Shown: one piece after another, positions 1 through 64,000 of the stretch
Numbering within the stretch: the first letter of the stretch is position 1
Layout: every line of letters begins with the position of its first letter
From: Dictyobacter formicarum
GTDB taxonomy: Bacteria > Chloroflexota > Ktedonobacteria > Ktedonobacterales > Ktedonobacteraceae
Direction of reading: 5' to 3'
Length of the DNA: 64,000 nucleotides
NCBI RefSeq assembly: GCF_016587435.1
Contig: NZ_BNJJ01000011.1
Span: 186,001-250,000 of the forward strand
Notes under the pieces: model-generated
What the model saw: the letters and a program-made list of their open reading frames with translations, nothing else
Database searches by the model: none
What the model was told of the DNA's origin: nothing
Program-made: the position numbers and the translations under genes

Positions 1-764
1 CAAACCTTTTGCTTGAAACAGAGCTTTAAGAGGACAATTTACTTGTCTGGAGGTAAATTTTCTGATTTTCGCAAATAAGAAAATTAAAAAGGATCTTTCC
101 TTTTCCTGCTGCACTACAGTCTGTCCTTTTTCGTTTATGAAAAGCAACAATAAAACACCATCGTTTCCTGGACAAATTTGAGAACAATATTCTTTAAAGT
201 GCTCACATCTCCTTTCCCAAAGTCTTTGCTGGCTACATACCTAAAAATTGGTGTCGGAAAAGATGCACTTGTTGCGATGATGGCTCTATGACTTGTCGTC
301 CACAAAGCACACAAACGCAAATTCAGGTGCATAAATAAACAGTACTGTTAACTTACAACGTTGTAAATTTTACGAAAAAAGAAAATAATACTGTTTATCC
401 AGCAAATTTATAGTTTCTTGAAGACGATAAAGTTACTTCACTCAATGACAATAATATAAATAATCAGGAAGAATTTGTCAAGCTTATTTAGTTAATATGA
501 TGATTTTCAGTATTCCCTTAATATAATAATTCTGGATAGATTTTTAAGTAGCTACATGTTAAACCAGATGAAGGAGCAAAGGTATTCTCTTCGATGGTAT
601 GCTAATAATAAGTGAGTGGGTGGGTGAGGAATAATATGACCTTATTCATATGAGTATGCACGCTATATAACACAGTGAGACAAAAAGCTATTCAATAACG
701 ATGTATTGCTATGAACAATCATTTATTTTTATGTTAGACAACAGCTAAAGAAGGATTATCATCA
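1..764. other. AT-rich intergenic region, no supported gene
   Basis: No convincing gene. A 65-codon minus-strand frame (332 to 135) exists, but its composition is not gene-like and I do not call it. Two adjacent perfect palindromes are present: AACAGTACTGTT at 338-349 and TTACAACGTTGTAA at 353-366, with centres 16 bp apart. They could be operator half-sites, but no regulated gene is obvious. The stretch is clearly more AT-rich than the following genes. The RBS of the next gene lies at about 748-755. Confidence 0.5.
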
Positions 765-1707
765 GTGCATAACACCTGGCAGAAATTCGCGCTCCCTATT
801 ATTAGCACAACCGTACTCATTCTCTGTATACTCGTTGGCTATTTTCTTTTTTTGTACAATACTCCTGGTGTAGCCAGCCATGTAGTCTCTCATTCAACCA
901 GCCATGCAGCTCCCTTACTGGCCAAGAAGGTCGCAACCATTGACGGCTATCAGAAACGCGTCTTTACTAACAACCAGGGACATACCTTACCTTACTATTT
1001 CTATCAGCCGACCCATTATAGTCCAGCACACAAATATCCTTTAGTCCTCCTTTTACATGGAGGAGGAGAACGTGCTCAACCACACAATACGCCAGCTCAG
1101 AATCGATATTTGTTATTTAAGCAAGATTATGTCAAGGTATGGAGCGATACCTATACTGGAGCACATAACCCGAATATCCAGGAGCACTGGCCAGCCTTTA
1201 TTGTTGTGCCGCAGGTAATGATTCCCCATCAATGGATAAACACACCATCCCGCAAAGGCTCGTACAAGCAGGCTCCTCAGCCGACACCGGAACTGCTCAT
1301 GGCCAAGCAGCTCATAGATAGTCTGCAAAAGCAGTATCCAGACATTGACCCACACCGACTCTATATTACAGGCGTATCGCAGGGTGGCTATGGAACCTGG
1401 GATATGATTGAGCGCTGGCCACACTACTTCGCTGCTGCCGCACCCATTTCTGGCGCTGGTGATCCTGCGAAAGCAGGTTTGTTAAAAAATCTTCCTGTCT
1501 GGGCTTTCCATGGCGCGAAAGATCCTATTTGTACCTGTTTCTGGTACACGCCAGATGATTGCCGCCATGAGAGCAGCCGGTGAATCACCGCGCTACACAG
1601 AGCTTTCCAATGGTCAACACTATATCTGGGGCGAAATCTATTCCCTAAATAACGCCAAAGATCCAGTCCCAGGTTTTTATACCTGGCTTTTCACACAAAG
1701 AAATTAA
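765..1707 (+). pseudogene. alpha/beta-hydrolase (predicted peptidase/esterase), frameshifted
   Basis: The protein has an N-terminal membrane anchor or signal segment (residues about 8-32), then an alpha/beta-hydrolase fold. Visible motifs are the oxyanion-type LLLHGGGE, the nucleophile elbow GVSQGGYG and a late His in NGQHYIW. This matches predicted secreted peptidases of the COG4099/PHB-depolymerase-like group. The reading frame from GTG 765 breaks at about 1528-1530. Deleting one T of the run there (ATTTG to ATTG) joins AFHGAKDPI directly to VPVSGTRQMIAAM, and the protein then continues to 1707 with its catalytic His. As written, the first frame stops at 1583 after a 17-residue out-of-frame tail. 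Either the gene is recently inactivated or the base is a sequencing error; everything else looks intact. GTG 765 follows an AGAAGGA box. No operon partner; the next gene is convergent. Confidence 0.85.
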
Positions 1708-1727
1708 TCCCATGCCTTTCAATGGGA

Positions 1728-3263
1728 TTATGATTGGCGCTCTCTGTCCTGCAACAATTTACGCTCTACCTTTCCGGTCGCGTTGCGCGGCAGAGCATCC
1801 AGGCTCATGAAATCAATGGGAACTTTATAGGCGCTCAAATACCTCCGAGCATGAGCAAGCAGACTTTGTTTTACGCCCTCATTCCACTCCTCACGCACCA
1901 CGATATATGCAACAACCTGTTCGCCATAAAGTGGATCAGGGCGTCCTACCACGGCGGCTTCCTGTACAGCAGGATGCTGTAACAGCACTTCTTCAATCTC
2001 ACGTGGCGCGATATTCTCTCCACCTCGGTTGATTACCTCACGCAAACGACCAGTGATAAAAAGATACCCATCAGCATCCAGGTACCCTAGATCGCCACTG
2101 CGAAACCAACCGTGCTGAAATGAATCCTGGCCCGCATTATTTTGATAGGCTGTAATTACAGCAGGGCCAGCAATACAAATTTCGCCTATCTCTCCAGGGA
2201 TCACATCTGTCAAAGCATCTTCTCCATTTTGTCGCGGAACACAGATGCGCAATTGAACTCCCACTGGCAGGCCCGCTGAACCAGCTTTATGCTTACCAGG
2301 AGGGACAGGGTTGGCAACAACCTGACTGGCAGCTTCCGACAAACCATAGGTTTCAATCACAGGAATACCAAAACGCGCTTCGAATGCTCGCAGATCACTA
2401 GCAGGCAAAGGAGCAGAGCCGGTACGAACAAAGCGTAGTGTGCCCGGCAAAAAATCTGGTTGTTCAGTTGAAAGCAACATGGCAACAATCGTTGGCACTA
2501 AACTGGCCCATGTCACTTGATAGCGCTCAACCCAGGACCAGAATTGACTTCGACTGAAATGGCGAGCAATGACGACCGCGCTCCCGGCCAGAATAGATGA
2601 GCATAGGCTTACGACTGGAGCGTTAACGTGAAAAAAAGGCAGCACTGTTAGACCGCGATCCTGTGTGGTCAGGCCATGACTACGGCGCACCTGCTCAGCC
2701 GTCCAGGCCAGTTGCCGCTCACGCAGAACGACACCTTTGGGTTCACCGGTGGTGCCAGAAGTCGTTAAACAGACGTGACCTTCGCGCTGCATCAAACTAC
2801 AACCAACAATGCTGCTGGCCACGGGATCAATTAAGGCCTCACACGTGTGCAGCGTCACTATCACGGTCGTCTCAAGGAGAGAGAAATGGCAAGCATCCTC
2901 TCTCTGTTCAACAAAGAGCACATCTGGCTGATAGGTATCGACAACGCGACGCTTTTCGTGTTCTGAAGCAGTCGGAGAGATAGGAACTAAACGATGCCCT
3001 CCACTTAACGCGCTAATCCAAATTACAGCATTGATCATACCACCTGGCAAAGACAGGACCAGCGTCTGGGGCACATCACCCAGAAAAAGCCTCATCGCGT
3101 TGACAGCAACTAGCATTTGCCGATAGGTCAATGTACGTCCGCTCTCAACCTCTACCAGGCAACTTGCAGCGGGCTGAAGTTCTGCCCACCGGACCAGGCT
3201 ACGATAGAGAGAACCAGGAGCTATTTGTAGTTTTTGCGATAAATTTTCGTGTATGTTTAGCAT
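1728..3263 (-). CDS. AMP-dependent acyl-CoA synthetase/ligase
   Basis: ANL-superfamily adenylating enzyme of about 511 residues, the normal size for acyl-CoA ligases. It should activate a carboxylic acid with ATP and then load CoA. The P-loop-like A3 signature TTSGTTGEPKGVV is present, as are YGLSEAA (A5), GWFRSGDLGYLDADGYLFITGR (A7/A8 hinge) and the C-terminal catalytic Lys in PRNATGKVERK. The start at ATG 3263 is preferred because a GGAGG box lies 12 nt upstream; an upstream TTG at 3284 would place the box inside the gene. It is the second gene after the MFS transporter (gap about 64 nt, same strand), which suggests the pair imports an organic or aromatic acid and converts it to its CoA ester. 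The substrate cannot be read from the sequence. Alternatives are a medium/long-chain fatty acid ligase or an oxalate/malonate-CoA-ligase-like enzyme. Confidence 0.9.
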   Translation of the reverse strand: MLNIHENLSQKLQIAPGSLYRSLVRWAELQPAASCLVEVESGRTLTYRQMLVAVNAMRLFLGDVPQTLVLSLPGGMINAVIWISALSGGHRLVPISPTASEHEKRRVVDTYQPDVLFVEQREDACHFSLLETTVIVTLHTCEALIDPVASSIVGCSLMQREGHVCLTTSGTTGEPKGVVLRERQLAWTAEQVRRSHGLTTQDRGLTVLPFFHVNAPVVSLCSSILAGSAVVIARHFSRSQFWSWVERYQVTWASLVPTIVAMLLSTEQPDFLPGTLRFVRTGSAPLPASDLRAFEARFGIPVIETYGLSEAASQVVANPVPPGKHKAGSAGLPVGVQLRICVPRQNGEDALTDVIPGEIGEICIAGPAVITAYQNNAGQDSFQHGWFRSGDLGYLDADGYLFITGRLREVINRGGENIAPREIEEVLLQHPAVQEAAVVGRPDPLYGEQVVAYIVVREEWNEGVKQSLLAHARRYLSAYKVPIDFMSLDALPRNATGKVERKLLQDRERQS

Positions 3264-3327
3264 AATCGTTCTTTTCCTCCGCAACCCCTTGCTCTGAATA
3301 GGAGCAACTGAATGCGATCAAAAAGCA

Positions 3328-4749
3328 TCAAAAAGTGTGTGAATCACTTATAGACTGCTGTAATATGCTGGAATCCGCAACGTTGGCAGCCTTCTCCAAC
3401 ACCTCACCCCGGGTTTCGGTACCCAACCAGGACACCACGCACACGCCAATCACCGCAATCACCGCCACAAATACATATGAGCCAGCTACATCAAAACTAG
3501 CCAGCAGAAAAGCCATAATAAATGGGGCCAGCACGCCACCAAAGAGGCGCCCTACTCCTTCAAAAACACCTATACCCAGCTCACGCATATGCGTTGGATA
3601 CTGCTCCGCGCCATAAATTTTGATTACCGGATCAACACCAATACCGAAGAAAGACAACACACAGCCACAAGAGAGCGCCAGCGCTCCATTATGGGCAAAG
3701 CCAAAGAAGAGCGCACTCACTGCCGCAATCGAAGTGAAACTAATCAGGGTAAACTTGCGCCCAAAGCGTTCAATAGCGTATGCTGCGGCATATTTGCCAG
3801 GAATCGAAGCTACCACAATAATCGTGGTCAGCAAGAAAGCATTGCTAATGCCATAGCCTTCTTTTAGCAATACAGTCGGGGTATAGGTCTGGATCGCATA
3901 AAAGATAAACAGAATACAGGCAAACGATATACACATCATCATTGTTCGCTTAAAATAAGCGCGGGAAAAGATGCCCAACGATACCTTGGACGTTGTAGAT
4001 GCTGGCTGCCCTCCACTGTTTTCAGGAGGTGGTAGGAGCAAGCCGGTGCGGCTCTCTATTTGTTGTTCCAGCTGGCTTACAATCCAATTTGCTTCTTCGG
4101 CCCGTCCCTTGACAGTCAGCCAGCGTGGAGATTCTGGCATCCATTTTACAAGCACCGGAACATACAACAATGGCAAACCTCCAATGTAGAACAGCACTCG
4201 CCATCCCCACTGCTCAGGCAACTGGGGTATTAACAGAAGAGCTAATAGTGGGGCAAGAAAGTAGCCAAAGGAGAGAAATGAGTCCAGCACAGAGGTCATA
4301 GAGCCCCGAATGCGTTTAGAGGTCAATTCGGCCGCCATGGCATAGGGTATGGGGAATACAGCCCCCATACCCAATCCCGCGATCAAGCGGCAAACGATAA
4401 GTAAAGGGATGGTGGGAGCCAATCCGCAAATCAAAGAAAAAAAAGCGTACCAGGCTGTTCCTATTACTAATATCTTCTTACGTCCAATACGATCAGCTAA
4501 CCAGCCAGCAGGAATAATCGCTAACACAATACCCAGTGTAGAGACCGTCGCTAACATGCCGACTGTGAAGCTATTCAGTTGATACTGTTTTTCTAATAGT
4601 GGCAGGACATTGCCCATAATGCCAATATCGTATGATTCAATCAGCCAGGCAATACCAGCCAGCAGCATAATACGCCATGTTTCTCGACTCAAAGGCAGCC
4701 GATCAATCCGTTCCGGGATTGCATATTCTATGTGTGTGGTGGTAGACAA
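3328..4749 (-). CDS. MFS transporter, sugar/acid porter type
   Basis: A 12-TM major facilitator protein with the loop 2-3 motif GWLADRIGRKK and the sugar-porter-like motif PESPRWL after TM6. It resembles the metabolite:H+ symporter (AAHS/SP-like) group that imports organic acids or aromatic acids. I place the start at TTG 4749: a perfect AAGGAG (4763-4758) sits 8 nt upstream, whereas the ATG at 4803 has no box and would add 18 poorly conserved residues. The acyl-CoA ligase follows on the same strand. The upstream region is shared with the divergent two-component system and contains TTCAGC-type boxes on this strand at 4855-4850, 4844-4839 and 4822-4817, so the kinase/regulator pair may control it. 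Substrate is unknown. Confidence 0.88.
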   Translation of the reverse strand: MSTTTHIEYAIPERIDRLPLSRETWRIMLLAGIAWLIESYDIGIMGNVLPLLEKQYQLNSFTVGMLATVSTLGIVLAIIPAGWLADRIGRKKILVIGTAWYAFFSLICGLAPTIPLLIVCRLIAGLGMGAVFPIPYAMAAELTSKRIRGSMTSVLDSFLSFGYFLAPLLALLLIPQLPEQWGWRVLFYIGGLPLLYVPVLVKWMPESPRWLTVKGRAEEANWIVSQLEQQIESRTGLLLPPPENSGGQPASTTSKVSLGIFSRAYFKRTMMMCISFACILFIFYAIQTYTPTVLLKEGYGISNAFLLTTIIVVASIPGKYAAAYAIERFGRKFTLISFTSIAAVSALFFGFAHNGALALSCGCVLSFFGIGVDPVIKIYGAEQYPTHMRELGIGVFEGVGRLFGGVLAPFIMAFLLASFDVAGSYVFVAVIAVIGVCVVSWLGTETRGEVLEKAANVADSSILQQSISDSHTF

Positions 4750-4816
4750 TCTCTGATCTCCTTTGTCTATGAACAACGTTAAACAGCGTTTATGTATGTT
4801 CATCTTGTCAGAGATT

Positions 4817-4890
4817 GCTGAAAATCAAAGCATACATGACTGAACATTCGCTGAATCTGGCAGACGTGCTGAATTCAGCAAATATTCAGC
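4817..4890. promoter_or_regulatory. cluster of 11-bp-spaced TTCAGC/GCTGAA boxes (candidate response-regulator operator)
   Basis: Plus strand: TTCAGC at 4874 and again at 4885, exactly 11 bp apart. Minus strand: the same hexamer (read as GCTGAA, with one ACTGAA variant) at 4817, 4839 and 4850, spaced 22 and 11 bp. A further GCTGAA at 4868 makes a perfect 14-bp palindrome (4867-4880). Direct repeats with one helical turn spacing are the standard binding mode of OmpR/PhoB-family regulators, and such a regulator is encoded immediately downstream. The same pair of boxes recurs at 7375/7386. Confidence 0.6.
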
Positions 4891-4925
4891 AATCATTGCT
4901 ATAGCTTAAAGGAGAAGGAAAAAGC

Positions 4926-4954
4926 TTGCTAATTTAAACAGGATGACATATAGT
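4926..4954 (+). promoter_or_regulatory. sigma70-like promoter of the two-component operon
   Basis: TTGCTA (4926-4931), 17-bp spacer, TATAGT (4949-4954), about 36 bp downstream of the last TTCAGC box and 71 bp before the start codon. Confidence 0.45.
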
Positions 4955-5025
4955 GATGCACATGAACATATTGATATCCAGCAAACATAAGCCATCCTAT
5001 TACGTTTTGAGAAATTGTAAACATT

Positions 5026-5730
5026 ATGATTGCTACCACAGATAAAGATACGACAGGCAACAAACAACCAACCATTTTGATCGTAGATGATGAACCACAG
5101 ATCGTTGATTTTCTTCAGATTGGGTTTACTTATGAGGGCTACAATGTGGTGATAGCTACCAGTGGACCAGAAGCTATCGAGGCTACCAAAACCCATCTGC
5201 CAGATCTGGTTATTCTTGATATTATGCTGCCAGGCTTTGATGGGCTGGAAGTCACACGCCAGTTGAGGAAGGCTCATGATGTCGCCATTATTATGTTGAC
5301 AGCCAGGGAAAGCCTGAATGACCTGGTCGCTGGCCTGGAGATCGGCGCGGATGACTATATGACCAAACCCTTTGCCTTTAAAGAGCTGATTGCCAGGGTC
5401 AGAGCGGTGATGCGACGTCATGGCAACCATTTCGTGGATGCGCTCACCTTTCACGATATCACCCTCGATCGCACAGCCCACATTGTTACCTATCAGCAGC
5501 AGACAATAGATCTGACTCCGCGCGAATTCGAGCTGTTGGAGCTCTTCCTTATGCACCCGCGCCAGGTGTTGACGCGCGAAATCATTCTGGCGCGCATATG
5601 GGGCTACGATTATATGGGTGATGACAATATCATTGAGGTCTATATACGCCATCTACGCGAGAAACTGAACGATAATCCGCCACGTCTACTCCAAACAGTA
5701 CGTGGCATTGGCTATACATTGCGGGGATAA
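5026..5730 (+). CDS. OmpR/PhoB-family response regulator
   Basis: A 234-residue DNA-binding response regulator. The receiver domain (about 16-130) has the acidic pair D21/D22, phosphoacceptor D65 in VILDIMLPG, T92 and K114. The C-terminal winged-helix domain (about 140-234) includes LTPREFELLELFLMHPRQVLTRE and the recognition-helix region VYIRHLREKL, ending with the wing RGIGYTLRG. The histidine kinase follows 8 nt downstream, so they form one operon. The expected target type (11-bp direct repeats) is present upstream and again at 7375-7391. The physiological signal is unknown. The start at ATG 5026 gives a short acidic leader before the receiver; a proper Shine-Dalgarno is weak here. Confidence 0.95.
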   Translation: MIATTDKDTTGNKQPTILIVDDEPQIVDFLQIGFTYEGYNVVIATSGPEAIEATKTHLPDLVILDIMLPGFDGLEVTRQLRKAHDVAIIMLTARESLNDLVAGLEIGADDYMTKPFAFKELIARVRAVMRRHGNHFVDALTFHDITLDRTAHIVTYQQQTIDLTPREFELLELFLMHPRQVLTREIILARIWGYDYMGDDNIIEVYIRHLREKLNDNPPRLLQTVRGIGYTLRG

Positions 5731-5738
5731 ATAGCGTA

Positions 5739-7286
5739 ATGGGTAAGAGCAAACAACGATGGCGCTACATTGCCAATCAAATTTCTATCCGCTGGCGTCT
5801 CGCTCTGGTCTCTCTGGGCTTACTTACACTGCTCTTAAGCGCCCTGGGCACCATTATCCTCTTCACAGCCGAACAGGCTTTATATAGCAACGAAGGTACT
5901 TCGTTGCGCTATGAAGCACGCCTGGCCGTAAATAGTCTGAAAAGTCACCCTTTACGACTGGTAGATGCCCCCGGTCCACCACCTGGTATGCTCAATCCAA
6001 TCACCAGCGTTCCACTCAAGATACTGGCACAAAAAATTGCCAGCACCAATGACGAAGCGACAATCCTGGCGCCCGATGGAGCCATTATCGCAACCGGTTC
6101 CAATGCTCCTTTTACCCCTTCTACTGTCGTACTCTCGCTAACACAGATCAAACAAACGTTGCAAAATGATCAACAGGGCACAAGCTACTTGATTCAAAAA
6201 GACGTTCAGGGAAAACGTCAAATCGTCGTACTCCTGCCCCTGGAACAGAACGGGCAAACCGTAGCGGTCTTGCAGATCAGTCGACCAATCGAATCTATCG
6301 ATAATTTTATGACCACACTGCGCTTGATTTTACTGTTGGGAACAATTGGCGCTCTAGGCATAGCCACGGCTCTTACTTTTCCCTTGATCAGTGTAGCACT
6401 ACATCCACTGGTAGAAATGGAACGTAGCAGCCGCGACATTGCCAACGGAGCCCTCTGGCTACGTTTGAATACTGAATTGCCCAATGATGAAATTGGCGTG
6501 CTGGCTCGCTCATTCAACAGCATGGTCGCTCAGCTTGAAACAGCCTTTCAACAGCAAAAGCGCTTTGTTGCTGATGTCTCACATGAATTACGTACGCCTC
6601 TGACAGCACTTAATGGCAGTTTGGAGATGCTTCTGCTTGGGGCCGATAAGGGCGATCCAGAAACCACACGCCGCCTGACAAAGGGTATGTACGCCGAGGT
6701 GCAGCGCATGCACAGGCTGGTCGAAGATTTGCTGGCGCTAACACGTCTGGATGAAAATAAGCTCCAGTTGCGCCAGAAAGCGGTTGACATTCAAAAGCTA
6801 ATGCACACCCTCTATGATCAGGCCCGACAGCTAGCGCATGGACAATACATTACGCGTACCATCGCTGCCGATATTTTCCCAGCTCGGGCCGATGCGGATA
6901 AACTGCAGCAAACGCTCTTGAATATTATTGATAATGCATTGAAATTTACACCCTCCACAGGACAGGTTAAAATCGTCGCTTATAATGAAGAACCTGATAC
7001 AGTAATCATCGAAATTCATGATACTGGCAAAGGCATCCCTTCTGATGCGTTGCCACATATCTTTGATCGCTTCTACCGCGCTGATACTGCCCGTAGTCGT
7101 TCTTCACAGCAGGTCGGCGGTAATGGTTTGGGCCTGGCGATTGCCAAAGAGCTTATTGAAGCCCAGGGCGGTAATATTATCGTTCAAAGCCAGCTAGATA
7201 AAGGCACAACGGTCACAATACGTTTGCCCTCAGCTACTCAACTACAACACCAAAACACACCACCGCTGGTCAACTCGTTACCATGA
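5739..7286 (+). CDS. membrane sensor histidine kinase (HAMP-HisKA-HATPase)
   Basis: 515 residues. TM1 lies at about 20-43, an extracytoplasmic sensor segment at about 44-187 and TM2 at about 190-215, followed by a HAMP linker. The HisKA domain holds the phosphorylated His at residue 282 in DVSHELRTPL, and the HATPase_c domain shows N (NIIDNALKF), G1 (DTGKGI), F (IFDRFYR) and G2 (GNGLGLAIAKEL) boxes. All catalytic motifs are intact. The architecture matches classical BaeS/PhoR/ResE-type kinases. It lies 8 nt after its response regulator and is surely co-transcribed. The extracytoplasmic part has no domain that I recognise. TTCAGC boxes lie about 90 bp after its stop codon, before the next gene. 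Confidence 0.95.
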   Translation: MGKSKQRWRYIANQISIRWRLALVSLGLLTLLLSALGTIILFTAEQALYSNEGTSLRYEARLAVNSLKSHPLRLVDAPGPPPGMLNPITSVPLKILAQKIASTNDEATILAPDGAIIATGSNAPFTPSTVVLSLTQIKQTLQNDQQGTSYLIQKDVQGKRQIVVLLPLEQNGQTVAVLQISRPIESIDNFMTTLRLILLLGTIGALGIATALTFPLISVALHPLVEMERSSRDIANGALWLRLNTELPNDEIGVLARSFNSMVAQLETAFQQQKRFVADVSHELRTPLTALNGSLEMLLLGADKGDPETTRRLTKGMYAEVQRMHRLVEDLLALTRLDENKLQLRQKAVDIQKLMHTLYDQARQLAHGQYITRTIAADIFPARADADKLQQTLLNIIDNALKFTPSTGQVKIVAYNEEPDTVIIEIHDTGKGIPSDALPHIFDRFYRADTARSRSSQQVGGNGLGLAIAKELIEAQGGNIIVQSQLDKGTTVTIRLPSATQLQHQNTPPLVNSLP

Positions 7287-7374
7287 ACGCTCCTGCACTC
7301 AACATATACTAAACCAGGTAAGCAGTAATTTGAAACAGCGCAGGTTGCTGCTTGCCTGTTTTCCTGGCTCGCTA

Positions 7375-7413
7375 TTCAGCAATTCTTCAGCCTTACACAG
7401 CCCTTTCTTCAGG
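7375..7413 (+). promoter_or_regulatory. TTCAGC direct repeats upstream of the acyltransferase gene
   Basis: TTCAGC at 7375-7380 and 7386-7391 (11 bp apart), CACAGC at 7396-7401 and TTCAGG at 7408-7413. The spacing and sequence are the same as at 4874/4885. They lie 120-160 bp before the acyltransferase start and suggest it belongs to the regulon of the adjacent two-component system. Confidence 0.5.
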
Positions 7414-7536
7414 CTGCTATGTCAGGATTCAACATAGCCAGATCCATATTCCCTGGCCATAGCTTGATCATGGTTAAGCAGAGCAGCCGGGAACACAAAC
7501 GCCTATAAAGAAAAACAAATTGTTGAGGTTTATATT

Positions 7537-8748
7537 ATGAGCCAGGAGAAAAACACGCGACGCCCATATATCTATGAGTTAGACCTGTTACGAGTCATCA
7601 CCATGCTGACAGTGATAGCGGTCCACATTACCGCATTGTCAGCTTATATCAACACTACCACGACTGGATTACAAATACAAAACGCATTGGTCAATCTGTT
7701 ACATGCCAATCGCGCGATCTTTATGTTCATCACAGCCTTTGCTCTGATCTATGTGTATTACGGCAAATCGTTACAGGTTACCCAATTCTGGAAAAAACGT
7801 AGCCTGGGCATCTTACTCCCCTATGTATCCTGGAGTATTCTTTACGAAGTCTTCAAAATGCCACACGATGTTCCCTGGCCCATTTTCTTCCGTGTCCTGG
7901 CCGTCAATACTCTGACGGGACAGGCTTCATTTCAGCTGTACTTTATCTTGATTAGCATCCAGTTCTACATCATCTTTCCATTCTTCCTGGCATTCATGAA
8001 GAAGGTTGCTCGGCATCCCTGGACTGTGTTGCTTATTAGCTTTGCATTGGAAGTCGCATTCCTCTATACGGACTACCATACTATCCAGATGGGACGTGTA
8101 CCGCTGGTTGGCTTCTGGCACTATTATGCGCGTTACTCAGAGCGCTGTATCCTGAGCTATCAATTCTATTTTGTGCTGGGTGGCATCACGGCCATTTATC
8201 TCCCCCAGGTGCGTGCATTTCTGCTACGGCATGGAAGATTGGTTGTTAGCTGTGCTGTTATTGCTGTCGCTGCCTTTACTCTGCATTATATTGTGCAGGT
8301 TCGTGTCTACCAGGAGCCAATCGCTCATGCAACAGCCGTTACACAGCCAATGATTGCTATTTATAGCCCCTGTATCATCTTCTTTTTATTCTGGCTTGCC
8401 AGCCACTGGTCCTTAAATGCCAGTCAACAACATCCACCACGAGGCTATAAGTTCTGGCATATGCTCTCAGATACATCCTTTGGTGTCTATCTGTGCCATG
8501 CGTTCGTGCTTACGATCGCCCTCACATGGTTGATACCAGAGCTGCCCACCAGCTGGCCGGTCGCCCTGCGCGTCCTACTGGCCTGGCTTTTTACCGCCAG
8601 TATCTCTGTTACCTTCTGCGTTGTGCTCTTAAGAATACCTGTCTTAAGTCGCTTAATCGGACGTGAAGTGCCAAAAAAATCAAAATCCTTATCAGCTCAC
8701 AATACATTGGTAGAGCCCAACCGCGATGTGGTAAAAGCAGGAGCCTGA
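7537..8748 (+). CDS. acyltransferase 3 family integral membrane protein
   Basis: 403 residues with about 10 hydrophobic membrane segments. The N-terminus ELDLLRVITMLTVIAVH contains the conserved RxxxxxxVxxxH feature of acyltransferase family 3 (OafA/IcaC/WecH-like), and the C-terminal part has SDTSFGVYLCHAFVL, also typical. The family transfers acyl groups (often acetyl or succinyl) to extracytoplasmic glycans or lipids from a cytoplasmic donor. The cytoplasmic C-tail (about 370-403) is basic. It stands alone on the plus strand 250 bp after the kinase and is preceded by the TTCAGC boxes, so a cell-envelope modification under two-component control is a reasonable inference. The acceptor is unknown. 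A rho-independent terminator follows at 8774-8811. Confidence 0.88.
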   Translation: MSQEKNTRRPYIYELDLLRVITMLTVIAVHITALSAYINTTTTGLQIQNALVNLLHANRAIFMFITAFALIYVYYGKSLQVTQFWKKRSLGILLPYVSWSILYEVFKMPHDVPWPIFFRVLAVNTLTGQASFQLYFILISIQFYIIFPFFLAFMKKVARHPWTVLLISFALEVAFLYTDYHTIQMGRVPLVGFWHYYARYSERCILSYQFYFVLGGITAIYLPQVRAFLLRHGRLVVSCAVIAVAAFTLHYIVQVRVYQEPIAHATAVTQPMIAIYSPCIIFFLFWLASHWSLNASQQHPPRGYKFWHMLSDTSFGVYLCHAFVLTIALTWLIPELPTSWPVALRVLLAWLFTASISVTFCVVLLRIPVLSRLIGREVPKKSKSLSAHNTLVEPNRDVVKAGA

Positions 8749-8773
8749 CAAACGCCTCCAATCCAACCACCCA

Positions 8774-8811
8774 AAGCCTGTTACTCGTGCGCATCAGCAA
8801 CAGGCTTTTTT
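8774..8811 (+). terminator. rho-independent terminator after the acyltransferase gene
   Basis: AAGCCTGTT, 16-nt loop, AACAGGCTT followed by a T run to 8811. Confidence 0.85.
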
Positions 8812-8989
8812 ATCTATTCTTTCCAGCGAGCAAATATATAGCTCATCAGCATGGTCGTCGTTCTATTTGCTATACGCTAATATTCTCTGAAATAGATATA
8901 GAGTGATATTTACTTCACAACTAGAGAAAATTGCCATAACTGTCTCGCGATCTTTGATAAATTATTTTTAATCGGGGAAAGATTTTCGC

Positions 8990-9018
8990 TTGACAGTGTA
9001 CGGAAAGTATGGCATAGT
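8990..9018 (+). promoter_or_regulatory. sigma70-like promoter of the MurNAc operon
   Basis: Perfect TTGACA at 8990-8995, 17-bp spacer, CATAGT at 9013-9018. It is the best promoter match between the upstream terminator and the first operon gene. Confidence 0.55.
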
Positions 9019-9033
9019 GTGATAAATCTATCT

Positions 9034-9048
9034 GTTGGTCTATACAAC
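9034..9048. promoter_or_regulatory. candidate GntR/UTRA (dre-like) operator
   Basis: GTTGGTCTATACAAC. The outer arms GTTG/CAAC are palindromic and the left half TTGGTCT matches the half-site of DasR/NagR-type operators (consensus TGGTCTAGACCA); the right half is degenerate. It begins 16 bp after the -10 box, a position suited to repression, and the operon encodes a DasR/NagR-like GntR regulator. Confidence 0.4.
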
Positions 9049-9362
9049 TTAACGACTAGAACACTTAGGATGCGAAGATAGAAAGGAACCATCAATCAAT
9101 GAAGAGGATGCGGCACTGTCTTCAACAATTATTTCATCTTTTTCTCATGGGTCCTCCACATTTACAACATAGCACTCAAATTGGGAAGGATACGTCCAAA
9201 AAACTGACCTTTCAAGCATAGATGGTTTGATATGTTGCTATTTTCCACGCAGGACAGCGGCACTCCTTTCTCGTTTTACGCATCGAACCAGTCTAAGTAT
9301 GACCATAGCAGAGAATATTTTTTTGCGATTCCCGATCTTTATATCATCGAGGAGACACCAGC

Positions 9363-10673
9363 ATGAGTTCTATAACACGACGACAATTCATGATCGACGG
9401 CGGCAAAGTTGCAGTTGGTACCAGCGCACTGGCAGCGCTACTGGCGGCATGTGGAGGAGGTTCTTCCGGTTCATCTACTCCACAGGCGCAAACCTTACGA
9501 TACTGGGCCCTGGGATACCAACCCAACGGCGCCAATGCAACTGGCAAGTTGACTGATGCCGCGGTTAAGGCTTACATGAAGAGTCATGCCAACATAACGG
9601 TCAAGGTTACAGGCTATACCGGAGACAATGCTGGCTTTACCAAAGTCACGCAGGCTGTCAATGGTGGTTCATCGGTGGATGTCTTCCGCATTCCATCCGA
9701 CAATCTTCCTCTTCTCGTCAAGCAGGGGTCGGTGCAACCGATTGACGATTATCTGACCGCCGACGACAAGGCCGATATCTATCCGAACCTACTCGATGCC
9801 GTTAAAGTTAATGGCAAGGCCTATGCCTGGCCGCTCTGGGTCCCTCCCGTTGGTATGTATTTGAACCTGGATATCTTTAAAGAGCGGGGCGTTCCTGTAC
9901 CAGCAGATGATTGGACCTATGAGCAATTTGTGGAGATCGCGCAGAAGCTGACATTCACGCGCGCCAATGGTCAGAAGGTCTATGGCTTTACCGGCGTGAT
10001 CGATCCCGGCGTGGTCAATACCTGGCCGATCATCATGGGCGATGGTGGTGTACCCCTGACGCCGGATAATAAGAAGTATGCCTTTGATTCTCCCGAGGCT
10101 ATCAGCGGGCTGCAGAAGTTGGCCGACCTGGCACTGAAATATAAAGTGACTCCGCCCGACTTCGGCACACAGTCACCCGATGATATCGGTACCGGCTTTA
10201 GCCAGCACAAAAATTATGCCATGTATTGCGCTCCTAGTGGCGACTCAAGCGGCTATGCGTCGATGAACATGAACTTTACCGTCAAACCTATGCCGATTGG
10301 GAAATTGGGCAAACATCTCACCACAGGCGGCATTGGTCTGATCGCTGTCGCGAAATCTAGCAATAGCGATAGAATCAAGGCTGCCATGAATATGGCGAGC
10401 TATCTCACAGGTAGCCAGGTCGCCAAGGATGTGCCCAAGTACTACCTGGCTCCGGGTGCGCGCAAGTCGATCACGGTAACCGACCCAATTAATAAGTTTA
10501 CGCCCTTTGTGTCGTATACCTATCTGATGCCGCTGATCGCGGAATGGACACAAATTCGTACGCTGATGCATACCCATATCCAGAATGCGGTATTAGGTAA
10601 AGAGACGCCAGAGCAAGCCCTCAAAGCACCGGCTAATGAGATCAACTCAATTCTCTCTGATAGCCAGTCCTAG
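9363..10673 (+). CDS. ABC sugar transporter, Tat-type lipoprotein substrate-binding protein
   Basis: 436 residues. The N-terminus has twin arginines (R6-R7 in TRRQFM), a hydrophobic stretch and a lipobox LLAAC with lipidated Cys30, so it is a Tat-exported lipoprotein anchored outside the membrane. The remainder is a type-1 extracellular solute-binding domain (MalE/UgpB-like), with YAWPLWVPPVGMYLNLDIF and related family features. It is the first gene of the operon and is followed by a stable 10-bp hairpin (10716-10742), then two permeases. From the downstream NamZ-like hydrolase, AnmK and MurQ, the ligand is inferred to be a MurNAc-containing sugar or muropeptide. No ATPase gene is present, as in many CUT1 systems that share an MsiK-like ATPase encoded elsewhere. 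Confidence 0.9.
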   Translation: MSSITRRQFMIDGGKVAVGTSALAALLAACGGGSSGSSTPQAQTLRYWALGYQPNGANATGKLTDAAVKAYMKSHANITVKVTGYTGDNAGFTKVTQAVNGGSSVDVFRIPSDNLPLLVKQGSVQPIDDYLTADDKADIYPNLLDAVKVNGKAYAWPLWVPPVGMYLNLDIFKERGVPVPADDWTYEQFVEIAQKLTFTRANGQKVYGFTGVIDPGVVNTWPIIMGDGGVPLTPDNKKYAFDSPEAISGLQKLADLALKYKVTPPDFGTQSPDDIGTGFSQHKNYAMYCAPSGDSSGYASMNMNFTVKPMPIGKLGKHLTTGGIGLIAVAKSSNSDRIKAAMNMASYLTGSQVAKDVPKYYLAPGARKSITVTDPINKFTPFVSYTYLMPLIAEWTQIRTLMHTHIQNAVLGKETPEQALKAPANEINSILSDSQS

Positions 10674-10715
10674 TACCTTTCTTCGTGCTTACCACACGTA
10701 GATAAATACAATCGA

Positions 10716-10742
10716 ACCGGGGAGCGCACCATGCTCCCCGGT
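10716..10742 (+). terminator. intra-operon hairpin after the binding-protein gene
   Basis: ACCGGGGAGC, 7-nt loop, GCTCCCCGGT: a perfect GC-rich 10-bp stem with only a short following T tract (CCTGCTTTT). Its position between binding protein and permeases is typical of hairpins that stabilise the upstream message or partly terminate, giving excess binding protein. Confidence 0.6.
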
Positions 10743-10804
10743 CCTGCTTTTCCATCACTGCTGTTTTGAAGCCAGCATTTTCAGTCCTTATGAGGAGGAT
10801 GGTC

Positions 10805-11752
10805 ATGTCAGACCTACAAGTAGAGGAGGCAGCTGAAACGCGCTCTGTCTACCGACCCAAAAACAACAAGTTTAAGCGCTTTATCAAGGACCATGGCTGG
10901 AGTTACGCTTTCGTGATTCCCAGTATGCTCACCTTTACTATTTTTACTCTCATTCCAGTTGTCTGGGCCCTGATTATCTCTTTTCAGCAAGGCGATATTG
11001 TTTCAAGTAATGAATGGGTTGGCTTCAGAAACTACCTGCGGGCCTTTACAACCGATAGCGGGGTCTTTGTCAGGGCCATAGAAAATACCCTGTACTATAC
11101 AATCATTACCGTTATTGCCAATATCTTTATTGCCCTGATCCTGTCGGCCTTGATTCAAGGCAGGCATAAACATGTGAAGACGTTCTTCCTGGCAGCCTTC
11201 TATCTGCCGGCTGTCACCAGTTCGGTGATTGTGGCGATCGTCTGGAAGTTTATTTATAATTCAGAATATGGTTTCCTGAACTATTTGCTCAGCCTGTTCC
11301 ACATCGCACCGATGCGCTGGCTCTCCGATCCTGCCCTGGTGCTCAATAGCATTACGCTTTCGACGATCCTGACCGTTCCGGCGACGGGCGTGGTACTCTT
11401 TAACGCGGCTATGGGCAGCATCCCACCTGAATACTACGAGGCGGCACAGCTCGATGGCGCGGGTCCTATCATGCGCTGGTGGCATATTACGCTGCCGCTG
11501 ATCAAGTCTACGACGCTCTATGTAGTGGTACTCTACACCATTGCCAGTTTCCAGGTGTTCGAGAAGGTATTTATCCTGGTCCCCAGTGGGGTAAGCAATA
11601 ACACGCAGTTTATCCTGACGCAAATCTACCAGAACGCCTTCCAGCAGTTCCAGTACGGCATTGCCTCCGCACAGGCCTTTATCTTGTTCTTAATGATTGC
11701 CGCGGTAACCATTGTACAGTTCCGCTTTTTGAGAAGCGATGTGGAGTATTAA
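10805..11752 (+). CDS. ABC sugar transporter permease (MalF-like)
   Basis: About 315 residues with six membrane segments, starting near residue 35. The cytoplasmic EAA loop EYYEAAQLDGAGPIMRWWHITLPLIK, which contacts the ATPase, is present in the second half. This is the CUT1 MalF/UgpA-type subunit. ATG 10805 is chosen because a GAGGAGG box ends about 6 nt before it; an upstream in-frame ATG at 10766 lacks one. It sits between the binding protein and the second permease (3-nt gap), so it is the first half of the import channel. Confidence 0.92.
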   Translation: MSDLQVEEAAETRSVYRPKNNKFKRFIKDHGWSYAFVIPSMLTFTIFTLIPVVWALIISFQQGDIVSSNEWVGFRNYLRAFTTDSGVFVRAIENTLYYTIITVIANIFIALILSALIQGRHKHVKTFFLAAFYLPAVTSSVIVAIVWKFIYNSEYGFLNYLLSLFHIAPMRWLSDPALVLNSITLSTILTVPATGVVLFNAAMGSIPPEYYEAAQLDGAGPIMRWWHITLPLIKSTTLYVVVLYTIASFQVFEKVFILVPSGVSNNTQFILTQIYQNAFQQFQYGIASAQAFILFLMIAAVTIVQFRFLRSDVEY

Positions 11753-11755
11753 ACT

Positions 11756-12616
11756 ATGGCACAATCTACCGTAAAAGCCAGCCGCACCACCAGGCCACTC
11801 AAGTGGACCACTATCGGAGCCTGGGCAATTCTGATTCTGGCCGCTGTGATCGCGCTGTGGCCAATGTACTGGCTCTTTGTCACCGCGATCACACCTACAA
11901 CCTATGCGATTAAGACGCCACCAGATCTCATTCCTGTGCATGCCAGCCTGTCGAATTTTCAACGCCTGCTTTCCGATGCCAGCGATTATTGGTCCTGGGG
12001 AAAAAATAGTATCGTCATCGCGCTCACCATCACCGTCTTCCACATTTTTTTTGATACACTGGCCGGTTATGCCTTCGCGAAAAAGAGATTCCCGGGACGC
12101 GACATCCTGTTCTGGATTCTGGTCGCGACGATGATGATCCCTTCCTATGTGACCTTCATTCCGCTCTACGTAGAGACGCGTAACCTGGGCTTGCTGGACA
12201 CTCTGCTGGCCGTGATTCTTCCGGGCCTGGCAGGCGTCTTTGGGATCTTTCTGATGCGTCAGTATATTCAGACGCTACCCACCGAGTTGCTGGAGGCCGC
12301 ACGCATGGATGGCTGTGGCGAGCTACGCGTCTTCTGGCATGTGATCCTACCGCTCTCTAAACCAGCCATAGGAGCCCTGGCCATTATGGTCTTTGTGCAG
12401 CACTGGAACGACTTCTTCTGGCCCCTGGTGGTTCTGCAGTCCAGCGGCAACTATACGTTACCAGTGGGCGTCGCCGGCTTACAGGGTGAGTTTACAACCG
12501 ACTACGGTATCATCTTCGCCGGAGCCGCGCTGGCCGCATTGCCAATGATTATCTTTTTCATGATATTCCAACGCAACTTCTTGAGTGGAGTTCGCATGGG
12601 AGCTATTAAGGGGTAG
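11756..12616 (+). CDS. ABC sugar transporter permease (MalG-like)
   Basis: 286 residues with six membrane segments and the EAA loop ELLEAARMDGCGELRVFWHVILPLSKPA. The C-terminus FQRNFLSGVRMGAIKG is characteristic of MalG/UgpE-type CUT1 permeases. It starts 3 nt after the MalF-like gene and ends 2 nt before the GTG of the NamZ-like gene, so translation is tightly coupled along the operon. The partner ATPase is not in this window. Confidence 0.93.
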   Translation: MAQSTVKASRTTRPLKWTTIGAWAILILAAVIALWPMYWLFVTAITPTTYAIKTPPDLIPVHASLSNFQRLLSDASDYWSWGKNSIVIALTITVFHIFFDTLAGYAFAKKRFPGRDILFWILVATMMIPSYVTFIPLYVETRNLGLLDTLLAVILPGLAGVFGIFLMRQYIQTLPTELLEAARMDGCGELRVFWHVILPLSKPAIGALAIMVFVQHWNDFFWPLVVLQSSGNYTLPVGVAGLQGEFTTDYGIIFAGAALAALPMIIFFMIFQRNFLSGVRMGAIKG

Positions 12617-12618
12617 CA

Positions 12619-13800
12619 GTGAGACAGACACGGGCACATGTACAGACCGGGCTGGAAGTATTTCTGGCAACCGATATACCACAATTAACTGGCAAACGCG
12701 CCGGGCTGCTGACAAATGCAACTGGCAGCGATCGGCGGTTTTGCAGCGCGGTGGATCTGCTGCAGGCACATGGTCAGCTAGAGCTGTGTGCCTTGTTTGG
12801 ACCTGAGCATGGTATTCGTGGGGATGTGCAGGCAGGCGTCAAAGTCGCGGGGCAGGTTGATCGGCGTACAGGGCTGCCAATGTATAGCCTGTATGGAGAG
12901 ACGCGTCGGCCAGATCCAGAGATGCTGTCCGGCCTGGATGTCCTCATCTACGATATGCAAGATCTGGGTGCGCGCTACTCCACCTATATCGCCACGCTGC
13001 AATATGCCCAGCAGGCAGCGGCGCAGGCGGGACTGACCTTTGTAATCTTCGATCGCCCCAATCCATTGGGAGGCAAACGGGTTGCGGGCAATATACTTGA
13101 GAACACCTTCAATTCGTTTGTGGGCTGCCATCCGCTGCCGATTCAGCATGGAATGACGAGCGGCGAGCTCGGTCGTCTGTTTGCGGCTGAATACGGCTGG
13201 CCCGAACCGCTGGTGATCCCTCTGCGTGGCTGGCGACGCGCGCTGCGCTTTGACGAGACAGATCTCCCCTGGGTGCAGCCCACGCCTAATCTGCCGACAC
13301 TGGATTCAATCAGTCTGTATCCGGGTACCTGCCTGGTTGAAGGCACGGCCTGCTCCGAGGGTCGGGGAACGACACGCCCCTTTGAGTTGATCGGGGCGCC
13401 TGGTCTCGATCCATTCGCACTGGCGGAGGTGCTAGAAAAGTATCAATTGCCAGGCGTTGCCTTCCGTCCAGCCTACTTTACACCGACCTTTTCCAAGCAT
13501 GCGCAGCAGATATGTGGCGGCGTGCAGGTACATATAGTGGAGCCAGATCAGTTGCGGCCGGTTGAACTGGGGATATGCCTGCTCTATGCGCTGCATAAGC
13601 TCTCTCCGGCTCCCTTCAACTGGACCAGTGGTGTGGAGGGGAAACTCTCTATTGATCTCCTGTATGGCAGCGATGCCTTGCGACTGGCGCTAGACTCTGG
13701 CGCGGAGGTCGCGGAAATACTCGCGACCTGGGAACCAGCATTAACAGCCTTTAAAGAGCGGCGACGTCCATTCCTGCTCTATGGCGAAGAGGAGGAATAG
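12619..13800 (+). CDS. namZ: DUF1343 / NamZ-like exo-beta-N-acetylmuramidase, no signal peptide
   Basis: 393 residues covering the full DUF1343 family (B. subtilis YbbC/NamZ). Family landmarks are [10 protein letters not shown] with the probable catalytic Glu63, [37 protein letters not shown] and the late [11 protein letters not shown]. NamZ enzymes release MurNAc from the non-reducing end of peptidoglycan fragments. The characterised Bacillus enzyme is secreted. Here the protein begins [15 protein letters not shown] with no hydrophobic segment, so it should act in the cytoplasm on an imported fragment. GTG 12619 follows AAGGGG by 5 nt and lies 2 nt after the permease. One nt separates its stop from the AnmK start. 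Function is by family and context; the exact substrate is inferred. Confidence 0.85.
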
Positions 13801-13801
13801 T

Positions 13802-15061
13802 ATGTATGTCCTTGGCATGAACTCGGGAACCTCTGTGGATGGTATCAATCTGGCCCTGTGTGAGTTTTTACCGGGTCCCCAGGCCCAAACCCTGTCTTTC
13901 CGTCTGCTCGCCCAGAGAGAATATCCCCATGCCGCACCACTGCGACAACAGGTGCTCAATCTGTGCCACACCAAACATGGCGCACTGGATGAATTGACTG
14001 AACTGAATTTTCAGCTGGGGGATGCCTTTGCCAGCGCCTGCCTTACCTTTCTGGCCGAGAAAGGGTTGCAACGCCAGGAGGTAGATCTGATAGCGTCACA
14101 TGGTCAAACGCTCTATCACCTGGTAGAAGCTGGACGTACACTGTCAACCTTGCAAATGGGCGAGCCGGCTGTCATTGCTCAACGCACCGGGATTACCACG
14201 GTCGCCGATTTTCGTGTGGCAGATATGGCGGCCGGTGGTCAAGGTGCTCCACTGGTCTCTTTCTTTGATGCGCTCCTCTTCGCAGATGGTGTGAAGACGC
14301 TGGCGCTGCAAAACATTGGTGGGATCGGCAATGTAACGATACTTCCCGCAGACCAGGGAATTACAGGTGCCAGCGCCTTTGATACCGGCCCGGGCAATGT
14401 CTGGATTGATTATGGCGCGCGCTATTTTTCACAGGGCCGGGAGACCTTTGATCGCGATGGGCAGATGGCACGTTCAGGTCAGGTCGATCAGACCCTGGTA
14501 GCTGAGGTATTGGCCCATCCATATTTTCAGCAAGCTCCACCCAAGACAACAGGCCGCGAGCTGTTTGGGGACGCCTTTGCCCATGCTCTGATCGATCAAG
14601 CCGCAAACCGCCAGCTCACGCCCGCAGATACCATGGCTACCCTGACCGCCATTACCGCAGAGAGTATCGCCCTGGCCTATCGACGTTTTGGTCCAGCACA
14701 TATTGACGAAGTTATCGTCAGCGGTGGCGGTAGCTACAATCCGGTCCTGATGGCACAAATACAGAGGCTTCTTCCCACCAGCCAGGTCAAGGCCCTTGAG
14801 AGTTACGGATTGACTGCCAGCGTGAAAGAAGCCGTTACCTTTGCCTTACTTGGTCATGAAACTGTCTATGGGCGGGCAGCCAATCTCCCACAATGTACAG
14901 GAGCGCGCACCGCTACAATTCTAGGAAAAATCATTCCCGGCTCTAACTATGCTGCTATTGTGCGGCGGCTGGCCAACGATAACCAGACGATGCTTGCTCA
15001 AACCGGCCAACCACCTCAGCTTACCCGGCTGTATTTCCTCCCACCATCAGAAAAGAGTTAA
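13802..15061 (+). CDS. anmK: anhydro-N-acetylmuramic acid kinase
   Basis: 419 residues, slightly longer than the usual 370-390. The N-terminal [17 protein letters not shown] is the nucleotide-binding signature. [20 protein letters not shown] and the [10 protein letters not shown] motif are also present. AnmK opens 1,6-anhydroMurNAc and phosphorylates it to MurNAc-6-phosphate, which MurQ (two genes downstream) converts to GlcNAc-6-phosphate and lactate. ATG 13802 is chosen because GAGGAGG lies 8 nt upstream, inside the end of the NamZ-like gene. An 85-bp gap follows before the regulator. Because no separate MurNAc kinase is present, this enzyme may have to handle MurNAc too; that is inference. 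Confidence 0.95.
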
Positions 15062-15146
15062 CGGCAAACATCTACCATCCGAACGTGCAGGAGAAACATA
15101 CCAGTAAACAGAGATAACAGCAATAGAGAAGAGATAGGACAAAGAT

Positions 15147-15893
15147 ATGAGTACTATTTATCGGAAAGGGCCGCTTCCTCGCTACTATCAGTTGAAAGAG
15201 ATTATGCGTGAGAAGATCAGCAATCGCGATTGGCAGCCCGGGCAACTGATTCCGTCAGAACGCGAGCTGAGCGAGCAGTATGGCATGAGCCGCATGACGG
15301 CGCGCCAGGCAATCACTGAGCTGGTGAACGAAGGACTGTTTTACCGGGAACAGGGCAAGGGTACGTTTGTCAGTCGCCATAAGATCACGCAACAGCTCCT
15401 GCACCTGACCGGGTTTACAGAAGATATTCGCGCTCGTGGTCAACGGCCTTCGACCAAAGTTCTTTCGATGAGTATGAGTCCGGCCGATGAGAAGACAGCA
15501 GATTATCTGCGCATCAAGCCTGGACAGCTCGTTTTTACGCTGCAACGTCTGCGACTGGCCGATGATGAGCCGCTGGCGATCGAGGTCTCGCACCTGAATT
15601 TTATTGGCTGTGAAAAATTGCTGGAAGAAGATCTGGAACAACACTCCCTTTATCAATTATTGGAAACCAGGTACGGCATGATTCTGATCGAAGCCGAACA
15701 GGAGTTAGAAGCCGGATTGATTAGCAGCAAGGAGTCAGAAAAACTTAAAGTGCCCATAGGCAGTCCCGCTCTTTATACCCGGCGTACAGCCTATATTGAG
15801 CGCAACCAGCCAATTGAGTATGCCAGGTCCATCTATTGTGGACGTAAATATGTTTTCTATACCAGTTTGAAACGTGAGCAGCTCTTCTCCTAG
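15147..15893 (+). CDS. GntR-family regulator with UTRA domain (DasR/NagR-like)
   Basis: 248 residues. The N-terminal GntR winged helix (about 10-75) contains the family pattern PSERELSEQYGMSRMTARQAITELVNEGL and ends in a QGKGTFV wing. The C-terminal UTRA ligand-binding domain runs from about 90 to 245 (LTGFTEDIRARGQRPSTKVLSM onwards). This combination matches the HutC/DasR/NagR subfamily, whose members often sense amino-sugar phosphates. It is encoded inside the amino-sugar operon between anmK and murQ, so the natural effector would be MurNAc-6-P or GlcNAc-6-P. A dre-like palindrome lies at 9034-9048 near the operon promoter. Autoregulation and repression of the operon are inferred. Confidence 0.9.
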   Translation: MSTIYRKGPLPRYYQLKEIMREKISNRDWQPGQLIPSERELSEQYGMSRMTARQAITELVNEGLFYREQGKGTFVSRHKITQQLLHLTGFTEDIRARGQRPSTKVLSMSMSPADEKTADYLRIKPGQLVFTLQRLRLADDEPLAIEVSHLNFIGCEKLLEEDLEQHSLYQLLETRYGMILIEAEQELEAGLISSKESEKLKVPIGSPALYTRRTAYIERNQPIEYARSIYCGRKYVFYTSLKREQLFS

Positions 15894-15980
15894 CATTCAT
15901 ACGGCCCTCCTGCATCCGACCCGATGGCAATACAATATAAAAAAACACGAACAGCTACTTTATCCCAGGAGTATTCTCTT

Positions 15981-16916
15981 ATGACACAACAGCCAGCCCA
16001 CGCCGAGCGCTCCCTAAGCGCGTTGGAAACCGAACAGACGAATCCGGCTACCAGCAATATCGACCTGATGTCCCCGCTAGAGATTGCACAGGTTATGAAT
16101 AATGAAGATGCCAGGGTTGCTCTGGCCATCCAGCCGGAGTTGCCCAAAATCGCGCAAGCCATGGAGGGCATCGCCAGCCGCATGCGTCAGGGCGGCCGCT
16201 TAATCTATATAGGGGCAGGCACTTCCGGGCGCCTGGGCGTTCTGGATGCCTCGGAGTGTCCCCCAACCTTCAATAGCTCACCGGAACAGGTAGTCGGCGT
16301 GATTGCTGGCGGTGAACATGCACTCACCAACGCCATTGAGGGGGCGGAGGATGATCCGGCGGGTGGAGAAGCAGCGCTGGCCGCGTTACAGATTAACGCC
16401 AATGATAGCATAGTAGGACTGGCCGCCAGTGGCCGTACGCCCTATGTTCTGGGAGCAGTAGTGTATGCGCGCTCACTGGGAGCATTGACGATCGGGATCG
16501 CTTGCAGCAGCCGTACTCCTTTGGAGCAGGCCGTTGAGATTATGATTGCACCCATTGTAGGCCCCGAAGTCATCAGTGGCTCCACACGACTCAAAGCGGG
16601 CTCGGCCCAAAAGATGGTGCTCAACATGCTCAGCACCGGCGCGATGATCCTGCTGGGCAAAACCTATGGCAACCTGATGGTCGATGTACGGGCAACCAAT
16701 TATAAGCTGGTACGGCGCGCCATTAAAATTGTGCAATTAGCTACTGGATGCGAGCAGGAAAAGGCGGCATCTTTGCTTGACCAGGCCGCAGGCGAGACCA
16801 AGGTGGCCATTATCATGGGCCTGACCAATGTGAGTCCCGAGGTTGCACGCGCACAGTTGGCCTCCCATGGGCAGATTCTCCGTGCCACCCTCGATGACAA
16901 CCATCCATCAGACTGA
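15981..16916 (+). CDS. murQ: N-acetylmuramic acid 6-phosphate etherase
   Basis: 311 residues, the standard length for MurQ. It has one SIS domain with YIGAGTSGRLGVLDASECPPTF, whose Glu is the family's catalytic base, and the later GSTRLKAGSAQKMVLNMLST. The enzyme cleaves the lactyl ether of MurNAc-6-P, giving GlcNAc-6-P and D-lactate in the cytoplasm. ATG 15981 is preferred over ATG 15924 because CCAGGAG lies 9 nt upstream and the family N-terminus (SALETEQTNPATSNIDLMS) starts soon after. It is the last gene of the operon and is followed by a bidirectional terminator. Confidence 0.97.
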   Translation: MTQQPAHAERSLSALETEQTNPATSNIDLMSPLEIAQVMNNEDARVALAIQPELPKIAQAMEGIASRMRQGGRLIYIGAGTSGRLGVLDASECPPTFNSSPEQVVGVIAGGEHALTNAIEGAEDDPAGGEAALAALQINANDSIVGLAASGRTPYVLGAVVYARSLGALTIGIACSSRTPLEQAVEIMIAPIVGPEVISGSTRLKAGSAQKMVLNMLSTGAMILLGKTYGNLMVDVRATNYKLVRRAIKIVQLATGCEQEKAASLLDQAAGETKVAIIMGLTNVSPEVARAQLASHGQILRATLDDNHPSD

Positions 16917-16920
16917 ACGA

Positions 16921-16962
16921 CGGCGGCACTCAGGATAGGATATGCCTTCCTGAGTGCTGCTG
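16921..16962. terminator. bidirectional terminator between murQ and mmsA
   Basis: GCACTCAGGA (16926-16935) pairs with TCCTGAGTGC (16948-16957); the stem extends further with G-T pairs to 16923/16960. It lies between convergent genes, with no long T run. Confidence 0.6.
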
Positions 16963-16972
16963 TCCAGACAGC

Positions 16973-18487
16973 TTAGCGCCCGATACCAGTGATTGATTGC
17001 TGACCATCGCCCGGCGTCCAGCGCGTAATCACAACTTTGCTCTCTGTAAAGAAACGCACGGCGTCACGTCCCTGGGGATGCAAATTGCCAAAGAAGGAGC
17101 TTTTGGCGCCGCTGAAAGGGAAATAGGAGACAGGAGCCGCGACTCCAACGTTGATACCGATGTTGCCCGTCTCGACGCGATAGCGAAATTCGCGGGCGGC
17201 AAATCCACTCTGGGTAAAGATAGACGCAGCATTGCCATACTCTTTAGCATTGATCAGCTCGATCGCCTCGGCTAAACTGGCCACCGGCACCAGGCCAATC
17301 ACCGGCCCAAAGATTTCCTCTTGATAAACGCTCATCTCTGGCTTCACATTATCCAGAACAGTGGGTCCCAAAAAGTAGCCCTGGGGATGATCAGGGATAT
17401 GAACCTGGCGGCCATCCAGCACTGCCTCGGCCCCTTCTTCAATCCCTCGGGTAATAGCGGAGGCGATACGATCGCGCGCGGCGGCTGAAACAACCGGGCC
17501 CATATCGATACCTTTGTCCAGGCCATTGCCAATACGCAGGCGAGAGGCCGCTTCGACGATCCGCGAGCGAACCGCCTCGTGGGCACTACCGACTGTCAGA
17601 ATAAGCGAGTTCGCCAGGCAGCGCTGACCAGCCGCCCCAAAGCAAGAGTTCATAATTGTGCCCAGGTACATATCCAGATCAGCGTCGGGCATCACGACAA
17701 TCGCATTCTTCGCGCCACCCGAGGCCTGCGCCCTCTTGCCATGCGCCGCTGCCTGCGCATACACGTATTGCGCGGTTCGCGTTGAACCGACGAATGAGAT
17801 GCCTTTGATGCGAGGATGCTCAAGCAGGGCGTTCACGGCCTCTTTGCCGCCATTGACCATATTGATTACACCAGCGGGAAAACCCACCTGCTCGATGAGC
17901 TCAAAGACCCGTTTCTGGACTATCGGATCCTGTTCAGAAGGCTTGAGAATAAAAGTATTGCCACAGGCCACCGCATAGGGCCAGAACCAGAAAGCAATCA
18001 TAAATGGAAAATTGAAAGGTGTGATACCTGCAAAAACACCCAGTGGCTGGTAGATGACCTCTTCATCGATACCACGGGCAGCGCCATCTTCCAGGCTATA
18101 ACCCATCATTAAGGATGGGATGCCGCAGGCTGTCTCGACGTTTTCGATGCCGCGCTGGACCTCGCCACGAGCATCATCCAGCGTCTTGCCCATCTCGGTT
18201 GTAATCAGGCGAGCCAGTTCTTCGCGATGTTCATCCAGTAACTGGCGCAGTTTGAAGAAGTAGCGCGCCCGCTCCTGGGGTGGCGTCGCACGCCAGGCGG
18301 GGAAAGCCGCGCTGGCGGCCTCTACCGCCTTGTCGATATCGTGGCGGTTTCCCAATGGGACCAGAGCCAGCACCTCGTCAGTAGCGGGGTTGTGGATCTG
18401 CTGTGTCTCGCTGGCCTCTGATGAGACCCATTTACCTCCGATATAGTTATGCAGAACCTGGGCCTGCGTTGGTTGCGAAATAGTCAT
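16973..18487 (-). CDS. mmsA: CoA-acylating methylmalonate-semialdehyde dehydrogenase
   Basis: 504 residues, the normal length. It is an aldehyde-dehydrogenase fold with the MmsA/IolA hallmarks FNFPFMIAFWFWPYAVACGN, SFVGSTRTAQYVY, the catalytic Cys in FGAAGQRCLANS, and the C-terminal GINVGVAAPVSYFPFSGAKSSFFGNLHPQGRDAVRFFTESKVV. The family oxidises malonate semialdehyde or methylmalonate semialdehyde to acetyl-CoA or propionyl-CoA, releasing CO2. ATG 18487 follows AAGGAG by 11 nt. It is downstream of the aminotransferase in the same minus-strand unit (37-nt gap), which can supply the semialdehyde from beta-alanine or 3-aminoisobutyrate. A valine or inositol route is an alternative. Confidence 0.93.
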   Translation of the reverse strand: MTISQPTQAQVLHNYIGGKWVSSEASETQQIHNPATDEVLALVPLGNRHDIDKAVEAASAAFPAWRATPPQERARYFFKLRQLLDEHREELARLITTEMGKTLDDARGEVQRGIENVETACGIPSLMMGYSLEDGAARGIDEEVIYQPLGVFAGITPFNFPFMIAFWFWPYAVACGNTFILKPSEQDPIVQKRVFELIEQVGFPAGVINMVNGGKEAVNALLEHPRIKGISFVGSTRTAQYVYAQAAAHGKRAQASGGAKNAIVVMPDADLDMYLGTIMNSCFGAAGQRCLANSLILTVGSAHEAVRSRIVEAASRLRIGNGLDKGIDMGPVVSAAARDRIASAITRGIEEGAEAVLDGRQVHIPDHPQGYFLGPTVLDNVKPEMSVYQEEIFGPVIGLVPVASLAEAIELINAKEYGNAASIFTQSGFAAREFRYRVETGNIGINVGVAAPVSYFPFSGAKSSFFGNLHPQGRDAVRFFTESKVVITRWTPGDGQQSITGIGR

Positions 18488-18524
18488 AAAATGGTTCACT
18501 CCTTAAACTAAGGGAAGCACAGCT

Positions 18525-19811
18525 TTAGCGGCAGGCTTCCAGGGCATGTTCAATGGCCTGTAGTGCATGGGATAATTGTTCTTGCGTGATAACCAGGGGT
18601 GGCTGCAGCCGCAAGACGTTGCCAAACTGACCGCCGACGCCGATCAATATGCCCGCCTCTCGGCACAGCGTGCGTACATGCACAGCCTCGGCCGCAGCCG
18701 GTTCTTTCGTCTGCCGATTCTTTACCAGTTCTATACCCAGCATCAGTCCCTGGCCACGCACGTCGCCAATCAAAGGAAAACGTTCCTGCAGTTTACGCAA
18801 TGCTGGCAGGGCCCATTGCCCCATTTCAGCCGCGTGCTGGACGATACCTTCGCCTTGCAATACCTCGATATTGGCCAGGGCTGCCGCGCAAGAAACAGGA
18901 TTGCCACCAAACGTACTCAGGTGCTCGCCCGGCTGGAAGCAATCAGCAATCGCCTCAGGCGCAATAAATGCGCCCAGAGGAAAACCATCGGCAATCCCTT
19001 TCGCCAGCGCCAGAATATCCGGCTCAATGCCCTCATGGTGCTCAATAGCAAACATCTTACCGGTACGCCCAAAGCCTGTTTGCACCTCATCTACCAGCAG
19101 TAAAATGCCTGCGCGCTCCAGAATCTGTTTGACGCGTCCCAGGTAGCCTTGCGGCAAAGGAATCAATCCGCCTTCTCCCATGACCGGCTCAACCACAAAG
19201 GCAGCGACATCGCCACTGGTCTGGGTGCGAATGACATCTTCAACCGCATCGGCACAGGCCAGACCGCAGCTAGAAGGCTCTAGCTTCAAAGGACAACGGT
19301 AACAGTACGGTGCCGGAGCAAATGCCACTCCTGACATATAGGGTCCGCCGCGCGTCTTGCGTGCCATGTTACCTGTCACGGACAGGGTAGCATAGGTGCG
19401 GCCATGAAAAGCCATCTGCAACGAGATGACTTCTCGCTTGCCAGTGGCCACTTTTGCCATGCGCAACGCTCCCTCGATTGCCTCAGCCCCCGAATTACAA
19501 AAAAAGGTTTTCTGCAGTGCTCCGGGGGTAATCTTTGCCAGGGTCTCAGCCAGGTCGGCAGTGGTTGGCACATAATAGATATAGCTGGCGGCGTGGATCA
19601 AACGATCAATCTGAGCCTTAGCAGCTTCAGCCACACGGGGATGCACATGGCCAGCGTTAACAACAGCAATACCGGCAAAACAATCTAAATAGGTGCGCCC
19701 GTCGGCCGCAAATATCTCAGCGCCCGCCGCACGTTCTACGACCACCGGCTCGATACTCTTTACAAAACTTGTGTTCACATAACGCTTATATTTTTCGACT
19801 GTATCCATCAT
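18525..19811 (-). CDS. class III PLP-dependent aminotransferase (beta-alanine/GABA type)
   Basis: 428 residues. Fold-type I omega-aminotransferase with VDEVQTGFGRTGKMFAIEHH and the PLP lysine in ILALAKGIADGFPLGAF, plus STFGGNPVSCAAALA. It resembles GabT and 3-aminobutyrate/beta-alanine:pyruvate aminotransferases. An internal CYRCPLKLEPSSCGLAC segment (about residues 166-184) carries four cysteines; this Cys-containing insertion is seen in some bacterial relatives. It is upstream of mmsA in the same operon, so an amine-to-semialdehyde step feeding MmsA is likely. A minus-strand promoter with TTGACA lies just upstream (19890-19861). Confidence 0.9.
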   Translation of the reverse strand: MMDTVEKYKRYVNTSFVKSIEPVVVERAAGAEIFAADGRTYLDCFAGIAVVNAGHVHPRVAEAAKAQIDRLIHAASYIYYVPTTADLAETLAKITPGALQKTFFCNSGAEAIEGALRMAKVATGKREVISLQMAFHGRTYATLSVTGNMARKTRGGPYMSGVAFAPAPYCYRCPLKLEPSSCGLACADAVEDVIRTQTSGDVAAFVVEPVMGEGGLIPLPQGYLGRVKQILERAGILLLVDEVQTGFGRTGKMFAIEHHEGIEPDILALAKGIADGFPLGAFIAPEAIADCFQPGEHLSTFGGNPVSCAAALANIEVLQGEGIVQHAAEMGQWALPALRKLQERFPLIGDVRGQGLMLGIELVKNRQTKEPAAAEAVHVRTLCREAGILIGVGGQFGNVLRLQPPLVITQEQLSHALQAIEHALEACR

Positions 19812-19860
19812 AAACCTCTAGCGCTAGCAGCAACGCTTTGCACAACTACAGTATTCTGGT

Positions 19861-19890
19861 AATGTACCCAGTAACAAAAACCTTTGTCAA
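19861..19890 (-). promoter_or_regulatory. promoter of the aminotransferase-mmsA operon
   Basis: On the minus strand, TTGACA (19890-19885), 18-bp spacer, TACATT (19866-19861), about 50 bp before the start codon. The rest of the 317-bp gap to the divergent gene at 20129 shows nothing further that I can name. Confidence 0.5.
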
Positions 19891-20128
19891 TGCGAAGCCA
19901 TGTGTAAATACTGTTATCAACTACTTCTTCATCACAGGATGATGTAGCCAGAACCATGTCCTACGCTATTGATATCGGTCAGACGAGATATGGAAGCAGG
20001 ATTATTTCTTTTACTCTTGCCAGAACAGAGTTTTCTATGTATAAATACAGCAGCCTTTGTTTGTCTCACAAAAAACCTGTCGCTCGTATATAGCTACCAC
20101 TAGAGTTACCAGGTGACTGGAGAAAATT

Positions 20129-21163
20129 TTGAAGACACTCTCTACAGACCTACCCGTAGGGGTTACAAAAAAAGCAAAATTTGAAGGATCACGGTTTGAC
20201 CTGGTCTTTTCGTTGTCGACCGCCTGGTTTCTGACAGGAGCCTGCCTGGATGCCTGGGCACATAGTCACCTTGCCCGTCTGGAGACTTTCTTTACCCCCT
20301 GGCACGCAGTCCTCTATTCCGGCTTCCTGGCTACGGCCCTGGTGTTGATCGTCACAATCTGTATCAATCGTACCCGTTGCGCATCCTGGTATGAAGCCAT
20401 TCCTTCCGGCTACGAACTAACTGTACTGGCCGTGGCTGGCTTCGCCATTGGCGGAGTCGGTGATATGCTCTGGCATATCTTTTTTGGCATCGAGCGCGAC
20501 ATCGACGCGGAACTCAGCCCTACCCATATCTTGCTCATGATGTGTGGCTGTGTCTTTCTGGCCAGCCCCTATCGCGCCCTCTATCATCGCTACGGTGTCT
20601 CCTTGCATGGCATACAACGCCTGAACCTGGTCCTGTCGCAAATTCTGCTGATGACCCTGCCAGCCCTTATCTCGACTGGCTTCCATCCTCTAGCCCACTT
20701 CTGGCCGACAGATACACCGACGGGAGATGGAACAGGGCAGATGCTGGCCGTGGTCAGTATTTTATTTCAAGCCGTCGTTGTAACTGGTTTTGCCCTCTTT
20801 GCGCTACAGCGCTGGCGTTTATTTCCTGGTTTTTTTACGCTCACCTGGGGAGTGACCGCCATTGTAATGTCGGTCATGGGAGATAGTGTGTTGAGCATCG
20901 TGATCGCGACCCTCGGCGGCGTGCTGGCCGATTGTGCCTATCACTTTCTCCAGCCCGATCCAGAAAAACGTCTGACCAACTATCGTCTGTTCGCCCTGTT
21001 TGTACCCATGTGTCTATTCCTGGTCTACTTCCTGGTGCTGCAATTTGCGACCCCGACCAGTGTGATTTGGACGATTCACCTGTCAGCAGGTTCGATCGTC
21101 GTCAGTGGCTTACTCGGACTACTGCTCACCTATTTGATCAAACCGCCCACCATCAACCGCTAA
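20129..21163 (+). CDS. multi-pass membrane protein of unknown function, conserved His motifs
   Basis: 344 residues with about 8-9 membrane segments. I do not recognise a named family. Paired histidine-containing motifs stand out: DAWAHSH (about 42-48), FFTPWHAVLYSGF, GVGDMLWHIFFGIERDID followed by LSPTHILLM, and later STGFHPLAHFWP. The arrangement of His, Asp and Glu within or near membrane segments suggests metal or haem binding, but that is inference. The start is TTG 20129 with GGAG 6 nt upstream. The gene stands alone between two terminator regions and is followed by a strong hairpin. Homologues with the GDxxWHxxFGIE motif exist in Actinobacteria and Chloroflexota to my memory, without function. 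Confidence 0.8.
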   Translation: MKTLSTDLPVGVTKKAKFEGSRFDLVFSLSTAWFLTGACLDAWAHSHLARLETFFTPWHAVLYSGFLATALVLIVTICINRTRCASWYEAIPSGYELTVLAVAGFAIGGVGDMLWHIFFGIERDIDAELSPTHILLMMCGCVFLASPYRALYHRYGVSLHGIQRLNLVLSQILLMTLPALISTGFHPLAHFWPTDTPTGDGTGQMLAVVSILFQAVVVTGFALFALQRWRLFPGFFTLTWGVTAIVMSVMGDSVLSIVIATLGGVLADCAYHFLQPDPEKRLTNYRLFALFVPMCLFLVYFLVLQFATPTSVIWTIHLSAGSIVVSGLLGLLLTYLIKPPTINR

Positions 21164-21170
21164 AAAGCAG

Positions 21171-21205
21171 GGCCCTGGTACCTGCTAATTTTCGGTACCA
21201 GGGCC
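21171..21205. terminator. bidirectional terminator, perfect 12-bp stem
   Basis: GGCCCTGGTACC (21171-21182), 11-nt loop TGCTAATTTTC, GGTACCAGGGCC (21194-21205), then TTTG. It separates two convergent genes. Confidence 0.8.
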
Positions 21206-21244
21206 TTTGCCCCCTCACAAATATACAGCCAAGATCTACAGCTA

Positions 21245-21658
21245 TTACTCACCAATAACCTTGACAATAACCTTTTTGTCGCGCTGACCATCAAATTCCA
21301 TATAGAAAATGCGCTGCCAGGGGCCCGAGTCGAACTGGCCGTTGGTAATCGGAATAACGACCTGGTGGTGAAGCAAGAGGTTTTTAAGGTGGGCGTCACC
21401 ATTGTCTTCACCAGTGCGATGGTGCCAGTAATCTGGATTCTCAGGCGCTAGCCGCTCAACCCATTCCATAATGTCGTGCCAGAGGCCCGACTCCTCATCG
21501 TTAACGATGACAGAGGCTGTAATATGCATAGCGGAGACAAGCGCCAGCCCCTCGTGTATGCCGCTGGCGGCGATGATGCGCTCGACTTCATCGGTAATCG
21601 GCACAATCTCTTTACGGCGACGCGTATGAAACGTGAGGTACTCGGTGTGTGATTTCAT
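21245..21658 (-). CDS. YjbQ/UPF0047 family protein
   Basis: 137 residues, the standard length of the secondary thiamine-phosphate synthase family. The hallmark residues are present: [39 protein letters not shown] and [26 protein letters not shown]. coli YjbQ can replace thiamine-phosphate synthase at low efficiency, and the true role of the family is unsettled. A GGAGAG box lies 7 nt before ATG 21658. It is convergent to the membrane-protein gene and no thiamine genes are nearby. Confidence 0.93.
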
Positions 21659-21770
21659 CTGTCTGCTCTCCTATATCAATTCAATTTTTCTGCCGGCAAT
21701 AACAATATAGCAGTAAGGCATACAGGGATTGTACCTGACCAGCGCAAAAGCTACCTGCAGCACTGACTGC

Positions 21771-22073
21771 TTATATGTTTTCACGTCGAGGATGGCAGAT
21801 AGGGAGAAAATACGCATTATCGTCGAAGATGAGTTTGCGCGAGGCACGCACACCTACCGCTGAGGGCTGGCCTCCGGTAACAAAACAATTATGAACCAGG
21901 CTAACATCCTGCAGGCCATGCTCGGTCTGCAGCTTGGTTGTGGGCAGGGCAACATATTGTTGGTAGACTTTGAGCTGTTTATCATAAAAATTGAGCTCGC
22001 TATGCTCGACAATGCGCTACCGATCAATAATGGTGACCGAAGAACCTTCACGACCATAGACAGACTTGTCATT
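21771..22073 (-). pseudogene. remnant of glutathionylspermidine-synthase-like ATP-grasp protein
   Basis: Reading the minus strand from 22073, the frame gives DKSVYGREGSSVTIIDR, an in-frame TAG at 22019-22017, then continues with VYQQYVALPTT, VHNCFVTGGQPSAVGVRAS and FDDNAYFLP until TAA at 21771. GREG, YQQY-x-LP, the V-GGQPSAVGVR stretch and a final ND-x-x-FLP are the order of motifs in the C-terminal half of the glutathionylspermidine synthase ATP-grasp domain (YgiC/YjfC-like). Only about the last 100 codons remain, there is no start and one nonsense codon, so this is a decayed gene. It lies just past the stop of the stress protein. Assignment is from motif recall. Confidence 0.6.
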
Positions 22074-22086
22074 TCTCTGCCTGGTC

Positions 22087-22614
22087 TCAAGGGTGCAGAT
22101 CGTTTTTATTTTTTTCGTTAAGGATACGAAGAGCATGAGCAACATCGGCATCGATAACCTGTGAATCAACATGCACGGCATTGACACCATCCGAGGTAAA
22201 AGCTGTGTCGGGTTGAGAACTATCTTCGATCCTCATCCTCGAGCCAGTTGCAGGCGCGAAAGAGAGCTGGGGGTGAGTCGCGTAGTCGTAACCGCCATGG
22301 CTGGCAAGGATAACTTTAGCCTGCTCGGCGTAGATGCCTGCTCGTACAACCAGCAATGTCATGCCGGCCTCATAAGCGCGTTCATAATAGTGAATCTCTG
22401 CCATGGAGATTCCTATCGACTCCAGGTCAGCTTCGAGGGCTTCAAAACTCTCGTAGCGTCTACTAAACATATGCAACAGCTTCCAGTGGTCTGTTTTCCG
22501 CGTACACTGAATAGACTTGCGCGAAATGCCACAGTGATGTAGCTGATTAACCGCATGTTCTGCATGAGCATAATTATCAAAAACGGCGATGAGTGGCTTC
22601 GATAGCATAAACAT
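22087..22614 (-). CDS. general stress protein 17M (YflT)-like protein
   Basis: About 175 residues. The N-terminal half (PLIAVFDNYAHAEHAVNQLHHCGISRKSIQ, then FEALEADLESIGISMAEIHYYERAYEAGMTLLVVRA) matches the YflT/GspM domain found in heat- and stress-induced proteins, a small alpha/beta domain with no known enzymatic role. The C-terminal 60 residues are polar and low in conservation. ATG 22614 is chosen because AGGAGG ends 6 nt before it. In related genomes such proteins are often near glutathionylspermidine-synthase-like genes, and a remnant of one follows here. Confidence 0.75.
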   Translation of the reverse strand: MFMLSKPLIAVFDNYAHAEHAVNQLHHCGISRKSIQCTRKTDHWKLLHMFSRRYESFEALEADLESIGISMAEIHYYERAYEAGMTLLVVRAGIYAEQAKVILASHGGYDYATHPQLSFAPATGSRMRIEDSSQPDTAFTSDGVNAVHVDSQVIDADVAHALRILNEKNKNDLHP

Positions 22615-22715
22615 CACCATCCTCCTTCTCATGATCCACAAATATAGTTCTATCTCTGCTAAAGCTCGATAGCTTCTTTGTTGTCACGAGAAAATGGGAA
22701 GAAAGGAGACAAGCT

Positions 22716-22748
22716 ATGAAAATCTGGATCGCCCTCAGACTTCCATAG
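22716..22748 (+). other. 10-codon frame with a strong Shine-Dalgarno
   Basis: AAAGGAG followed 7 nt later by ATG and ten codons (MKIWIALRLP) before TAG. The box is as good as those of real genes here. It may be the start of a decayed gene or a leader peptide, but nothing downstream on this strand supports a regulated gene. Low confidence. Confidence 0.2.
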
Positions 22749-22808
22749 CTCGGTTAGAGACACCCTATTCAAACGCATAAAAGCCTTATTCATTGCTCTA
22801 AGGTGACG

Positions 22809-22922
22809 TTACGAGGCTTGCTGCTTATCCATGATCCGCTTTAACACTCCAAGCAGGGCGATGGTGCCAAACCAGGCGCCTGTAATCAACCAGGTTCGCT
22901 TCTTCGCATGCGGGTCATTCAT
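22809..22922 (-). CDS. 37-residue single-TM small protein
   Basis: MNDPHAKKRTWLITGAWF continues through one hydrophobic segment (about residues 11-27) to a basic/polar tail RIMDKQQAS. A GGAGG box lies 6 nt before ATG 22922, the codon choice resembles neighbouring genes, and the layout (charged N-terminus, single helix, Lys/Arg-rich end) is that of a small membrane protein. It starts 14 nt after the stop of the upstream minus-strand gene, so it may be translated from the same transcript. No family recognised. Confidence 0.55.
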   Translation of the reverse strand: MNDPHAKKRTWLITGAWFGTIALLGVLKRIMDKQQAS

Positions 22923-22936
22923 GAGATGCCTCCTGT

Positions 22937-23761
22937 TCACAAATCCCGATGTTTCTGTGTCGACGGATTTACAAAACGTCCCTGCATAAGATTATTATAA
23001 GCGGACGAAGTCATATCTTGATAGTTAGGGATCACCGTTTCAGCCAGAGGTTGCGGATAAGTGTGCGACTGCTGGACGAGCGAAGCTCGCTGCGCCGTTG
23101 GATTGGTTGGCCGATCCATAGTCTGGCGCGCCAGCGTATTCATCACTAGCATATTCCGTTCGGCCAGCACCTGGTGAGGAACAAAAGTATAGAGCGATCC
23201 TTGCATGGCCGCCCGCTGCTGCTCAATCTGGTCCGGCCGATGACCGCAAACTTCACAGGCCTGCTGAACCTGACGGGCAAGCTCTTCCGGAGATAGGGAA
23301 AAGAGCGCGTCCAACATCCGGGTCAGATTGTTCTGACGACTAAGCATAACCTGGCGGCCATGCACCAGGCGCTGTATCTGTTCAGCCGCTGTATTCGTTC
23401 GACGAGCCTCTTGAATTTGCCGGGTGATCTCGACAACAGGTAACATGTCTAGTTTGCGATAAAGAAAACTAACTACAGCAGCCACATCTTCATCTTCCTG
23501 CCAGTTCTGAAGCAAATTCAGGCAAAACAAGCTATCATAGCCTTTAACGGTACGTGGAATGCTTAGCAAGCTGATTTTACACTCACTGATCCACAGCGCG
23601 TGCAGATAACGCACAACGTCAGCTACTGAGAGAGAGGTAAAACGTTGCTTTCCTTGTACCTGCTCGATAAAAAGGAAACACCGCTCAAATTCAGGCTGTA
23701 ACTGTTCAAAGGCTGCCAGTTTCTGTACCACCAACTCTGGCAGTTCGGTCCGGACGGCCAT
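22937..23761 (-). CDS. hypothetical protein with helical region, no recognised domain
   Basis: 274 residues if started at ATG 23761, which has AAAGGGG 7 nt upstream. A longer open frame extends to 24121 but those 120 codons look non-coding and overlap other genes. The sequence is soluble and largely alpha-helical, rich in Gln, Arg and Leu, with a Cys-containing stretch VQQACEVCGHRPDQIEQQ near residue 170 and a Pro/Thr/Gln-rich, probably disordered C-terminus (last 60 residues). No signal peptide or membrane segment. The product is unknown. The small membrane protein at 22922-22809 follows on the same strand. Confidence 0.65.
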   Translation of the reverse strand: MAVRTELPELVVQKLAAFEQLQPEFERCFLFIEQVQGKQRFTSLSVADVVRYLHALWISECKISLLSIPRTVKGYDSLFCLNLLQNWQEDEDVAAVVSFLYRKLDMLPVVEITRQIQEARRTNTAAEQIQRLVHGRQVMLSRQNNLTRMLDALFSLSPEELARQVQQACEVCGHRPDQIEQQRAAMQGSLYTFVPHQVLAERNMLVMNTLARQTMDRPTNPTAQRASLVQQSHTYPQPLAETVIPNYQDMTSSAYNNLMQGRFVNPSTQKHRDL

Positions 23762-23924
23762 AACACTTCCCCTTTCCGGTATACGCAAACATGAGCTACT
23801 GTTAGTAGCACGTCTGAAAACGCTCAGAAGGAGACAAATTACTTTGATGCTAGCAGCTAGCAGACAGAGAATTATAATAGAGACGGTCAACATGCTCTTA
23901 CTATTAGCGAAGGAGATCTCTATC

Positions 23925-24116
23925 ATGTCGTCGCAATCAGTAGACCAGGCGGAAGTTGTGGCTCCCCCGCCATTGATATATGCCACTGGATTGCTACTTG
24001 GCTTATGGGTGCATTCACGGATTCCTTTGTCTTTGCTACCTGCTAAGTTGCGCAAACCTGTAGGATTCAGCTTGCTTGGCCTCGGCATATTGGCATTGCC
24101 AGGGCCAGACAACTGA
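23925..24116 (+). pseudogene. truncated isoprenylcysteine methyltransferase-like N-terminus
   Basis: 63 codons from ATG 23925 (AAGGAG 9 nt upstream) reading APPPLIYATGLLLGLWVHSRIPLSLLPAKLRKPVG, then a second hydrophobic segment, and stopping at 24116. PPxIYxxGLLLGxxxHxxxPLxxLP followed by GxxLLGLG is the typical N-terminus of bacterial ICMT-like methyltransferases (about 150-200 residues), but the SAM-binding C-terminal half with its HPxY motif is missing. It could be an independent two-helix protein, but a 5' gene fragment is the better reading. The mec gene ends convergently 41 bp away. Confidence 0.5.
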
Positions 24117-24156
24117 TGCAAAAAGCTGGTACCAAGAGGTTGTTCTTGCCAGTGAG

Positions 24157-24582
24157 CTAGTCGACGTTGATCTTACCTTCCATAACCAGGCCCTGGGCAT
24201 CGATTTTGAAGACTCGCGCATAGGGTGGCTCGGGATGGTGGCGGTGAGAGAAGATAATGTAGAGGTAGCCACTGCGTTTTGCATATTCGATATCACGAGG
24301 AGATGGGTAGGCCTCAGTGATCGGATGCGAATGATAGTAGATCAAGTCGCCATCGTATTTATCAATGTCGTTGTAGATGCGTACCAGATCCGTTTCGCTA
24401 ATAATCGAGAAGTCATCCGGTCGCTCGGCGGCATTGGCGGTTGGATAATGCTTGACCGCCCGCCCATCGACGCTCCCAAGCGCGCCACAGGTCTCATTAG
24501 GATACCCGCTACTAACGTGCTCGACCATCTCTTGATAGATGGTCGAGGGAACATATACCACAAAACTCGTTTCAGCTACCAT
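24157..24582 (-). CDS. mec: JAMM/MPN metalloprotease of the CysO pathway (Mec-type)
   Basis: 141 residues. The complete JAMM motif is present: Glu in NETCGAL, then YYHSHPITEAYPSPRD (H-x-H-x10-D), binding catalytic Zn. In Mycobacterium, Mec+ hydrolyses the CysO-cysteine adduct to release cysteine. Here it is the last gene of a minus-strand operon: its start overlaps the end of cysM by 7 nt, so they are translationally coupled. A second possible job is trimming the residue after the diglycine of the carrier protein, because the carrier ends GGR. It ends 41 bp from the truncated methyltransferase fragment, convergent. Confidence 0.9.
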   Translation of the reverse strand: MVAETSFVVYVPSTIYQEMVEHVSSGYPNETCGALGSVDGRAVKHYPTANAAERPDDFSIISETDLVRIYNDIDKYDGDLIYYHSHPITEAYPSPRDIEYAKRSGYLYIIFSHRHHPEPPYARVFKIDAQGLVMEGKINVD

Positions 24583-25511
24583 AAGACTTTTGCCTCTAAT
24601 GTATCTTCGATCTGCTCTACCGGGCGCGTCCAGAGGTCTTCACTCAGGTACTTCCAGCCGCCATCCGGCAGCAGAGCTACAATCTTTCCCTGCTCCATGC
24701 TATCTGCAACGCGCAAGGCTGCATGTAGCGATGCGCCACACGATGGGCCGGCAAAGATACCTTCTTGATCCTTCAACTGACGTGTACGACGAATAGAATC
24801 TCCACCAGAGACCAGTATCTTGCCGTCTAGCAACGACTGATCCAGCACGGGCGGCACAAAACCATCCTGTAAACTGCGCAGGCCCTGTACCCCTTCGCCC
24901 TGCTGTGGCTCAGCGGCGACGACCTTGATGGCAGGATTATATTCTTTCAAGCGTCGGGCAGTACCGGTCAGAGTGCCACCGGTACCCAGGCCCGCCACGA
25001 ACACATCAATGTCAGGAAGGTCCTGGATAATCTCAACAGCAGTAGTCTCGTAATGAGCCCGGGGATTAGCCGGATTGCCATATTGATACAGCATCACATA
25101 GCGATTATCTTCTTCTGCCAGTTCCCTGGCCATTTTAACCGCTCCGTTACTGCCCAGGCTACCATCGGAATAGATGATTTGTGCGCCATACAGCTCAAGC
25201 ATCTTCTGGCGTTCACTCGTCACATTATTTGGCATTACAGCCACAAACTGATATCCTTTAATACGAGCAATCATCGCCAAAGAGATACCGGTATTGCCAC
25301 TCGTTGGTTCCAGCAAAATCGAACCAGGATGTAGCTTACCGCTCTTCTCAGCCTCCTCAATCATCTTCTTTGCTACGCGGTCCTTCACACTGCCTGTAGG
25401 ATTGCTGCCTTCAAGCTTGGCATAAATCTCCACTCCCGGCCGAGGACTGAAGCTCTTTAGCTCAACAAGTGGTGTGTTGCCAATTGTTTCCAAGAGGCTG
25501 CCATAGCGCAT
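24576..25511 (-). CDS. cysM: cysteine synthase, CysM type using a thiocarboxylated carrier
   Basis: 311 residues. Fold-type II PLP enzyme with the PLP lysine in NPTGSVKDR, the phosphate loop GLGTGGT and the substrate loop TSGNTG. It resembles mycobacterial CysM closely rather than CysK: YGAQIIYSDGSLGSNGA, YQYGNPAN and AEPQQGEGVQGLRSLQDGFVPP, the last containing the Arg region linked to O-phosphoserine use, and a C-terminal tail ending in LEAKVLW. It should make a carrier-cysteine adduct from O-phosphoserine and the thiocarboxylated sulfur carrier. The carrier gene lies 12 nt upstream and the releasing protease overlaps downstream. Confidence 0.92.
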   Translation of the reverse strand: MRYGSLLETIGNTPLVELKSFSPRPGVEIYAKLEGSNPTGSVKDRVAKKMIEEAEKSGKLHPGSILLEPTSGNTGISLAMIARIKGYQFVAVMPNNVTSERQKMLELYGAQIIYSDGSLGSNGAVKMARELAEEDNRYVMLYQYGNPANPRAHYETTAVEIIQDLPDIDVFVAGLGTGGTLTGTARRLKEYNPAIKVVAAEPQQGEGVQGLRSLQDGFVPPVLDQSLLDGKILVSGGDSIRRTRQLKDQEGIFAGPSCGASLHAALRVADSMEQGKIVALLPDGGWKYLSEDLWTRPVEQIEDTLEAKVLW

Positions 25512-25523
25512 ACGTCTTTTCTC

Positions 25524-25796
25524 CTAGCGCCCACCCGCCATAGCTGGCAAAAGGGTTACGGTATCGTTCGCACCTACTGTGGTCTCCAGACCCTGTAGAT
25601 AGCGGACATCTTGATCATTGACATAGACATTGACGAAACGGCTCAGTTCTTGCTCAGGCTGAATCTGCTCTTTCAGAGAGGGATGAACCTGGTACAGATT
25701 GCTCAGAACTTCGCCCAGGGTGCCTCCCTGTGCGCTAACTTGTTTGGAACCGCCCGCATACGAGCGCAATACTGGTGCTAAACGAATATTTGCCAT
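25524..25796 (-). CDS. cysO: ThiS/MoaD-like sulfur carrier protein (CysO type) with GGR end
   Basis: 90 residues, ubiquitin-like fold. The C-terminus reads LLPAMAGGR. The diglycine that is adenylated and thiocarboxylated is followed by one extra Arg; codons at the 3' end are ATG GCG GGT GGG CGC TAG. Mycobacterial CysO ends in AGG exactly, so this protein probably needs removal of the Arg before activation, and the JAMM protease in the same operon is the candidate. It lies between the rhodanese-E1 gene (137-nt gap with a hairpin) and cysM (12-nt gap). A MoaD role in molybdopterin synthesis is less likely given cysM and mec. Confidence 0.9.
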   Translation of the reverse strand: MANIRLAPVLRSYAGGSKQVSAQGGTLGEVLSNLYQVHPSLKEQIQPEQELSRFVNVYVNDQDVRYLQGLETTVGANDTVTLLPAMAGGR

Positions 25797-25889
25797 GACG
25801 CTTTCTCCAGCTTATAGAATAAATTTTAAGTATACGGCCACCAGTTGGCGGCGAAAATAAGACGGAAGCACAGGACTCTGTACTCCCGG

Positions 25890-25911
25890 GCAGAGGACGT
25901 ATGTCCTCTGC
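25890..25911. terminator. intra-operon hairpin between moeZ-like and cysO genes
   Basis: GCAGAGGAC, loop GTAT, GTCCTCTGC: a perfect 9-bp stem with no T run. It may reduce transcription or protect mRNA between the E1 gene and the carrier gene. Confidence 0.4.
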
Positions 25912-25933
25912 ACACCCTCAATAACACTCTGTA

Positions 25934-27112
25934 CTATGCAGGGATCGCACAGACGTCCGCATAGGTCGGCAGATCTTCAGGATGCCCATGCTCACCACAG
26001 GCGGCACAATTAGGATCGCGGAAGAGTCGCAACTCCATAAATTCGCCCGCCAGAGCATCATAGGTTGACAAACGACCAACCAGAGGATCGCCAATGCCCA
26101 GTAATACCTTGATAGCCTCGGTAGCCTGCAATAATCCAATGATGCCAGGCAACACACCAAGTACACCGGCCTCGGCACAGCTAGGCGCCAGCGCTGGTGG
26201 TGGGGGCTCTGGATACAGACAGCGATAGCAGGGGCCATCGTAAGGCTTAAATACCGTAACCTGTCCCTCAAAGCGGAAAACGCTGCCATGAACAACCGGC
26301 TTATTGAAGATAAGCGCCGCATCGTTCAACATGTAACGCGTAGGGAAATTATCGGTACCATCAATAATCAGATCATATTCAGAGACCAGCTGCTTGACGT
26401 TGGTTTCGTCCAGGCGCTCGATATAGGTGACAACCTTGACATCGGGGTTGAGCGCGTTGATCGTTGTGCGCGCCGACTCGGCCTTATATTGGCCGATACG
26501 CTCGGTGTTGTGAATTACCTGACGTTGTAAGTTACTATCATCCACCACATCAGCATCGATGATGCCAATGGTGCCAACTCCAGCTGCAGCCAGATACAAG
26601 GCCGCGGGAGAACCCAGACCGCCCGCACCGATGAAAAGAACTTTGGAATCGAGCAACTTCAACTGACCCTGCTCACCAACCTCGGGTATAAGCAAGTGGC
26701 GACTATAGCGCTTCGACTGGGCCTCGTTCAATGTGCGCGGTTGTGTAAAACCCAGACCACTTCCCTTCCACTGGCCAAACCCACCAGCCATCGACACGAC
26801 ATCTTTGTAGCCCATCTGCTGCAAGGTACTTGCTGCCATGAGTGAGCGCACACCGCCAGCACAATACAGGACAACTTTCTTTGATTTATCGGGGACCGTC
26901 TCTTCAATCTGTGATTCAAGATGTCCTCGCGGAACATGTATTGCGCCGGGAATGTATCCTTCATTCCATTCTGTCTTCTCACGGACATCTACCAGTGTGA
27001 AATCTGCATTTCCCTGCTTACGCTGGTTTAATACCTCATTCACCTGCGATGCAGGCCATTCGGGTACATGTTGCCGTGCTTGCCGCAATATCTCGCGAAA
27101 AGCATCACCCAT
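25934..27112 (-). CDS. moeZ: rhodanese-E1 fusion, sulfur-carrier adenylyltransferase/sulfurtransferase (MoeZ-like)
   Basis: 392 residues in two domains. The N-terminal rhodanese domain (about 18-115) has the persulfide Cys84 in LYCAGGVRS. The C-terminal ThiF/MoeB E1 domain (about 130-392) has the ATP loop GAGGLGS, the DxDxVDxSNLQRQ motif and four Zn cysteines in CYRCLYPEPPP and NCAACG. It should adenylate the carrier's C-terminus and add sulfur. The usual MoeZ order is E1 then rhodanese; here it is reversed. It is the first gene of the cysteine operon, preceded by a promoter at 27200-27171. Confidence 0.92.
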   Translation of the reverse strand: MGDAFREILRQARQHVPEWPASQVNEVLNQRKQGNADFTLVDVREKTEWNEGYIPGAIHVPRGHLESQIEETVPDKSKKVVLYCAGGVRSLMAASTLQQMGYKDVVSMAGGFGQWKGSGLGFTQPRTLNEAQSKRYSRHLLIPEVGEQGQLKLLDSKVLFIGAGGLGSPAALYLAAAGVGTIGIIDADVVDDSNLQRQVIHNTERIGQYKAESARTTINALNPDVKVVTYIERLDETNVKQLVSEYDLIIDGTDNFPTRYMLNDAALIFNKPVVHGSVFRFEGQVTVFKPYDGPCYRCLYPEPPPPALAPSCAEAGVLGVLPGIIGLLQATEAIKVLLGIGDPLVGRLSTYDALAGEFMELRLFRDPNCAACGEHGHPEDLPTYADVCAIPA

Positions 27113-27147
27113 GTTACATCACCTCAATGTTGACTAAGTATATCAAA

Positions 27148-27200
27148 TTAGTTTTAATCTAACTAACCAAAGAGTACCATGTATGATTTTTTCTTGTCAA
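27148..27200 (-). promoter_or_regulatory. promoter and candidate operator of the cysteine operon
   Basis: On the minus strand, TTGACA (27200-27195), 18-bp spacer, TACTCT (27176-27171). Just downstream, around the expected transcription start, is an inverted repeat TTAGTT-N7-AACTAA (27148-27166), well placed for a repressor. The regulator is unknown; an Rrf2/CymR-type protein is a guess. Confidence 0.4.
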
Positions 27201-27364
27201 GAAAGCTGAGCTAACTAATGCACTCCATGGGGCTCATCTGGTTTTTGAAGGTAGCGAAAAGGAGGAAAAAATGGATCAAGGGCATCCTCTTGCCCTGGCC
27301 CTTTACGCTCTCATGTATATGAACACTATGTGAACGTCGATTATTCCAAAAAGCTGCATTTCCA

Positions 27365-27413
27365 ATCAAAAGCCAACCATGTACGGTCTAATTGCACATG
27401 GTTGGCTTTTGAT
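27365..27413 (-). terminator. 18-bp perfect hairpin after the HEAT-repeat gene
   Basis: Arms 27365-27382 and 27396-27413 are perfectly complementary (core AAGCCAACCATGT / ACATGGTTGGCTT), with a 13-nt loop. On the minus strand it follows the HEAT gene by 5 nt and ends in a TTTTGA stretch. It lies in the 305-bp gap before moeZ. Confidence 0.75.
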
Positions 27414-27417
27414 CAGA

Positions 27418-28518
27418 TCAGGTCCACTCTGTTGCTGACAGCTCGCGCGTTGATGACTGTAATACTTTGTCTTTCTCTATTTGCCGCAGCGTTTTTTGAG
27501 CGGTATACGCAGTACCAATTTTGAAAGAGGACTGTTGCATTTCCTGTACCAGTGGTGCCAGGTAGGGCTTTAATTTGATATAGCGCAGGTAAAGCTGATG
27601 CAACACATACGATCCCGTCTCGGCCAGCCAGGGCGAGGTGTCGGCGGACATCAGAACCTGTAGCGTAGGCACAACAATCAATTTACCAAATTGAATAAGT
27701 TCTTTGGCAGCCATCCAGGCAACACCATGGTCGGGATCATTCAAGCTCTGGGCCAGGATTGGAATGGCTCTGGCGTCGTTGATTTCACCCAGGGCTCGCA
27801 CACAATGCCAGCGCGTCCAGGCTGAAATGCTGCTGCACTCGGCAATCAGGTCGGGTACGGCCGCCCCCCCTATTTGCACAAGCGACTGAAAAATCTGTGA
27901 CCCCAGGAACTCGTCCGCGCTATGCAGAGCAGATAGCAACGCCGGCACAGCTTCGATAGCGTGCATACGCCCCAGTGCTTTGGCCGCCTGGAAGCGTACT
28001 GATGGAACAGCATCCTTCAAAGCTTCAATCAGGACTGGCACATCATTACGATTTCCAATCAGGCCCAGAATATAAGCCGCGTTCTCGCGCATGTGGGGAT
28101 TGGGAGAAGCCATGCCAGCCAGCAGTACACGACGTGCACGTTCGCTATCCATACCAGCATCTGGCAGAAAAAGGGTGCGTAAGCGCGTACGAGCATAAGG
28201 TGAACGCAGAGGCAGCGGTACCACAAATGGTTTGCCGGCCCAGGTACCCAGAGCGATAAATTCTAAAAGATTGCGGGCCAGGCGATCATCTTCCAATGAA
28301 GAGACTGCAATCATTGCCCGTGGATCATTTTTGAGAATCCAGATCATCAAGCGCCAGGCTGCGCCACGATGACCCTCAGCAGCCTGTTCAGCTAATACCT
28401 GTGGGGGAGTTTCTCCCATAGGTGGCGTGATTTCGGAAGCCGGTGGCATCGAAGTCGGGATGGGTTGCTGCTCTATGTTATGAGAGTTTTGAGTATAAGG
28501 ATCTGAATGGGGCGTCAT
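27418..28518 (-). CDS. HEAT-repeat (PBS-lyase-like) protein
   Basis: 366 residues. An N-terminal Pro/Ser/Gln-rich disordered segment (1-45) is followed by helical repeats of about 31 residues: MRENAAYILGLIGNRNDVPVLIEALKD, VRFQAAKALGRMHAIEAVPALLSALHS, TRWHCVRALGEINDARAIPILAQSLND and VAWMAAKELIQFGKLIVVPTLQVLMS. These are HEAT_2/PBS-lyase-type repeats, which act as protein-binding scaffolds. No catalytic domain and no membrane segment. AGGAG lies 8 nt before ATG 28518. The gene has its own terminator and appears monocistronic. Partner unknown. Confidence 0.85.
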   Translation of the reverse strand: MTPHSDPYTQNSHNIEQQPIPTSMPPASEITPPMGETPPQVLAEQAAEGHRGAAWRLMIWILKNDPRAMIAVSSLEDDRLARNLLEFIALGTWAGKPFVVPLPLRSPYARTRLRTLFLPDAGMDSERARRVLLAGMASPNPHMRENAAYILGLIGNRNDVPVLIEALKDAVPSVRFQAAKALGRMHAIEAVPALLSALHSADEFLGSQIFQSLVQIGGAAVPDLIAECSSISAWTRWHCVRALGEINDARAIPILAQSLNDPDHGVAWMAAKELIQFGKLIVVPTLQVLMSADTSPWLAETGSYVLHQLYLRYIKLKPYLAPLVQEMQQSSFKIGTAYTAQKTLRQIEKDKVLQSSTRELSATEWT

Positions 28519-28594
28519 TGTAAGCTCTCCTAAAAAGGATTGAACAATGCACCGTCAGAGAGGAAGATCCGAAAAAAGAGACTACACTAAAGTA

Positions 28595-28649
28595 TATCAT
28601 AATTCACGACCCATGTATGCTACGCATACATGGGTCGTGAATTATGATA
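28595..28649 (-). terminator. 26-bp perfect hairpin after the molybdenum hydroxylase gene
   Basis: Arms 28595-28620 and 28624-28649 are perfectly complementary with a 3-nt loop; the ends pair TATCATAATTC with GAATTATGATA. It starts 5 nt after the stop of the hydroxylase gene (minus strand). Unlike the repeat elements at 35.8, 47.2 and 59.2 kb it has no conserved tail. Confidence 0.65.
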
Positions 28650-28653
28650 GGGC

Positions 28654-30984
28654 CTATTGATTGAGCGTGTTAAACAGTCGCTCAGGGGTGATCGGAAGTT
28701 CAGTCGGCCGGACGCCAACTGCATCGTAGATGGCATTCGCAATCGCGCCCGCTACCGGAATAACCGGGGGTTCACCAACACCTTTCGCTCCATAAGGACC
28801 GACGCCCGATGGAACTTCGATCAAGAGTGGTGTGATGTTAGGAACATCAAAGCTATGCGGCAAAGCATAATCCATGAGGGTAGACGTTAACAACTGACCA
28901 TTTTCGTCATGCTCCAGACCTTCAAAGAGCGCCCAACCAATGCCTTGAGTGACACCGCCATGGATCTGCCCCTCAACGGCTGGTGGGTTAATGGCTTGAC
29001 CGACATCCTGGGCCGCCACATACTCCAGTACGCGCACTTCTCCGGTATCGGGATCAACAGCGACTTTGGCCAGGTGGGCCGCATACATGGGCGAACCCTC
29101 AGGAGTCGGAGTGCGTCCCTGACCATAGACGGGTCCACGACGGCTGAAACTGGTCGAAGCCTGGGCAATCTTTTGCAGCGACAGGGCTTTGCCCGGCACA
29201 CCTTTAACCACCACGTTATCATCCTTAAATTCCAGGTCGTCCACCGCTGCTTCTAGCATATCGCTGGCGATCTGCAAGATCTGTCGTCGGGTCTCCTGTG
29301 CCGCTGCCAGCACCGCGGGCCCCATCGAATAGATCGTCTTACTCCCCCCGGTAGCACCACTGTAAGGCATGGTGTCAGTGGCATCATGGGCGACATTGAC
29401 CTGAGATGCAGGTAATCCCATCGCCTCAGCCGCAATCAAGGCCAGCGAGGTATCTGATCCGGTCAGATCCACCGTACCAATTACCACAGATATCGTGCCG
29501 TCGGATTCCAGGCGACAGGCGGCGGCCGCTACATCATTTCCACCGGGCCAGCCACCAACCGCCAGACCAAAGCCAATCTTCCAGCCTGCCAGTTCCTCAG
29601 GGACCTCTTTCTGTCCCTGGCGCTCTTTCCACAAAGGATGCTGCTCAATGCCATCCAGGCATTCAATCAGGCCCAATGGCGGCAAAACAGGACGACGAGG
29701 ATTGCCAGAAGGATCACCACCCCGCAAGCCATTCTGCCGGCGAAACTCAAGTGGATCGATCTGCAACTCCTGGCACAAATCAGTGACAGTCGATTCGAGC
29801 GCAAAGGCTGTTTGAGGAGCATCAGGAGCACGATAGGCCCCGACGCTAACCTTATTCGTCAGAACTTCATAGCAGCGGATGTCGGTATTGGGACAGCGAT
29901 AGACACTCGAGATGAGATAGCCAGCCAGACCTGCTGCCGCACCTGGAAAGGCGCCAGAGTCAAGGATAATCCTGGCCTGCAAAGCGACCAGCGTGCCATT
30001 GCGCTTAGCACCCAGCTTGACTGTAATCAAGGATTGTGGAGCGGGATTGCCAGCCAGCAATTCTTCCTGGCGTGTATAAACCAGGCGCACGGGCTTGCGA
30101 ATAGCGTAGGCCACCGCCGCCGCCAGGGGCTCCACCAGACCAAATTTACCGCCAAAGGCACCGCCAATCGGCATTGGCTCGACTAAAATCTGGCGCTCCG
30201 GCAAGGCCAGGGCATTCGAGATATCAGAGCGCGCATTGTATAAACCCTGCGAGCTGGCATAAACTCTCATTTTATGCCCTGCTGATTGCTCAGGAACGAC
30301 AGTAATCGACTGCGGCTCCATATAGGATTGATGGACGGAATGCGTGCGATAGCTGCGCTCAACTACCACGTCGGCTTCACGCCAACCTGCCTCTATATCT
30401 CCTGTATGCATATGCACACGATCACTGACATTCAGCGAAAGATTCTCTTGCTCTTCTTCTCCAGCCTGCGCAGTTCCCACATCAGCATGGGTGCCCCCAC
30501 CAGCAATTTCGGAGGTCTCATCCTTAGAACGTGGCCGGGTCAGTGGCGCATCTGGCTGTAGCGCCGCCAGCGGATCAATCACCACCGGCAATGGATCATA
30601 ATCGACATCCACAGCTGCCGCACCGTCCTCAGCCAGCGCCTCAGATTCAGCTAACACAACAGCTACTGGATGACCACACCAAAATACTTCATCCAGGGCC
30701 AGAGGTGACTGAGAGCGCGAACTCTCATGCGCTTTAGCCATTTTCAGGGTGTCAGCGGTATAGACGGCAACCACACCTGGAATAGCCAGAGCCGCTGTAG
30801 TATCAATGGAGACAATGCGGGCATGTGCATAGGGGCTTAAGACCAGGCGCGCGTGAAGCAAGCCGGGAAAAGGCAGGTCACCGGAAAAACGCGCACGCCC
30901 CGTCAATTTCTCTTCCGCATCCATACGGCGCGTGGGCTTACCAACCGCAACATGATTTGTCTCATGATCAATGGTTTGTGTCAT
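28654..30984 (-). CDS. xanthine dehydrogenase family, molybdopterin-binding large subunit
   Basis: About 776 residues, full length for the XdhA/CoxL/PaoC-type large subunit. Landmarks are the aldehyde oxidase a/b hammerhead at the N-terminus (KLTGRARFSGDLPFPGLLHARLVLSPYAHARI), GGAFGGKFGLVEPLAAAVA, VGAYRAPDAPQ, GTVDLTGSDTSLA and the C-terminal KGVGEPPVIPVAGAIANAI with the catalytic Glu. The enzyme hydroxylates a purine, aldehyde or aromatic substrate with molybdopterin cytosine dinucleotide. The [2Fe-2S] and FAD subunits that normally sit beside it are absent. ATG 30984 (GGAG 12 nt upstream) is chosen over two upstream ATGs without boxes. The substrate cannot be deduced. Confidence 0.92.
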   Translation of the reverse strand: MTQTIDHETNHVAVGKPTRRMDAEEKLTGRARFSGDLPFPGLLHARLVLSPYAHARIVSIDTTAALAIPGVVAVYTADTLKMAKAHESSRSQSPLALDEVFWCGHPVAVVLAESEALAEDGAAAVDVDYDPLPVVIDPLAALQPDAPLTRPRSKDETSEIAGGGTHADVGTAQAGEEEQENLSLNVSDRVHMHTGDIEAGWREADVVVERSYRTHSVHQSYMEPQSITVVPEQSAGHKMRVYASSQGLYNARSDISNALALPERQILVEPMPIGGAFGGKFGLVEPLAAAVAYAIRKPVRLVYTRQEELLAGNPAPQSLITVKLGAKRNGTLVALQARIILDSGAFPGAAAGLAGYLISSVYRCPNTDIRCYEVLTNKVSVGAYRAPDAPQTAFALESTVTDLCQELQIDPLEFRRQNGLRGGDPSGNPRRPVLPPLGLIECLDGIEQHPLWKERQGQKEVPEELAGWKIGFGLAVGGWPGGNDVAAAACRLESDGTISVVIGTVDLTGSDTSLALIAAEAMGLPASQVNVAHDATDTMPYSGATGGSKTIYSMGPAVLAAAQETRRQILQIASDMLEAAVDDLEFKDDNVVVKGVPGKALSLQKIAQASTSFSRRGPVYGQGRTPTPEGSPMYAAHLAKVAVDPDTGEVRVLEYVAAQDVGQAINPPAVEGQIHGGVTQGIGWALFEGLEHDENGQLLTSTLMDYALPHSFDVPNITPLLIEVPSGVGPYGAKGVGEPPVIPVAGAIANAIYDAVGVRPTELPITPERLFNTLNQ

Positions 30985-31223
30985 ATTGGAAAAATACTCC
31001 ATAAGATGATCTAAAACAGTACATACGTTCACCGGTTATGGGCGCTGTGCTTTCCTCACCCGGCGGTGCCTGATAGAAAGCAACAAAGAGGCAGGGCAAA
31101 AATCAGAAACGCCAGACCCTGCCATGTAACACTTTTCAGAACTTGCATAGACTATGACTGACTATAGCAGTGTATCACACACATGGGTTTTGTGTCAGAC
31201 ATAATCTATGCAAACCAGCACAA

Positions 31224-32108
31224 TTATGCGAAATGCGGAACGACATGAGCGACGAAGTGCCGCAAGGACTCTATATCCAGAATGCGGAACATAAAATGCG
31301 AAACGCCAATGTCACGGAACTGTTCAAGCTCGCGCACCACTTCCTCGCTGCTACCAGCGATAAAATGTTTGTTTGGATTGCGCTTGACCTTAGCAGGATC
31401 ATCTGACACGCTGACGGTACTCAGATAGGAAAGGGTGATCTCCGAGAAATCCCGACCAACACTGCTGCAATGCTGACGAAGAATCGCTAGCTTGCGCCCA
31501 TATTCCTCTACTGTACAGGAATTAAAATTCCACCAATCTGCATAACGGGCCACAATAGCCAGAGTGCGCTGCTCGCCGCCACCACCAACCAGCAAGGGAA
31601 TTGGGAGATCAGGTTGAGGAGCGCAATAGGCCTCATGTACCTGATAGTGCCTCCCTTCATATGTGGCTGGTTGCGTAGTCCACATGCTGCGCAAGACCTG
31701 GATGGCATCTTCCAGCTCTTCCATCCTTATCTTTACGGGTGGATAGGGGAAATTATAGGATTTATACTCATCTTCTTTCCATCCAGCACCAATACCCAGG
31801 ATCAGGCGTCCGCCCGTTAGGGCCTGCAGGTTGGCCGCCATCTTAGCTAGTAAGGCGGGATTGCGGTACGATTGGGATAACACTAAGGACCCGATCTTGA
31901 ATTGAGGATATTGGGCCGCCAGGTAACTCAGGGTGGTTAGACACTCCAGCGCATCGGTCTCGCCCACCTGCAGATGGTCTTCTAACCAGAGTGTCGTAAA
32001 ACCTGCTTTCAGCTCTTCAATGCAGTGCCGATTAAAATCTATCAACTCGTGCAACCTATGACCGGGATCATTCTGTCGCAACATGAGACCAAATTCAACA
32101 GCAGCCAA
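31224..32108 (-). CDS. F420-dependent luciferase-like oxidoreductase
   Basis: About 295 residues. LLM-class TIM barrel with AGFTTLWLEDHLQ, LTGGRLILGIGAGWKEDEYKSYNFPYPPVKIRMEELEDAIQVLRSMW and PIPLLVGGGGEQRTL, the pattern of the F420-dependent subfamily. It would catalyse hydride transfer between coenzyme F420 and an unknown substrate. The start is ambiguous. GGAGGT directly abuts ATG 32114, so ATG has only 1 nt of spacing; the TTG two codons later (32108) has a 6-nt spacing and is chosen. A similar enzyme lies at 34016-34807. It is monocistronic. Confidence 0.88.
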   Translation of the reverse strand: MAAVEFGLMLRQNDPGHRLHELIDFNRHCIEELKAGFTTLWLEDHLQVGETDALECLTTLSYLAAQYPQFKIGSLVLSQSYRNPALLAKMAANLQALTGGRLILGIGAGWKEDEYKSYNFPYPPVKIRMEELEDAIQVLRSMWTTQPATYEGRHYQVHEAYCAPQPDLPIPLLVGGGGEQRTLAIVARYADWWNFNSCTVEEYGRKLAILRQHCSSVGRDFSEITLSYLSTVSVSDDPAKVKRNPNKHFIAGSSEEVVRELEQFRDIGVSHFMFRILDIESLRHFVAHVVPHFA

Positions 32109-32285
32109 CGTCATACCTCCATTTTGATTGCATTTAGAGGACAAATTCAGGAAGCACTTGCCTGACTCCCCATAAAGCTATACACCGCTACAGGAAACAT
32201 TCGCTTCAAGTTGAAGCCTATCATGTTTGGGAGGAAAGAAGCAAGGAAGCAAGGAACAGCCCCAGTGGACAGAGCAACAAAGTGA

Positions 32286-32315
32286 GCCAGGAGAAACGAT
32301 ACGTTTTATCCTGGC
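32286..32315 (-). terminator. hairpin after the small hypothetical gene
   Basis: GCCAGGA (32286-32292) pairs with TCCTGGC (32309-32315); the inner part AAACG/CGTTT extends the stem with one bulge. It lies downstream of the minus-strand gene at 32631-32383. Confidence 0.45.
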
Positions 32316-32382
32316 CTGCAACCTTTCTTATTAATTGAAGAAGGAACCAGATATCTAGATCTAAAATACCCTGGTTAGACAA

Positions 32383-32631
32383 CTAGCCCTTAGAAGGTAG
32401 CACAGTTCCAATACCAGTTGACTTATTGTCTTTATCCAGCACAATACTCGCCATATGTGGATCTGTATCACGCTCTTGCAACGCCAACAAGGTCGGCCGA
32501 TACGCTGTAATAAAATCCAGTAATCCCAACGTCTCCTCGGGTGTCAAATCAAAGCTGATGCCCGAAGGATGTTTGAGTACCAGGCCAGGCTCTTCCATAC
32601 GAGCGCGATAACGCCCAACTATTGCATCCAT
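32383..32631 (-). CDS. small hypothetical protein, 82 residues
   Basis: MDAIVGRYRARMEEPG... with a central helix-like segment SFDLTPEETLGLLDFITAYRPTLLALQ. AAGGAG lies 9 nt before ATG 32631, a strong box that supports the gene. No membrane segment or known motif. The Leu/Thr/Glu composition suggests a small helical soluble protein. It is flanked by unrelated oxidoreductases. Confidence 0.6.
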   Translation of the reverse strand: MDAIVGRYRARMEEPGLVLKHPSGISFDLTPEETLGLLDFITAYRPTLLALQERDTDPHMASIVLDKDNKSTGIGTVLPSKG

Positions 32632-32806
32632 AGCTGTTGGCTCCTTCCCTGCAGGGATAATATCTCGCTAGATACATCACATCTCTTGTCTGTTACGCGC
32701 GATCCTACTTCCATTCTAGATGGAGATCAGCAATATAGTCAACAAACAGACTGCGTAATATAGAAAACCAGAAAACACAAGCCATAAAAAACCTAAACCC
32801 ATCCCC

Positions 32807-33817
32807 TTAGAGGATGGGCCAATCGAGGCCTGCCGCGGCATAGATGGCTTCGATGGTAGCCAGGTTTTCAAGTGTTTCGCTCAAGGAGAGTTGCGGGTCT
32901 TGATTGGAACGAATACATTGTGCAAAATGTTCCACTTCTAACTGATACTGGTCAACTCCCGAGAAAGATTGCTCGCTCATCTGGCCATCCTTTGTGATAA
33001 ACGCGGTCATATCATAACTCCCCGGTGTAAAAGGGACAGGCAGCGTAATCATACCGGCCTCACCAATAATTTCTGCTCCCTGGCGCGAGGGTAGGCCAAA
33101 ACTGCAGTCGAGCATGCCAAAGCAGCCATCACCATAATCCAGGACAGCGTTAGTGGCCAGATCGACACTGACAGGTCCTGTTACATGCACGCGGGCAGCC
33201 ACCGAACGGGGTGAGCGCTCATAGATAGCTCGGAAAAGGTTGATCGGATAACATCCCACATCCATCAATGAACCACCAGCCAGTTCTGGTTGTAAACGAA
33301 TGTTTTCGGCACGTGTTCGAATATCAAATGAGAAAGAAGAGCGCACCAGCCGTACCGATCCAATCATACCTGTCCTGATCTGTTCTAAAGCCCAGACGAT
33401 CTGAGGATGAAAACGATACATAAAGGCTTCCATCAACAATACCTGGTTGTCACGCGCCACCTGTACCATCTCCTCCCCCTCCTCACGCGTGACGGCCATT
33501 GGCTTCTCGCACAAGACGTGTTTGCCCGCCTGCAACGCTCGTATAGACCACTCGGCGTGCAAGCTGTTCGGAAGAGGAATGTAGACCGCTTCGATCTCAG
33601 GATCTGCAATAATCGCATCATAAGAATCATATATACGCACGTTGGGGGCAAAAGCATAGGCCTCGGTGGCATGGCGGCTATCACGGCTGCCAACAGCAAC
33701 CAGTTTCCCATTAGAGGAGGCTCGGATCGCCGGAGCCACCGCTCGCACACCTATATTGGCCGTGCTTAAGATACCCCATCGAACAGGGTCTTTTCGAATC
33801 AAAATCCTGGGTTCCAT
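32807..33817 (-). CDS. Gfo/Idh/MocA-family NAD(P)-dependent oxidoreductase
   Basis: 336 residues. The N-terminal Rossmann fold begins RWGILSTANIGVRAVAPAI and contains the family motif VLCEKPMAVTREEGEEMV (EKP motif). The C-terminal alpha/beta domain has GGSLMDVGCYPINLFRAI, typical of the glucose-fructose oxidoreductase/dihydrodiol-dehydrogenase branch. It oxidises a sugar, inositol or dihydrodiol; the substrate is unknown. ATG 33817 is chosen because AAAGGA lies 11 nt upstream. Monocistronic, divergent from the F420-dependent gene. Confidence 0.9.
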   Translation of the reverse strand: MEPRILIRKDPVRWGILSTANIGVRAVAPAIRASSNGKLVAVGSRDSRHATEAYAFAPNVRIYDSYDAIIADPEIEAVYIPLPNSLHAEWSIRALQAGKHVLCEKPMAVTREEGEEMVQVARDNQVLLMEAFMYRFHPQIVWALEQIRTGMIGSVRLVRSSFSFDIRTRAENIRLQPELAGGSLMDVGCYPINLFRAIYERSPRSVAARVHVTGPVSVDLATNAVLDYGDGCFGMLDCSFGLPSRQGAEIIGEAGMITLPVPFTPGSYDMTAFITKDGQMSEQSFSGVDQYQLEVEHFAQCIRSNQDPQLSLSETLENLATIEAIYAAAGLDWPIL

Positions 33818-34004
33818 AACTGGAAAAATCCTTTCGGTAAAACTCACCCTATTATAAGCTCAAAAAGCTGTCTATGTTCAATACCATTCACTGTGTTTCG
33901 CATCAAAATTGGAGAAAAGCCAGTGGAAACTTGCAACCAGCGTTAAAATGTGCTTACACTCAAAGGGGTATGGGTATTTCCATACTGCTAACATAGAGAA
34001 AGGG

Positions 34005-34010
34005 TATAAT
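34005..34010 (+). promoter_or_regulatory. TATAAT box immediately before a GTG start (possible leaderless gene)
   Basis: A perfect TATAAT ends 5 nt before GTG 34016. A transcript starting 6-8 nt downstream would begin at or within the start codon. A GAAAGGG also sits 12 nt before the GTG, so a normal leader from another promoter is possible. Confidence 0.3.
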
Positions 34011-34015
34011 ATCTC

Positions 34016-34807
34016 GTGCCACAAATGACGAAAAAATATCCACTAAAGGTAGGCGTCCAATTACACCCACAGCACACTTCATACGAAGATTACGCTAATG
34101 CTGTAAAACGCGTGGAAGAGCTTGGTGTAGATACGATCTGGAACTGGGATCACTTCTTCCCACTCTATGGTGATCCGCAGGGTAATCACTTTGAGGGTTG
34201 GACTCTGCTGACAGCCATGGGCATGCTGACCAGTAAAGCCCAGATTGGGTGTCTGGTAACCTGCAACACCTATCGCAATCCTGCCTTGCTCGCCGATATG
34301 GCCAAAACGCTCGATCATATCACTAATGGCCGCTTGATCCTGGGTATTGGCGCAGGCTGGTTTGAGCGTGATTATAAAGAGTATGGCTATAACTTTGGCA
34401 CTGCCAGTAGTCGTCTGAACGCGCTGGAAGAGTCGCTGGCAATCATCAAAAAGCGTTGGGAGGTCGATGTACCAAAACCTGTACGTGGCTCGGTTCCAAT
34501 ACTGATTGGTGGTGGTGGCGAAAAGAAAACCTTACGCCTGACCGCTAAATACGCCGACATGTGGCATGGCTTCGGCGATGTCGAGACCATTACACATAAA
34601 ATGGAAGTGCTCAACGATTGGTGTCAGAAAGAGGGTCGCGATCCCAATGAGATCGAGCGCACCTGTGGCACCGACAAGGATGACAGCAACGAAAAGCGCG
34701 ATGCCCTCGTTAATGCTGGTATCAGTCAACTCATTCTGGGTCTGGGTGCTCCCTGGGACTTTGAAGCGGTTCAGAAACTGGTACGCTGGCGCGACTCACG
34801 TAAGTAA
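34016..34807 (+). CDS. F420-dependent luciferase-like oxidoreductase (second)
   Basis: 263 residues. LLM-class barrel with VEELGVDTIWNWDHFFPL, LGCLVTCNTYRNPALLADMAKTLDHITNGRLILGIGAGWFERDYKEYGY and VPILIGGGGEKKTLRLTAKYADMWH, matching the mycobacterial-type F420 family (TIGR03854-like). It uses F420 for hydride transfer; the substrate is unknown. The start is GTG 34016, see the TATAAT note. It is shorter than the first enzyme in this window and shares about the same core motifs. Followed by a hairpin and then convergent tRNA-His. Confidence 0.9.
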   Translation: MPQMTKKYPLKVGVQLHPQHTSYEDYANAVKRVEELGVDTIWNWDHFFPLYGDPQGNHFEGWTLLTAMGMLTSKAQIGCLVTCNTYRNPALLADMAKTLDHITNGRLILGIGAGWFERDYKEYGYNFGTASSRLNALEESLAIIKKRWEVDVPKPVRGSVPILIGGGGEKKTLRLTAKYADMWHGFGDVETITHKMEVLNDWCQKEGRDPNEIERTCGTDKDDSNEKRDALVNAGISQLILGLGAPWDFEAVQKLVRWRDSRK

Positions 34808-34947
34808 GCACTGGTCAACCTGTATAATAATAAGTCAAGGGCCTATAGCTGTAACCAATGCAGCTATGGGTCCTTTTCAATCTGCATACCTTCACATCCG
34901 TGGCCCATCGACGTATTGATGAATCACGCAAGTAGCCAAACATACAA

Positions 34948-34985
34948 AAAAAAACGATACGCCCTGTTCGGATGTATCGTTTTTA
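34948..34985 (+). terminator. terminator between the F420 oxidoreductase and tRNA-His
   Basis: AAAAACGATAC pairs with GTATCGTTTTT around an 8-10-nt loop; both strands have a T run, so it can end both convergent transcripts. Confidence 0.7.
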
Positions 34986-34986
34986 G

Positions 34987-35063
34987 TGGGGTGACCGATG
35001 GGGCTCGAACCCACAACCGCTGGAGCCACAATCCAGAGCTCCGCCTATTGAGCTACGGTCACC
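34987..35063 (-). tRNA. tRNA-His (anticodon GTG), CCA encoded
   Basis: On the minus strand, an acceptor stem GTGACCG/CGGTCAC, a D arm TAGCTCAATAGGCGGAGCT, an anticodon stem CTGGA-TTGTGGC-TCCAG (anticodon GTG), a T arm GTGGGTTCGAGCCCCA, and a 3' C-CCA. The extra 5' G (35063) pairs with C73, the identity feature of tRNA-His. All arms pair fully and the CCA is in the gene. Confidence 0.97.
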
Positions 35064-35222
35064 ATACTATTTTTGTGTGCTCATTTCTTAACACGTCGAC
35101 AGTATACCGGAGCGCTTGCGAATTGTCAATAGCTAAACAACATAATTTTTGCCAGATTGGGAAAATTCAATTAATTTGTGGAATTCGACCACTTTTTGAT
35201 GCATTCGCCCCCTCTGCAACGA

Positions 35223-35606
35223 CTAAGGGAGGACGGTACGATTGAACACTGGCTTGATCGAGCGGTCCAAAAACAGGTATCCGAGCGCCAGAGCGCTCAT
35301 TAAAATACCAAAGATGGGCCCGAACATGTGCAGGATATTTCTGTATTCAGGCTGAGTCAACAAATAGAGCTCATAGAGCACTTCGCTGGTCTCATAGGCG
35401 ACCGTGGCCCAGTACGCCCAGTATTGCACGGTCCAGAGGCCGTAGACAACAATAAAGCCGAGCAGGGCTCCCAGCAGCAAAGCAATAAAATCACGAGATC
35501 CAGGGACGGTAAAAGGTAGCAAAACCAGACAGCCCAGTGATCCCATCAACTCAAAAAGAGCGAATGTGGTAATACTGCGAGGACGTGAACGGCGAACTAT
35601 TTTCAT
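35223..35606 (-). CDS. small multi-TM membrane protein, unknown function
   Basis: About 127 residues with a basic N-terminus (MKIVRRSRPRS) and three or four hydrophobic segments: FALFELMGSLGCLVLLPF, FIALLLGALLGFIVVYGLWTVQYWAYWATVAY and FGPIFGILMSALALGYLFL. Acidic/Tyr-rich loop YETSEVLYELYLLTQPEYR. ATG 35606 is preferred over the one at 35651 (AGAGAG lies upstream of 35606). No recognised family; such small membrane proteins occur singly in Chloroflexota. It is monocistronic and divergent from cysE, with a repeat element between them. Confidence 0.7.
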   Translation of the reverse strand: MKIVRRSRPRSITTFALFELMGSLGCLVLLPFTVPGSRDFIALLLGALLGFIVVYGLWTVQYWAYWATVAYETSEVLYELYLLTQPEYRNILHMFGPIFGILMSALALGYLFLDRSIKPVFNRTVLP

Positions 35607-35751
35607 GAAAAATTCTCTCTTTAAAACATTTTGCTTTATGACATGCCACAAACAAACATATTAAATATACTCTTCTACTTATACAGCACAGCCTGCCTCC
35701 AAGTCAAAAAGAGAGCATGCGGCTGGTACCAAATCAAAAAAGCAGGCGTTT

Positions 35752-35855
35752 CGTGCCTACGGCCCCTGACGCTTCGCGCCCACGGCGCTCAAAAAATTTC
35801 GTGTTGTGTCATGCAAAAGATGCGCAACTACGCATCTTTTGCATGACACAACACG
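35752..35855 (-). repeat. hairpin-plus-tail repeat element, copy A
   Basis: Hairpin arms 35800-35824 and 35831-35855 are a perfect 25-bp inverted repeat (loop CAACTA). On the minus strand the tail follows: TTTTTTGAGC, the mini-hairpin GCGCC-GTG-GGCGC, then AGCGTCAGGGGCCGTAGGC. It shares this tail with the copies at 47.2 and 59.2-59.4 kb. It sits between divergent genes (small membrane protein and cysE). See findings. Confidence 0.85.
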
Positions 35856-35931
35856 GAAAAGGATATAGGGGCATCAGCACCCCAGGCCAGCAAGGGAGCC
35901 CGATAGATCTGGAAAGAACTCTGAAACACAC

Positions 35932-35960
35932 TTGACAAGCAGAAATCCCTGTCCTACACT
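35932..35960 (+). promoter_or_regulatory. sigma70-like promoter of cysE
   Basis: Perfect TTGACA (35932-35937), 17-bp spacer, TACACT (35955-35960), 60 bp before the start codon. Confidence 0.6.
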
Positions 35961-36019
35961 CCAAAGAGAATATATTATAGGACGAATTTGGTCATCGAGA
36001 GAAAAGGACACAAGCAGGT

Positions 36020-36790
36020 ATGTCACAGGGACCACATAGTGCTTCAAACGGGACAGACATTCCTGAGAGCACGCAAGAAAACGACCAGCAATCCACTACC
36101 GATAGAGATGAACTGGCGTCCTTGCCAGAGTTGCCTCCAGGTATTTTTATTCCTGTTCCGGCCAAAACGCCCCGTCGCAAAACGCATTGGCCGGATGCCA
36201 TTGATGTTATCTTTGAAAAAGATCCAGCCTGTAAAAATATCTTTGAGGCGCTATTGTATCAAGGTTTATGGGCTATCCTGTTTCATCGGGCAGCACATGC
36301 GCTCTATAAAGCACACGTGCCGTTCATCCCGCGCATGATCTCCCAGTTTGCACGCTTTATCACCGGCGGTATTGAGATTCATCCAGGCGCCCAGATTGGC
36401 AAGCGCTTCTTTATTGATCATGGGGCAGGCGTGGTAATTGGTGAGACCACCGTCATTGGCAACAATGTTATGCTTTATCACCAGGTTACCCTCGGTGCCA
36501 CAGGCTGGTGGAGGCCCAACCCATTTCGCAAACAGCAGAAGAGGCATCCCACCATTGAGGACGACGTAACAATTGGCGTTGGCGCGGCCATTCTGGGTCC
36601 AATCACCATCGGTAAGGGGAGCAAAATCGGCGGTATGGCCCTGGTGCTAGAATCGGTACCAGCTAACTCGGTGGTTGTCTCTAAACCAGCCGAGCTACTG
36701 GTCAAAGGTGGTGAACCGTTGGAGAAACATCAAGAGTTGACCCAGGGCTGGAACGGCAAAGATCCCTGGGAGATGGATTACCAGATCTAA
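36020..36790 (+). CDS. cysE: serine O-acetyltransferase
   Basis: 256 residues. The left-handed parallel beta-helix (hexapeptide repeats) runs from about 110 to 220: IHPGAQIGKRFFIDHGAGVVIGETTVIGNNVMLYHQVTLGATG and TIGVGAAILGPITIGKGSKIGGMALVLESVPANSVVV, with the catalytic His in DHGAGVVIGE. It transfers acetyl from acetyl-CoA to serine, giving O-acetylserine for CysK-type sulfhydrylation. The N-terminus (1-60) is a polar, probably disordered extension beyond the usual length. The start follows AAAAGGA. The genome therefore encodes this OAS route as well as the CysO/CysM route at 24-27 kb. Monocistronic, convergent to the nucleoside hydrolase. Confidence 0.93.
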   Translation: MSQGPHSASNGTDIPESTQENDQQSTTDRDELASLPELPPGIFIPVPAKTPRRKTHWPDAIDVIFEKDPACKNIFEALLYQGLWAILFHRAAHALYKAHVPFIPRMISQFARFITGGIEIHPGAQIGKRFFIDHGAGVVIGETTVIGNNVMLYHQVTLGATGWWRPNPFRKQQKRHPTIEDDVTIGVGAAILGPITIGKGSKIGGMALVLESVPANSVVVSKPAELLVKGGEPLEKHQELTQGWNGKDPWEMDYQI

Positions 36791-36823
36791 TGCCCACACC
36801 GGGACCTCTTCACCTGAATACCT

Positions 36824-37756
36824 CTATGCATAACACTGAAGGGTATCCAGAAGCAGGTCCCAAAAGCGTTCAACCTGCAGCGCGTATCCGACGCACGCAT
36901 TCGCAGGCAGTCCCGTTTTACCATAGATGTCGCAAACAGTACGCCCTACCGTCCATTCTCCCTGCGTTTCAATAGCCACGTGCATCTCCCTGGTGAGTAT
37001 AATACCAGGCTCAATGACAGCGGCTACTGCACAGGGATCATGCAAGGGCGGCGCGGAAAAACCAAAAACCTGGCGATAGGAATCCGCAAAATAGTGCAAC
37101 AGATCAGCAACAAAGGTAGGTACAGGTCGCTGCATGGCGCGCAGGCGCTGCATAATATCTTCAGTAGCCAGAGCCTGGTGAGTTACTTCTAGCGGGACCA
37201 TCGTGATCGGTCTCCCACATGCAAAGACAATTGCCGCCGCTTCAGGATCTGCCCAGATGTTAAATTCGGCGCTGGCCGTCACATTGCCTACGCTGATCGC
37301 TCCGCCCATTAGCGATATGGCCTGGATTTTAGGCACGATAGCCGGCTCACGACGTATGGCCGCCGCGATATTCGTTAAAGGTCCGGTAGGAATCAATACG
37401 ATATCGCCATTGGACTGTAAGAGCAGTTCTATGAGCAGGTCGACGGCATGCTGAGCAGCCAGAGGAAAGGCGGGAACGGGCATCTCAGGACCATCCAGAC
37501 CCGATTCGCCATGAATATCGGAAGCAAAGCGCGCCGGACGTAGCAGTGGCCGCTGCATACCACGGGCTACTGGCACATCCAAGACGCGAGCCAGCGAGCA
37601 AACCTTCAAGGCGTTGGTCGAGGTCTTCTCTACCGACTGATTACCAGCCACAGTTGTCACTGCCAGCAGTTCCAGCGCGGGATGACGAGCTGCCAGCAGC
37701 AGTGCGATCGCATCATCGTGCCCTGGATCACAATCCAGAATAATCTTTTGTCTCAT
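36824..37756 (-). CDS. inosine/uridine-preferring nucleoside hydrolase
   Basis: 310 residues. Calcium-binding N-terminus DCDPGHDDAIALLLA (the DxDxGxDD signature), TVAGNQSVEKTSTNA and the active-site region EFNIWADPEAA, as in RihA/B-like and IUNH hydrolases. It splits ribonucleosides into free base and ribose in the cytoplasm. AAGGA lies 6 nt before ATG 37756. The family's C-terminal conserved His is in HDPCAV. It is convergent to cysE and divergent from the PFK-deoB unit; the nearby phosphopentomutase can use pentose phosphates, so nucleoside salvage is a sensible theme. Confidence 0.95.
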   Translation of the reverse strand: MRQKIILDCDPGHDDAIALLLAARHPALELLAVTTVAGNQSVEKTSTNALKVCSLARVLDVPVARGMQRPLLRPARFASDIHGESGLDGPEMPVPAFPLAAQHAVDLLIELLLQSNGDIVLIPTGPLTNIAAAIRREPAIVPKIQAISLMGGAISVGNVTASAEFNIWADPEAAAIVFACGRPITMVPLEVTHQALATEDIMQRLRAMQRPVPTFVADLLHYFADSYRQVFGFSAPPLHDPCAVAAVIEPGIILTREMHVAIETQGEWTVGRTVCDIYGKTGLPANACVGYALQVERFWDLLLDTLQCYA

Positions 37757-37936
37757 GTTCTATCCTTTGTCAGCTACCTCATCTTTGATAGTCAGCCTGA
37801 ACCGATAGATGTCGTCTACACAGATGAGTATTTTCTATCGTAGCATGTCTATATAAAGATTTTCAACTCCTCACAAAATTGAATGCAAGCATCCTGAACA
37901 GGCTCATGCAGAACAAGTCCTTCTCACATTTAGCAC

Positions 37937-37965
37937 TCGACGCCAATCGATGGCATTGTTATAAT
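37937..37965 (+). promoter_or_regulatory. promoter of the pfp-deoB-GNAT operon
   Basis: TCGACG (37937-37942), 17-bp spacer, TATAAT (37960-37965), 53 bp before the TTG start. Confidence 0.5.
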
Positions 37966-38017
37966 GACCCAGGAAAACCATAGCTGCGACAGCTAGTTGA
38001 AAATAGAGGGTATTGTA

Positions 38018-39226
38018 TTGTCAACAAACAAACCGGGCAATTTGATTATCGGACAATCCGGCGGAGCAACCGCGGTGATTAATGCCAGTCTTGTTGGTGC
38101 AGTTGAGGCCGCTCTCAACGATCAGCGTATCGGCGGCATCTATGGCATGCATCATGGCATTGAAGGTCTTCTCAAGGAAGATATTATCGACTTAGGCAAT
38201 CAACCGAACTCTGTATGGTCACAGCTTTTACATACACCATCGGCGGCTCTGGGTTCGTGCCGCTATAAGCTCCAGGAGCATGACCTGGAACGTACAATTG
38301 AAATTCTGCGCCGCTATGATATTCACTATATGCTCTATATCGGGGGCAACGATTCGGCCGATACGGCTCATCGCCTGGCTGAGGCGGCGCAACAGAGCAA
38401 CTATGAGTTATTTATTATAAGCATTCCCAAAACCATCGATAATGATCTTCCATTCACCGATCATTGTCCAGGCTATGGTAGTGCAGCTCGTTTTCTGGCG
38501 CAAGCCACGCAAGATTCCACCATGAATACGCTATCAATCCCCTGGCACTATCCCGTCAAAGTCATTGAGACAATGGGACGTGACGCTGGTTGGTTGACGG
38601 CCTCAGCCGCTCTGGGCAAACGCAGCGAGAGCGATGCGCCACATATCTTGCTGCTTCCCGAAAAACCTTTTAATGCGCAGAGCTTTCTGACACAAATTGA
38701 GGAGATTTATAAGCAGCTTGGCTTCGTTATTATCGTTGCGGCCGAAGCCATTCGCGATGAACAGGGCAATGCTCTGGGCAGCGCAGGACAGGCTGGGCTG
38801 GATGCTTTCCAGCATCCATTGCTAAGTGGGGCCGCTCAATACCTGGTAGAACTGGTTAAACGTGAATTGAAGCTGCGCGCACGCTTTGATAAACCTGGTG
38901 ACCTGCAACGTATGTCCAGTACTAGCATTTCTGTGCCCGATCGTAATGAGGCTTATCTGGTGGGCAAAATGGGAGTACATGCCCTGCTCGCTGGTGAAAG
39001 TGATAAGATGATAACATTGGTACGAGAAACACAAGCACCTTATCACTGCACAACTGGATTGGCAGAATTAAGCCAGGTCGCTAACGTACAGCGCCTGCTG
39101 CCAGATGAGTACTTAAATGCAACCAAAACAATGGTAACCGAGGCATTTTACGACTATGCATTGCCATTGATTGGTGAACCATTGGAATACCATACCCAAC
39201 TACAAATGACAAGGATACAGTCATGA
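38018..39226 (+). CDS. pfp: PPi-type 6-phosphofructokinase family protein
   Basis: 402 residues. The N-terminus IGQSGGATAVINASLVG begins the phosphofructokinase fold; the nucleotide/PPi site reads IGGNDSADTAH and the catalytic base lies in PKTIDNDLPFTDHCPGYGSA. ATP enzymes have GGDG; the GGND pattern together with PKTIDND is characteristic of the pyrophosphate-dependent long branch. It would phosphorylate fructose 6-phosphate, reversibly if PPi-linked. TTG 38018 is chosen because GAGGG lies 7 nt upstream; an earlier TTG at 37997 has no box. Its stop overlaps the start of deoB by 4 nt (ATGA), so the two are translationally coupled. Donor specificity needs assay; sugar-kinase relatives exist. 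Confidence 0.88.
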   Translation: MSTNKPGNLIIGQSGGATAVINASLVGAVEAALNDQRIGGIYGMHHGIEGLLKEDIIDLGNQPNSVWSQLLHTPSAALGSCRYKLQEHDLERTIEILRRYDIHYMLYIGGNDSADTAHRLAEAAQQSNYELFIISIPKTIDNDLPFTDHCPGYGSAARFLAQATQDSTMNTLSIPWHYPVKVIETMGRDAGWLTASAALGKRSESDAPHILLLPEKPFNAQSFLTQIEEIYKQLGFVIIVAAEAIRDEQGNALGSAGQAGLDAFQHPLLSGAAQYLVELVKRELKLRARFDKPGDLQRMSSTSISVPDRNEAYLVGKMGVHALLAGESDKMITLVRETQAPYHCTTGLAELSQVANVQRLLPDEYLNATKTMVTEAFYDYALPLIGEPLEYHTQLQMTRIQS

Positions 39227-40404
39227 CACACCTAACGCGAGCAATCCTGATCGTGCTGGATGGCGTGGGGGCAGGCGAAAATCCCGATGCCCGTGCCTAC
39301 GGCGACGAAGGAGCTAGTTCGCTCGAACACTGCGCCCAGGCCATCGGCGGCCTGGAACTGCCTAATCTCGGGACCCTGGGAATAGGCAATATCACTCCCA
39401 TTGTTGGGACCCCGCCTTGTGAAAAGGTCGCAGGTGCCTATGGACGCATGGCATCAGCTGCGGCCGGCAAGGATAGTACCACAGGGCACTGGGAAATGAC
39501 AGGCGTCGTTCTCTCCAGACCACTGCCCACCTATCCACACGGTTTTCCTGCGGATGTGGTCGCAGCATTTGAGCAAGCGATTGGACGCAAAGTTATCGGC
39601 AATAAAGTTGCCTCGGGCACTGAGATCATTAAAGAGCTTGGCGAGGAACATGTACGCACTGGCTTTCCCATTCTCTACACCTCCGCCGATAGCGTTTTTC
39701 AGGTTGCGGCCCATCAGGATGTTATTCCGCTCGCGGAGTTGTATCAGATATGCGAGATCGCCCGTAATATGCTTACAGGCGATCATGCGGTAGGGCGGGT
39801 CATTGCGCGTCCTTTTATTGGTGAGCCAGGTGCCTTCAAACGTACCGAGCACCGTAGAGACTTCTCGCTGGCTCCCACCGGCATTACGCTACTGGATCAC
39901 CTCAAGGACACAGGCAAAGACGTGATTGGCCTGGGTAAAATAGAAGATCTTTTCGCCGGACGCGGCTTAACCCAACGCGATCACACCGAAACGAACCGCG
40001 AAGGAATGGATGCCACCTTGAAATGGCTTGAACAGGATTTTGCAGGTCTACTTTTTGTCAATCTGGTAGAATTTGATATGCTATGGGGCCATCGACGGGA
40101 TAGTCAGGGGTACGCGCAAGCCTTACGCGATGTAGATCAGTGGCTTCCACTGGTTCAACAACGCATGCGGCCCGGAGATGCGCTCTTCTTTAGCGCTGAT
40201 CATGGGGTGGACCCCACCTATCGGGGCACAGACCATACACGGGAATGTGTACCCTTGCTTGCCTATGGAGAGCCAATTCGTTCCGGCATAAATCTTGGCG
40301 TTCGCCCAACCTTCGCGGACCTGGGTCAGACGTTAGCAGAAGCTTTTGGTGTCGAACCCCTGGCTGCTGGAACAAGTTTCGCACCTACACTGGGGTTAGT
40401 ATGA
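39223..40404 (+). CDS. deoB: phosphopentomutase
   Basis: 393 residues, standard length. Alkaline-phosphatase fold with DGVGAGENPDA, the phosphorylated Thr in AGKDSTTGHWEMTG, and the metal-binding DHGVDPTYRGTDHTRE near the end. It interconverts ribose-1-P/deoxyribose-1-P and the 5-phosphates, in nucleoside catabolism. The start codon overlaps the stop of pfp (ATGA), and its own stop overlaps the start of the GNAT gene in the same way. With the neighbouring nucleoside hydrolase this points to nucleoside salvage feeding glycolysis. Confidence 0.97.
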   Translation: MTHLTRAILIVLDGVGAGENPDARAYGDEGASSLEHCAQAIGGLELPNLGTLGIGNITPIVGTPPCEKVAGAYGRMASAAAGKDSTTGHWEMTGVVLSRPLPTYPHGFPADVVAAFEQAIGRKVIGNKVASGTEIIKELGEEHVRTGFPILYTSADSVFQVAAHQDVIPLAELYQICEIARNMLTGDHAVGRVIARPFIGEPGAFKRTEHRRDFSLAPTGITLLDHLKDTGKDVIGLGKIEDLFAGRGLTQRDHTETNREGMDATLKWLEQDFAGLLFVNLVEFDMLWGHRRDSQGYAQALRDVDQWLPLVQQRMRPGDALFFSADHGVDPTYRGTDHTRECVPLLAYGEPIRSGINLGVRPTFADLGQTLAEAFGVEPLAAGTSFAPTLGLV

Positions 40405-40967
40405 CAGAATTACAACGTGATAACAAAACAGATGTGGCTCAAGGGCCATATCTGCGTGGTGAACGCATCCAATTGCGCCGGCCAACCCCAAAAGATACGA
40501 ACTATGTCTTTCACTGGGAACGTGACGATGAGGTGTGGCGCTATGATATTCATCGACCGTATTCACGTACTATGGGCGAATTTTTGCCCACGTTCGAGCG
40601 CAACTACATCCGTGGTAATGGCCGCCAGTTCTGGTTCATCATTGAAGATGAAAACAGGATCCCCATCGGCACTATCACGTATTTTAACGTTGATAACCGT
40701 ATGGGACAAGCCGAGATTGGCCTGGGATTGGGAGACAAAACCCGCTGGGGTCAGGGCTATGGGCCAGAAGCGATTCGCACTCTGGTACGCTATATCTTTA
40801 CGTTGCCCGGCATTCGGCGTGTCTATGCAGAAACCGCTCTGGCCAACCATCCATCTCGTCGAGCCTTCGCAAAAGCTGGCTTTGTCGAGGTAGGGCAAAT
40901 CTACGATCCCCGCAGCACGGGCGAACTATGGGTGCTATTAGAAATATGGAAATCACATACTGTGTAG
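40401..40967 (+). CDS. GNAT acetyltransferase (RimJ/RimL type)
   Basis: 188 residues. Acetyl-CoA-binding motif A reads RWGQGYGPEAIRTLVRYIF, followed by YAETALANHPSRRAFAKAGFVEVG, typical of RimJ/RimL-like N-acetyltransferases acting on proteins or small amines. The start overlaps deoB by 4 nt (ATGA), so it is the third gene of the pfp-deoB operon. A role in that pathway is unclear. Substrate unknown. Confidence 0.9.
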   Translation: MTELQRDNKTDVAQGPYLRGERIQLRRPTPKDTNYVFHWERDDEVWRYDIHRPYSRTMGEFLPTFERNYIRGNGRQFWFIIEDENRIPIGTITYFNVDNRMGQAEIGLGLGDKTRWGQGYGPEAIRTLVRYIFTLPGIRRVYAETALANHPSRRAFAKAGFVEVGQIYDPRSTGELWVLLEIWKSHTV

Positions 40968-41053
40968 TCAGATTAAGAAAGGAGATGAGCTTTCTCTAGC
41001 TGTGATAGCTGGCCTGGCAAGCTGCTATCAACAGGGAAAGTTCATACATAATT

Positions 41054-42415
41054 ATGAGTACTTCTCATACTACCGTTGATCCATCCATTTTTAAAGCATA
41101 TGATGTGCGTGGCGTTTATGGTGAAACGCTATATCCCGAGACCGCCTATCGTATTGGACGCGCTGCCGCCCAATATCTGAATGTGCCTGAAATTGCTGTT
41201 GGCCGTGACATGCGTGTCTCGTCCCCGCAAATTGCTGAGGCCTTGATTCGCGGCATCAGTGACCAGGGAGTAAATGTGGTTGACCTGGGACAGGTCACAA
41301 CCGATGGACTTTATTTTGCAGTGGGCAAATTCAATTACTCGGCTGGCGCAATGGTTACCGCTTCACATAATCCAGGCAAATATAACGGGATCAAATTCTG
41401 TCGCGCTCAAGCCTTCCCGATTAGCCTGGATACGGGCCTGGGTGATATCCGAGATCTGGCGGTCAGCGGCAACTTCGCTGAGCCAACCAAAAAAGGCGAA
41501 ATTACCCGGCGCGATGTGATCGACGATTATGTCCAGCATGCGCTCTCTTTCATTGATGTCAGCAAGATCAAACCCCTCAAAGTTGTCATCGATGCCGGCA
41601 ACGGCATGTCGGGTCTGATTATGCCCCGTGTATTCAAATATCTACCCTGCGAACTGGTCCCGCTCTACTTTGACCTGGATGGTACATTCCCCAACCATCC
41701 GGCCAGCCCGATCGAACCAGAAAACATGGTTGATGTGCAGAAAAAAGTGCGTGAGGTAGGGGCAGACGTTGGTGCCGCCTTCGATGGCGACGCCGATCGC
41801 ATGTTCCCGGTTGATGAGCATGGCAATCTGGTCGACGGCTCTCAGGTTACGCTGGCCGTCAGCAACAGTTTGCTCCGCAAGCATCCGGGCTCAACCATTC
41901 TCTACAACCTGATTGTCTCTAAGAGCGTTCCCGAGTTGATTGAGAAGCTCGATGGTAAGGGCCTGCGCACCCGCGTCGGACATTCATTCATCAAAGCAGA
42001 CATGCGTAAAGCCAACGGTATCTTTGGTGGCGAGCACTCCGGACACTTCTACTTCCGCGATAACTGGTTCGCCGATTCCGGCTTGATCGCGCTGCTGATT
42101 ATGCTGGAACTGATTTCTGTCGAGGATAAACCTCTCTCTGAAATCATCCAACCGCTGGATCACTGGGTACGCAGTGGTGAAGTTAACAGTACTGTTCATG
42201 ATGCACAGTCCAAACTGCAGGCTCTGGAGGAACACTTCGGCAAGTCTGCTCAATCGGTCGATAAACTGGATGGTTTGACCGTCAACTACGGTGACTGGTG
42301 GTTCAATGTTCGCCCTTCGAATACCGAGCCGCTGCTGCGCCTGAACGTCGAAGCCAGAGATCAAGCTCAAATGGAGCAGAAGCGCGACGAAGTCCTGGCC
42401 TTTATTCGCGGCTAG
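41054..42415 (+). CDS. phosphomannomutase/phosphoglucomutase
   Basis: 453 residues. Alpha-D-phosphohexomutase with the phosphoserine loop MVTASHNPGKYNG, the metal-binding DGDADR in FDGDADRMFPVD, the sugar-binding GGEHSGHFYF and the phosphate-binding RPSNTEPLLRL. It interconverts hexose 6- and 1-phosphates (mannose and/or glucose), supplying nucleotide sugars for the cell envelope and glycans. The start is preceded by GGGAAAG. Monocistronic between the GNAT gene and sucC. Confidence 0.93.
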   Translation: MSTSHTTVDPSIFKAYDVRGVYGETLYPETAYRIGRAAAQYLNVPEIAVGRDMRVSSPQIAEALIRGISDQGVNVVDLGQVTTDGLYFAVGKFNYSAGAMVTASHNPGKYNGIKFCRAQAFPISLDTGLGDIRDLAVSGNFAEPTKKGEITRRDVIDDYVQHALSFIDVSKIKPLKVVIDAGNGMSGLIMPRVFKYLPCELVPLYFDLDGTFPNHPASPIEPENMVDVQKKVREVGADVGAAFDGDADRMFPVDEHGNLVDGSQVTLAVSNSLLRKHPGSTILYNLIVSKSVPELIEKLDGKGLRTRVGHSFIKADMRKANGIFGGEHSGHFYFRDNWFADSGLIALLIMLELISVEDKPLSEIIQPLDHWVRSGEVNSTVHDAQSKLQALEEHFGKSAQSVDKLDGLTVNYGDWWFNVRPSNTEPLLRLNVEARDQAQMEQKRDEVLAFIRG

Positions 42416-42451
42416 CGCCTGTAACAAAAGAAATAGTATCAGAGATGATTT

Positions 42452-42494
42452 CCAACCCCGGATCAGGATTACCAGTACTCCTGCCGGGGTTGCT
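42452..42494 (+). terminator. GC-rich hairpin after the phosphohexomutase gene
   Basis: CAACCCCGG pairs with CCGGGGTTG across a 25-nt loop; no T run. The rest of the 301-bp gap to sucC holds only the promoter described below. Confidence 0.5.
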
Positions 42495-42639
42495 CTCCAC
42501 GTGGTATATTACAAGCAGAGGAAAAAGCGGGAGTATAACAGACAGCTTCCCGGTCAGCAAAATCGGAGACGGGCCTTCTATATGTTCTCGTGCATCTCCA
42601 TTGGTGGCATAGGAGAAATCCCAGGCACTATATTCTCTC

Positions 42640-42668
42640 TTGCGCATAATAAGTAATTTCTTTAAAAT
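42640..42668 (+). promoter_or_regulatory. sigma70-like promoter of sucCD
   Basis: TTGCGC (42640-42645), 17-bp spacer, TAAAAT (42663-42668), 49 bp before the TTG start. Confidence 0.5.
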
Positions 42669-42716
42669 AGTGAGGAGTACAATGATGTACGACAAGTATC
42701 ACAAGGAGCAACTATT

Positions 42717-43865
42717 TTGAAAATTCATGAATATCAGGCCAAAGATATTCTGGGGAAGTATGGCGTTCCGGTCCAGCCGGGAAAAGTCGCCTATACACCA
42801 GAAGAGGCCGAAGCTATTGCCCGTGAATTGGGTGGGCCAGTTGTTATTAAAGCTCAGGTCTATGTCGGAGGACGCGGCAAAGCTGGCGGTATCCAGTTCG
42901 GGGACACACCCGAGCAAGCCCGCGAGGCGGCTGCGCGTGTCCTTGGTATGAATATTAAAGGACTCACTGTCGAAAAGGTACTGGTAACTTCTAAAATCGA
43001 TATTAAAGAAGAATACTATCTGGGTATAGTGCTCGATCGTAAATCTCAGGCACCAGTCGTGATGGTTTCGACGGCCGGCGGTATCGATATCGAAGAGGTC
43101 GCTGAGAAGACACCCGAAAAAATCATTAAGCAGCCCATCGATATGCACTGGGGCCTACGACATTTTGAGGCCCTGGATATTGTTGCCCGCGCAGGCTTCC
43201 CCTCCTATGTTTTGCGCCAATCAGCGGCCATCCTGGCTGCCCTGGCTAAAGCCTTCATTGAGAGCGATGCGAACCTGGCCGAGATCAATCCATTGGCCTA
43301 TACCGCTGACGGCAAGGTGATGGCTGCTGACGGCAAAATCGTAATCGACGATAATGGCCTGTTACGCCAGAAAGAATACGCAACCTGGGCTGAGCCTGAA
43401 GAGGCAAATCCTCTGGAATATGAAGCCAAGCAAGCTGGTTTGACCTATGTCAAACTGGATGGCGACGTTGGTATTATCGGCAATGGCGCGGGTCTGGTGA
43501 TGACTACGCTCGACATGGTGGCTCGCTCGGGCGGTAAGCCAGCCAACTTCCTTGACATCGGCGGTGGTGCCAAAGCCGAAGTCATGTATAAGTCACTCAC
43601 GTTTGTGGCCCGGGACCCACAGGTTAAGGGCATTCTCGTCAATATTTTCGGCGGCATTACCCGCGGCGAAGAGGTCGCTAAGGGCGTCATCATGGCCCAG
43701 GCTGAACTTCCCAAGGGCATGCCCATTGTGGTTCGTCTCTCGGGGACGGGCGCCGAAGAGGGACGGGCGTTGCTCAAAGACGCAGGACTGGACTGGGGTA
43801 AAGATATGCGCGACGCATCAGAGAAGATTGTGGCCGCGATCGCTCAAACGGAAAAAGGACTGTAA
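42717..43865 (+). CDS. sucC: succinyl-CoA ligase beta subunit
   Basis: 382 residues. ATP-grasp fold with [18 protein letters not shown] at the N-terminus, [39 protein letters not shown] and the C-terminal [27 protein letters not shown] and [15 protein letters not shown] motifs. With SucD it converts succinyl-CoA to succinate while making ATP or GTP in the TCA cycle. The start is TTG 42717 with AAGGAG 8 nt upstream. sucD follows 5 nt after its stop. Confidence 0.97.
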
Positions 43866-43870
43866 GGGAC

Positions 43871-44734
43871 ATGAGTATTCTATTAGATAACACAACGCGG
43901 GTCATCGTTCAGGGTATCACTGGCCGCGAGGGTCAATATCATACCCGCAATATGATTGCTGCCGGTACTAACATTGTGGGCGGCGTCACACCGTCCAAAC
44001 GCGGACAAACCGTCGAGGGCGTGCCAGTCTTTGATACTGTCTTCCAGGCTAAGGCGGCTACTGATGCCAATGCGAGCTGCATCTTCGTGCCAGCAACCGG
44101 GGCAGCTGATGCCATTATGGAAGCAGCCACCGCTGGCATTGAACTGATTGTGTGCATTACCGAGAACATTCCCGTCATCGACATGACCCGCGCCATGCTG
44201 GTGGTGCGCGAAAAGGGTGCTCGCCTGATCGGTCCTAACTGTCCAGGTATGTGCTCTCCTGGCTTTGGCAAAATCGGTATCATCCCCTACCAGATCTTTA
44301 ATCCCGGTCCTGTAGGTTTTATTTCACGCTCAGGTACTCTAACCTATGAGGTCGTCTCTCTGCTTACAGAGGCTGGCATTGGTCAGTCTACCTGTATCGG
44401 CATTGGCGGCGATCCCATCATCGGCTCAACCTTTGTGGATTATCTCAGTCTCTTTGAGAAAGATCCGCAGACGAAGGTTGTAGTGATGTGTGGTGAGATC
44501 GGTGGCAGCGATGAAGAAGATGCGGCGGAGTTCATCAAAACGATGACCAAACCTGTTGTAGCTTTCGTCTCAGGTCGTACTGCACCCGCAGGCAAACGCA
44601 TGGGACATGCTGGAGCAATCATCTCCGGCAATACCGGTACCGCTCAGGGAAAAGTAGCTGCATTGCAAGCCGCTGGCGTTCCTGTCGCCGATACCATTTT
44701 TGATATTCCTGAATTAGTCAAAAAAGTACTCTAA
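43871..44734 (+). CDS. sucD: succinyl-CoA ligase alpha subunit
   Basis: 287 residues, typical length. CoA-binding Rossmann fold with [43 protein letters not shown], and the phosphohistidine loop [19 protein letters not shown]. It carries the phosphorylated His that transfers phosphate between succinyl phosphate and the nucleotide in SucC. It lies 5 nt after sucC. A hairpin (44744-44776) follows. Confidence 0.97.
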
Positions 44735-44743
44735 CACAACGCT

Positions 44744-44776
44744 GGAGTATTCATGCCAGTCAGGCATGAGTACTCC
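44744..44776 (+). terminator. terminator hairpin after sucD
   Basis: GGAGTATTCATGCC pairs with GGCATGAGTACTCC (one T-G position), 5-nt loop. No T run. Confidence 0.6.
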
Positions 44777-44826
44777 ACCTAGAAATAACCAGGCACTCAA
44801 CCAATCAGCCTGACCAAGGGAAATCT

Positions 44827-46056
44827 ATGACAACGGCCCTCGTCTATGATCCAATATTTATGGAGCATCTCGTCCCCAAAGGACATCCTGAACGTCCTCA
44901 AAGAATGGAGATGTCAATCGGTTATCTGCGCGCCATGAACTGGCTGGAACGTCCAGGACTCGTGCAATTGGCGCCACGTGCCGCCAGCATTGATGAACTG
45001 GCAACTGTGCATGAACGCGAATACATCCAGGAGATTGCAGATCTCAGCCAGCAAGCAGCCGAAACCGAGGCAACCACCGGAACTCCTACCAGCTTGCAGG
45101 CAGGAACTGATACGTACGTGTCCGCTAAAACGTATGAAGCCGCTCGTAAAGCGGCAGGGGCCCCTCTGACAGCCCTGGATGCCATTATGAATGGCGAGGT
45201 CAAAAATGCCTATTGCCTGGTTCGCCCTCCGGGACACCATGCCGTCGCAGAAGCTGGTTTTGGTTTCTGCATCTTTAATAATGTCGCGATCGCGGCTCGC
45301 TATGCACTAGATCACTATGGGCTGGAGCGCGTCATGATCATCGATTACGATGTGCATCATGGTAATGGTACCCAGGAGACCTTCTATGATGATCCGCGCG
45401 TCCTCTATTTTTCAATCCACCAGTCCCCATTCTTTCCTGGCACTGGCCTATCCGAAGAACGTGGAGAAGGTGCGGCAGAAGGCACCACCATAAATGTTCC
45501 TTTGCCAGCAGGTTCAGGCTATGAAATCTATGAACCCATTTTCCGCCAGATTCTGGCTCCTGCCGCCGACCGCTTTAATCCACAATTGATCCTGGTTTCA
45601 GCTGGCTATGACGCCCATTGGAAAGAGGCCGAGGGCCACACTGGCGTCCAACCAGGCATGCGCATCTCCACCGCCGGCTTTGCCAAGCTTAATGAAATCA
45701 TTCTCAAGCTGGCCGATACCCTCTGTGAAGGAAAACTGATCATGGTCCAGGAAGGTGGCTACGACCTGGATGTTATTGCCAGCGGAGTCGCTACCAGCCT
45801 CAATCAGCTTCTTGGTAGCACGGAAGCTGTTGATAAGTATGGTCAGGCGCCTGATATCACCTACCAGATCAACACGGATGTCTTGATTTCAGAGCTGCGA
45901 CGCATCCATCAACTCACTGGCTATCGCATGCGTAATCAGGCCAAACCAGACCGTGAAAAGCTGCTGCGTGAAGTTAAAGGTCCCGTTATCACGAAAACAC
46001 CTGCAGCCCCATCCGCAGACAATGCCAGCGATACCTGCTGCCAGAATGAAGAATAA
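44827..46056 (+). CDS. acuC: histone-deacetylase-like protein (AcuC type)
   Basis: 409 residues. Class I arginase/deacetylase fold with all zinc-site elements: PPGHHAVAEAGFGFCIFNNVA, IIDYDVHHGNGTQETFYDDPRVLYFSIHQ, SAGYDAHWKEAEG, and the Tyr in QEGGYDLD. It deacetylates an acetyl-lysine protein, polyamine or similar amide; in Bacillus, AcuC deacetylates acetyl-CoA synthetase. C-terminal 50 residues beyond the catalytic domain are polar and variable. It starts 93 nt after sucD beyond a hairpin and has its own terminator (46068-46106). Confidence 0.92.
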   Translation: MTTALVYDPIFMEHLVPKGHPERPQRMEMSIGYLRAMNWLERPGLVQLAPRAASIDELATVHEREYIQEIADLSQQAAETEATTGTPTSLQAGTDTYVSAKTYEAARKAAGAPLTALDAIMNGEVKNAYCLVRPPGHHAVAEAGFGFCIFNNVAIAARYALDHYGLERVMIIDYDVHHGNGTQETFYDDPRVLYFSIHQSPFFPGTGLSEERGEGAAEGTTINVPLPAGSGYEIYEPIFRQILAPAADRFNPQLILVSAGYDAHWKEAEGHTGVQPGMRISTAGFAKLNEIILKLADTLCEGKLIMVQEGGYDLDVIASGVATSLNQLLGSTEAVDKYGQAPDITYQINTDVLISELRRIHQLTGYRMRNQAKPDREKLLREVKGPVITKTPAAPSADNASDTCCQNEE

Positions 46057-46067
46057 TTTCGCCACTG

Positions 46068-46106
46068 AAAAGAGCGTGGACAATACCAGAATCTACGCTC
46101 TTTTTC
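46068..46106 (+). terminator. rho-independent terminator after acuC
   Basis: AAAAGAGCGT (46068-46077), 17-nt loop, ACGCTCTTTT (46095-46104) with a T run. Confidence 0.8.
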
Positions 46107-46249
46107 TCTGCCTTTCTGTTGACGCCCAGGAACACTAAGAGATACACTAAAAGCATATAGCAGAGGGCACTGTGAGCACATATGATGCTCATTAAAATCT
46201 TTGCGGCGCACTACGTGGCATGTATAAAAGCTGCCTGCACAGAGGATAT

Positions 46250-47116
46250 ATGCAAAATAAACACAGACAGATACGGTTGCTTGGTGAGGAGGATATCCCT
46301 GCTATTGAACGGCTATTGCGCACATCTGAGTATATCTACCAGCGTTTTACGCTCGGTGAGTTGCCTTTATTGTTAAAGCGGTATCCGGCAGTTGGGCTGT
46401 GGAATGATAGCACTCTCTATGGCTTCCTGCTCTCACAGATTATTAGTCCATCATTGGCCTGGTTTAGCGGCTTTGGGGTTAGCTGGACAGAGAGTAGAGA
46501 ATATGTGTCAGTGCTGGCCCACTTACTCGATCAGCTCTATGAGCAATTGAGGGCCCAGGGCGTTCAGTATTTCCATTATTCTGGCAATGATAGTGAAAAT
46601 GACTGGCTGCGCCCCCTCCTACTAGGTCGAAGCTTCATTCCTTATCGCAATCTCTATTCCTACGACAAATTCGATTACAAGGTCCCAACCACTGGCAATC
46701 AATCTGTGACTATACGCAACGTAGATCTGACGCTTGATATGCCTGCGCTCCTGCGCATTGAAGAGGCCTGCTTTGAAGATCTGTGGCGCTACGACCCCTA
46801 CTCTTTTCAAGATATTGCCAGTACCCACCCTTACTTTGTTGTGGCAGAGCTCAATGGAGAGGTGGTGGGCTATCAGTTCAATGCGTTGGACGATGATTAT
46901 GGCTATCTGGTGCGCATTGCTGTGCATCCATCGGCGGCGGGCCTGGGTATTGGAGCGCGCCTGATGGTCGAGGCAATCTACTTTTTTGAGCGCGCTCGCG
47001 TCTCACGCATTATGCTCAATACCCAGGAAGATAACCATCATGCCCACCGTCTCTATGAGTGGTTTGGCTTTATCCGCTTGCAGCAAAAGGGCTTTGTGTT
47101 GCGCAAACGTCTCTAG
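46250..47116 (+). CDS. GNAT acetyltransferase, double domain
   Basis: 288 residues from ATG 46250 (AGAGGA 4 nt upstream). The C-terminal half is a GNAT domain with VRIAVHPSAAGLGIGARLMVEAIYFFERARVSRIMLNTQEDNHHAHRLYEWFGF. The N-terminal half (1-130) looks like a degenerate second GNAT fold with LGRSFIPYRNLYSYDKF. This two-domain layout occurs in the MshD (mycothiol synthase)-like and other tandem GNAT groups. Substrate unknown. Its stop is followed by the repeat element copy B (47182-47294). Confidence 0.85.
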   Translation: MQNKHRQIRLLGEEDIPAIERLLRTSEYIYQRFTLGELPLLLKRYPAVGLWNDSTLYGFLLSQIISPSLAWFSGFGVSWTESREYVSVLAHLLDQLYEQLRAQGVQYFHYSGNDSENDWLRPLLLGRSFIPYRNLYSYDKFDYKVPTTGNQSVTIRNVDLTLDMPALLRIEEACFEDLWRYDPYSFQDIASTHPYFVVAELNGEVVGYQFNALDDDYGYLVRIAVHPSAAGLGIGARLMVEAIYFFERARVSRIMLNTQEDNHHAHRLYEWFGFIRLQQKGFVLRKRL

Positions 47117-47181
47117 TTTTGACCGCAATATACTGCGATCAAAGCACTCCCTTTCGGGCGTCCGCATACGCGGCCGCACTT

Positions 47182-47294
47182 TTTTATTGAGACAATGGTG
47201 CAAAAACACGCGCTGAGCGCGTGTTTTTTGCACCATTGTCTCAATAAAACGCTTTGAGCGCCGTAGGCGCGTAGTGTCAGGAGCCGAAGGCGCG
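47182..47294 (+). repeat. hairpin-plus-tail repeat element, copy B
   Basis: Hairpin arms 47182-47213 and 47217-47249 (32/33 nt, loop TGA, one bulged base). The tail then reads GCTTTGAGC, mini-hairpin GCGCC-GTA-GGCGC, GTAGTGTCAGGAGCCGAAGG. It sits between the convergent GNAT and cyclase genes. See findings. Confidence 0.88.
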
Positions 47295-47308
47295 AATCTT
47301 ATGCTTTT

Positions 47309-49306
47309 TTAGCGCAGCCCCATTACATAGCGCACTGTTAATGGGGCGCTCTTATTTTTTACCGAGAGTGCATAGGGTTTACCGGTCTGTATCTGATTCG
47401 AAACGTGTTGATATGTAGTGTCATTGAGCAGGATATTATTATCAGAAACATTGTTCTGCAAGCGCGAAGCGACATTGACCGCGTCCCCAATGGCCGTATA
47501 GTTCTGCAAGCGCTCGTGCGCGCCAACGTTCCCAACTGTAGCCAGGCCGGTATTGACACCAATACCAAAGGAAACCTGAACTTCCTGGGGCTGTGAACGC
47601 TGGTAGTCAAGCACTGCCATACGCATCTTCCAGGCCGCACGCACGGCACGCAAGGCATGATCAGCTTGTGGCAAAGGCGCATTAAAGATAGCCATCAAGG
47701 CATCGCCTTGAAATGCGGTCAGGGTGCCCGCCTCTTCCCAGATGGCGTCACACATGATCTTGAGGTAGCGATTGATCAAGTGCATGACCTCCTCTGGCCG
47801 CATATTTTCGCTCAAACGAGTATACCCACGGATGTCAGCAAAAACGACCGAGATCTCTTTCGTTTCACCTCCTAGCTTCAAGGCCATGGGATCACGAATG
47901 AGCTGTTCAACGACATGTGGGTGTACGTAACGTTCAAAAATGCCTCGCACCTGTCTGGCTCGCGCCTCAGAACGTTTAAGCTCTGTCTGGTCATCGATCA
48001 CTAAGGCCATGCCGATATGCGAGCCTTGCACATCACGGAGCGAACTGACATAACAGCTTAAACTCACCATCTCATCCCGCTCTCGGCCAGGAACTCTACA
48101 GTTGATAGCCTGATTAATCAACGTGCCATGCTCATGATGGGCTTGCGCATTATAGAGCATATCAATGATACCAACCTCAGCAGGTAAGCTCTTAAATGCA
48201 TCGCGATAGTGTTTGCCCAGGGCCTGATTAGGATTTATACGCAAGATGATGCTGGCCGCCGCATTAAAGGTGGTAATCATACCTGCAGAATTGGTAGTGA
48301 TGACGCCATTAGCGATAGAACCAAAGATATTATCCATGTATTGCTTATCTTCGCGCACCGTGCGAATGGCACGATTGAGGTCAGCGAACAGGCGAGCGTT
48401 ATCGATAGCAATGGCGGCTTGATTACAGAAGGCAAGTAACAATTCCAGATGTTTGCGACTAAAGAGCCTGGTGTTATAGCGACTATCGACGTAAACAGCG
48501 CCAATACAATTATTGCGCACAATCAGGGGCGCACACATAATGGAACGAATGCCATACACCAAAATACTCTGATTATCTTTTAAGCCCTCATCTAGCTGCG
48601 CATCATCGGTCAACAATGGCTGGCGACTCTCAATAACTTTTTTGATCGTGTTACGGCTAATCTGAGCCGTAGCAAAAGCGCTCTCGGGAATGGTATTGGC
48701 ATTTTTGTCGCGCGCAATGGTTAACTCGGAGGCGCCCGAACTGGTATTCACCAGCATCAACACACCACGTTCGGCCTTCACGAATTGGATGACGCGATCC
48801 ATGACCAGCGACAAAACCTCGTCGAACTCCAGGGTCGAGTTGAGCGTACGTGCAATTTCTGACAGCGTTTCCAGTTCGTCGCGCTGCCGCTCCAGGTTCA
48901 AGATACTGGTCGCCATGGCTTCACGCTCATTCTTAAAGGAACGCCTGGACGGTGAGGGCTGAGTCTCCAGGTCAGCGTTCTGCGCCGATCTCCTGCCAGG
49001 AGATTGAGCCTGAGCTTCGCTCACCGTACGCTGTATCGCCTGGTAGATACGCCCTAATTCTAAATCCGCACTGCGACTCACATTCAGGGCATCACTCAAT
49101 AAGCGCACCCGGGGGTCACCCCCCTCGCTCGCAAAGGTGCCTTCAACAGCAATACCTAATCGCTCAGAGCTCTCGTGGATGAGGCGCGAAATGCGGATCA
49201 CCCTCTCACTGATAGCGCGTAATTCATCGCCTGCTTTGCCAGATAAATCGGCAGAGATCACGCAGATTCCTCCCTCTAGATGGAGCGTTGTCCCTCCCTG
49301 GGCCAT
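47309..49306 (-). CDS. class III nucleotide cyclase with GAF and PAS sensors
   Basis: 665 residues. N-terminal helical/linker part (1-150, polar), a GAF domain (about 165-310), a PAS domain (about 325-440, NIFGSIANGVITTNSAGMITTFNAAASIILRINP), and a class III cyclase domain (about 470-660). The cyclase has the metal-binding FADIRGYTRLSE and FQGDALMAIF and the transition-state NVASRL, but where most adenylate cyclases have a DKFxGD signature this one reads TAFQGD: the adenine-specifying Lys is Ala. It probably makes cAMP or a different cyclic nucleotide, or is non-cyclising. No membrane segment. Convergent to the GNAT gene, with a repeat element between. Confidence 0.9.
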   Translation of the reverse strand: MAQGGTTLHLEGGICVISADLSGKAGDELRAISERVIRISRLIHESSERLGIAVEGTFASEGGDPRVRLLSDALNVSRSADLELGRIYQAIQRTVSEAQAQSPGRRSAQNADLETQPSPSRRSFKNEREAMATSILNLERQRDELETLSEIARTLNSTLEFDEVLSLVMDRVIQFVKAERGVLMLVNTSSGASELTIARDKNANTIPESAFATAQISRNTIKKVIESRQPLLTDDAQLDEGLKDNQSILVYGIRSIMCAPLIVRNNCIGAVYVDSRYNTRLFSRKHLELLLAFCNQAAIAIDNARLFADLNRAIRTVREDKQYMDNIFGSIANGVITTNSAGMITTFNAAASIILRINPNQALGKHYRDAFKSLPAEVGIIDMLYNAQAHHEHGTLINQAINCRVPGRERDEMVSLSCYVSSLRDVQGSHIGMALVIDDQTELKRSEARARQVRGIFERYVHPHVVEQLIRDPMALKLGGETKEISVVFADIRGYTRLSENMRPEEVMHLINRYLKIMCDAIWEEAGTLTAFQGDALMAIFNAPLPQADHALRAVRAAWKMRMAVLDYQRSQPQEVQVSFGIGVNTGLATVGNVGAHERLQNYTAIGDAVNVASRLQNNVSDNNILLNDTTYQHVSNQIQTGKPYALSVKNKSAPLTVRYVMGLR

Positions 49307-49481
49307 TGCGAAAAGTTAGCAGTGGTCATAAATATGTCATCAGATAGAGTTGCGACACAGCCATACGTTAAAAAGCGCACGCGAAACATGGGCATACTCT
49401 TTTATTTTAAAACGAATATGCCCACCTATTATAGCACAGCAATGTTTTGCTTGCTTTATTATATTTAGCACCGCTTGCTTT

Positions 49482-50381
49482 TTACACGCCTTGTGTTTCC
49501 AGATAAGTTCTGAAGGATTGTGGCTTGAAACCAAAATCACGTTCGACGCTATTCAGATCGGTAGTATTGTCGAATGAGAAGAGGGCCATGGCGGCTTTGG
49601 TTAACGGTGGTTTGGGTAAGACGGCCTCCATGACAGCAGCTCCCACTCCGACTAAAGGTGTAGGAGCGTAAACCTTGGGTCGATTATGATGGGTAGCCTG
49701 AAGCAGCATGTCAAAAATCTGGCTGAATGAATAGTATTCCGGCCCACCAATCGTGAAGATCTTACTATTGGTCTGATCCGGATTTTGCAGGATCTTGATA
49801 ATAACCGTTACGACATCGTCCACGGAGATAGGCTGAAACATGGTCTTGCCACCACCAATCAGCGGTACCACGGGAGCTGTCTGAATCAGATCCACTAATC
49901 CTTTGATAAAAGGCGCTCCTTTGCCAAAGAGCACCGAGGGCCGAATAATAGTCCAGTCCAGTCCGCTCTCTATTAGCATTTTCTCGGATAAGTAGCGGCC
50001 TTGCATATAACTACCAGGTTTATCTGGTTTAGTACCCAGGCCGCTAACTTCAATCATCCGTTTGACGCCAGCAGCTTTGGCCGCCAGAATCAGGTTGGAG
50101 GTGCCTCCCACATTGGTCTCTTCGTAATAATTGCCCGCAGATTGTTTACGATCGGCAGTCATGAAAGCTGCGTGTATAACTGTGTCGATTCCCTGTACAG
50201 CGGGTTCCAGTGTAGCCGGTTGCGTGGTCGCCCCTTGCACTAATTCAACACTATCAGCAGGTAAGATGCTGGCTGCCTGGTGCAGATCACGCACCAGGCA
50301 GCGTGGCCGCTCACCCTGGGCTACCAGTCGAGCTACCAGATGCCTCCCAATAAAACCAGTGGCCCCTGTAATCAGTAACAT
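49482..50381 (-). CDS. NAD(P)-binding SDR (complex I NDUFA9-like/NmrA-like)
   Basis: 299 residues. Extended short-chain dehydrogenase/reductase with LLITGATGFIGRHLVARLVAQGE at the N-terminus, HAAFMTADRKQSAGNYYEETNVGGTSNLILAAK, and RYLSEKMLIESGLDWTIIRPSVLFGKG with the weak YxxxK site. This matches the atypical SDR5/NDUFA9-like group of bacterial NAD(P)-binding proteins; many lack the active-site Tyr. The C-terminus has MFQPISVDDVV and IFTIGGPEYYSF. ATG 50381 is chosen because AGAAGGG lies upstream. Monocistronic. The 393-bp gap upstream holds only a terminator-like hairpin. Confidence 0.88.
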   Translation of the reverse strand: MLLITGATGFIGRHLVARLVAQGERPRCLVRDLHQAASILPADSVELVQGATTQPATLEPAVQGIDTVIHAAFMTADRKQSAGNYYEETNVGGTSNLILAAKAAGVKRMIEVSGLGTKPDKPGSYMQGRYLSEKMLIESGLDWTIIRPSVLFGKGAPFIKGLVDLIQTAPVVPLIGGGKTMFQPISVDDVVTVIIKILQNPDQTNSKIFTIGGPEYYSFSQIFDMLLQATHHNRPKVYAPTPLVGVGAAVMEAVLPKPPLTKAAMALFSFDNTTDLNSVERDFGFKPQSFRTYLETQGV

Positions 50382-50678
50382 TGGCTCTGTCCCTTCTTTG
50401 AAACACACCCTTTACGCTAGAGATGCTGGATCGGCGCGCTTCAGGTACTATTAATGTTCTTATCTTAAAGTAGTTACAATAACGTTGCGGCGGCGCAACG
50501 AGTCGCAGATAGGCAGCACTTCCGCTTGTTCTTAAGTATAAACTACTATTTTTAGTGTAATAAGAGATCAACATTGAAGCCAGGGCATAATCTCATGTAT
50601 TTGATGGTGAGTCAGCACATCAAGTACTCGTAGGTGCGCCATTGCTAGCGCTCGCTTGCTTTCCATGCGAAAACGCAC

Positions 50679-50737
50679 AAAAAAAGCGATTGGAGCGGCC
50701 TGGCATGATGCGTATCATCATTATTGTCGCTTTTTTT
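50679..50737 (-). terminator. terminator of the two-component operon (RR-HK)
   Basis: AAAAAAAGCGA at 50679 pairs with TCGCTTTTTTT at 50727-50737. Between them is an inner hairpin ATGATGCGTATCAT. It lies downstream of the minus-strand kinase gene that ends at 50775. Confidence 0.7.
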
Positions 50738-50774
50738 AAACGGAAAGGGTAAAAATTGCCAGCAATGGGTGCGC

Positions 50775-53144
50775 CTACCGCAGTGCTTCTATGGGAAGGA
50801 AAATACGTACGCAGACACCCTCATTGGGAGTTGTTTTGACGGTAAGGGTGCCTCCAGCGATGGCAAGGAGCGCGCTATGTGTTAGGAGTCCGCCACCCGT
50901 TCCAGTGGTTGAGCAGCCGGCGGCAACGATGCCGATGCCGTCATCGGCTACCTCAACTTCCAGGTGAGGATTACAGAAAGCAGAGAGGGTGAGTCGCAGC
51001 CGACGATGGATATCAGAACCGCGAGCATGGCGAGCGGCATTGCGCAAGGCCTCCTGCACGGCAGCAAAGATCAATTCGGCAATCGCGGGAGGAACAACAT
51101 CATCAATGACCTGAGCGGTTTCCTCTGAGACGTTCCACTCGACCACATCAAAGGCCTGCTGAAAATCCTGTTCCAGCATGGTATGAATGGCGGCCATCAT
51201 GCCATCTCGCTCCAGGCGATGCGGGGCGCCGGTTGACATGGCTCGCATCATCGACGCCAGTTGGCGATGGACAGAACTGATCGAGCCAACCGCTTCATGC
51301 AAAGCTTGCTCAAAACGCTCTGGGGTCTCGCTATCCTGCGCATGGAGGGAACGTACGGTCTCCAGCCGCAACAGGGCCAGGTGCAACATTGGTAAGGTTT
51401 CATCGTGCAAGACACGACGTTGCTGGGCGCCCAACAGTTTTACATCTACCACACGCCGCCGCAACAAACCAGCTACCGCCAGCATGGCCTCATGATCACG
51501 CAGCGTATCCAGAATCCGCTGCCCACACGCCTGCGCCAGGTCCATATCTTCATTCGTAAAAGCCCCACCATCCTGGCGCGGGCCCAGATAAAGCCTGGCA
51601 ACCAATCCTAATTCATCATAAATCGGCAATACCCAGCAGATAACCGGCAGGCCTTGCAATAATACTCTGATACGATAAGCATGCAAGTCAGAACGCAGTA
51701 CCTTTGGACCTTTGATCTCGCTTAGCACCGGCTCATTGAGCTCAATGCCGCTCAGCTCTTCGGCATTTTCAGGCATATCTACGATTGACCAGCGATAGGA
51801 AAAACTTCTTCTAACAGGACCAGTCAATACGACCAGGCGCGCACAACGCACTTCCAATACCTCTTTACACAGGTGAAAGAAGAGGGCCTCCATATTTTGC
51901 TCGGTCTTCTGCAAGTCGGTGTTGAGCCAGTGACGCACACTGGTACTGCGCAAGAAAGGTCCTAACAATGAGACATAGCGGTCGTGCGCGGTGTAGCTAC
52001 TCCAGGTAAAGAGGGCATAGGCTCCGGTGGCAATGATGGTAATTAGCAACAGGCTTCCCAACGAGCTATGCGTAATCCACATCAGAAAAGAAATAAAAAG
52101 TGCAATAGCAGTAGCGACAAATACAATGCCACGCCATTGTTCAAAAAAGCCTCTCCGGGCCAGGGGACGCTCAATAAGGATGCCATGTCTGACAATTGAA
52201 TAGCCAATCAGCAAGACAATCAAGGCTACACAGCCGGTCGCGTAAATATCCAGCAGGATGAGATTAGTTGGTATAGTATTGGGGTTGGTCAAATAGGTTG
52301 CGGGAAGGCCGCCATTCTCCTGTATTTTCACCCAGTTGATCATCGACCAGACACCCAGTACACCTAAACTAAGGGTCAAACAGACCATCAATAGTGCCGC
52401 CAGCAATAATACTGGGCGCGCAAGATGCCAGGACAATACGGGCTCTTCCAGATTTTCCACATCAATCTGGTCATCCCAGAAAGCATCGACCAGGGAACGA
52501 CGCAAAGAACGGGTGCGCACACGCATGATGCCAAAGCGCCATAGGGCATTGAGCAGGCGTCCCACCCGTGCTGGCGTAAACCAGGGACCGATCACACAGA
52601 ATGTCACATAAGCTAAAAAGATTGGCAATACTAGCAGTGGTAAAGACGGTCCCCTCGGTGAGCCACTACTGATATCACTTCCATAGGCCAGCAGCAATAG
52701 CGTTCCCTTGAAAGTAAAAGTAGCTCGATTCACAATCAGAATCAACAGCACACTACAACCTAGCAGCGCGCTGCTAATCAGCAAGTATGGGCGGCGCCGG
52801 CTCCATTTGCTGTTGAGGAAAGAGGCGTAATACAGACCAATAACAAACCAGATATAGGGCACGCCGATGGCTGGGAACCAGATCAGGCGCCACAAAAAAT
52901 CGGCTGAGATAGGTCCGCCTGTAGCTATGGATAGAGAGCCAGAAATCAGCAAGGCATGAATAAAGAAAAAGAGCGCCGCCAATCCCAATCCCACCACACC
53001 CACACGCGCGATCATGCTGCGCCGATCACCATTCAGCCACACGGTAAACGCCAACCATAAAAAAGCTATCAGATTAAAAATCGACAAAGCCAGGGCGAGA
53101 GTTTGTAGCAACAAAGCAGGAGTCTGAAAAAACGGTACAGGCAT
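50775..53144 (-). CDS. membrane sensor histidine kinase with GAF domain
   Basis: 789 residues. Many hydrophobic segments in the first 400 residues (about 9-10 TM), a GAF-like region (about 420-560), then the phosphotransfer segment with LLGAQQRRVLHDETLPMLHLALLRLE and HATPase_c (N box AAVQEALRNAARHARG, G1 ADDGIGI). The His-box is HisKA_3-like but unusual. The start is ATG 53144, whose A overlaps the response-regulator stop (TAATG), so the two are translationally coupled. The input is presumably the large membrane domain; its ligand is unknown. I recognise no canonical name for it. Confidence 0.88.
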   Translation of the reverse strand: MPVPFFQTPALLLQTLALALSIFNLIAFLWLAFTVWLNGDRRSMIARVGVVGLGLAALFFFIHALLISGSLSIATGGPISADFLWRLIWFPAIGVPYIWFVIGLYYASFLNSKWSRRRPYLLISSALLGCSVLLILIVNRATFTFKGTLLLLAYGSDISSGSPRGPSLPLLVLPIFLAYVTFCVIGPWFTPARVGRLLNALWRFGIMRVRTRSLRRSLVDAFWDDQIDVENLEEPVLSWHLARPVLLLAALLMVCLTLSLGVLGVWSMINWVKIQENGGLPATYLTNPNTIPTNLILLDIYATGCVALIVLLIGYSIVRHGILIERPLARRGFFEQWRGIVFVATAIALFISFLMWITHSSLGSLLLITIIATGAYALFTWSSYTAHDRYVSLLGPFLRSTSVRHWLNTDLQKTEQNMEALFFHLCKEVLEVRCARLVVLTGPVRRSFSYRWSIVDMPENAEELSGIELNEPVLSEIKGPKVLRSDLHAYRIRVLLQGLPVICWVLPIYDELGLVARLYLGPRQDGGAFTNEDMDLAQACGQRILDTLRDHEAMLAVAGLLRRRVVDVKLLGAQQRRVLHDETLPMLHLALLRLETVRSLHAQDSETPERFEQALHEAVGSISSVHRQLASMMRAMSTGAPHRLERDGMMAAIHTMLEQDFQQAFDVVEWNVSEETAQVIDDVVPPAIAELIFAAVQEALRNAARHARGSDIHRRLRLTLSAFCNPHLEVEVADDGIGIVAAGCSTTGTGGGLLTHSALLAIAGGTLTVKTTPNEGVCVRIFLPIEALR

Positions 53145-53914
53145 TAGTATTCTTCTTTGTAGAGAGGGATCCACTCACCCCGGCGATCTTGCACCAGGGC
53201 CACGCCCTCCTCATCCCACATCACCATACGATTTAGCATATAAATTAATGTCGCGCGGGCGCGCGCCACCTTATCGTCTACAGCGTTCTCGCTCAATCCC
53301 CAGGCTGCATAAATCCGTCCGTTGGTGCGACTTACCGCTCGCTTATCATGCAAATTGAGACGCGTAGCAATCTGCTCGTTGGTCATACCCTGAGCCATCA
53401 ACTCGGCAACGCGCAGTTCATTAGGCTCTAATAGAGCTCGCGGCGATTGCTCATCCAGATCGCGTACCTCTTGCACACGATCTTCAATCTCTGGATCAAC
53501 CAGGCTGCGACCACTGACGGCATCGCGCAAAAGTGGCACCAGCATGCTGGGCAATAAATAATTACTCTTGCGTACATAGGCGTAATGCGTCAGAATACCA
53601 GAGGCGCGAAACTCGCGATAATATTCATCATCGTCTTGAATCGAATAAAACACCACCGGCATACGCGGACGTTCACGGCGGATGGCAACTGCGGCTCCCA
53701 CACCACTCAAGGCCCGACGGCCCTCCTTTGGATCACGCAATTGTACGTCCATCAAAATCACATCCGCATCTAACTCGAGCGCGCGCGTTACCGCTTCGCG
53801 GCCGGTTGCTGCCTCACCCAACACATGCACCTCTCTGGTAGACTCCAATCCCTCATATAGCGCTTTGCGCAAAGGACCGTGGTCATCGACCAGCAATACT
53901 TTCAATGTTCCCAT
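53144..53914 (-). CDS. NarL/LuxR-like response regulator with extended receiver loop
   Basis: 256 residues. Receiver (1-130) with the acidic pair D10/D11 and phosphoacceptor D56 in VILMDVQL, but a long DPKEGRRALSGVGAAVAI loop follows beta3, and the expected beta4 Thr/Ser is in VVFYSIQ. A DNA-binding helix-turn-helix (about 170-225) reads LEPNELRVAELMAQGMTNEQIATRLNLHDKRAVSRTNGRIYAAWGL, LuxR-like in the first half, with a non-standard continuation and a 30-residue C-terminal extension rich in Trp/Glu/Arg. It is the first gene of the operon; the kinase follows. The target genes are unknown. Confidence 0.85.
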   Translation of the reverse strand: MGTLKVLLVDDHGPLRKALYEGLESTREVHVLGEAATGREAVTRALELDADVILMDVQLRDPKEGRRALSGVGAAVAIRRERPRMPVVFYSIQDDDEYYREFRASGILTHYAYVRKSNYLLPSMLVPLLRDAVSGRSLVDPEIEDRVQEVRDLDEQSPRALLEPNELRVAELMAQGMTNEQIATRLNLHDKRAVSRTNGRIYAAWGLSENAVDDKVARARATLIYMLNRMVMWDEEGVALVQDRRGEWIPLYKEEY

Positions 53915-54365
53915 ATAATAACGTGGCTACTCCGTGTGCTGATATCAGCCATTGGCCAGGTTTTGATAGTGCAGACCAACCCTACACTCCCCAAATCTGC
54001 GCCATATGTATTGTCAAGTATAGCAATTTTTGACTGAAGAAGATAGCATCCGAGACCTGAAAATTTGCACCCGCAAACCAGGGATAAGCATCTCAGACCA
54101 TCACTTTATAGAATATCGTATTGAAATTAGCCTGAGAAAACTATACTATAACATCATACATAATAGAAGCATTGAACAAAAAGGAATGCTATCTAAACCG
54201 GGTGTGGGCTAGAAAATGCAACTTGCATATATAGCATATGCCATAATGCGTATTTCCCTCCTGATTGCATAAATTGCACAGCAACCAGAGGTGCCGGGAT
54301 TTTCCCGTGTGTATATTTATAATATTGCTCTCTCATACATACGAAATATAAAGGATAAAGAGAAA
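53915..54365. other. AT-rich intergenic region, divergent promoters
   Basis: 450 bp between the response regulator (minus) and the GH57 gene (plus). AT-rich. A near-palindromic ATATATAGCATATGCCATAATG lies at about 54226-54247. AAGGAT lies about 9 nt before ATG 54366. No gene is supported. Confidence 0.4.
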
Positions 54366-56564
54366 ATGACAACAACGCCAGAGCAGCAAAAAAGCATCCA
54401 TATCGGATTGCTTTTACATAACCACCAGCCAGTTGGGAACTTCCCCTGGGTATTTCAGCAAGTATTTGAGGAATCTTATTTGCCCATGATCGAAGCACTG
54501 GAACGGCATCCAGGCGTACGCCTCTCTCTCCATTATACGGGATCGCTCCTGGATTGGTTGGAGGAGGCTCATCCAGAATTTTTGCGCCGCGTAGCCAGGC
54601 TGGTAGCGCGCAAACAGGTTGAGATTGTCGGCGGCGGTTACTATGAACCTATCCTGCCATCTATTCCTGATAACGACAAGGTAACTCAGATTCGCCGCCT
54701 GACGGAACGTGTAGAGGCCAACTTCGGCACACGCCCGACCGGCATGTGGTTGGCCGAGCGCGTCTGGGAGCCAAGCCTGCCACGCTATTTAACTGAGGCT
54801 GGCATCCAGTGGACGATTCTGGACGATATCCACTTTAAAAATGTCGGTCTGGAAGACAAAGATCTCTATGGCTACTATGCCACCGAGGATCAGACAGACA
54901 TTTTGAAGGTCTATGCTACCAGCCAGTCGTTGCGCTATACCATCCCCTGGCGTCCTCCTCATGAGACTATCGATACGTTGAAAAAACTGGCGACCACTGC
55001 TGGCAATCGCATTGTGGTTATGGGTGACGACGGTGAGAAATTTGGCAGTTGGCCCGAGACGCGTCCATATTGTTGGGGTCCAGATGGACGCTCTGGTTGG
55101 GTCGATCAGTTCTTCACCTTGCTGGAGGAGAATAGCGACTGGCTACACACCACACCATTAGGAGAATATGCTACCCAGCACCCGGCCCTGGGACGCGTGT
55201 ATATTCCAACCTCATCTTATATCGAAATGACCGAGTGGGCACTCCCCCCACAGCGCTCTTATCAGTTCTCTCAACTTTTACATCAATTGGAAAGCGAGCA
55301 TCGCAACGATATTATTCAGTTTATGCGCGGCGGATTCTGGCGCAGCTTCCTGGTTCGCTATCCAGAAATCAACAACCAGCATAAGAAGATGTTACGTGTA
55401 CATGACGCTGTCTATGCAGCGGGTGGCAGCGAAGAGGTCGGTTTGACCCACTTGCTAAAAGCCCAGGCCAATGATACCTACTGGCACGGTCTCTTTGGGG
55501 GCATCTATATGGCTCATGTGCGCTCAGCCATCTATCATCATTTGATTAAAGCTGAAAATGCTGCTGATCGCATCAGACACGGGGCGGATCCCTGGCAGCA
55601 CTATGAATTCACCGATTTTGAGCGTAACACGTTGCAGCAATTGATCATCGAGAGCGACCAGCAAAATCTCTATCTGGATCCCCAGCATGGCGGCAGCCTG
55701 TTTGAATGGGATCTGCGACGCAGCGCCCATAATATGCTCGGTGTCATGACCCGGCAAGAGGAGAGCTATCACCAGACGCTACGCACCTATGAGCAGGAGC
55801 GCCGTCGCCATGCTACCACCGATCAGCAAATCGCAGCCAGCGGCGATCCGGGCAATCCACACAGCACTATCCGCACCAAAGAGGCGGACCTGGATCAGCA
55901 CCTGGTGCTGGACCGCTATCGCCGTAGCAGCCTGGTAGATCATTTCTTATCAGCAGGCCTGCCCCTATCCAGCTACGCACAGGTGCGCTACGCAGAACAG
56001 GGCAACTTTGCCAATGAGCCTTATCAAGCACACGTTACCCAGGATGAGACGGGTATCACCGTCGTGCTGAACCGCGAAGGTGTGATTAAGCGCCCCGGCG
56101 CATTGAGCCCATTGCCAGTCACTCTGAACAAAACCATCTTTGTCCCCCGAGGAGAAGAGAAACTGGTCATCCGCTATCAGATCACGAACCAGGGCCAGGC
56201 ACGCTTGCAAAGCACGTTTGCTACAGAATTAAATATAAACCTGCTTGGTGGCGGCGGTAATCCACAGGCCTACTGCACCGTTGACGGGCAACAACTGGAC
56301 AGCCATAGCTTTGATAGCACCGGCGAGACCTTTAACGTCAGTTCCATGCATATTGGCAACAACTGGTTACAGCAAGACCTGCACATCGTGCTCAGCCAGC
56401 CCGCCACCCTGTGGCGCTTCTCCATTGACACAGTTACCGGTTCAGAAGCAGGTTTTGAGCGTACTCACCAGGGTAGCAACTTCACGTTCCTCTGGCCCCT
56501 CACACTGGATAGTGGTGAAAGCTGGAACGTCGAGATTACCGCGCTGGGTCGCCAGTCTCAGTAG
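54366..56564 (+). CDS. glycoside hydrolase family 57 (4-alpha-glucanotransferase/amylase type)
   Basis: 732 residues. GH57 beta/alpha barrel with the N-terminal LLLHNHQPVGNFPWVFQQVFEE, EIVGGGYYEPILPSIP, the nucleophile in WLAERVWEPSLP, and the acid Asp in VVMGDDGEKFGSWPE. The C-terminal DUF1925/DUF1926-type domain continues from about 400 to 732. This architecture matches the thermococcal 4-alpha-glucanotransferase and amylase group, acting on alpha-1,4-glucans in the cytoplasm (no signal peptide). ATG 54366 is chosen over ATG 54291 because AAGGAT lies upstream. A role in glycogen or maltodextrin metabolism is expected. Monocistronic. Confidence 0.92.
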   Translation: MTTTPEQQKSIHIGLLLHNHQPVGNFPWVFQQVFEESYLPMIEALERHPGVRLSLHYTGSLLDWLEEAHPEFLRRVARLVARKQVEIVGGGYYEPILPSIPDNDKVTQIRRLTERVEANFGTRPTGMWLAERVWEPSLPRYLTEAGIQWTILDDIHFKNVGLEDKDLYGYYATEDQTDILKVYATSQSLRYTIPWRPPHETIDTLKKLATTAGNRIVVMGDDGEKFGSWPETRPYCWGPDGRSGWVDQFFTLLEENSDWLHTTPLGEYATQHPALGRVYIPTSSYIEMTEWALPPQRSYQFSQLLHQLESEHRNDIIQFMRGGFWRSFLVRYPEINNQHKKMLRVHDAVYAAGGSEEVGLTHLLKAQANDTYWHGLFGGIYMAHVRSAIYHHLIKAENAADRIRHGADPWQHYEFTDFERNTLQQLIIESDQQNLYLDPQHGGSLFEWDLRRSAHNMLGVMTRQEESYHQTLRTYEQERRRHATTDQQIAASGDPGNPHSTIRTKEADLDQHLVLDRYRRSSLVDHFLSAGLPLSSYAQVRYAEQGNFANEPYQAHVTQDETGITVVLNREGVIKRPGALSPLPVTLNKTIFVPRGEEKLVIRYQITNQGQARLQSTFATELNINLLGGGGNPQAYCTVDGQQLDSHSFDSTGETFNVSSMHIGNNWLQQDLHIVLSQPATLWRFSIDTVTGSEAGFERTHQGSNFTFLWPLTLDSGESWNVEITALGRQSQ

Positions 56565-56845
56565 CCAGAAACTCCTAAGCACATAGGATCAAACAAGCAC
56601 AGTTGAAAAAGAGACCCATCTGTAACGTTGATTATATAGGGGAAAGAATCTGTCTGATTGCATATTCTTTTTCTCCTATACACAAAACATGTCATAGATT
56701 TGTCTCTTTTTCTTACCATTCACTGTAGTAGTAAAGAACGGCCAGGTAAATGGCAACAAATACACATATCTATATCTTGCATTTATGTTGCTGAGATAGT
56801 TATCGATTATTGTGTATATGGAACAGGAAGGAAGGAGAAAAAACC

Positions 56846-57562
56846 GTGCCGAGGGTCCTGGTGCTGCAGCATACGTGGGAAAATCCTAAAGGTTATCTGG
56901 GCGAGCTTTTGGAAGCACATGGCATTGCCTACGATGTAACGGAGATTGAGAAAGCTACTCTCCCTGATCCATCAACCTATGCTGCAATTATCGCTCTGGG
57001 TGGCTCACAACATGTCTATGCAGAACAGGAGCACCCTTACCTGATCCAGGAAAAAGCCTGGCTACGCACTATTGTGACTCAGGATATTCCTTACCTGGGC
57101 ATCTGCCTGGGAGGTCAGATGCTGGCCGATGCATTAGGTGGACAGGTACGCCAACATATCATAACCGAGATTGGCTTCTTTGATGTTCAACTTACAACAC
57201 AGGGACAACAAGATCCTTTGTTTAGAGGGCTGCCAGGCTATCAGAAGGTTTTTCACTGGCATGAAGATACCTTCAATCTTCCAGAAGGCGCTCTGTTACT
57301 CGCTACCAGCGCAAATACGGAAAATCAGGCCTTCCGCTATGGGCGTTGTGCCTATGGACTGCAATATCATATAGAACTTGATCACGACACACTTAATACC
57401 TGGCTTTATCATCCGTCAATGAAAGAGAGTATGATTGCCATTCTAGGAATATCAGCATACCAGGAGCTCGAGCAAAAGCGAGAAATACATTTTTCCATCT
57501 ATCAACAGCATACAAAAATGCTATTCGAGAATTTTCTAAGAATATGTAATCTGATCCATTGA
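56846..57562 (+). CDS. class I glutamine amidotransferase-like protein
   Basis: 238 residues. GATase class I fold with the nucleophile Cys in YLGICLGGQMLADALGG and the late His-Glu in LQYHIELD. Sites and order match GMP-synthase-like amidotransferases (COG0518). The start is GTG 56846 with GGAG 8 nt upstream, after an in-frame ATG at 56810 that lacks a box. It is not next to any biosynthetic partner, so it may act alone as a hydrolase of gamma-glutamyl compounds. Substrate unknown. C-terminus LFENFLRICNLIH is unremarkable. Confidence 0.88.
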   Translation: MPRVLVLQHTWENPKGYLGELLEAHGIAYDVTEIEKATLPDPSTYAAIIALGGSQHVYAEQEHPYLIQEKAWLRTIVTQDIPYLGICLGGQMLADALGGQVRQHIITEIGFFDVQLTTQGQQDPLFRGLPGYQKVFHWHEDTFNLPEGALLLATSANTENQAFRYGRCAYGLQYHIELDHDTLNTWLYHPSMKESMIAILGISAYQELEQKREIHFSIYQQHTKMLFENFLRICNLIH

Positions 57563-57775
57563 AAAATAATATCTAAGAGTGCAAAACCCTTTTCTTTTCG
57601 TCCTACGATCTGCTATACTTGCACACAATAAGTTTATGCAACCTACACAACGGTTCGCCCAATATGCCAATCCAGCGAACCAGCAATATATGCGACAGGC
57701 ACGTTAGGGGTTGTGACAAAGTAGAGCAAGTATAAGATGTAGAAAACCAACTTTTTAAAGGTATTCCTGGACCAC

Positions 57776-58807
57776 GTGGTCTGTTCTATTGTAAATGGTA
57801 TAGGCATGAATTATCAAGTGATGAGAAAAAGTACAACATCTATAGTAAAATCATTCGAAAGGCAGCAATCGACGAAGATGCCACACAAAACCAGACATTA
57901 TAAGCGTACTACTATTCATCATCTTCATAAGCGATCACCTTTCGCTACTTCTAGTCGCAGCATAGCCAATGAACGCCACCCAACCCGTAATGAAGACAGC
58001 ATGATAATTGATGAAATCGGAGGCCTCTTTGCGGTCTTTGATGGCGTAGGAGGCAGCGCAGCAGCTGAAATTGCATCACAGACTGCCGCCCATTCTACAC
58101 GCCAGGCCTGGAAACGCATTATGACCCGTGACCGCCATCGGCGCAAAATCTATACATTTCTAGAAGATTGCAATAAGCGTGATCTGTGCAAAATCCTGGA
58201 AGATCTCATCCTGGAATCAGATGAACAGGTACGCACCAGCGGCGCCCAACGTGCTGGAACAGATGATCTTGCGACCACTGTTGCTCTGGCCACCTTCTGC
58301 CGCCAGCCAGGCTCTCACGAATATACGATGGTCTATGCGCATGTTGGAGATAGCCGTGTCTATCTATTACGTGGAAACGAGCGTATCAAGCGCCTCACAA
58401 GCGATGACGGCTTACTGACCAAACTGGTCGAAAACCAGATTGTCAACGAATACCATGCGTTCCGCATCGATCAGGCGATGAGAGCTGATCAGCTTTCCGA
58501 AGTCGAATATAACTACTTTAGATTGCGTGGCGGTATTACCCAGGCTCTGGGTGGACCAATACCACCTGCCATTCACACCAACAAAGCGAGTATACGTCCA
58601 GGAGATCGCATTCTCCTATGTACCGATGGCATTCATGATAATCTGACCGATGAAGAGATCGAAGATATTCTGAGGACCAGCCCACGGCCATCCGCTTCCC
58701 GCATCCTCGTTGAGAGCGCCCTCCAACGTTCACGTGAAGACCGCAGCCAGACAATTCGTTCTAAGCCCGACGATATGAGTGCTATTGTGATGACTTGTCG
58801 TTTTTAG
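57776..58807 (+). CDS. PP2C-family protein phosphatase
   Basis: 343 residues as written from GTG 57776, but the first 55 residues are basic and poorly conserved. The true start may be ATG 57806 or 57878 (an AAGGCAG lies before the latter). The PP2C metal-binding motifs are complete: NEDSMIID, LFAVFDGVGGSAAAEIAS, YAHVGDSRVYLLRG, GDRILLCTDGIHDNLTDEE and the terminal DDMSAIV. It dephosphorylates phospho-Ser/Thr with Mn/Mg. No kinase gene is adjacent. An IR hairpin-like region follows and the long gap to the next gene holds two repeat elements. Confidence 0.9.
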   Translation: MVCSIVNGIGMNYQVMRKSTTSIVKSFERQQSTKMPHKTRHYKRTTIHHLHKRSPFATSSRSIANERHPTRNEDSMIIDEIGGLFAVFDGVGGSAAAEIASQTAAHSTRQAWKRIMTRDRHRRKIYTFLEDCNKRDLCKILEDLILESDEQVRTSGAQRAGTDDLATTVALATFCRQPGSHEYTMVYAHVGDSRVYLLRGNERIKRLTSDDGLLTKLVENQIVNEYHAFRIDQAMRADQLSEVEYNYFRLRGGITQALGGPIPPAIHTNKASIRPGDRILLCTDGIHDNLTDEEIEDILRTSPRPSASRILVESALQRSREDRSQTIRSKPDDMSAIVMTCRF

Positions 58808-59166
58808 CACGCATTTGTCAGCAGGCGGCATTGAGGCTGAGCCGGGACTAGCGATACGTACAAATTATAAAATGAAATAGCGAGCACTTACAGGCAATGT
58901 TTACAGAGCTTGCTCGTGGCTCGCTACGCCGTCATGCTGCTACCATGGCAGCAGCATTGTACTGAAAAGCATATCAACTACACAAGCACCTATACTTATA
59001 CAATTAAACGACATCCCCATAAGATTATTGGCACTCCCCATTTTCTATGATTCTATCCTATTTCTCTTCTCTCATTTTTCACTCAATCCTGAAATTCAAA
59101 TAGATGAGCGTTTAGAAAGTGTCTGCTTCCCAGCATAGTGGGAAAACGCAGGCGTCCCTATTCTCT

Positions 59167-59262
59167 TTTTTATGTTGGTGCAAAACGTGCGCTGTGCGCA
59201 CGTTTTGCACCAACATAAAAACTCTTTTGAGCTCCGCAGGAGCGTAGTGTGAGGCAAAGAGA
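59167..59262 (+). repeat. hairpin-plus-tail repeat element, copy C
   Basis: Perfect 26-bp hairpin, arms 59167-59192 and 59196-59221 (loop TGT). The tail reads CTCTTTTGAGC, mini-hairpin GCTCC-GCA-GGAGC, GTAGTGTGAGGC. The second mini-hairpin of the other copies is lost here. Tandem with copy D, 30 bp apart. See findings. Confidence 0.85.
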
Positions 59263-59292
59263 CCACGATGGGCGTGGGAATCAGACACGCTG

Positions 59293-59395
59293 TTATACGT
59301 TGGTGCAGCAGTCGCGCTTTTGCGCGACTGTTGCACCAACGTATAAAAAACCTTTTGAGCGTTGTAAGCGCGTAGCGTCAGGAGCCGAAGGCGCG
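59293..59395 (+). repeat. hairpin-plus-tail repeat element, copy D
   Basis: 25-bp hairpin with one G-T pair, arms 59293-59317 and 59322-59346 (loop TTTT). The tail reads CCTTTTGAGC, mini-hairpin GCGTT-GTA-AGCGC, GTAGCGTCAGGAGCCGAAGG. Same orientation as copy C. See findings. Confidence 0.88.
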
Positions 59396-59750
59396 CAACG
59401 TCTGACTTTCAGATATACTCTTATAGCTATAGGCAATTATAAATATCCTGTATTTAATCTATTTTTAATGTATATTTCAGTTGACAGTGTATATCATTCT
59501 CGCTATTCTATCTCGTAGAATAAGCATTGATCAGGAAGGGGTCAGGGAGCGCTCAGCTATATGCTGGACGCCAGCGATCTACACTTTCACTATACAAATC
59601 GTGCCTCTATCAGGCGACACCACCGGGACAGCAAGGATGACATTCTCGAAAGGAAAGGTCAGAAATATTACATTCCCATGTTTCAATATTTCTACCATAT
59701 GATCCGATAAAGGATAGTGCTTGAATATACTAGCGCATAAGGGAGGACTC

Positions 59751-60527
59751 ATGAACTCTGTTGATATCGCACGTGCCTTTGTGCAGCAAACATTTCCAGA
59801 TTGTAAGACCGCTATCCTTGCCGGAAGTGCTTCCCGAGGAGAAGAAACAGATACGTCGGATCTGGACATTTTAGTCATCGTTGACAAGGCCCCATCGGTC
59901 TATGAGGAGTCATTAAGCGCCTTTGGACGCGAGATTGACGTTTTGTTCTATACACACGATGCCTGTCTCAAACTCTTCAAGCTGGAAATCCAGCGGCGTC
60001 GCCCGGTGGTGTCGCATATGTGTGCGCAAGGTATTATTCTTAAAGATCTGGATGGGCTGGCACAACAGATTCAAGATGAAGCCAGGCAGGTGCTACAATT
60101 TGGACCACATGCAATGGATCCGGAAGAGCTCGATCTACATCGCAATGAACTTACAGATCAGCTCGACGATTTTATTGGATCGAAGGACCCGTACGAGAGC
60201 CATATTGTGGCTTTTCAAGTGATCTTTAACGCCATCAATATTGTTCTCAGTTACCGTCGCCACTGGCTTGGTGCAGGTAAATGGATGCTGCGTGAATTTC
60301 AGGACTGTGATCCTAAGCTAGCGCAACAATGCTTTGCTGCCATGGATAGTTATTACAAATATGGACAGAAGGCGGATCTAATCGCCTTTGTAGAGCAAGC
60401 ATTGGAGTTAGTCGGGGGCAGGCTGGACCACATTATCCATGGTCAAAAAGAATTGAACCCCAAAAAAGAATTGAACCCCAAAAAAGCAGCGAGCAGAAAA
60501 AAAGATCTCCTGATGTCCGAGACCTAA
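59751..60527 (+). CDS. nucleotidyltransferase (MNT/AadA-like)
   Basis: 258 residues. The N-terminal nucleotidyltransferase core has ILAGSASRGEETDTSDLDILVIVD, the GSxxRGxxxxxSDxDxxV pattern of minimal nucleotidyltransferases and aminoglycoside adenylyltransferases. A further Asp is in REIDVLFY. The C-terminal helical domain (about 140-230) fits an AadA-like substrate-binding region or a HEPN-type helical bundle. ATG 59751 has AGGGAGGA upstream. Near the end a tandem duplication gives ELNPKK twice (60444-60479, 18-bp units), followed by a Lys-rich tail. Function could be resistance-like AMP transfer or a housekeeping nucleotidyl transfer; substrate unknown. Confidence 0.85.
   Translation: MNSVDIARAFVQQTFPDCKTAILAGSASRGEETDTSDLDILVIVDKAPSVYEESLSAFGREIDVLFYTHDACLKLFKLEIQRRRPVVSHMCAQGIILKDLDGLAQQIQDEARQVLQFGPHAMDPEELDLHRNELTDQLDDFIGSKDPYESHIVAFQVIFNAINIVLSYRRHWLGAGKWMLREFQDCDPKLAQQCFAAMDSYYKYGQKADLIAFVEQALELVGGRLDHIIHGQKELNPKKELNPKKAASRKKDLLMSET
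60444..60479 (+). repeat. tandem 18-bp duplication in a gene
   Basis: Two near-identical in-frame 18-bp units (AAGAATTGAACCCC with an A run) at 60444-60461 and 60462-60479, coding twice for ELNPKK in the C-terminus of the nucleotidyltransferase. Confidence 0.85.
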
Positions 60528-60594
60528 ACAATACCAGGTAGAAAAAGGGACAAGCTTCAACGATGCTACGACTGTCGGAGCTTGTCCCTGTTCA

Positions 60595-62883
60595 CTATGC
60601 CTGTATGACGACAGCTTCAAACTGAGCGCGATCCAGTTGTTCATGTTCTATCAGTGCGTCGGCAAGCGTTTTCAACAACTCACCATGCTCGGTAAGAATC
60701 GTATGGGCCATGGTATGACCATCATTCAGGATACACTGAACCTCCGCATCAACCAGAGCGTTCATCATCATACCATTGGTGGACCTGGATGGCATTGTTT
60801 GCGCATAATAACGACTCGGAATAGCATTAGCAGCGCCATGCAGATGCAAATTACCCTGAGCATCAGCCACCAATGATCTGGCCTGCGCGGGCACGGCATC
60901 AGGATCTATCGTGCGCAGATTCAACTCATAGGACTCCTCAGGACGATAATCTGCGAACATGACTCCTATATGCTCACTCATACCCCAGCGCGTAACCATT
61001 TTACGGGCCAGGTCAGTCACTACTTGCAAATCGTTTTCCGCACCTGTGGTCACTCGTTCAATCCCAAAGGTCAACTCTTCCGCCACCCGGCCTCCCAGGC
61101 CAACCGCAATTCGCGCCATCAATGTTTCACGACTATAGTTATAACGATCCATTTCAGCACTGAACTGCGTCACGCCCAGGCTTTGTCCACGTGGCAAAAT
61201 GGTCACACGATTTACACGATCAGCCTCGGGTAAATAATGGGCAACCAGAGCGTGGCCACCTTCGTGGACGGCAATAATACGACGTTCAGATTCGCTCATC
61301 ACCAGAGGACGTAAGGCACCCAGTTGAATACGGGCCAGTGCCTCTTCAAAACATTCATGCGTGACGACCATTAAATCTTTACGCGCTGCTGAGAGGGCTG
61401 CCTCATTCACCAGATTGGCCAGGTCAGCACCAGTCATACCAGTAGTCAGCCGGGCCAGGCACTCTAACGAGACATCCTCAGCCAGTGGTGCCTGGCGTGT
61501 ATGCACACGCAGGATAGCTTCACGACCAACACGATCTGGTGGTGACACAGTGATGCGCCGATCAAAACGACCGGGCCGCAACAGTGCTTTATCCAGCATA
61601 TCTACACGATTCGTTGCCGCCATCACAATCACAGCCTGCCGTGCATCAAAACCATCCAACTCAACCAGCAACTGGTTCAGCGTTTGGTCGCGTTCATCAT
61701 TGCCCGAGGCACGCATAGAGCGTTTGCGACCTACAGCATCAATCTCATCAATAAAGATCACGCAGGGAGCGACGCGACGCGCCTGCTGGAAAAGATCACG
61801 TACGCGGCTGGCCCCCACACCCACAAACATCTCAACAAATTCAGAGGCGCTGATACTAAAAAAAGGCACACGAGCTTCGCCCGCGACCGCTTTGGCCAAT
61901 AGGGTTTTACCGGTACCAGGAGTGCCTACCAGTAAAGCACCACGCGGAATATGAGCTCCCAGGCGACTAAATTTCTCTGGCTCACGCAGAAACTGTACCA
62001 TTTCGACCAGTTCAGATTTAACCTCATCAATACCTGCTACATCAGCAAAAGTCACCGAAGGGATAGTGGAAACCTGGGCTGTCACCGGCTTGTTCACAGC
62101 CATGGAGGGACCACGTACACCAGACAAGGGCTTAAAACTACGTGTCTGAGGCTGCGTGGGTGATGTTCCCTCGGGCAAGCGATCAAAGCGTTTGGCCCGG
62201 TTCTTGCCAATCTGATTGATGCGATCATCCATAGAACCAAGTGGATTTTGCTTCTGACGCATCATAAAAAACACGAGCAGCAGACCAATCACCAGCAGCA
62301 AAGGTGCGAAACGGGTCAGCATTGTAAGGAGAAAAGAAGGTTGCGGCGTAGAAAGGACATTTACATCCACATGAGAAGACTCCAGCTGAGTCATTAATAA
62401 ATCCTTCCCATTGGCCGGGATGCGCACATAGAGCGTGTGCTGTTCGAAGGCGGTCATATCCTGGGAAGCGCTTAAAACGGTATCATTATTGGTTAACGTA
62501 CGATACCAGGCTGCTGAATCAATGGGTGCATCTTGCGAAGTCTTAGCTATATTTTTAGTTGATTGAAGCGGATGTTTAAGTAACGCATGAACATCGTCAT
62601 CTTGAATGGCTACCGCCGAAACATTACCACTTTGCAGTTGATGCATAAGAGTTGTATAATCAACAACTTGCGATCCATCGGTCGGATCGCTAGCATCCGG
62701 CCCCGGTAGCCGCGCACAGATAGCAAGTAATAACGCGCATAGAACTACAATGAGTGTACATGTGAGAGCAGCATTACGATGACTACGCAAAAATTGTCCC
62801 ATCTTCCGCACATAATCTCTTATAGGTCGCTTTTGACGCCGCTGATTGCCCAGATTCATGCGGCGACTAGCTTTATCATCCAT
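60595..62883 (-). CDS. ftsH: ATP-dependent zinc metalloprotease FtsH
   Basis: 762 residues. Two membrane segments at the N-terminus (about 35-58 and about 200-220) with an extracytoplasmic loop of about 140 residues; the AAA+ domain has Walker [10 protein letters not shown], Walker [16 protein letters not shown] and the SRH; the protease domain has HEGGHA (HExxH) and the third Asp ligand in the later MxxGGxxAE region. FtsH degrades misfolded membrane and regulatory proteins. The start is ATG 62883 with a GAGGTGAAGG upstream; an earlier ATG at 62943 is not supported. Monocistronic, convergent to the nucleotidyltransferase. The 864-bp upstream gap contains no gene that I can support. Confidence 0.96.
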
Positions 62884-63190
62884 ACCTTCACCTCGCCTAA
62901 AACAGGTTGTTCTATTACTTAAGAATTTTTTTGCTAGTCCCAATGAAGAAGAGAACTACTTATAAACCAGAAAAGAAAAAGCGGCCACACAGGCATTTTT
63001 ATATGGTTAATAGCACTCTATATCATCACAACCCTATGGCTGCAAACTTGCTTTCTTTCATGTAAAGTCTTATCTTCTCTCAGACCACCCTATCCACGTT
63101 CGTCGTCAGAAATAGACAACCATCAACCTACGTTGGGAAAACAAACGCTGCTTGGAGTCAAACTAGCTGTAGTTTACCGCGTTTCACCAT

Positions 63191-63211
63191 GTACCGTGAT
63201 ATACACGGTAC
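63191..63211. promoter_or_regulatory. 21-bp palindrome upstream of ftsH
   Basis: GTACCGTG-ATATA-CACGGTAC: perfect 8-bp arms. An operator-like site of unknown regulator; could equally be chance. Confidence 0.3.
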
Positions 63212-63540
63212 TTTCTTCTCATTCCATGTGAATTCATGATATTCCAAAACGCATCAGTAAGTGCTTTTAACGTGACGCGATGACGCCATGTACAACTTGC
63301 GCCCAGGCACTGTTCGTGTGCTGTGAACATACACATACACACCACACAAGAGCCACAAGCCTCGGGCTTCAGGTCAATTACTTGTCCATGGTGTTAGATA
63401 GCTGAATAGCGCTATCGATAGAATCAACCGCGCTCGTTTCGGTAGAATTTTTGCATAATCTATTACGCGCTATCAGTACTATTACGTTGCTATTCTCTCT
63501 ACTTGATACACATTTCACCCATAATGGGTACCACTTCAAA

Positions 63541-63583
63541 CAAAAAGAGGCAAGACACCTATACAGGCGTCTTGCCTCTTTTT
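63541..63583 (-). terminator. terminator of the partial hydrolase gene
   Basis: AAAAAGAGGCAAGAC pairs with GTCTTGCCTCTTTTT (perfect 15-bp arms, 11-12-nt loop) and has a T run on both strands. On the minus strand it lies downstream of the hydrolase ending at 63748. Confidence 0.8.
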
Positions 63584-63747
63584 GCATTTCAACTTATAAA
63601 CAAAATAAGTGGCTATGGCGTCTCTTGACAAATTAGCTCATTTGTGGCTTATTCAGATATTTCAAGGGCACGGCGTTTTCCTTCATCAATTTACTGGTTT
63701 CCTGACGCTCCCTTGCGGGCCGGCACCGTGCGCCCAAACCCTTTTTC

Positions 63748-64000
63748 TTACTTATGGAGTTGCTGTTCCAGGAAACGCGCGATTGCTGGATAGGCAAGCA
63801 GGCGATTGCTGCGCTTGATCAGCCCATGACCTTCGTCTTCAAAACGCAGATATTCCACCGGAACCTGGCGCTGGCGTAGTGCAGCTACGATTTGCTCAGC
63901 CTCTCCGACCGGAACACGTGGATCATTGGCACCGTGCACCACAAATAGTGGGGCGGTAATCTTATCGACAGAACGTATCGGCGAAATCTGTTCCAGGAAC
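63748..64000 (-). CDS. alpha/beta hydrolase / S9-type peptidase, C-terminal part (runs off window)
   Basis: Partial: the gene continues beyond base 64000. The visible 84 codons end with [42 protein letters not shown], where the Asp and the final catalytic His of the alpha/beta-hydrolase fold sit. This end is typical of prolyl-oligopeptidase (S9) C-terminal domains and related acylaminoacyl-peptidases. Its nucleophile lies outside the window. A strong terminator follows at 63583-63541. Confidence 0.85.

Follow-up and report, generated by a model that had tools for sequence, protein, structure and literature searches.

The window, a 64,000-nucleotide stretch of the Dictyobacter formicarum genome, carries four copies of a repeat in which a long hairpin of variable sequence is followed by a conserved tail with a mini-hairpin of its own. 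The locus raises the question of what keeps the arms of the long hairpin complementary while their sequence changes, and of what kind of repeat the copies are. A sequence-only reading had ascribed the pairing to selection on structure and suggested a link to REP elements mobilised by RAYT transposases.

The four copies and their family

All four copies are present at the positions reported in that reading (Table 1). A fitted tail pattern with up to 3 mismatches allowed occurred at exactly these 4 sites and at none in 100 shuffles, and a covariance-model scan of the window, with a model built from 47 sequences including these four, recovered the same 4 copies and none besides. The arms are near-perfect, as described, with one extra base in one arm of copy 2 and one non-Watson-Crick pair in each of copies 1 and 4. 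The motif GTAGyGTCAGGAGCCGAAGG, given for the whole set, occurs without mismatch in copies 2 and 4 only and has 3 mismatches in copy 1; in copy 3 the mini-hairpin and GTAGTGTGAGG are kept and the tail diverges after them. The core GTGCA, also claimed for all copies, is ATGCA in copy 1. The tail of copy 1 consists of the mini-hairpin GCGCC-GTG-GGCGC, a linker, and a second mini-hairpin GCC-GTA-GGC. Of 54 other tailed copies, 14 have a 5' module like that of copy 2, compared with 19 of 2000 random stretches.

Table 1. Features of the four repeat copies in the window.
Feature	Position	Strand	Remarks
Copy 1 long hairpin	35800..35855	-	arms 25-26 bp
Copy 1 conserved tail	35745..35790	-	covariance model, 64.3 bits
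Copy 2 complete element (~191 bp)	47117..47307	+	ends set by comparison with the short sites of G003 and G005
Copy 2 5' module CGGGCGTCCGCATACGCGGCCGC	47155..47177	+	small hairpin, optional in family
Copy 2 long hairpin	47182..47249	+	arms about 31-33 bp, one with an extra base
Copy 2 conserved tail	47256..47301	+	covariance model, 66.8 bits
Copy 3 long hairpin	59167..59221	+	perfect 26 bp arms
Copy 3 tail	59229..59274	+	covariance model, 46.1 bits; conserved in first ~26 nt only
Copy 4 long hairpin	59293..59346	+	25 bp arms, one G-T pair
Copy 4 conserved tail	59357..59402	+	covariance model, 58.4 bits

A fifth perfect hairpin of 26 bp, without a tail and absent from the earlier list, lies at 28595-28649.

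The four copies are members of a family of repeats found in the class Ktedonobacteria. There are 79 tail matches in Dictyobacter aurantiacus, and sister tails are present in three other large genomes; G034 has 106 tail matches. The proposal of a dispersed repeat with two separately paired parts is borne out. The long stem of tailed copies measures 18-41 bp, being at least 24 bp in 51 of 54.

At the gathering score, Rfam matched only a tRNA in the window and none of the copies; with E values up to 1, copies 3 and 4 gave 18 sub-threshold matches, of which 17 were to miRNA families and one to a viral pseudoknot. The tail pattern had no match in viral contigs. No description of this family was found in a literature search covering titles and the beginnings of abstracts, with few subscription journals. 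In a paper on Ktedonobacteria that treats large terminal repeats (PMC13289182), 'hairpin', 'palindrom' and 'repetitive' do not occur, and a study of REPs (PMC3733652) contains 'Chloroflex' once and 'Ktedonobacter' not at all.

Joint change in the arms of the long hairpin

Orthologous hairpins were compared pairwise in three close genomes of the class (G033, G034 and G035, hereafter the trio). This set comprises mostly untailed hairpins plus sister tails, the family of the window itself being compared across species at copy 2 only. Substitutions in both arms and in one arm numbered 58/18, 90/7, and 90/18 for the three species pairs, which share branches and are not independent, and non-palindromic, informative loops were inverted in 9/34, 5/29, and 10/31 cases. 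Simulated independent change at the flank rate, with the detection threshold taken into account, gave 0.3-0.7 both-arm substitutions, 77-101 one-arm substitutions, and ~0.05 inverted loops. The arms evolve faster than the flanks, and intermediates changed in one arm, like G-T pairs, are few. Among 54 tailed copies, only 12 of 1716 pairs are non-Watson-Crick, despite stems that differ between copies, and some loops occur in either orientation relative to the tail (GAAT 4 and ATTC 3; ATCC 3 and GGAT 2).

Comparison of copy 2 with its ortholog in D. aurantiacus revealed nine both-arm changes in 33 columns, with the arms differing at one place and a left flank identical at 129 of 140 positions; the loops, TGA and TGG, are not inverted. 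In the family of the window, joint arm change is shown at copy 2 by one ortholog. At the D. aurantiacus ortholog of copy 1 the hairpin has decayed and is imperfect; hence arm correction is not unfailing.

Joint arm change and loop inversion most likely reflect template switching. In Escherichia coli, template switching perfects quasi-palindromes (PMC7202029), in yeast it homogenises arms and inverts spacers (PMC8604942), and it has been proposed as creator and maintainer of RNA stems (PMC8794818). The hairpins studied here share identical arms and inverted spacers with corrected quasipalindromes such as the E. coli thyA hotspot (PMC7202029, PMC8604942); they differ in that those are mutation hotspots or single events, whereas here seemingly many hairpins and a dispersed family are involved. 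The earlier argument that changing stems with kept pairing mean selection on structure is not upheld for the long hairpin, for which joint change, scarce intermediates, and inverted loops point elsewhere. Since copying from arm to arm most likely underlies the joint change, striking pairing of the long stem need not mean selection on RNA. Such selection may nevertheless operate alongside template switching, and at single loci recombination with another copy may have replaced the whole hairpin.

Selection on a transcript (as a terminator, 3' protection of mRNA, or a processing signal), together with ordinary compensatory mutations, is unlikely to be what maintains the pairing of the long hairpin. 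The copies do fold strongly (z -6.9 to -8.6), and the tailed copies of D. aurantiacus are rare in divergent gaps (3 of 35, with 13 in convergent and 19 in tandem ones). The trio hairpins that have no tail show an excess between convergent genes (35/73, such gaps making up 13-20% of intergenic bases), in which they resemble intrinsic terminators, and they are probably terminators. None of the 23 tailed trio hairpins is convergent, however, and copy 1 lies between divergent ORFs; inverted loops likewise speak against this reading, as does the rarity of intermediates changed in one arm or with G-T pairs. In tandem gene pairs of D. aurantiacus, 9 tails point the same way as the genes and 10 the opposite way, so that the tailed copies, unlike terminators, have no fixed orientation at gene 3' ends. 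The stems are also several times the usual terminator length. With tails oriented at random to genes, the suggested terminator-processing unit keeps a low weight only.

The conserved tail and the RAYT genes

The tail follows the opposite rule to that of the long hairpin, sequence, strand, and loop all being kept. Here the earlier claim of a constrained mini-hairpin stands: helix-1 cells are 100% paired and the GNA loops are strand-specific. Read outward, trio tail mini-hairpin loops are GNA in 30/47 and TNC in 1/47, compared with 36/398 and 25/398 in the background. Such strand-specific loops are compatible with recognition and cleavage of the tail in the form of folded single-stranded DNA.

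Movement of the family as a REP element by a RAYT (TnpA-REP) transposase was assessed by searches with Pfam Y1_Tnp in five Dictyobacter genomes and with NF047646 in 47 members of the class. RAYT genes do occur: NF047646 matched four times in D. aurantiacus (66 bits or more), three times in G003 (61 bits or more), and once each in G002 and G005, one match exceeding the cut-off on its own. However, G034, with its 106 tail matches, lacks any RAYT match, the matches in G033 and G035 are weak (best 38 and 41 bits, respectively), and G006 combines a RAYT match of 81 bits with one weak tail match. In the surroundings of nine RAYT genes (5 kb to either side for L093-L095, 3 kb for L217-L222), the tail model gave nothing above 14 bits, and looser tail patterns gave a few chance-like matches, some within genes. 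Long hairpins are present in five of the nine neighbourhoods (L093, L095, L218, L219, and L221). At L093, sister tails and their hairpins are 3.5 kb away, and a second class of tailed hairpins occurs at a distance of 1.5-1.8 kb from the G003 RAYT genes of L095 and L221; in that genome there is a long hairpin about every 7 kb.

The copies resemble GTAG- or CGTC-tagged REP elements and REPtrons in being short, intergenic, high-copy, and palindromic. GTAG lies 3' of the mini-hairpin in 34/47 tails, 8-9 nt ahead of the second one, and there are REPs that consist of a short perfect palindrome around a 3-nt loop, like the mini-hairpin here, as described for Stenotrophomonas maltophilia (PMC8266576). 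Nevertheless, this GTAG is on the wrong side of the mini-hairpin and away from any palindrome foot, where a REP tag is unpaired, and most trio tails shown have GAAG instead. A GTAG followed by a larger downstream palindrome (CAGG...CCTG) was rejected as a REP, being found in 3 of 40 tails against a shuffled mean of 4.2. PMC3733652 gives stems of 5-13 bp and repeats of 20-40 bp for REP palindromes, compared with a long stem of 18-41 bp and an element of about 191 bp at copy 2; the mini-hairpin taken alone would fit. The RAYT reading is therefore quite improbable, and the family is a REP/MITE-like bipartite repeat whose RAYT membership is not supported.

Element ends, proposed mechanism and hairpin load

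The presence/absence comparison called for earlier revealed that two relatives, G003 and G005, lack the 191-bp stretch that makes up copy 2; whole-element presence/absence is shown at single loci. TCTAG and TTTAG at its two sides form a candidate 5-bp target duplication (TYTAG), in one case; no target duplication was seen at one locus of gain in G034. This flanked stretch would suit a fold-back MITE of an ordinary DDE transposon, with the long hairpin as joined terminal inverted repeats. That origin is highly improbable, as the arms are the least conserved part of the element and what is conserved is located beyond the inverted repeat. Like MITEs and enterobacterial RU-type repeats, the copies are small, non-coding, intergenic, and randomly oriented, but copy 2, compared by eye, has an internal inverted repeat and no terminal ones, no related transposase was identified, and the stem is variable.

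Each copy is probably a REP/MITE-like dispersed element of two parts with opposite evolutionary rules, a template-switched hairpin and a conserved folded tail. When a replication fork meets the long hairpin, the nascent strand would fold back or switch to the other strand and copy one arm from the other. This would erase mismatches, carry substitutions and indels into both arms, and could flip the loop, so the stem would drift quickly yet stay near-perfect. The 3' tail, which carries one C-GNA-G mini-hairpin or two, would be read folded, as single-stranded DNA (or RNA), by a putative factor that spreads or processes the element. It is conceivable, if rather unlikely, that this is a new kind of mobile repeat, the hairpin being rewritten by snap-back synthesis on replication or insertion, so that the element would make most of its sequence anew, and the folded GNA tail providing the identity read by a putative non-RAYT enzyme. 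The tailed family is a dispersed repeat that owes its identity to a tiny folded tail.

Stem covariation is commonly accepted as proof of a selected RNA structure. In genomes that, by extrapolation, hold a thousand or more long hairpins, covariation seems largely mutational, and these genomes could serve as a natural control for RNA-structure discovery. Their orthologous hairpins richly document how template switching acts in living bacteria, and rates, switch lengths, and loop inversions are readable from them. The four copies have many hairpins of similar kind around them in these genomes; near-perfect ones, counted in genome stretches, number 150-243 per Mb in five genomes, 75-88 in three, and 0-30 in eight; 50 kb of E. 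coli contained none. Loss of the hairpin nuclease SbcCD was considered as the cause of this load and gained no support, TIGR00618 failing to separate rich from poor genomes. It had sub-cut-off matches in 10 of 13 genomes, the strongest in G043, in which no hairpin was seen, and none in hairpin-poor G004 and G023 or hairpin-rich G001. TIGR00619 gave sub-cut-off matches in all five Dictyobacter genomes.

Structure and spread of the tailed family

All four tailed copies proposed in the sequence-only reading are present in the window, as found by sequence reading, the tail pattern and the covariance model R1, which was built from 47 tails. Each copy consists of a near-perfect long hairpin with arms of ~25–33 bp, a spacer of 6–10 nt and a tail of ~46 nt, in which a 5-bp mini-hairpin with a 3-nt loop is followed by a linker. 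A second mini-hairpin of 3 bp is found in the tails of copies 1, 2 and 4. Copies 3 and 4 lie in tandem, 126 bp apart, with unlike stems, and possibly represent a duplication in which the stems were rewritten afterwards.

Coordinates of the repeat copies and associated features (window positions unless a locus is named)
Feature	Position	Strand
Copy 1	35752-35855	-
Copy 2	47182-47294	+
Stretch carrying copy 2 (191 bp)	47117-47307	
Copy 3	59167-59262	+
Copy 4	59293-59395	+
Tandem of copies 3 and 4	59167-59402	
Untailed hairpin, 26 bp arms	28595-28649	
ORF next to the 26 bp-arm hairpin	28654-31032	-
Untailed hairpin, perfect or near-perfect	27365-27413	
Untailed hairpin, perfect or near-perfect	63541-63584	
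RAYT gene, D. aurantiacus	L093:4797-5417	
RAYT gene with preceding ORF, D. aurantiacus	L093:3110-5417	

Scanned once against public genome contigs, the tail pattern matched five stretches, four in Dictyobacter aurantiacus S27 (Chloroflexota, Ktedonobacteria) and one in a Bacteroidales contig, in which no hairpin lies ahead of the match. Among five genomes of the genus, D. aurantiacus is the closest to the window species at three loci (79–85% identity; 75–84% for G003). A looser tail pattern matched its genome 53 times, against six for the reversed control, and the covariance model R1 gave at least 79 matches in it at E ≤ 0.001. Across the class, a match was found in 18 of 47 genomes; as 132 candidates were scored per genome, the counts are lower bounds, being at least 105, 106 and 104 in the close genomes G033, G034 and G035 (the trio), where matches are weaker. 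The trio copies shown share the same plan, a long hairpin followed by GAGCGCCGCAGGCGCGAAG or a closely similar sequence.

A hairpin of score ≥18 precedes 54 of 67 pattern matches in fetched loci, a set that includes false matches; copy 2 is among the other 13 because of an extra base in one arm. In these 54 copies, the arms measure 18–41 bp (≥24 bp in 51) and are free of mismatches in 43, and 12 of 1716 pairs are non-Watson-Crick, eight of them G-T. Stem sequences differ widely despite this near-complete pairing. A second tailed class, in which a hairpin with GTGTGGAGTGTG-like arms precedes a mini-hairpin similar to GGCGCCGCAGGCGCC, was seen at L088, L095, L117, L123 and L221 (G003) and L111 (D. 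aurantiacus).

Evolution of the long stem and of the tail

Kept pairing in the changing long stems had been taken as selection on structure. Orthologous hairpins were matched by their flanks in 260–280 kb of each trio genome; these genomes are 94% identical over one 3-kb locus and 85–99%, mostly 93–98%, over longer alignments. Among 58 G035 hairpins, 38 had one-to-one partners in G034 and 33 in G033, as did 36 of 63 G034 hairpins in G033, hairpins with no flank, no partner or several partners being dropped. Pairs whose gaps were unequal (one, one and two) were excluded; both-arm and one-arm changes then numbered 58/18, 90/7 and 90/18 in the three species pairs, which have branches in common and are not independent of one another. 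Both-arm change per column (0.055, 0.102 and 0.096) compares with flank divergence per base of 0.040, 0.079 and 0.068. Simulation of independent arm mutation at the flank rate, with an identical detection threshold, predicts per pair 0.3–0.7 both-arm and 77–101 one-arm changes, and ~0.05 inverted loops. Informative loops were the same, inverted or otherwise different in 12/9/13, 9/5/15 and 3/10/18 cases. An earlier run on 120–140 kb gave the same picture. In one stem, an A-run varies in length between the trio genomes but is always equal in both arms, with loops TAG, CTA and TAG; in another, the loops are GTTC and GAAC.

Loop inversion is expected from arm-to-arm copying and not from selection on pairing, which favours template switching and does not support the earlier reading for the long stem. 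One arm would be copied from the other, so that the stem stays perfect and the loop can flip, by a mechanism already established elsewhere (PMC7202029, PMC8604942, PMC8794818). The family's long stem is probably kept perfect mainly in this way; the comparative evidence is strong for close relatives within the class and, for the family itself, comes from one ortholog. This ortholog, the D. aurantiacus counterpart of copy 2, shows nine both-arm changes in 33 stem columns and one place where the arms differ; the loops are TGA and TGG, with no inversion.

The tail mini-hairpin does look structurally constrained, and the tail follows the opposite rule. Across the 47 aligned tails, 100% of helix 1 cells are paired, wobble pairs among them, and two of the five pairs, both left free in the search patterns, carry changes on both sides. 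GNA flanked by a pyrimidine and a purine forms loops 1 and 2 in 43/47 and 42/47 tails, respectively; the G of loop 1 was fixed by the search pattern, whereas its A, like loop 2, was free. In a test without this bias, every 5-bp/3-nt mini-hairpin no more than 34 nt from a long hairpin was read outward, giving GNA and TNC loops in 30 and 1 of 47 cases in the trio (loci partly orthologous), 14 and 2 of 21 in D. aurantiacus, and 3 and 0 of 4 in G003. Background mini-hairpins gave 36 and 25 of 398 in G035 and 42 and 46 of 557 in D. aurantiacus. The tail is thus strand-specific, without flipping. C-GNA-G loops make DNA mini-hairpins extraordinarily stable (Yoshizawa et al. 1997, cited in PMC6479982). 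Evidence for constraint is good, and we infer a putative strand-specific signal, read as a folded single strand of DNA or RNA.

Insertion, loss and transposases

Copy 2 and its D. aurantiacus ortholog are flanked by the same convergent genes (left flank identical at 129/140 positions). G003 and G005 have no element at this site; the G003 site reads 'CAAACATC TTTAGGGC', and the window carries 191 bp more, preceded by TCTAG and followed by TTTAG, which may represent a 5-bp target duplication in this one case. The two gene matches are 39 nt apart in G002 and ~940 nt in G004. We take copy 2 to have been inserted before the window species and D. aurantiacus split, though loss from the other genomes is conceivable. 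D. aurantiacus and G003 lack counterparts of copies 3 and 4 at the corresponding site, where their intergenic sequence is shorter and not alignable; at the copy 1 locus, D. aurantiacus retains a decayed, imperfect hairpin and a tail remnant.

Presence/absence between relatives was seen at the copy 2 site, and also within the trio, where G034 alone has a ~175 bp insert with a hairpin and variant tail (GAGCCACGTAGTGGCG) and a ~77 bp insert with a hairpin of a different family. Other trio copies are absent or shortened between short direct repeats (by eye). At L020, L048, L050, L052, L018 and L033 of D. aurantiacus, a direct repeat of the left arm or of upstream bases stands ahead of the hairpin (by eye), a sign of local rearrangement. 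In L048, the inner stem GGCGGGG is missing from the first repeat copy (by eye), as though local sequence had been copied to lengthen a small palindrome at its outer ends. Other palindromic families, including units with GTAGGGTCCATGCAAGCATGGACCCTAC-like and CCTGAGCGCG...GGTTTTCG sequences, are also present or absent among the trio genomes (L167-L186, L258-L277).

We regard the tailed copies as a new family of repeats whose life style is REP/MITE-like. The proposed link to RAYT, the transposase class of REP elements, is conceivable in D. aurantiacus, which has a RAYT above the NF047646 cut-off; nothing connects this gene to the tailed copies. It lies directly behind an ORF that has the look of an IS4-type transposase. 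In G003, three second-class hairpins lie 0.3–1.8 kb from a Y1 or RAYT gene (raw proximity).

Gene context and hairpin load

Simple ORF calling was applied to 41 tailed copies of D. aurantiacus; six were dropped for an overlapping ORF or missing neighbour, and the other 35 fall into 13 convergent, 19 tandem and three divergent cases, the tail running along the genes in nine tandem cases and against them in ten. Thirteen tailed hairpins in the 400-kb stretches comprise one convergent, eight tandem (four along, four against), three divergent and one inside an ORF; the window copies are one divergent, one convergent and two tandem (both along). In the trio, convergent gaps hold 0/23 tailed and 35/73 untailed hairpins. 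Tailed hairpins behave like insertions without fixed orientation; untailed ones look like bidirectional terminators.

Long near-perfect hairpins (score ≥18, loop 3–10) far outnumber the tailed family in stretches of class genomes. Per Mb, there are 158 in D. aurantiacus (63 in 400 kb chosen by round coordinates; 53 perfect), 88 each in G002 and G032, 62 in the window (copy 2 missed), 30 in G037 and 25 in G025. Densities may be high for G003 (150; 21 in 140 kb), G005 (75) and G004 (10), whose stretches were partly picked around known tail matches, and for G033, G034 and G035 (236, 243 and 242; 120–140 kb each), picked around one locus. Median arms in the richest genomes are 27–31 bp. None was found in 80–100 kb each of G018, G023, G036, G039 and G043 or in a 50-kb stretch of E. 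coli K-12, and ten 400-kb surrogates from a first-order Markov model scored 12 at most. Extrapolation suggests more than a thousand hairpins per genome. The load differs within one class, even one genus, from 0–10 (G036, G004) to >150 per Mb (G035, D. aurantiacus). In the window, the untailed hairpin with 26 bp arms follows its neighbouring minus-strand ORF, 5 bp past the 3' end, and the other two look like ordinary terminators.
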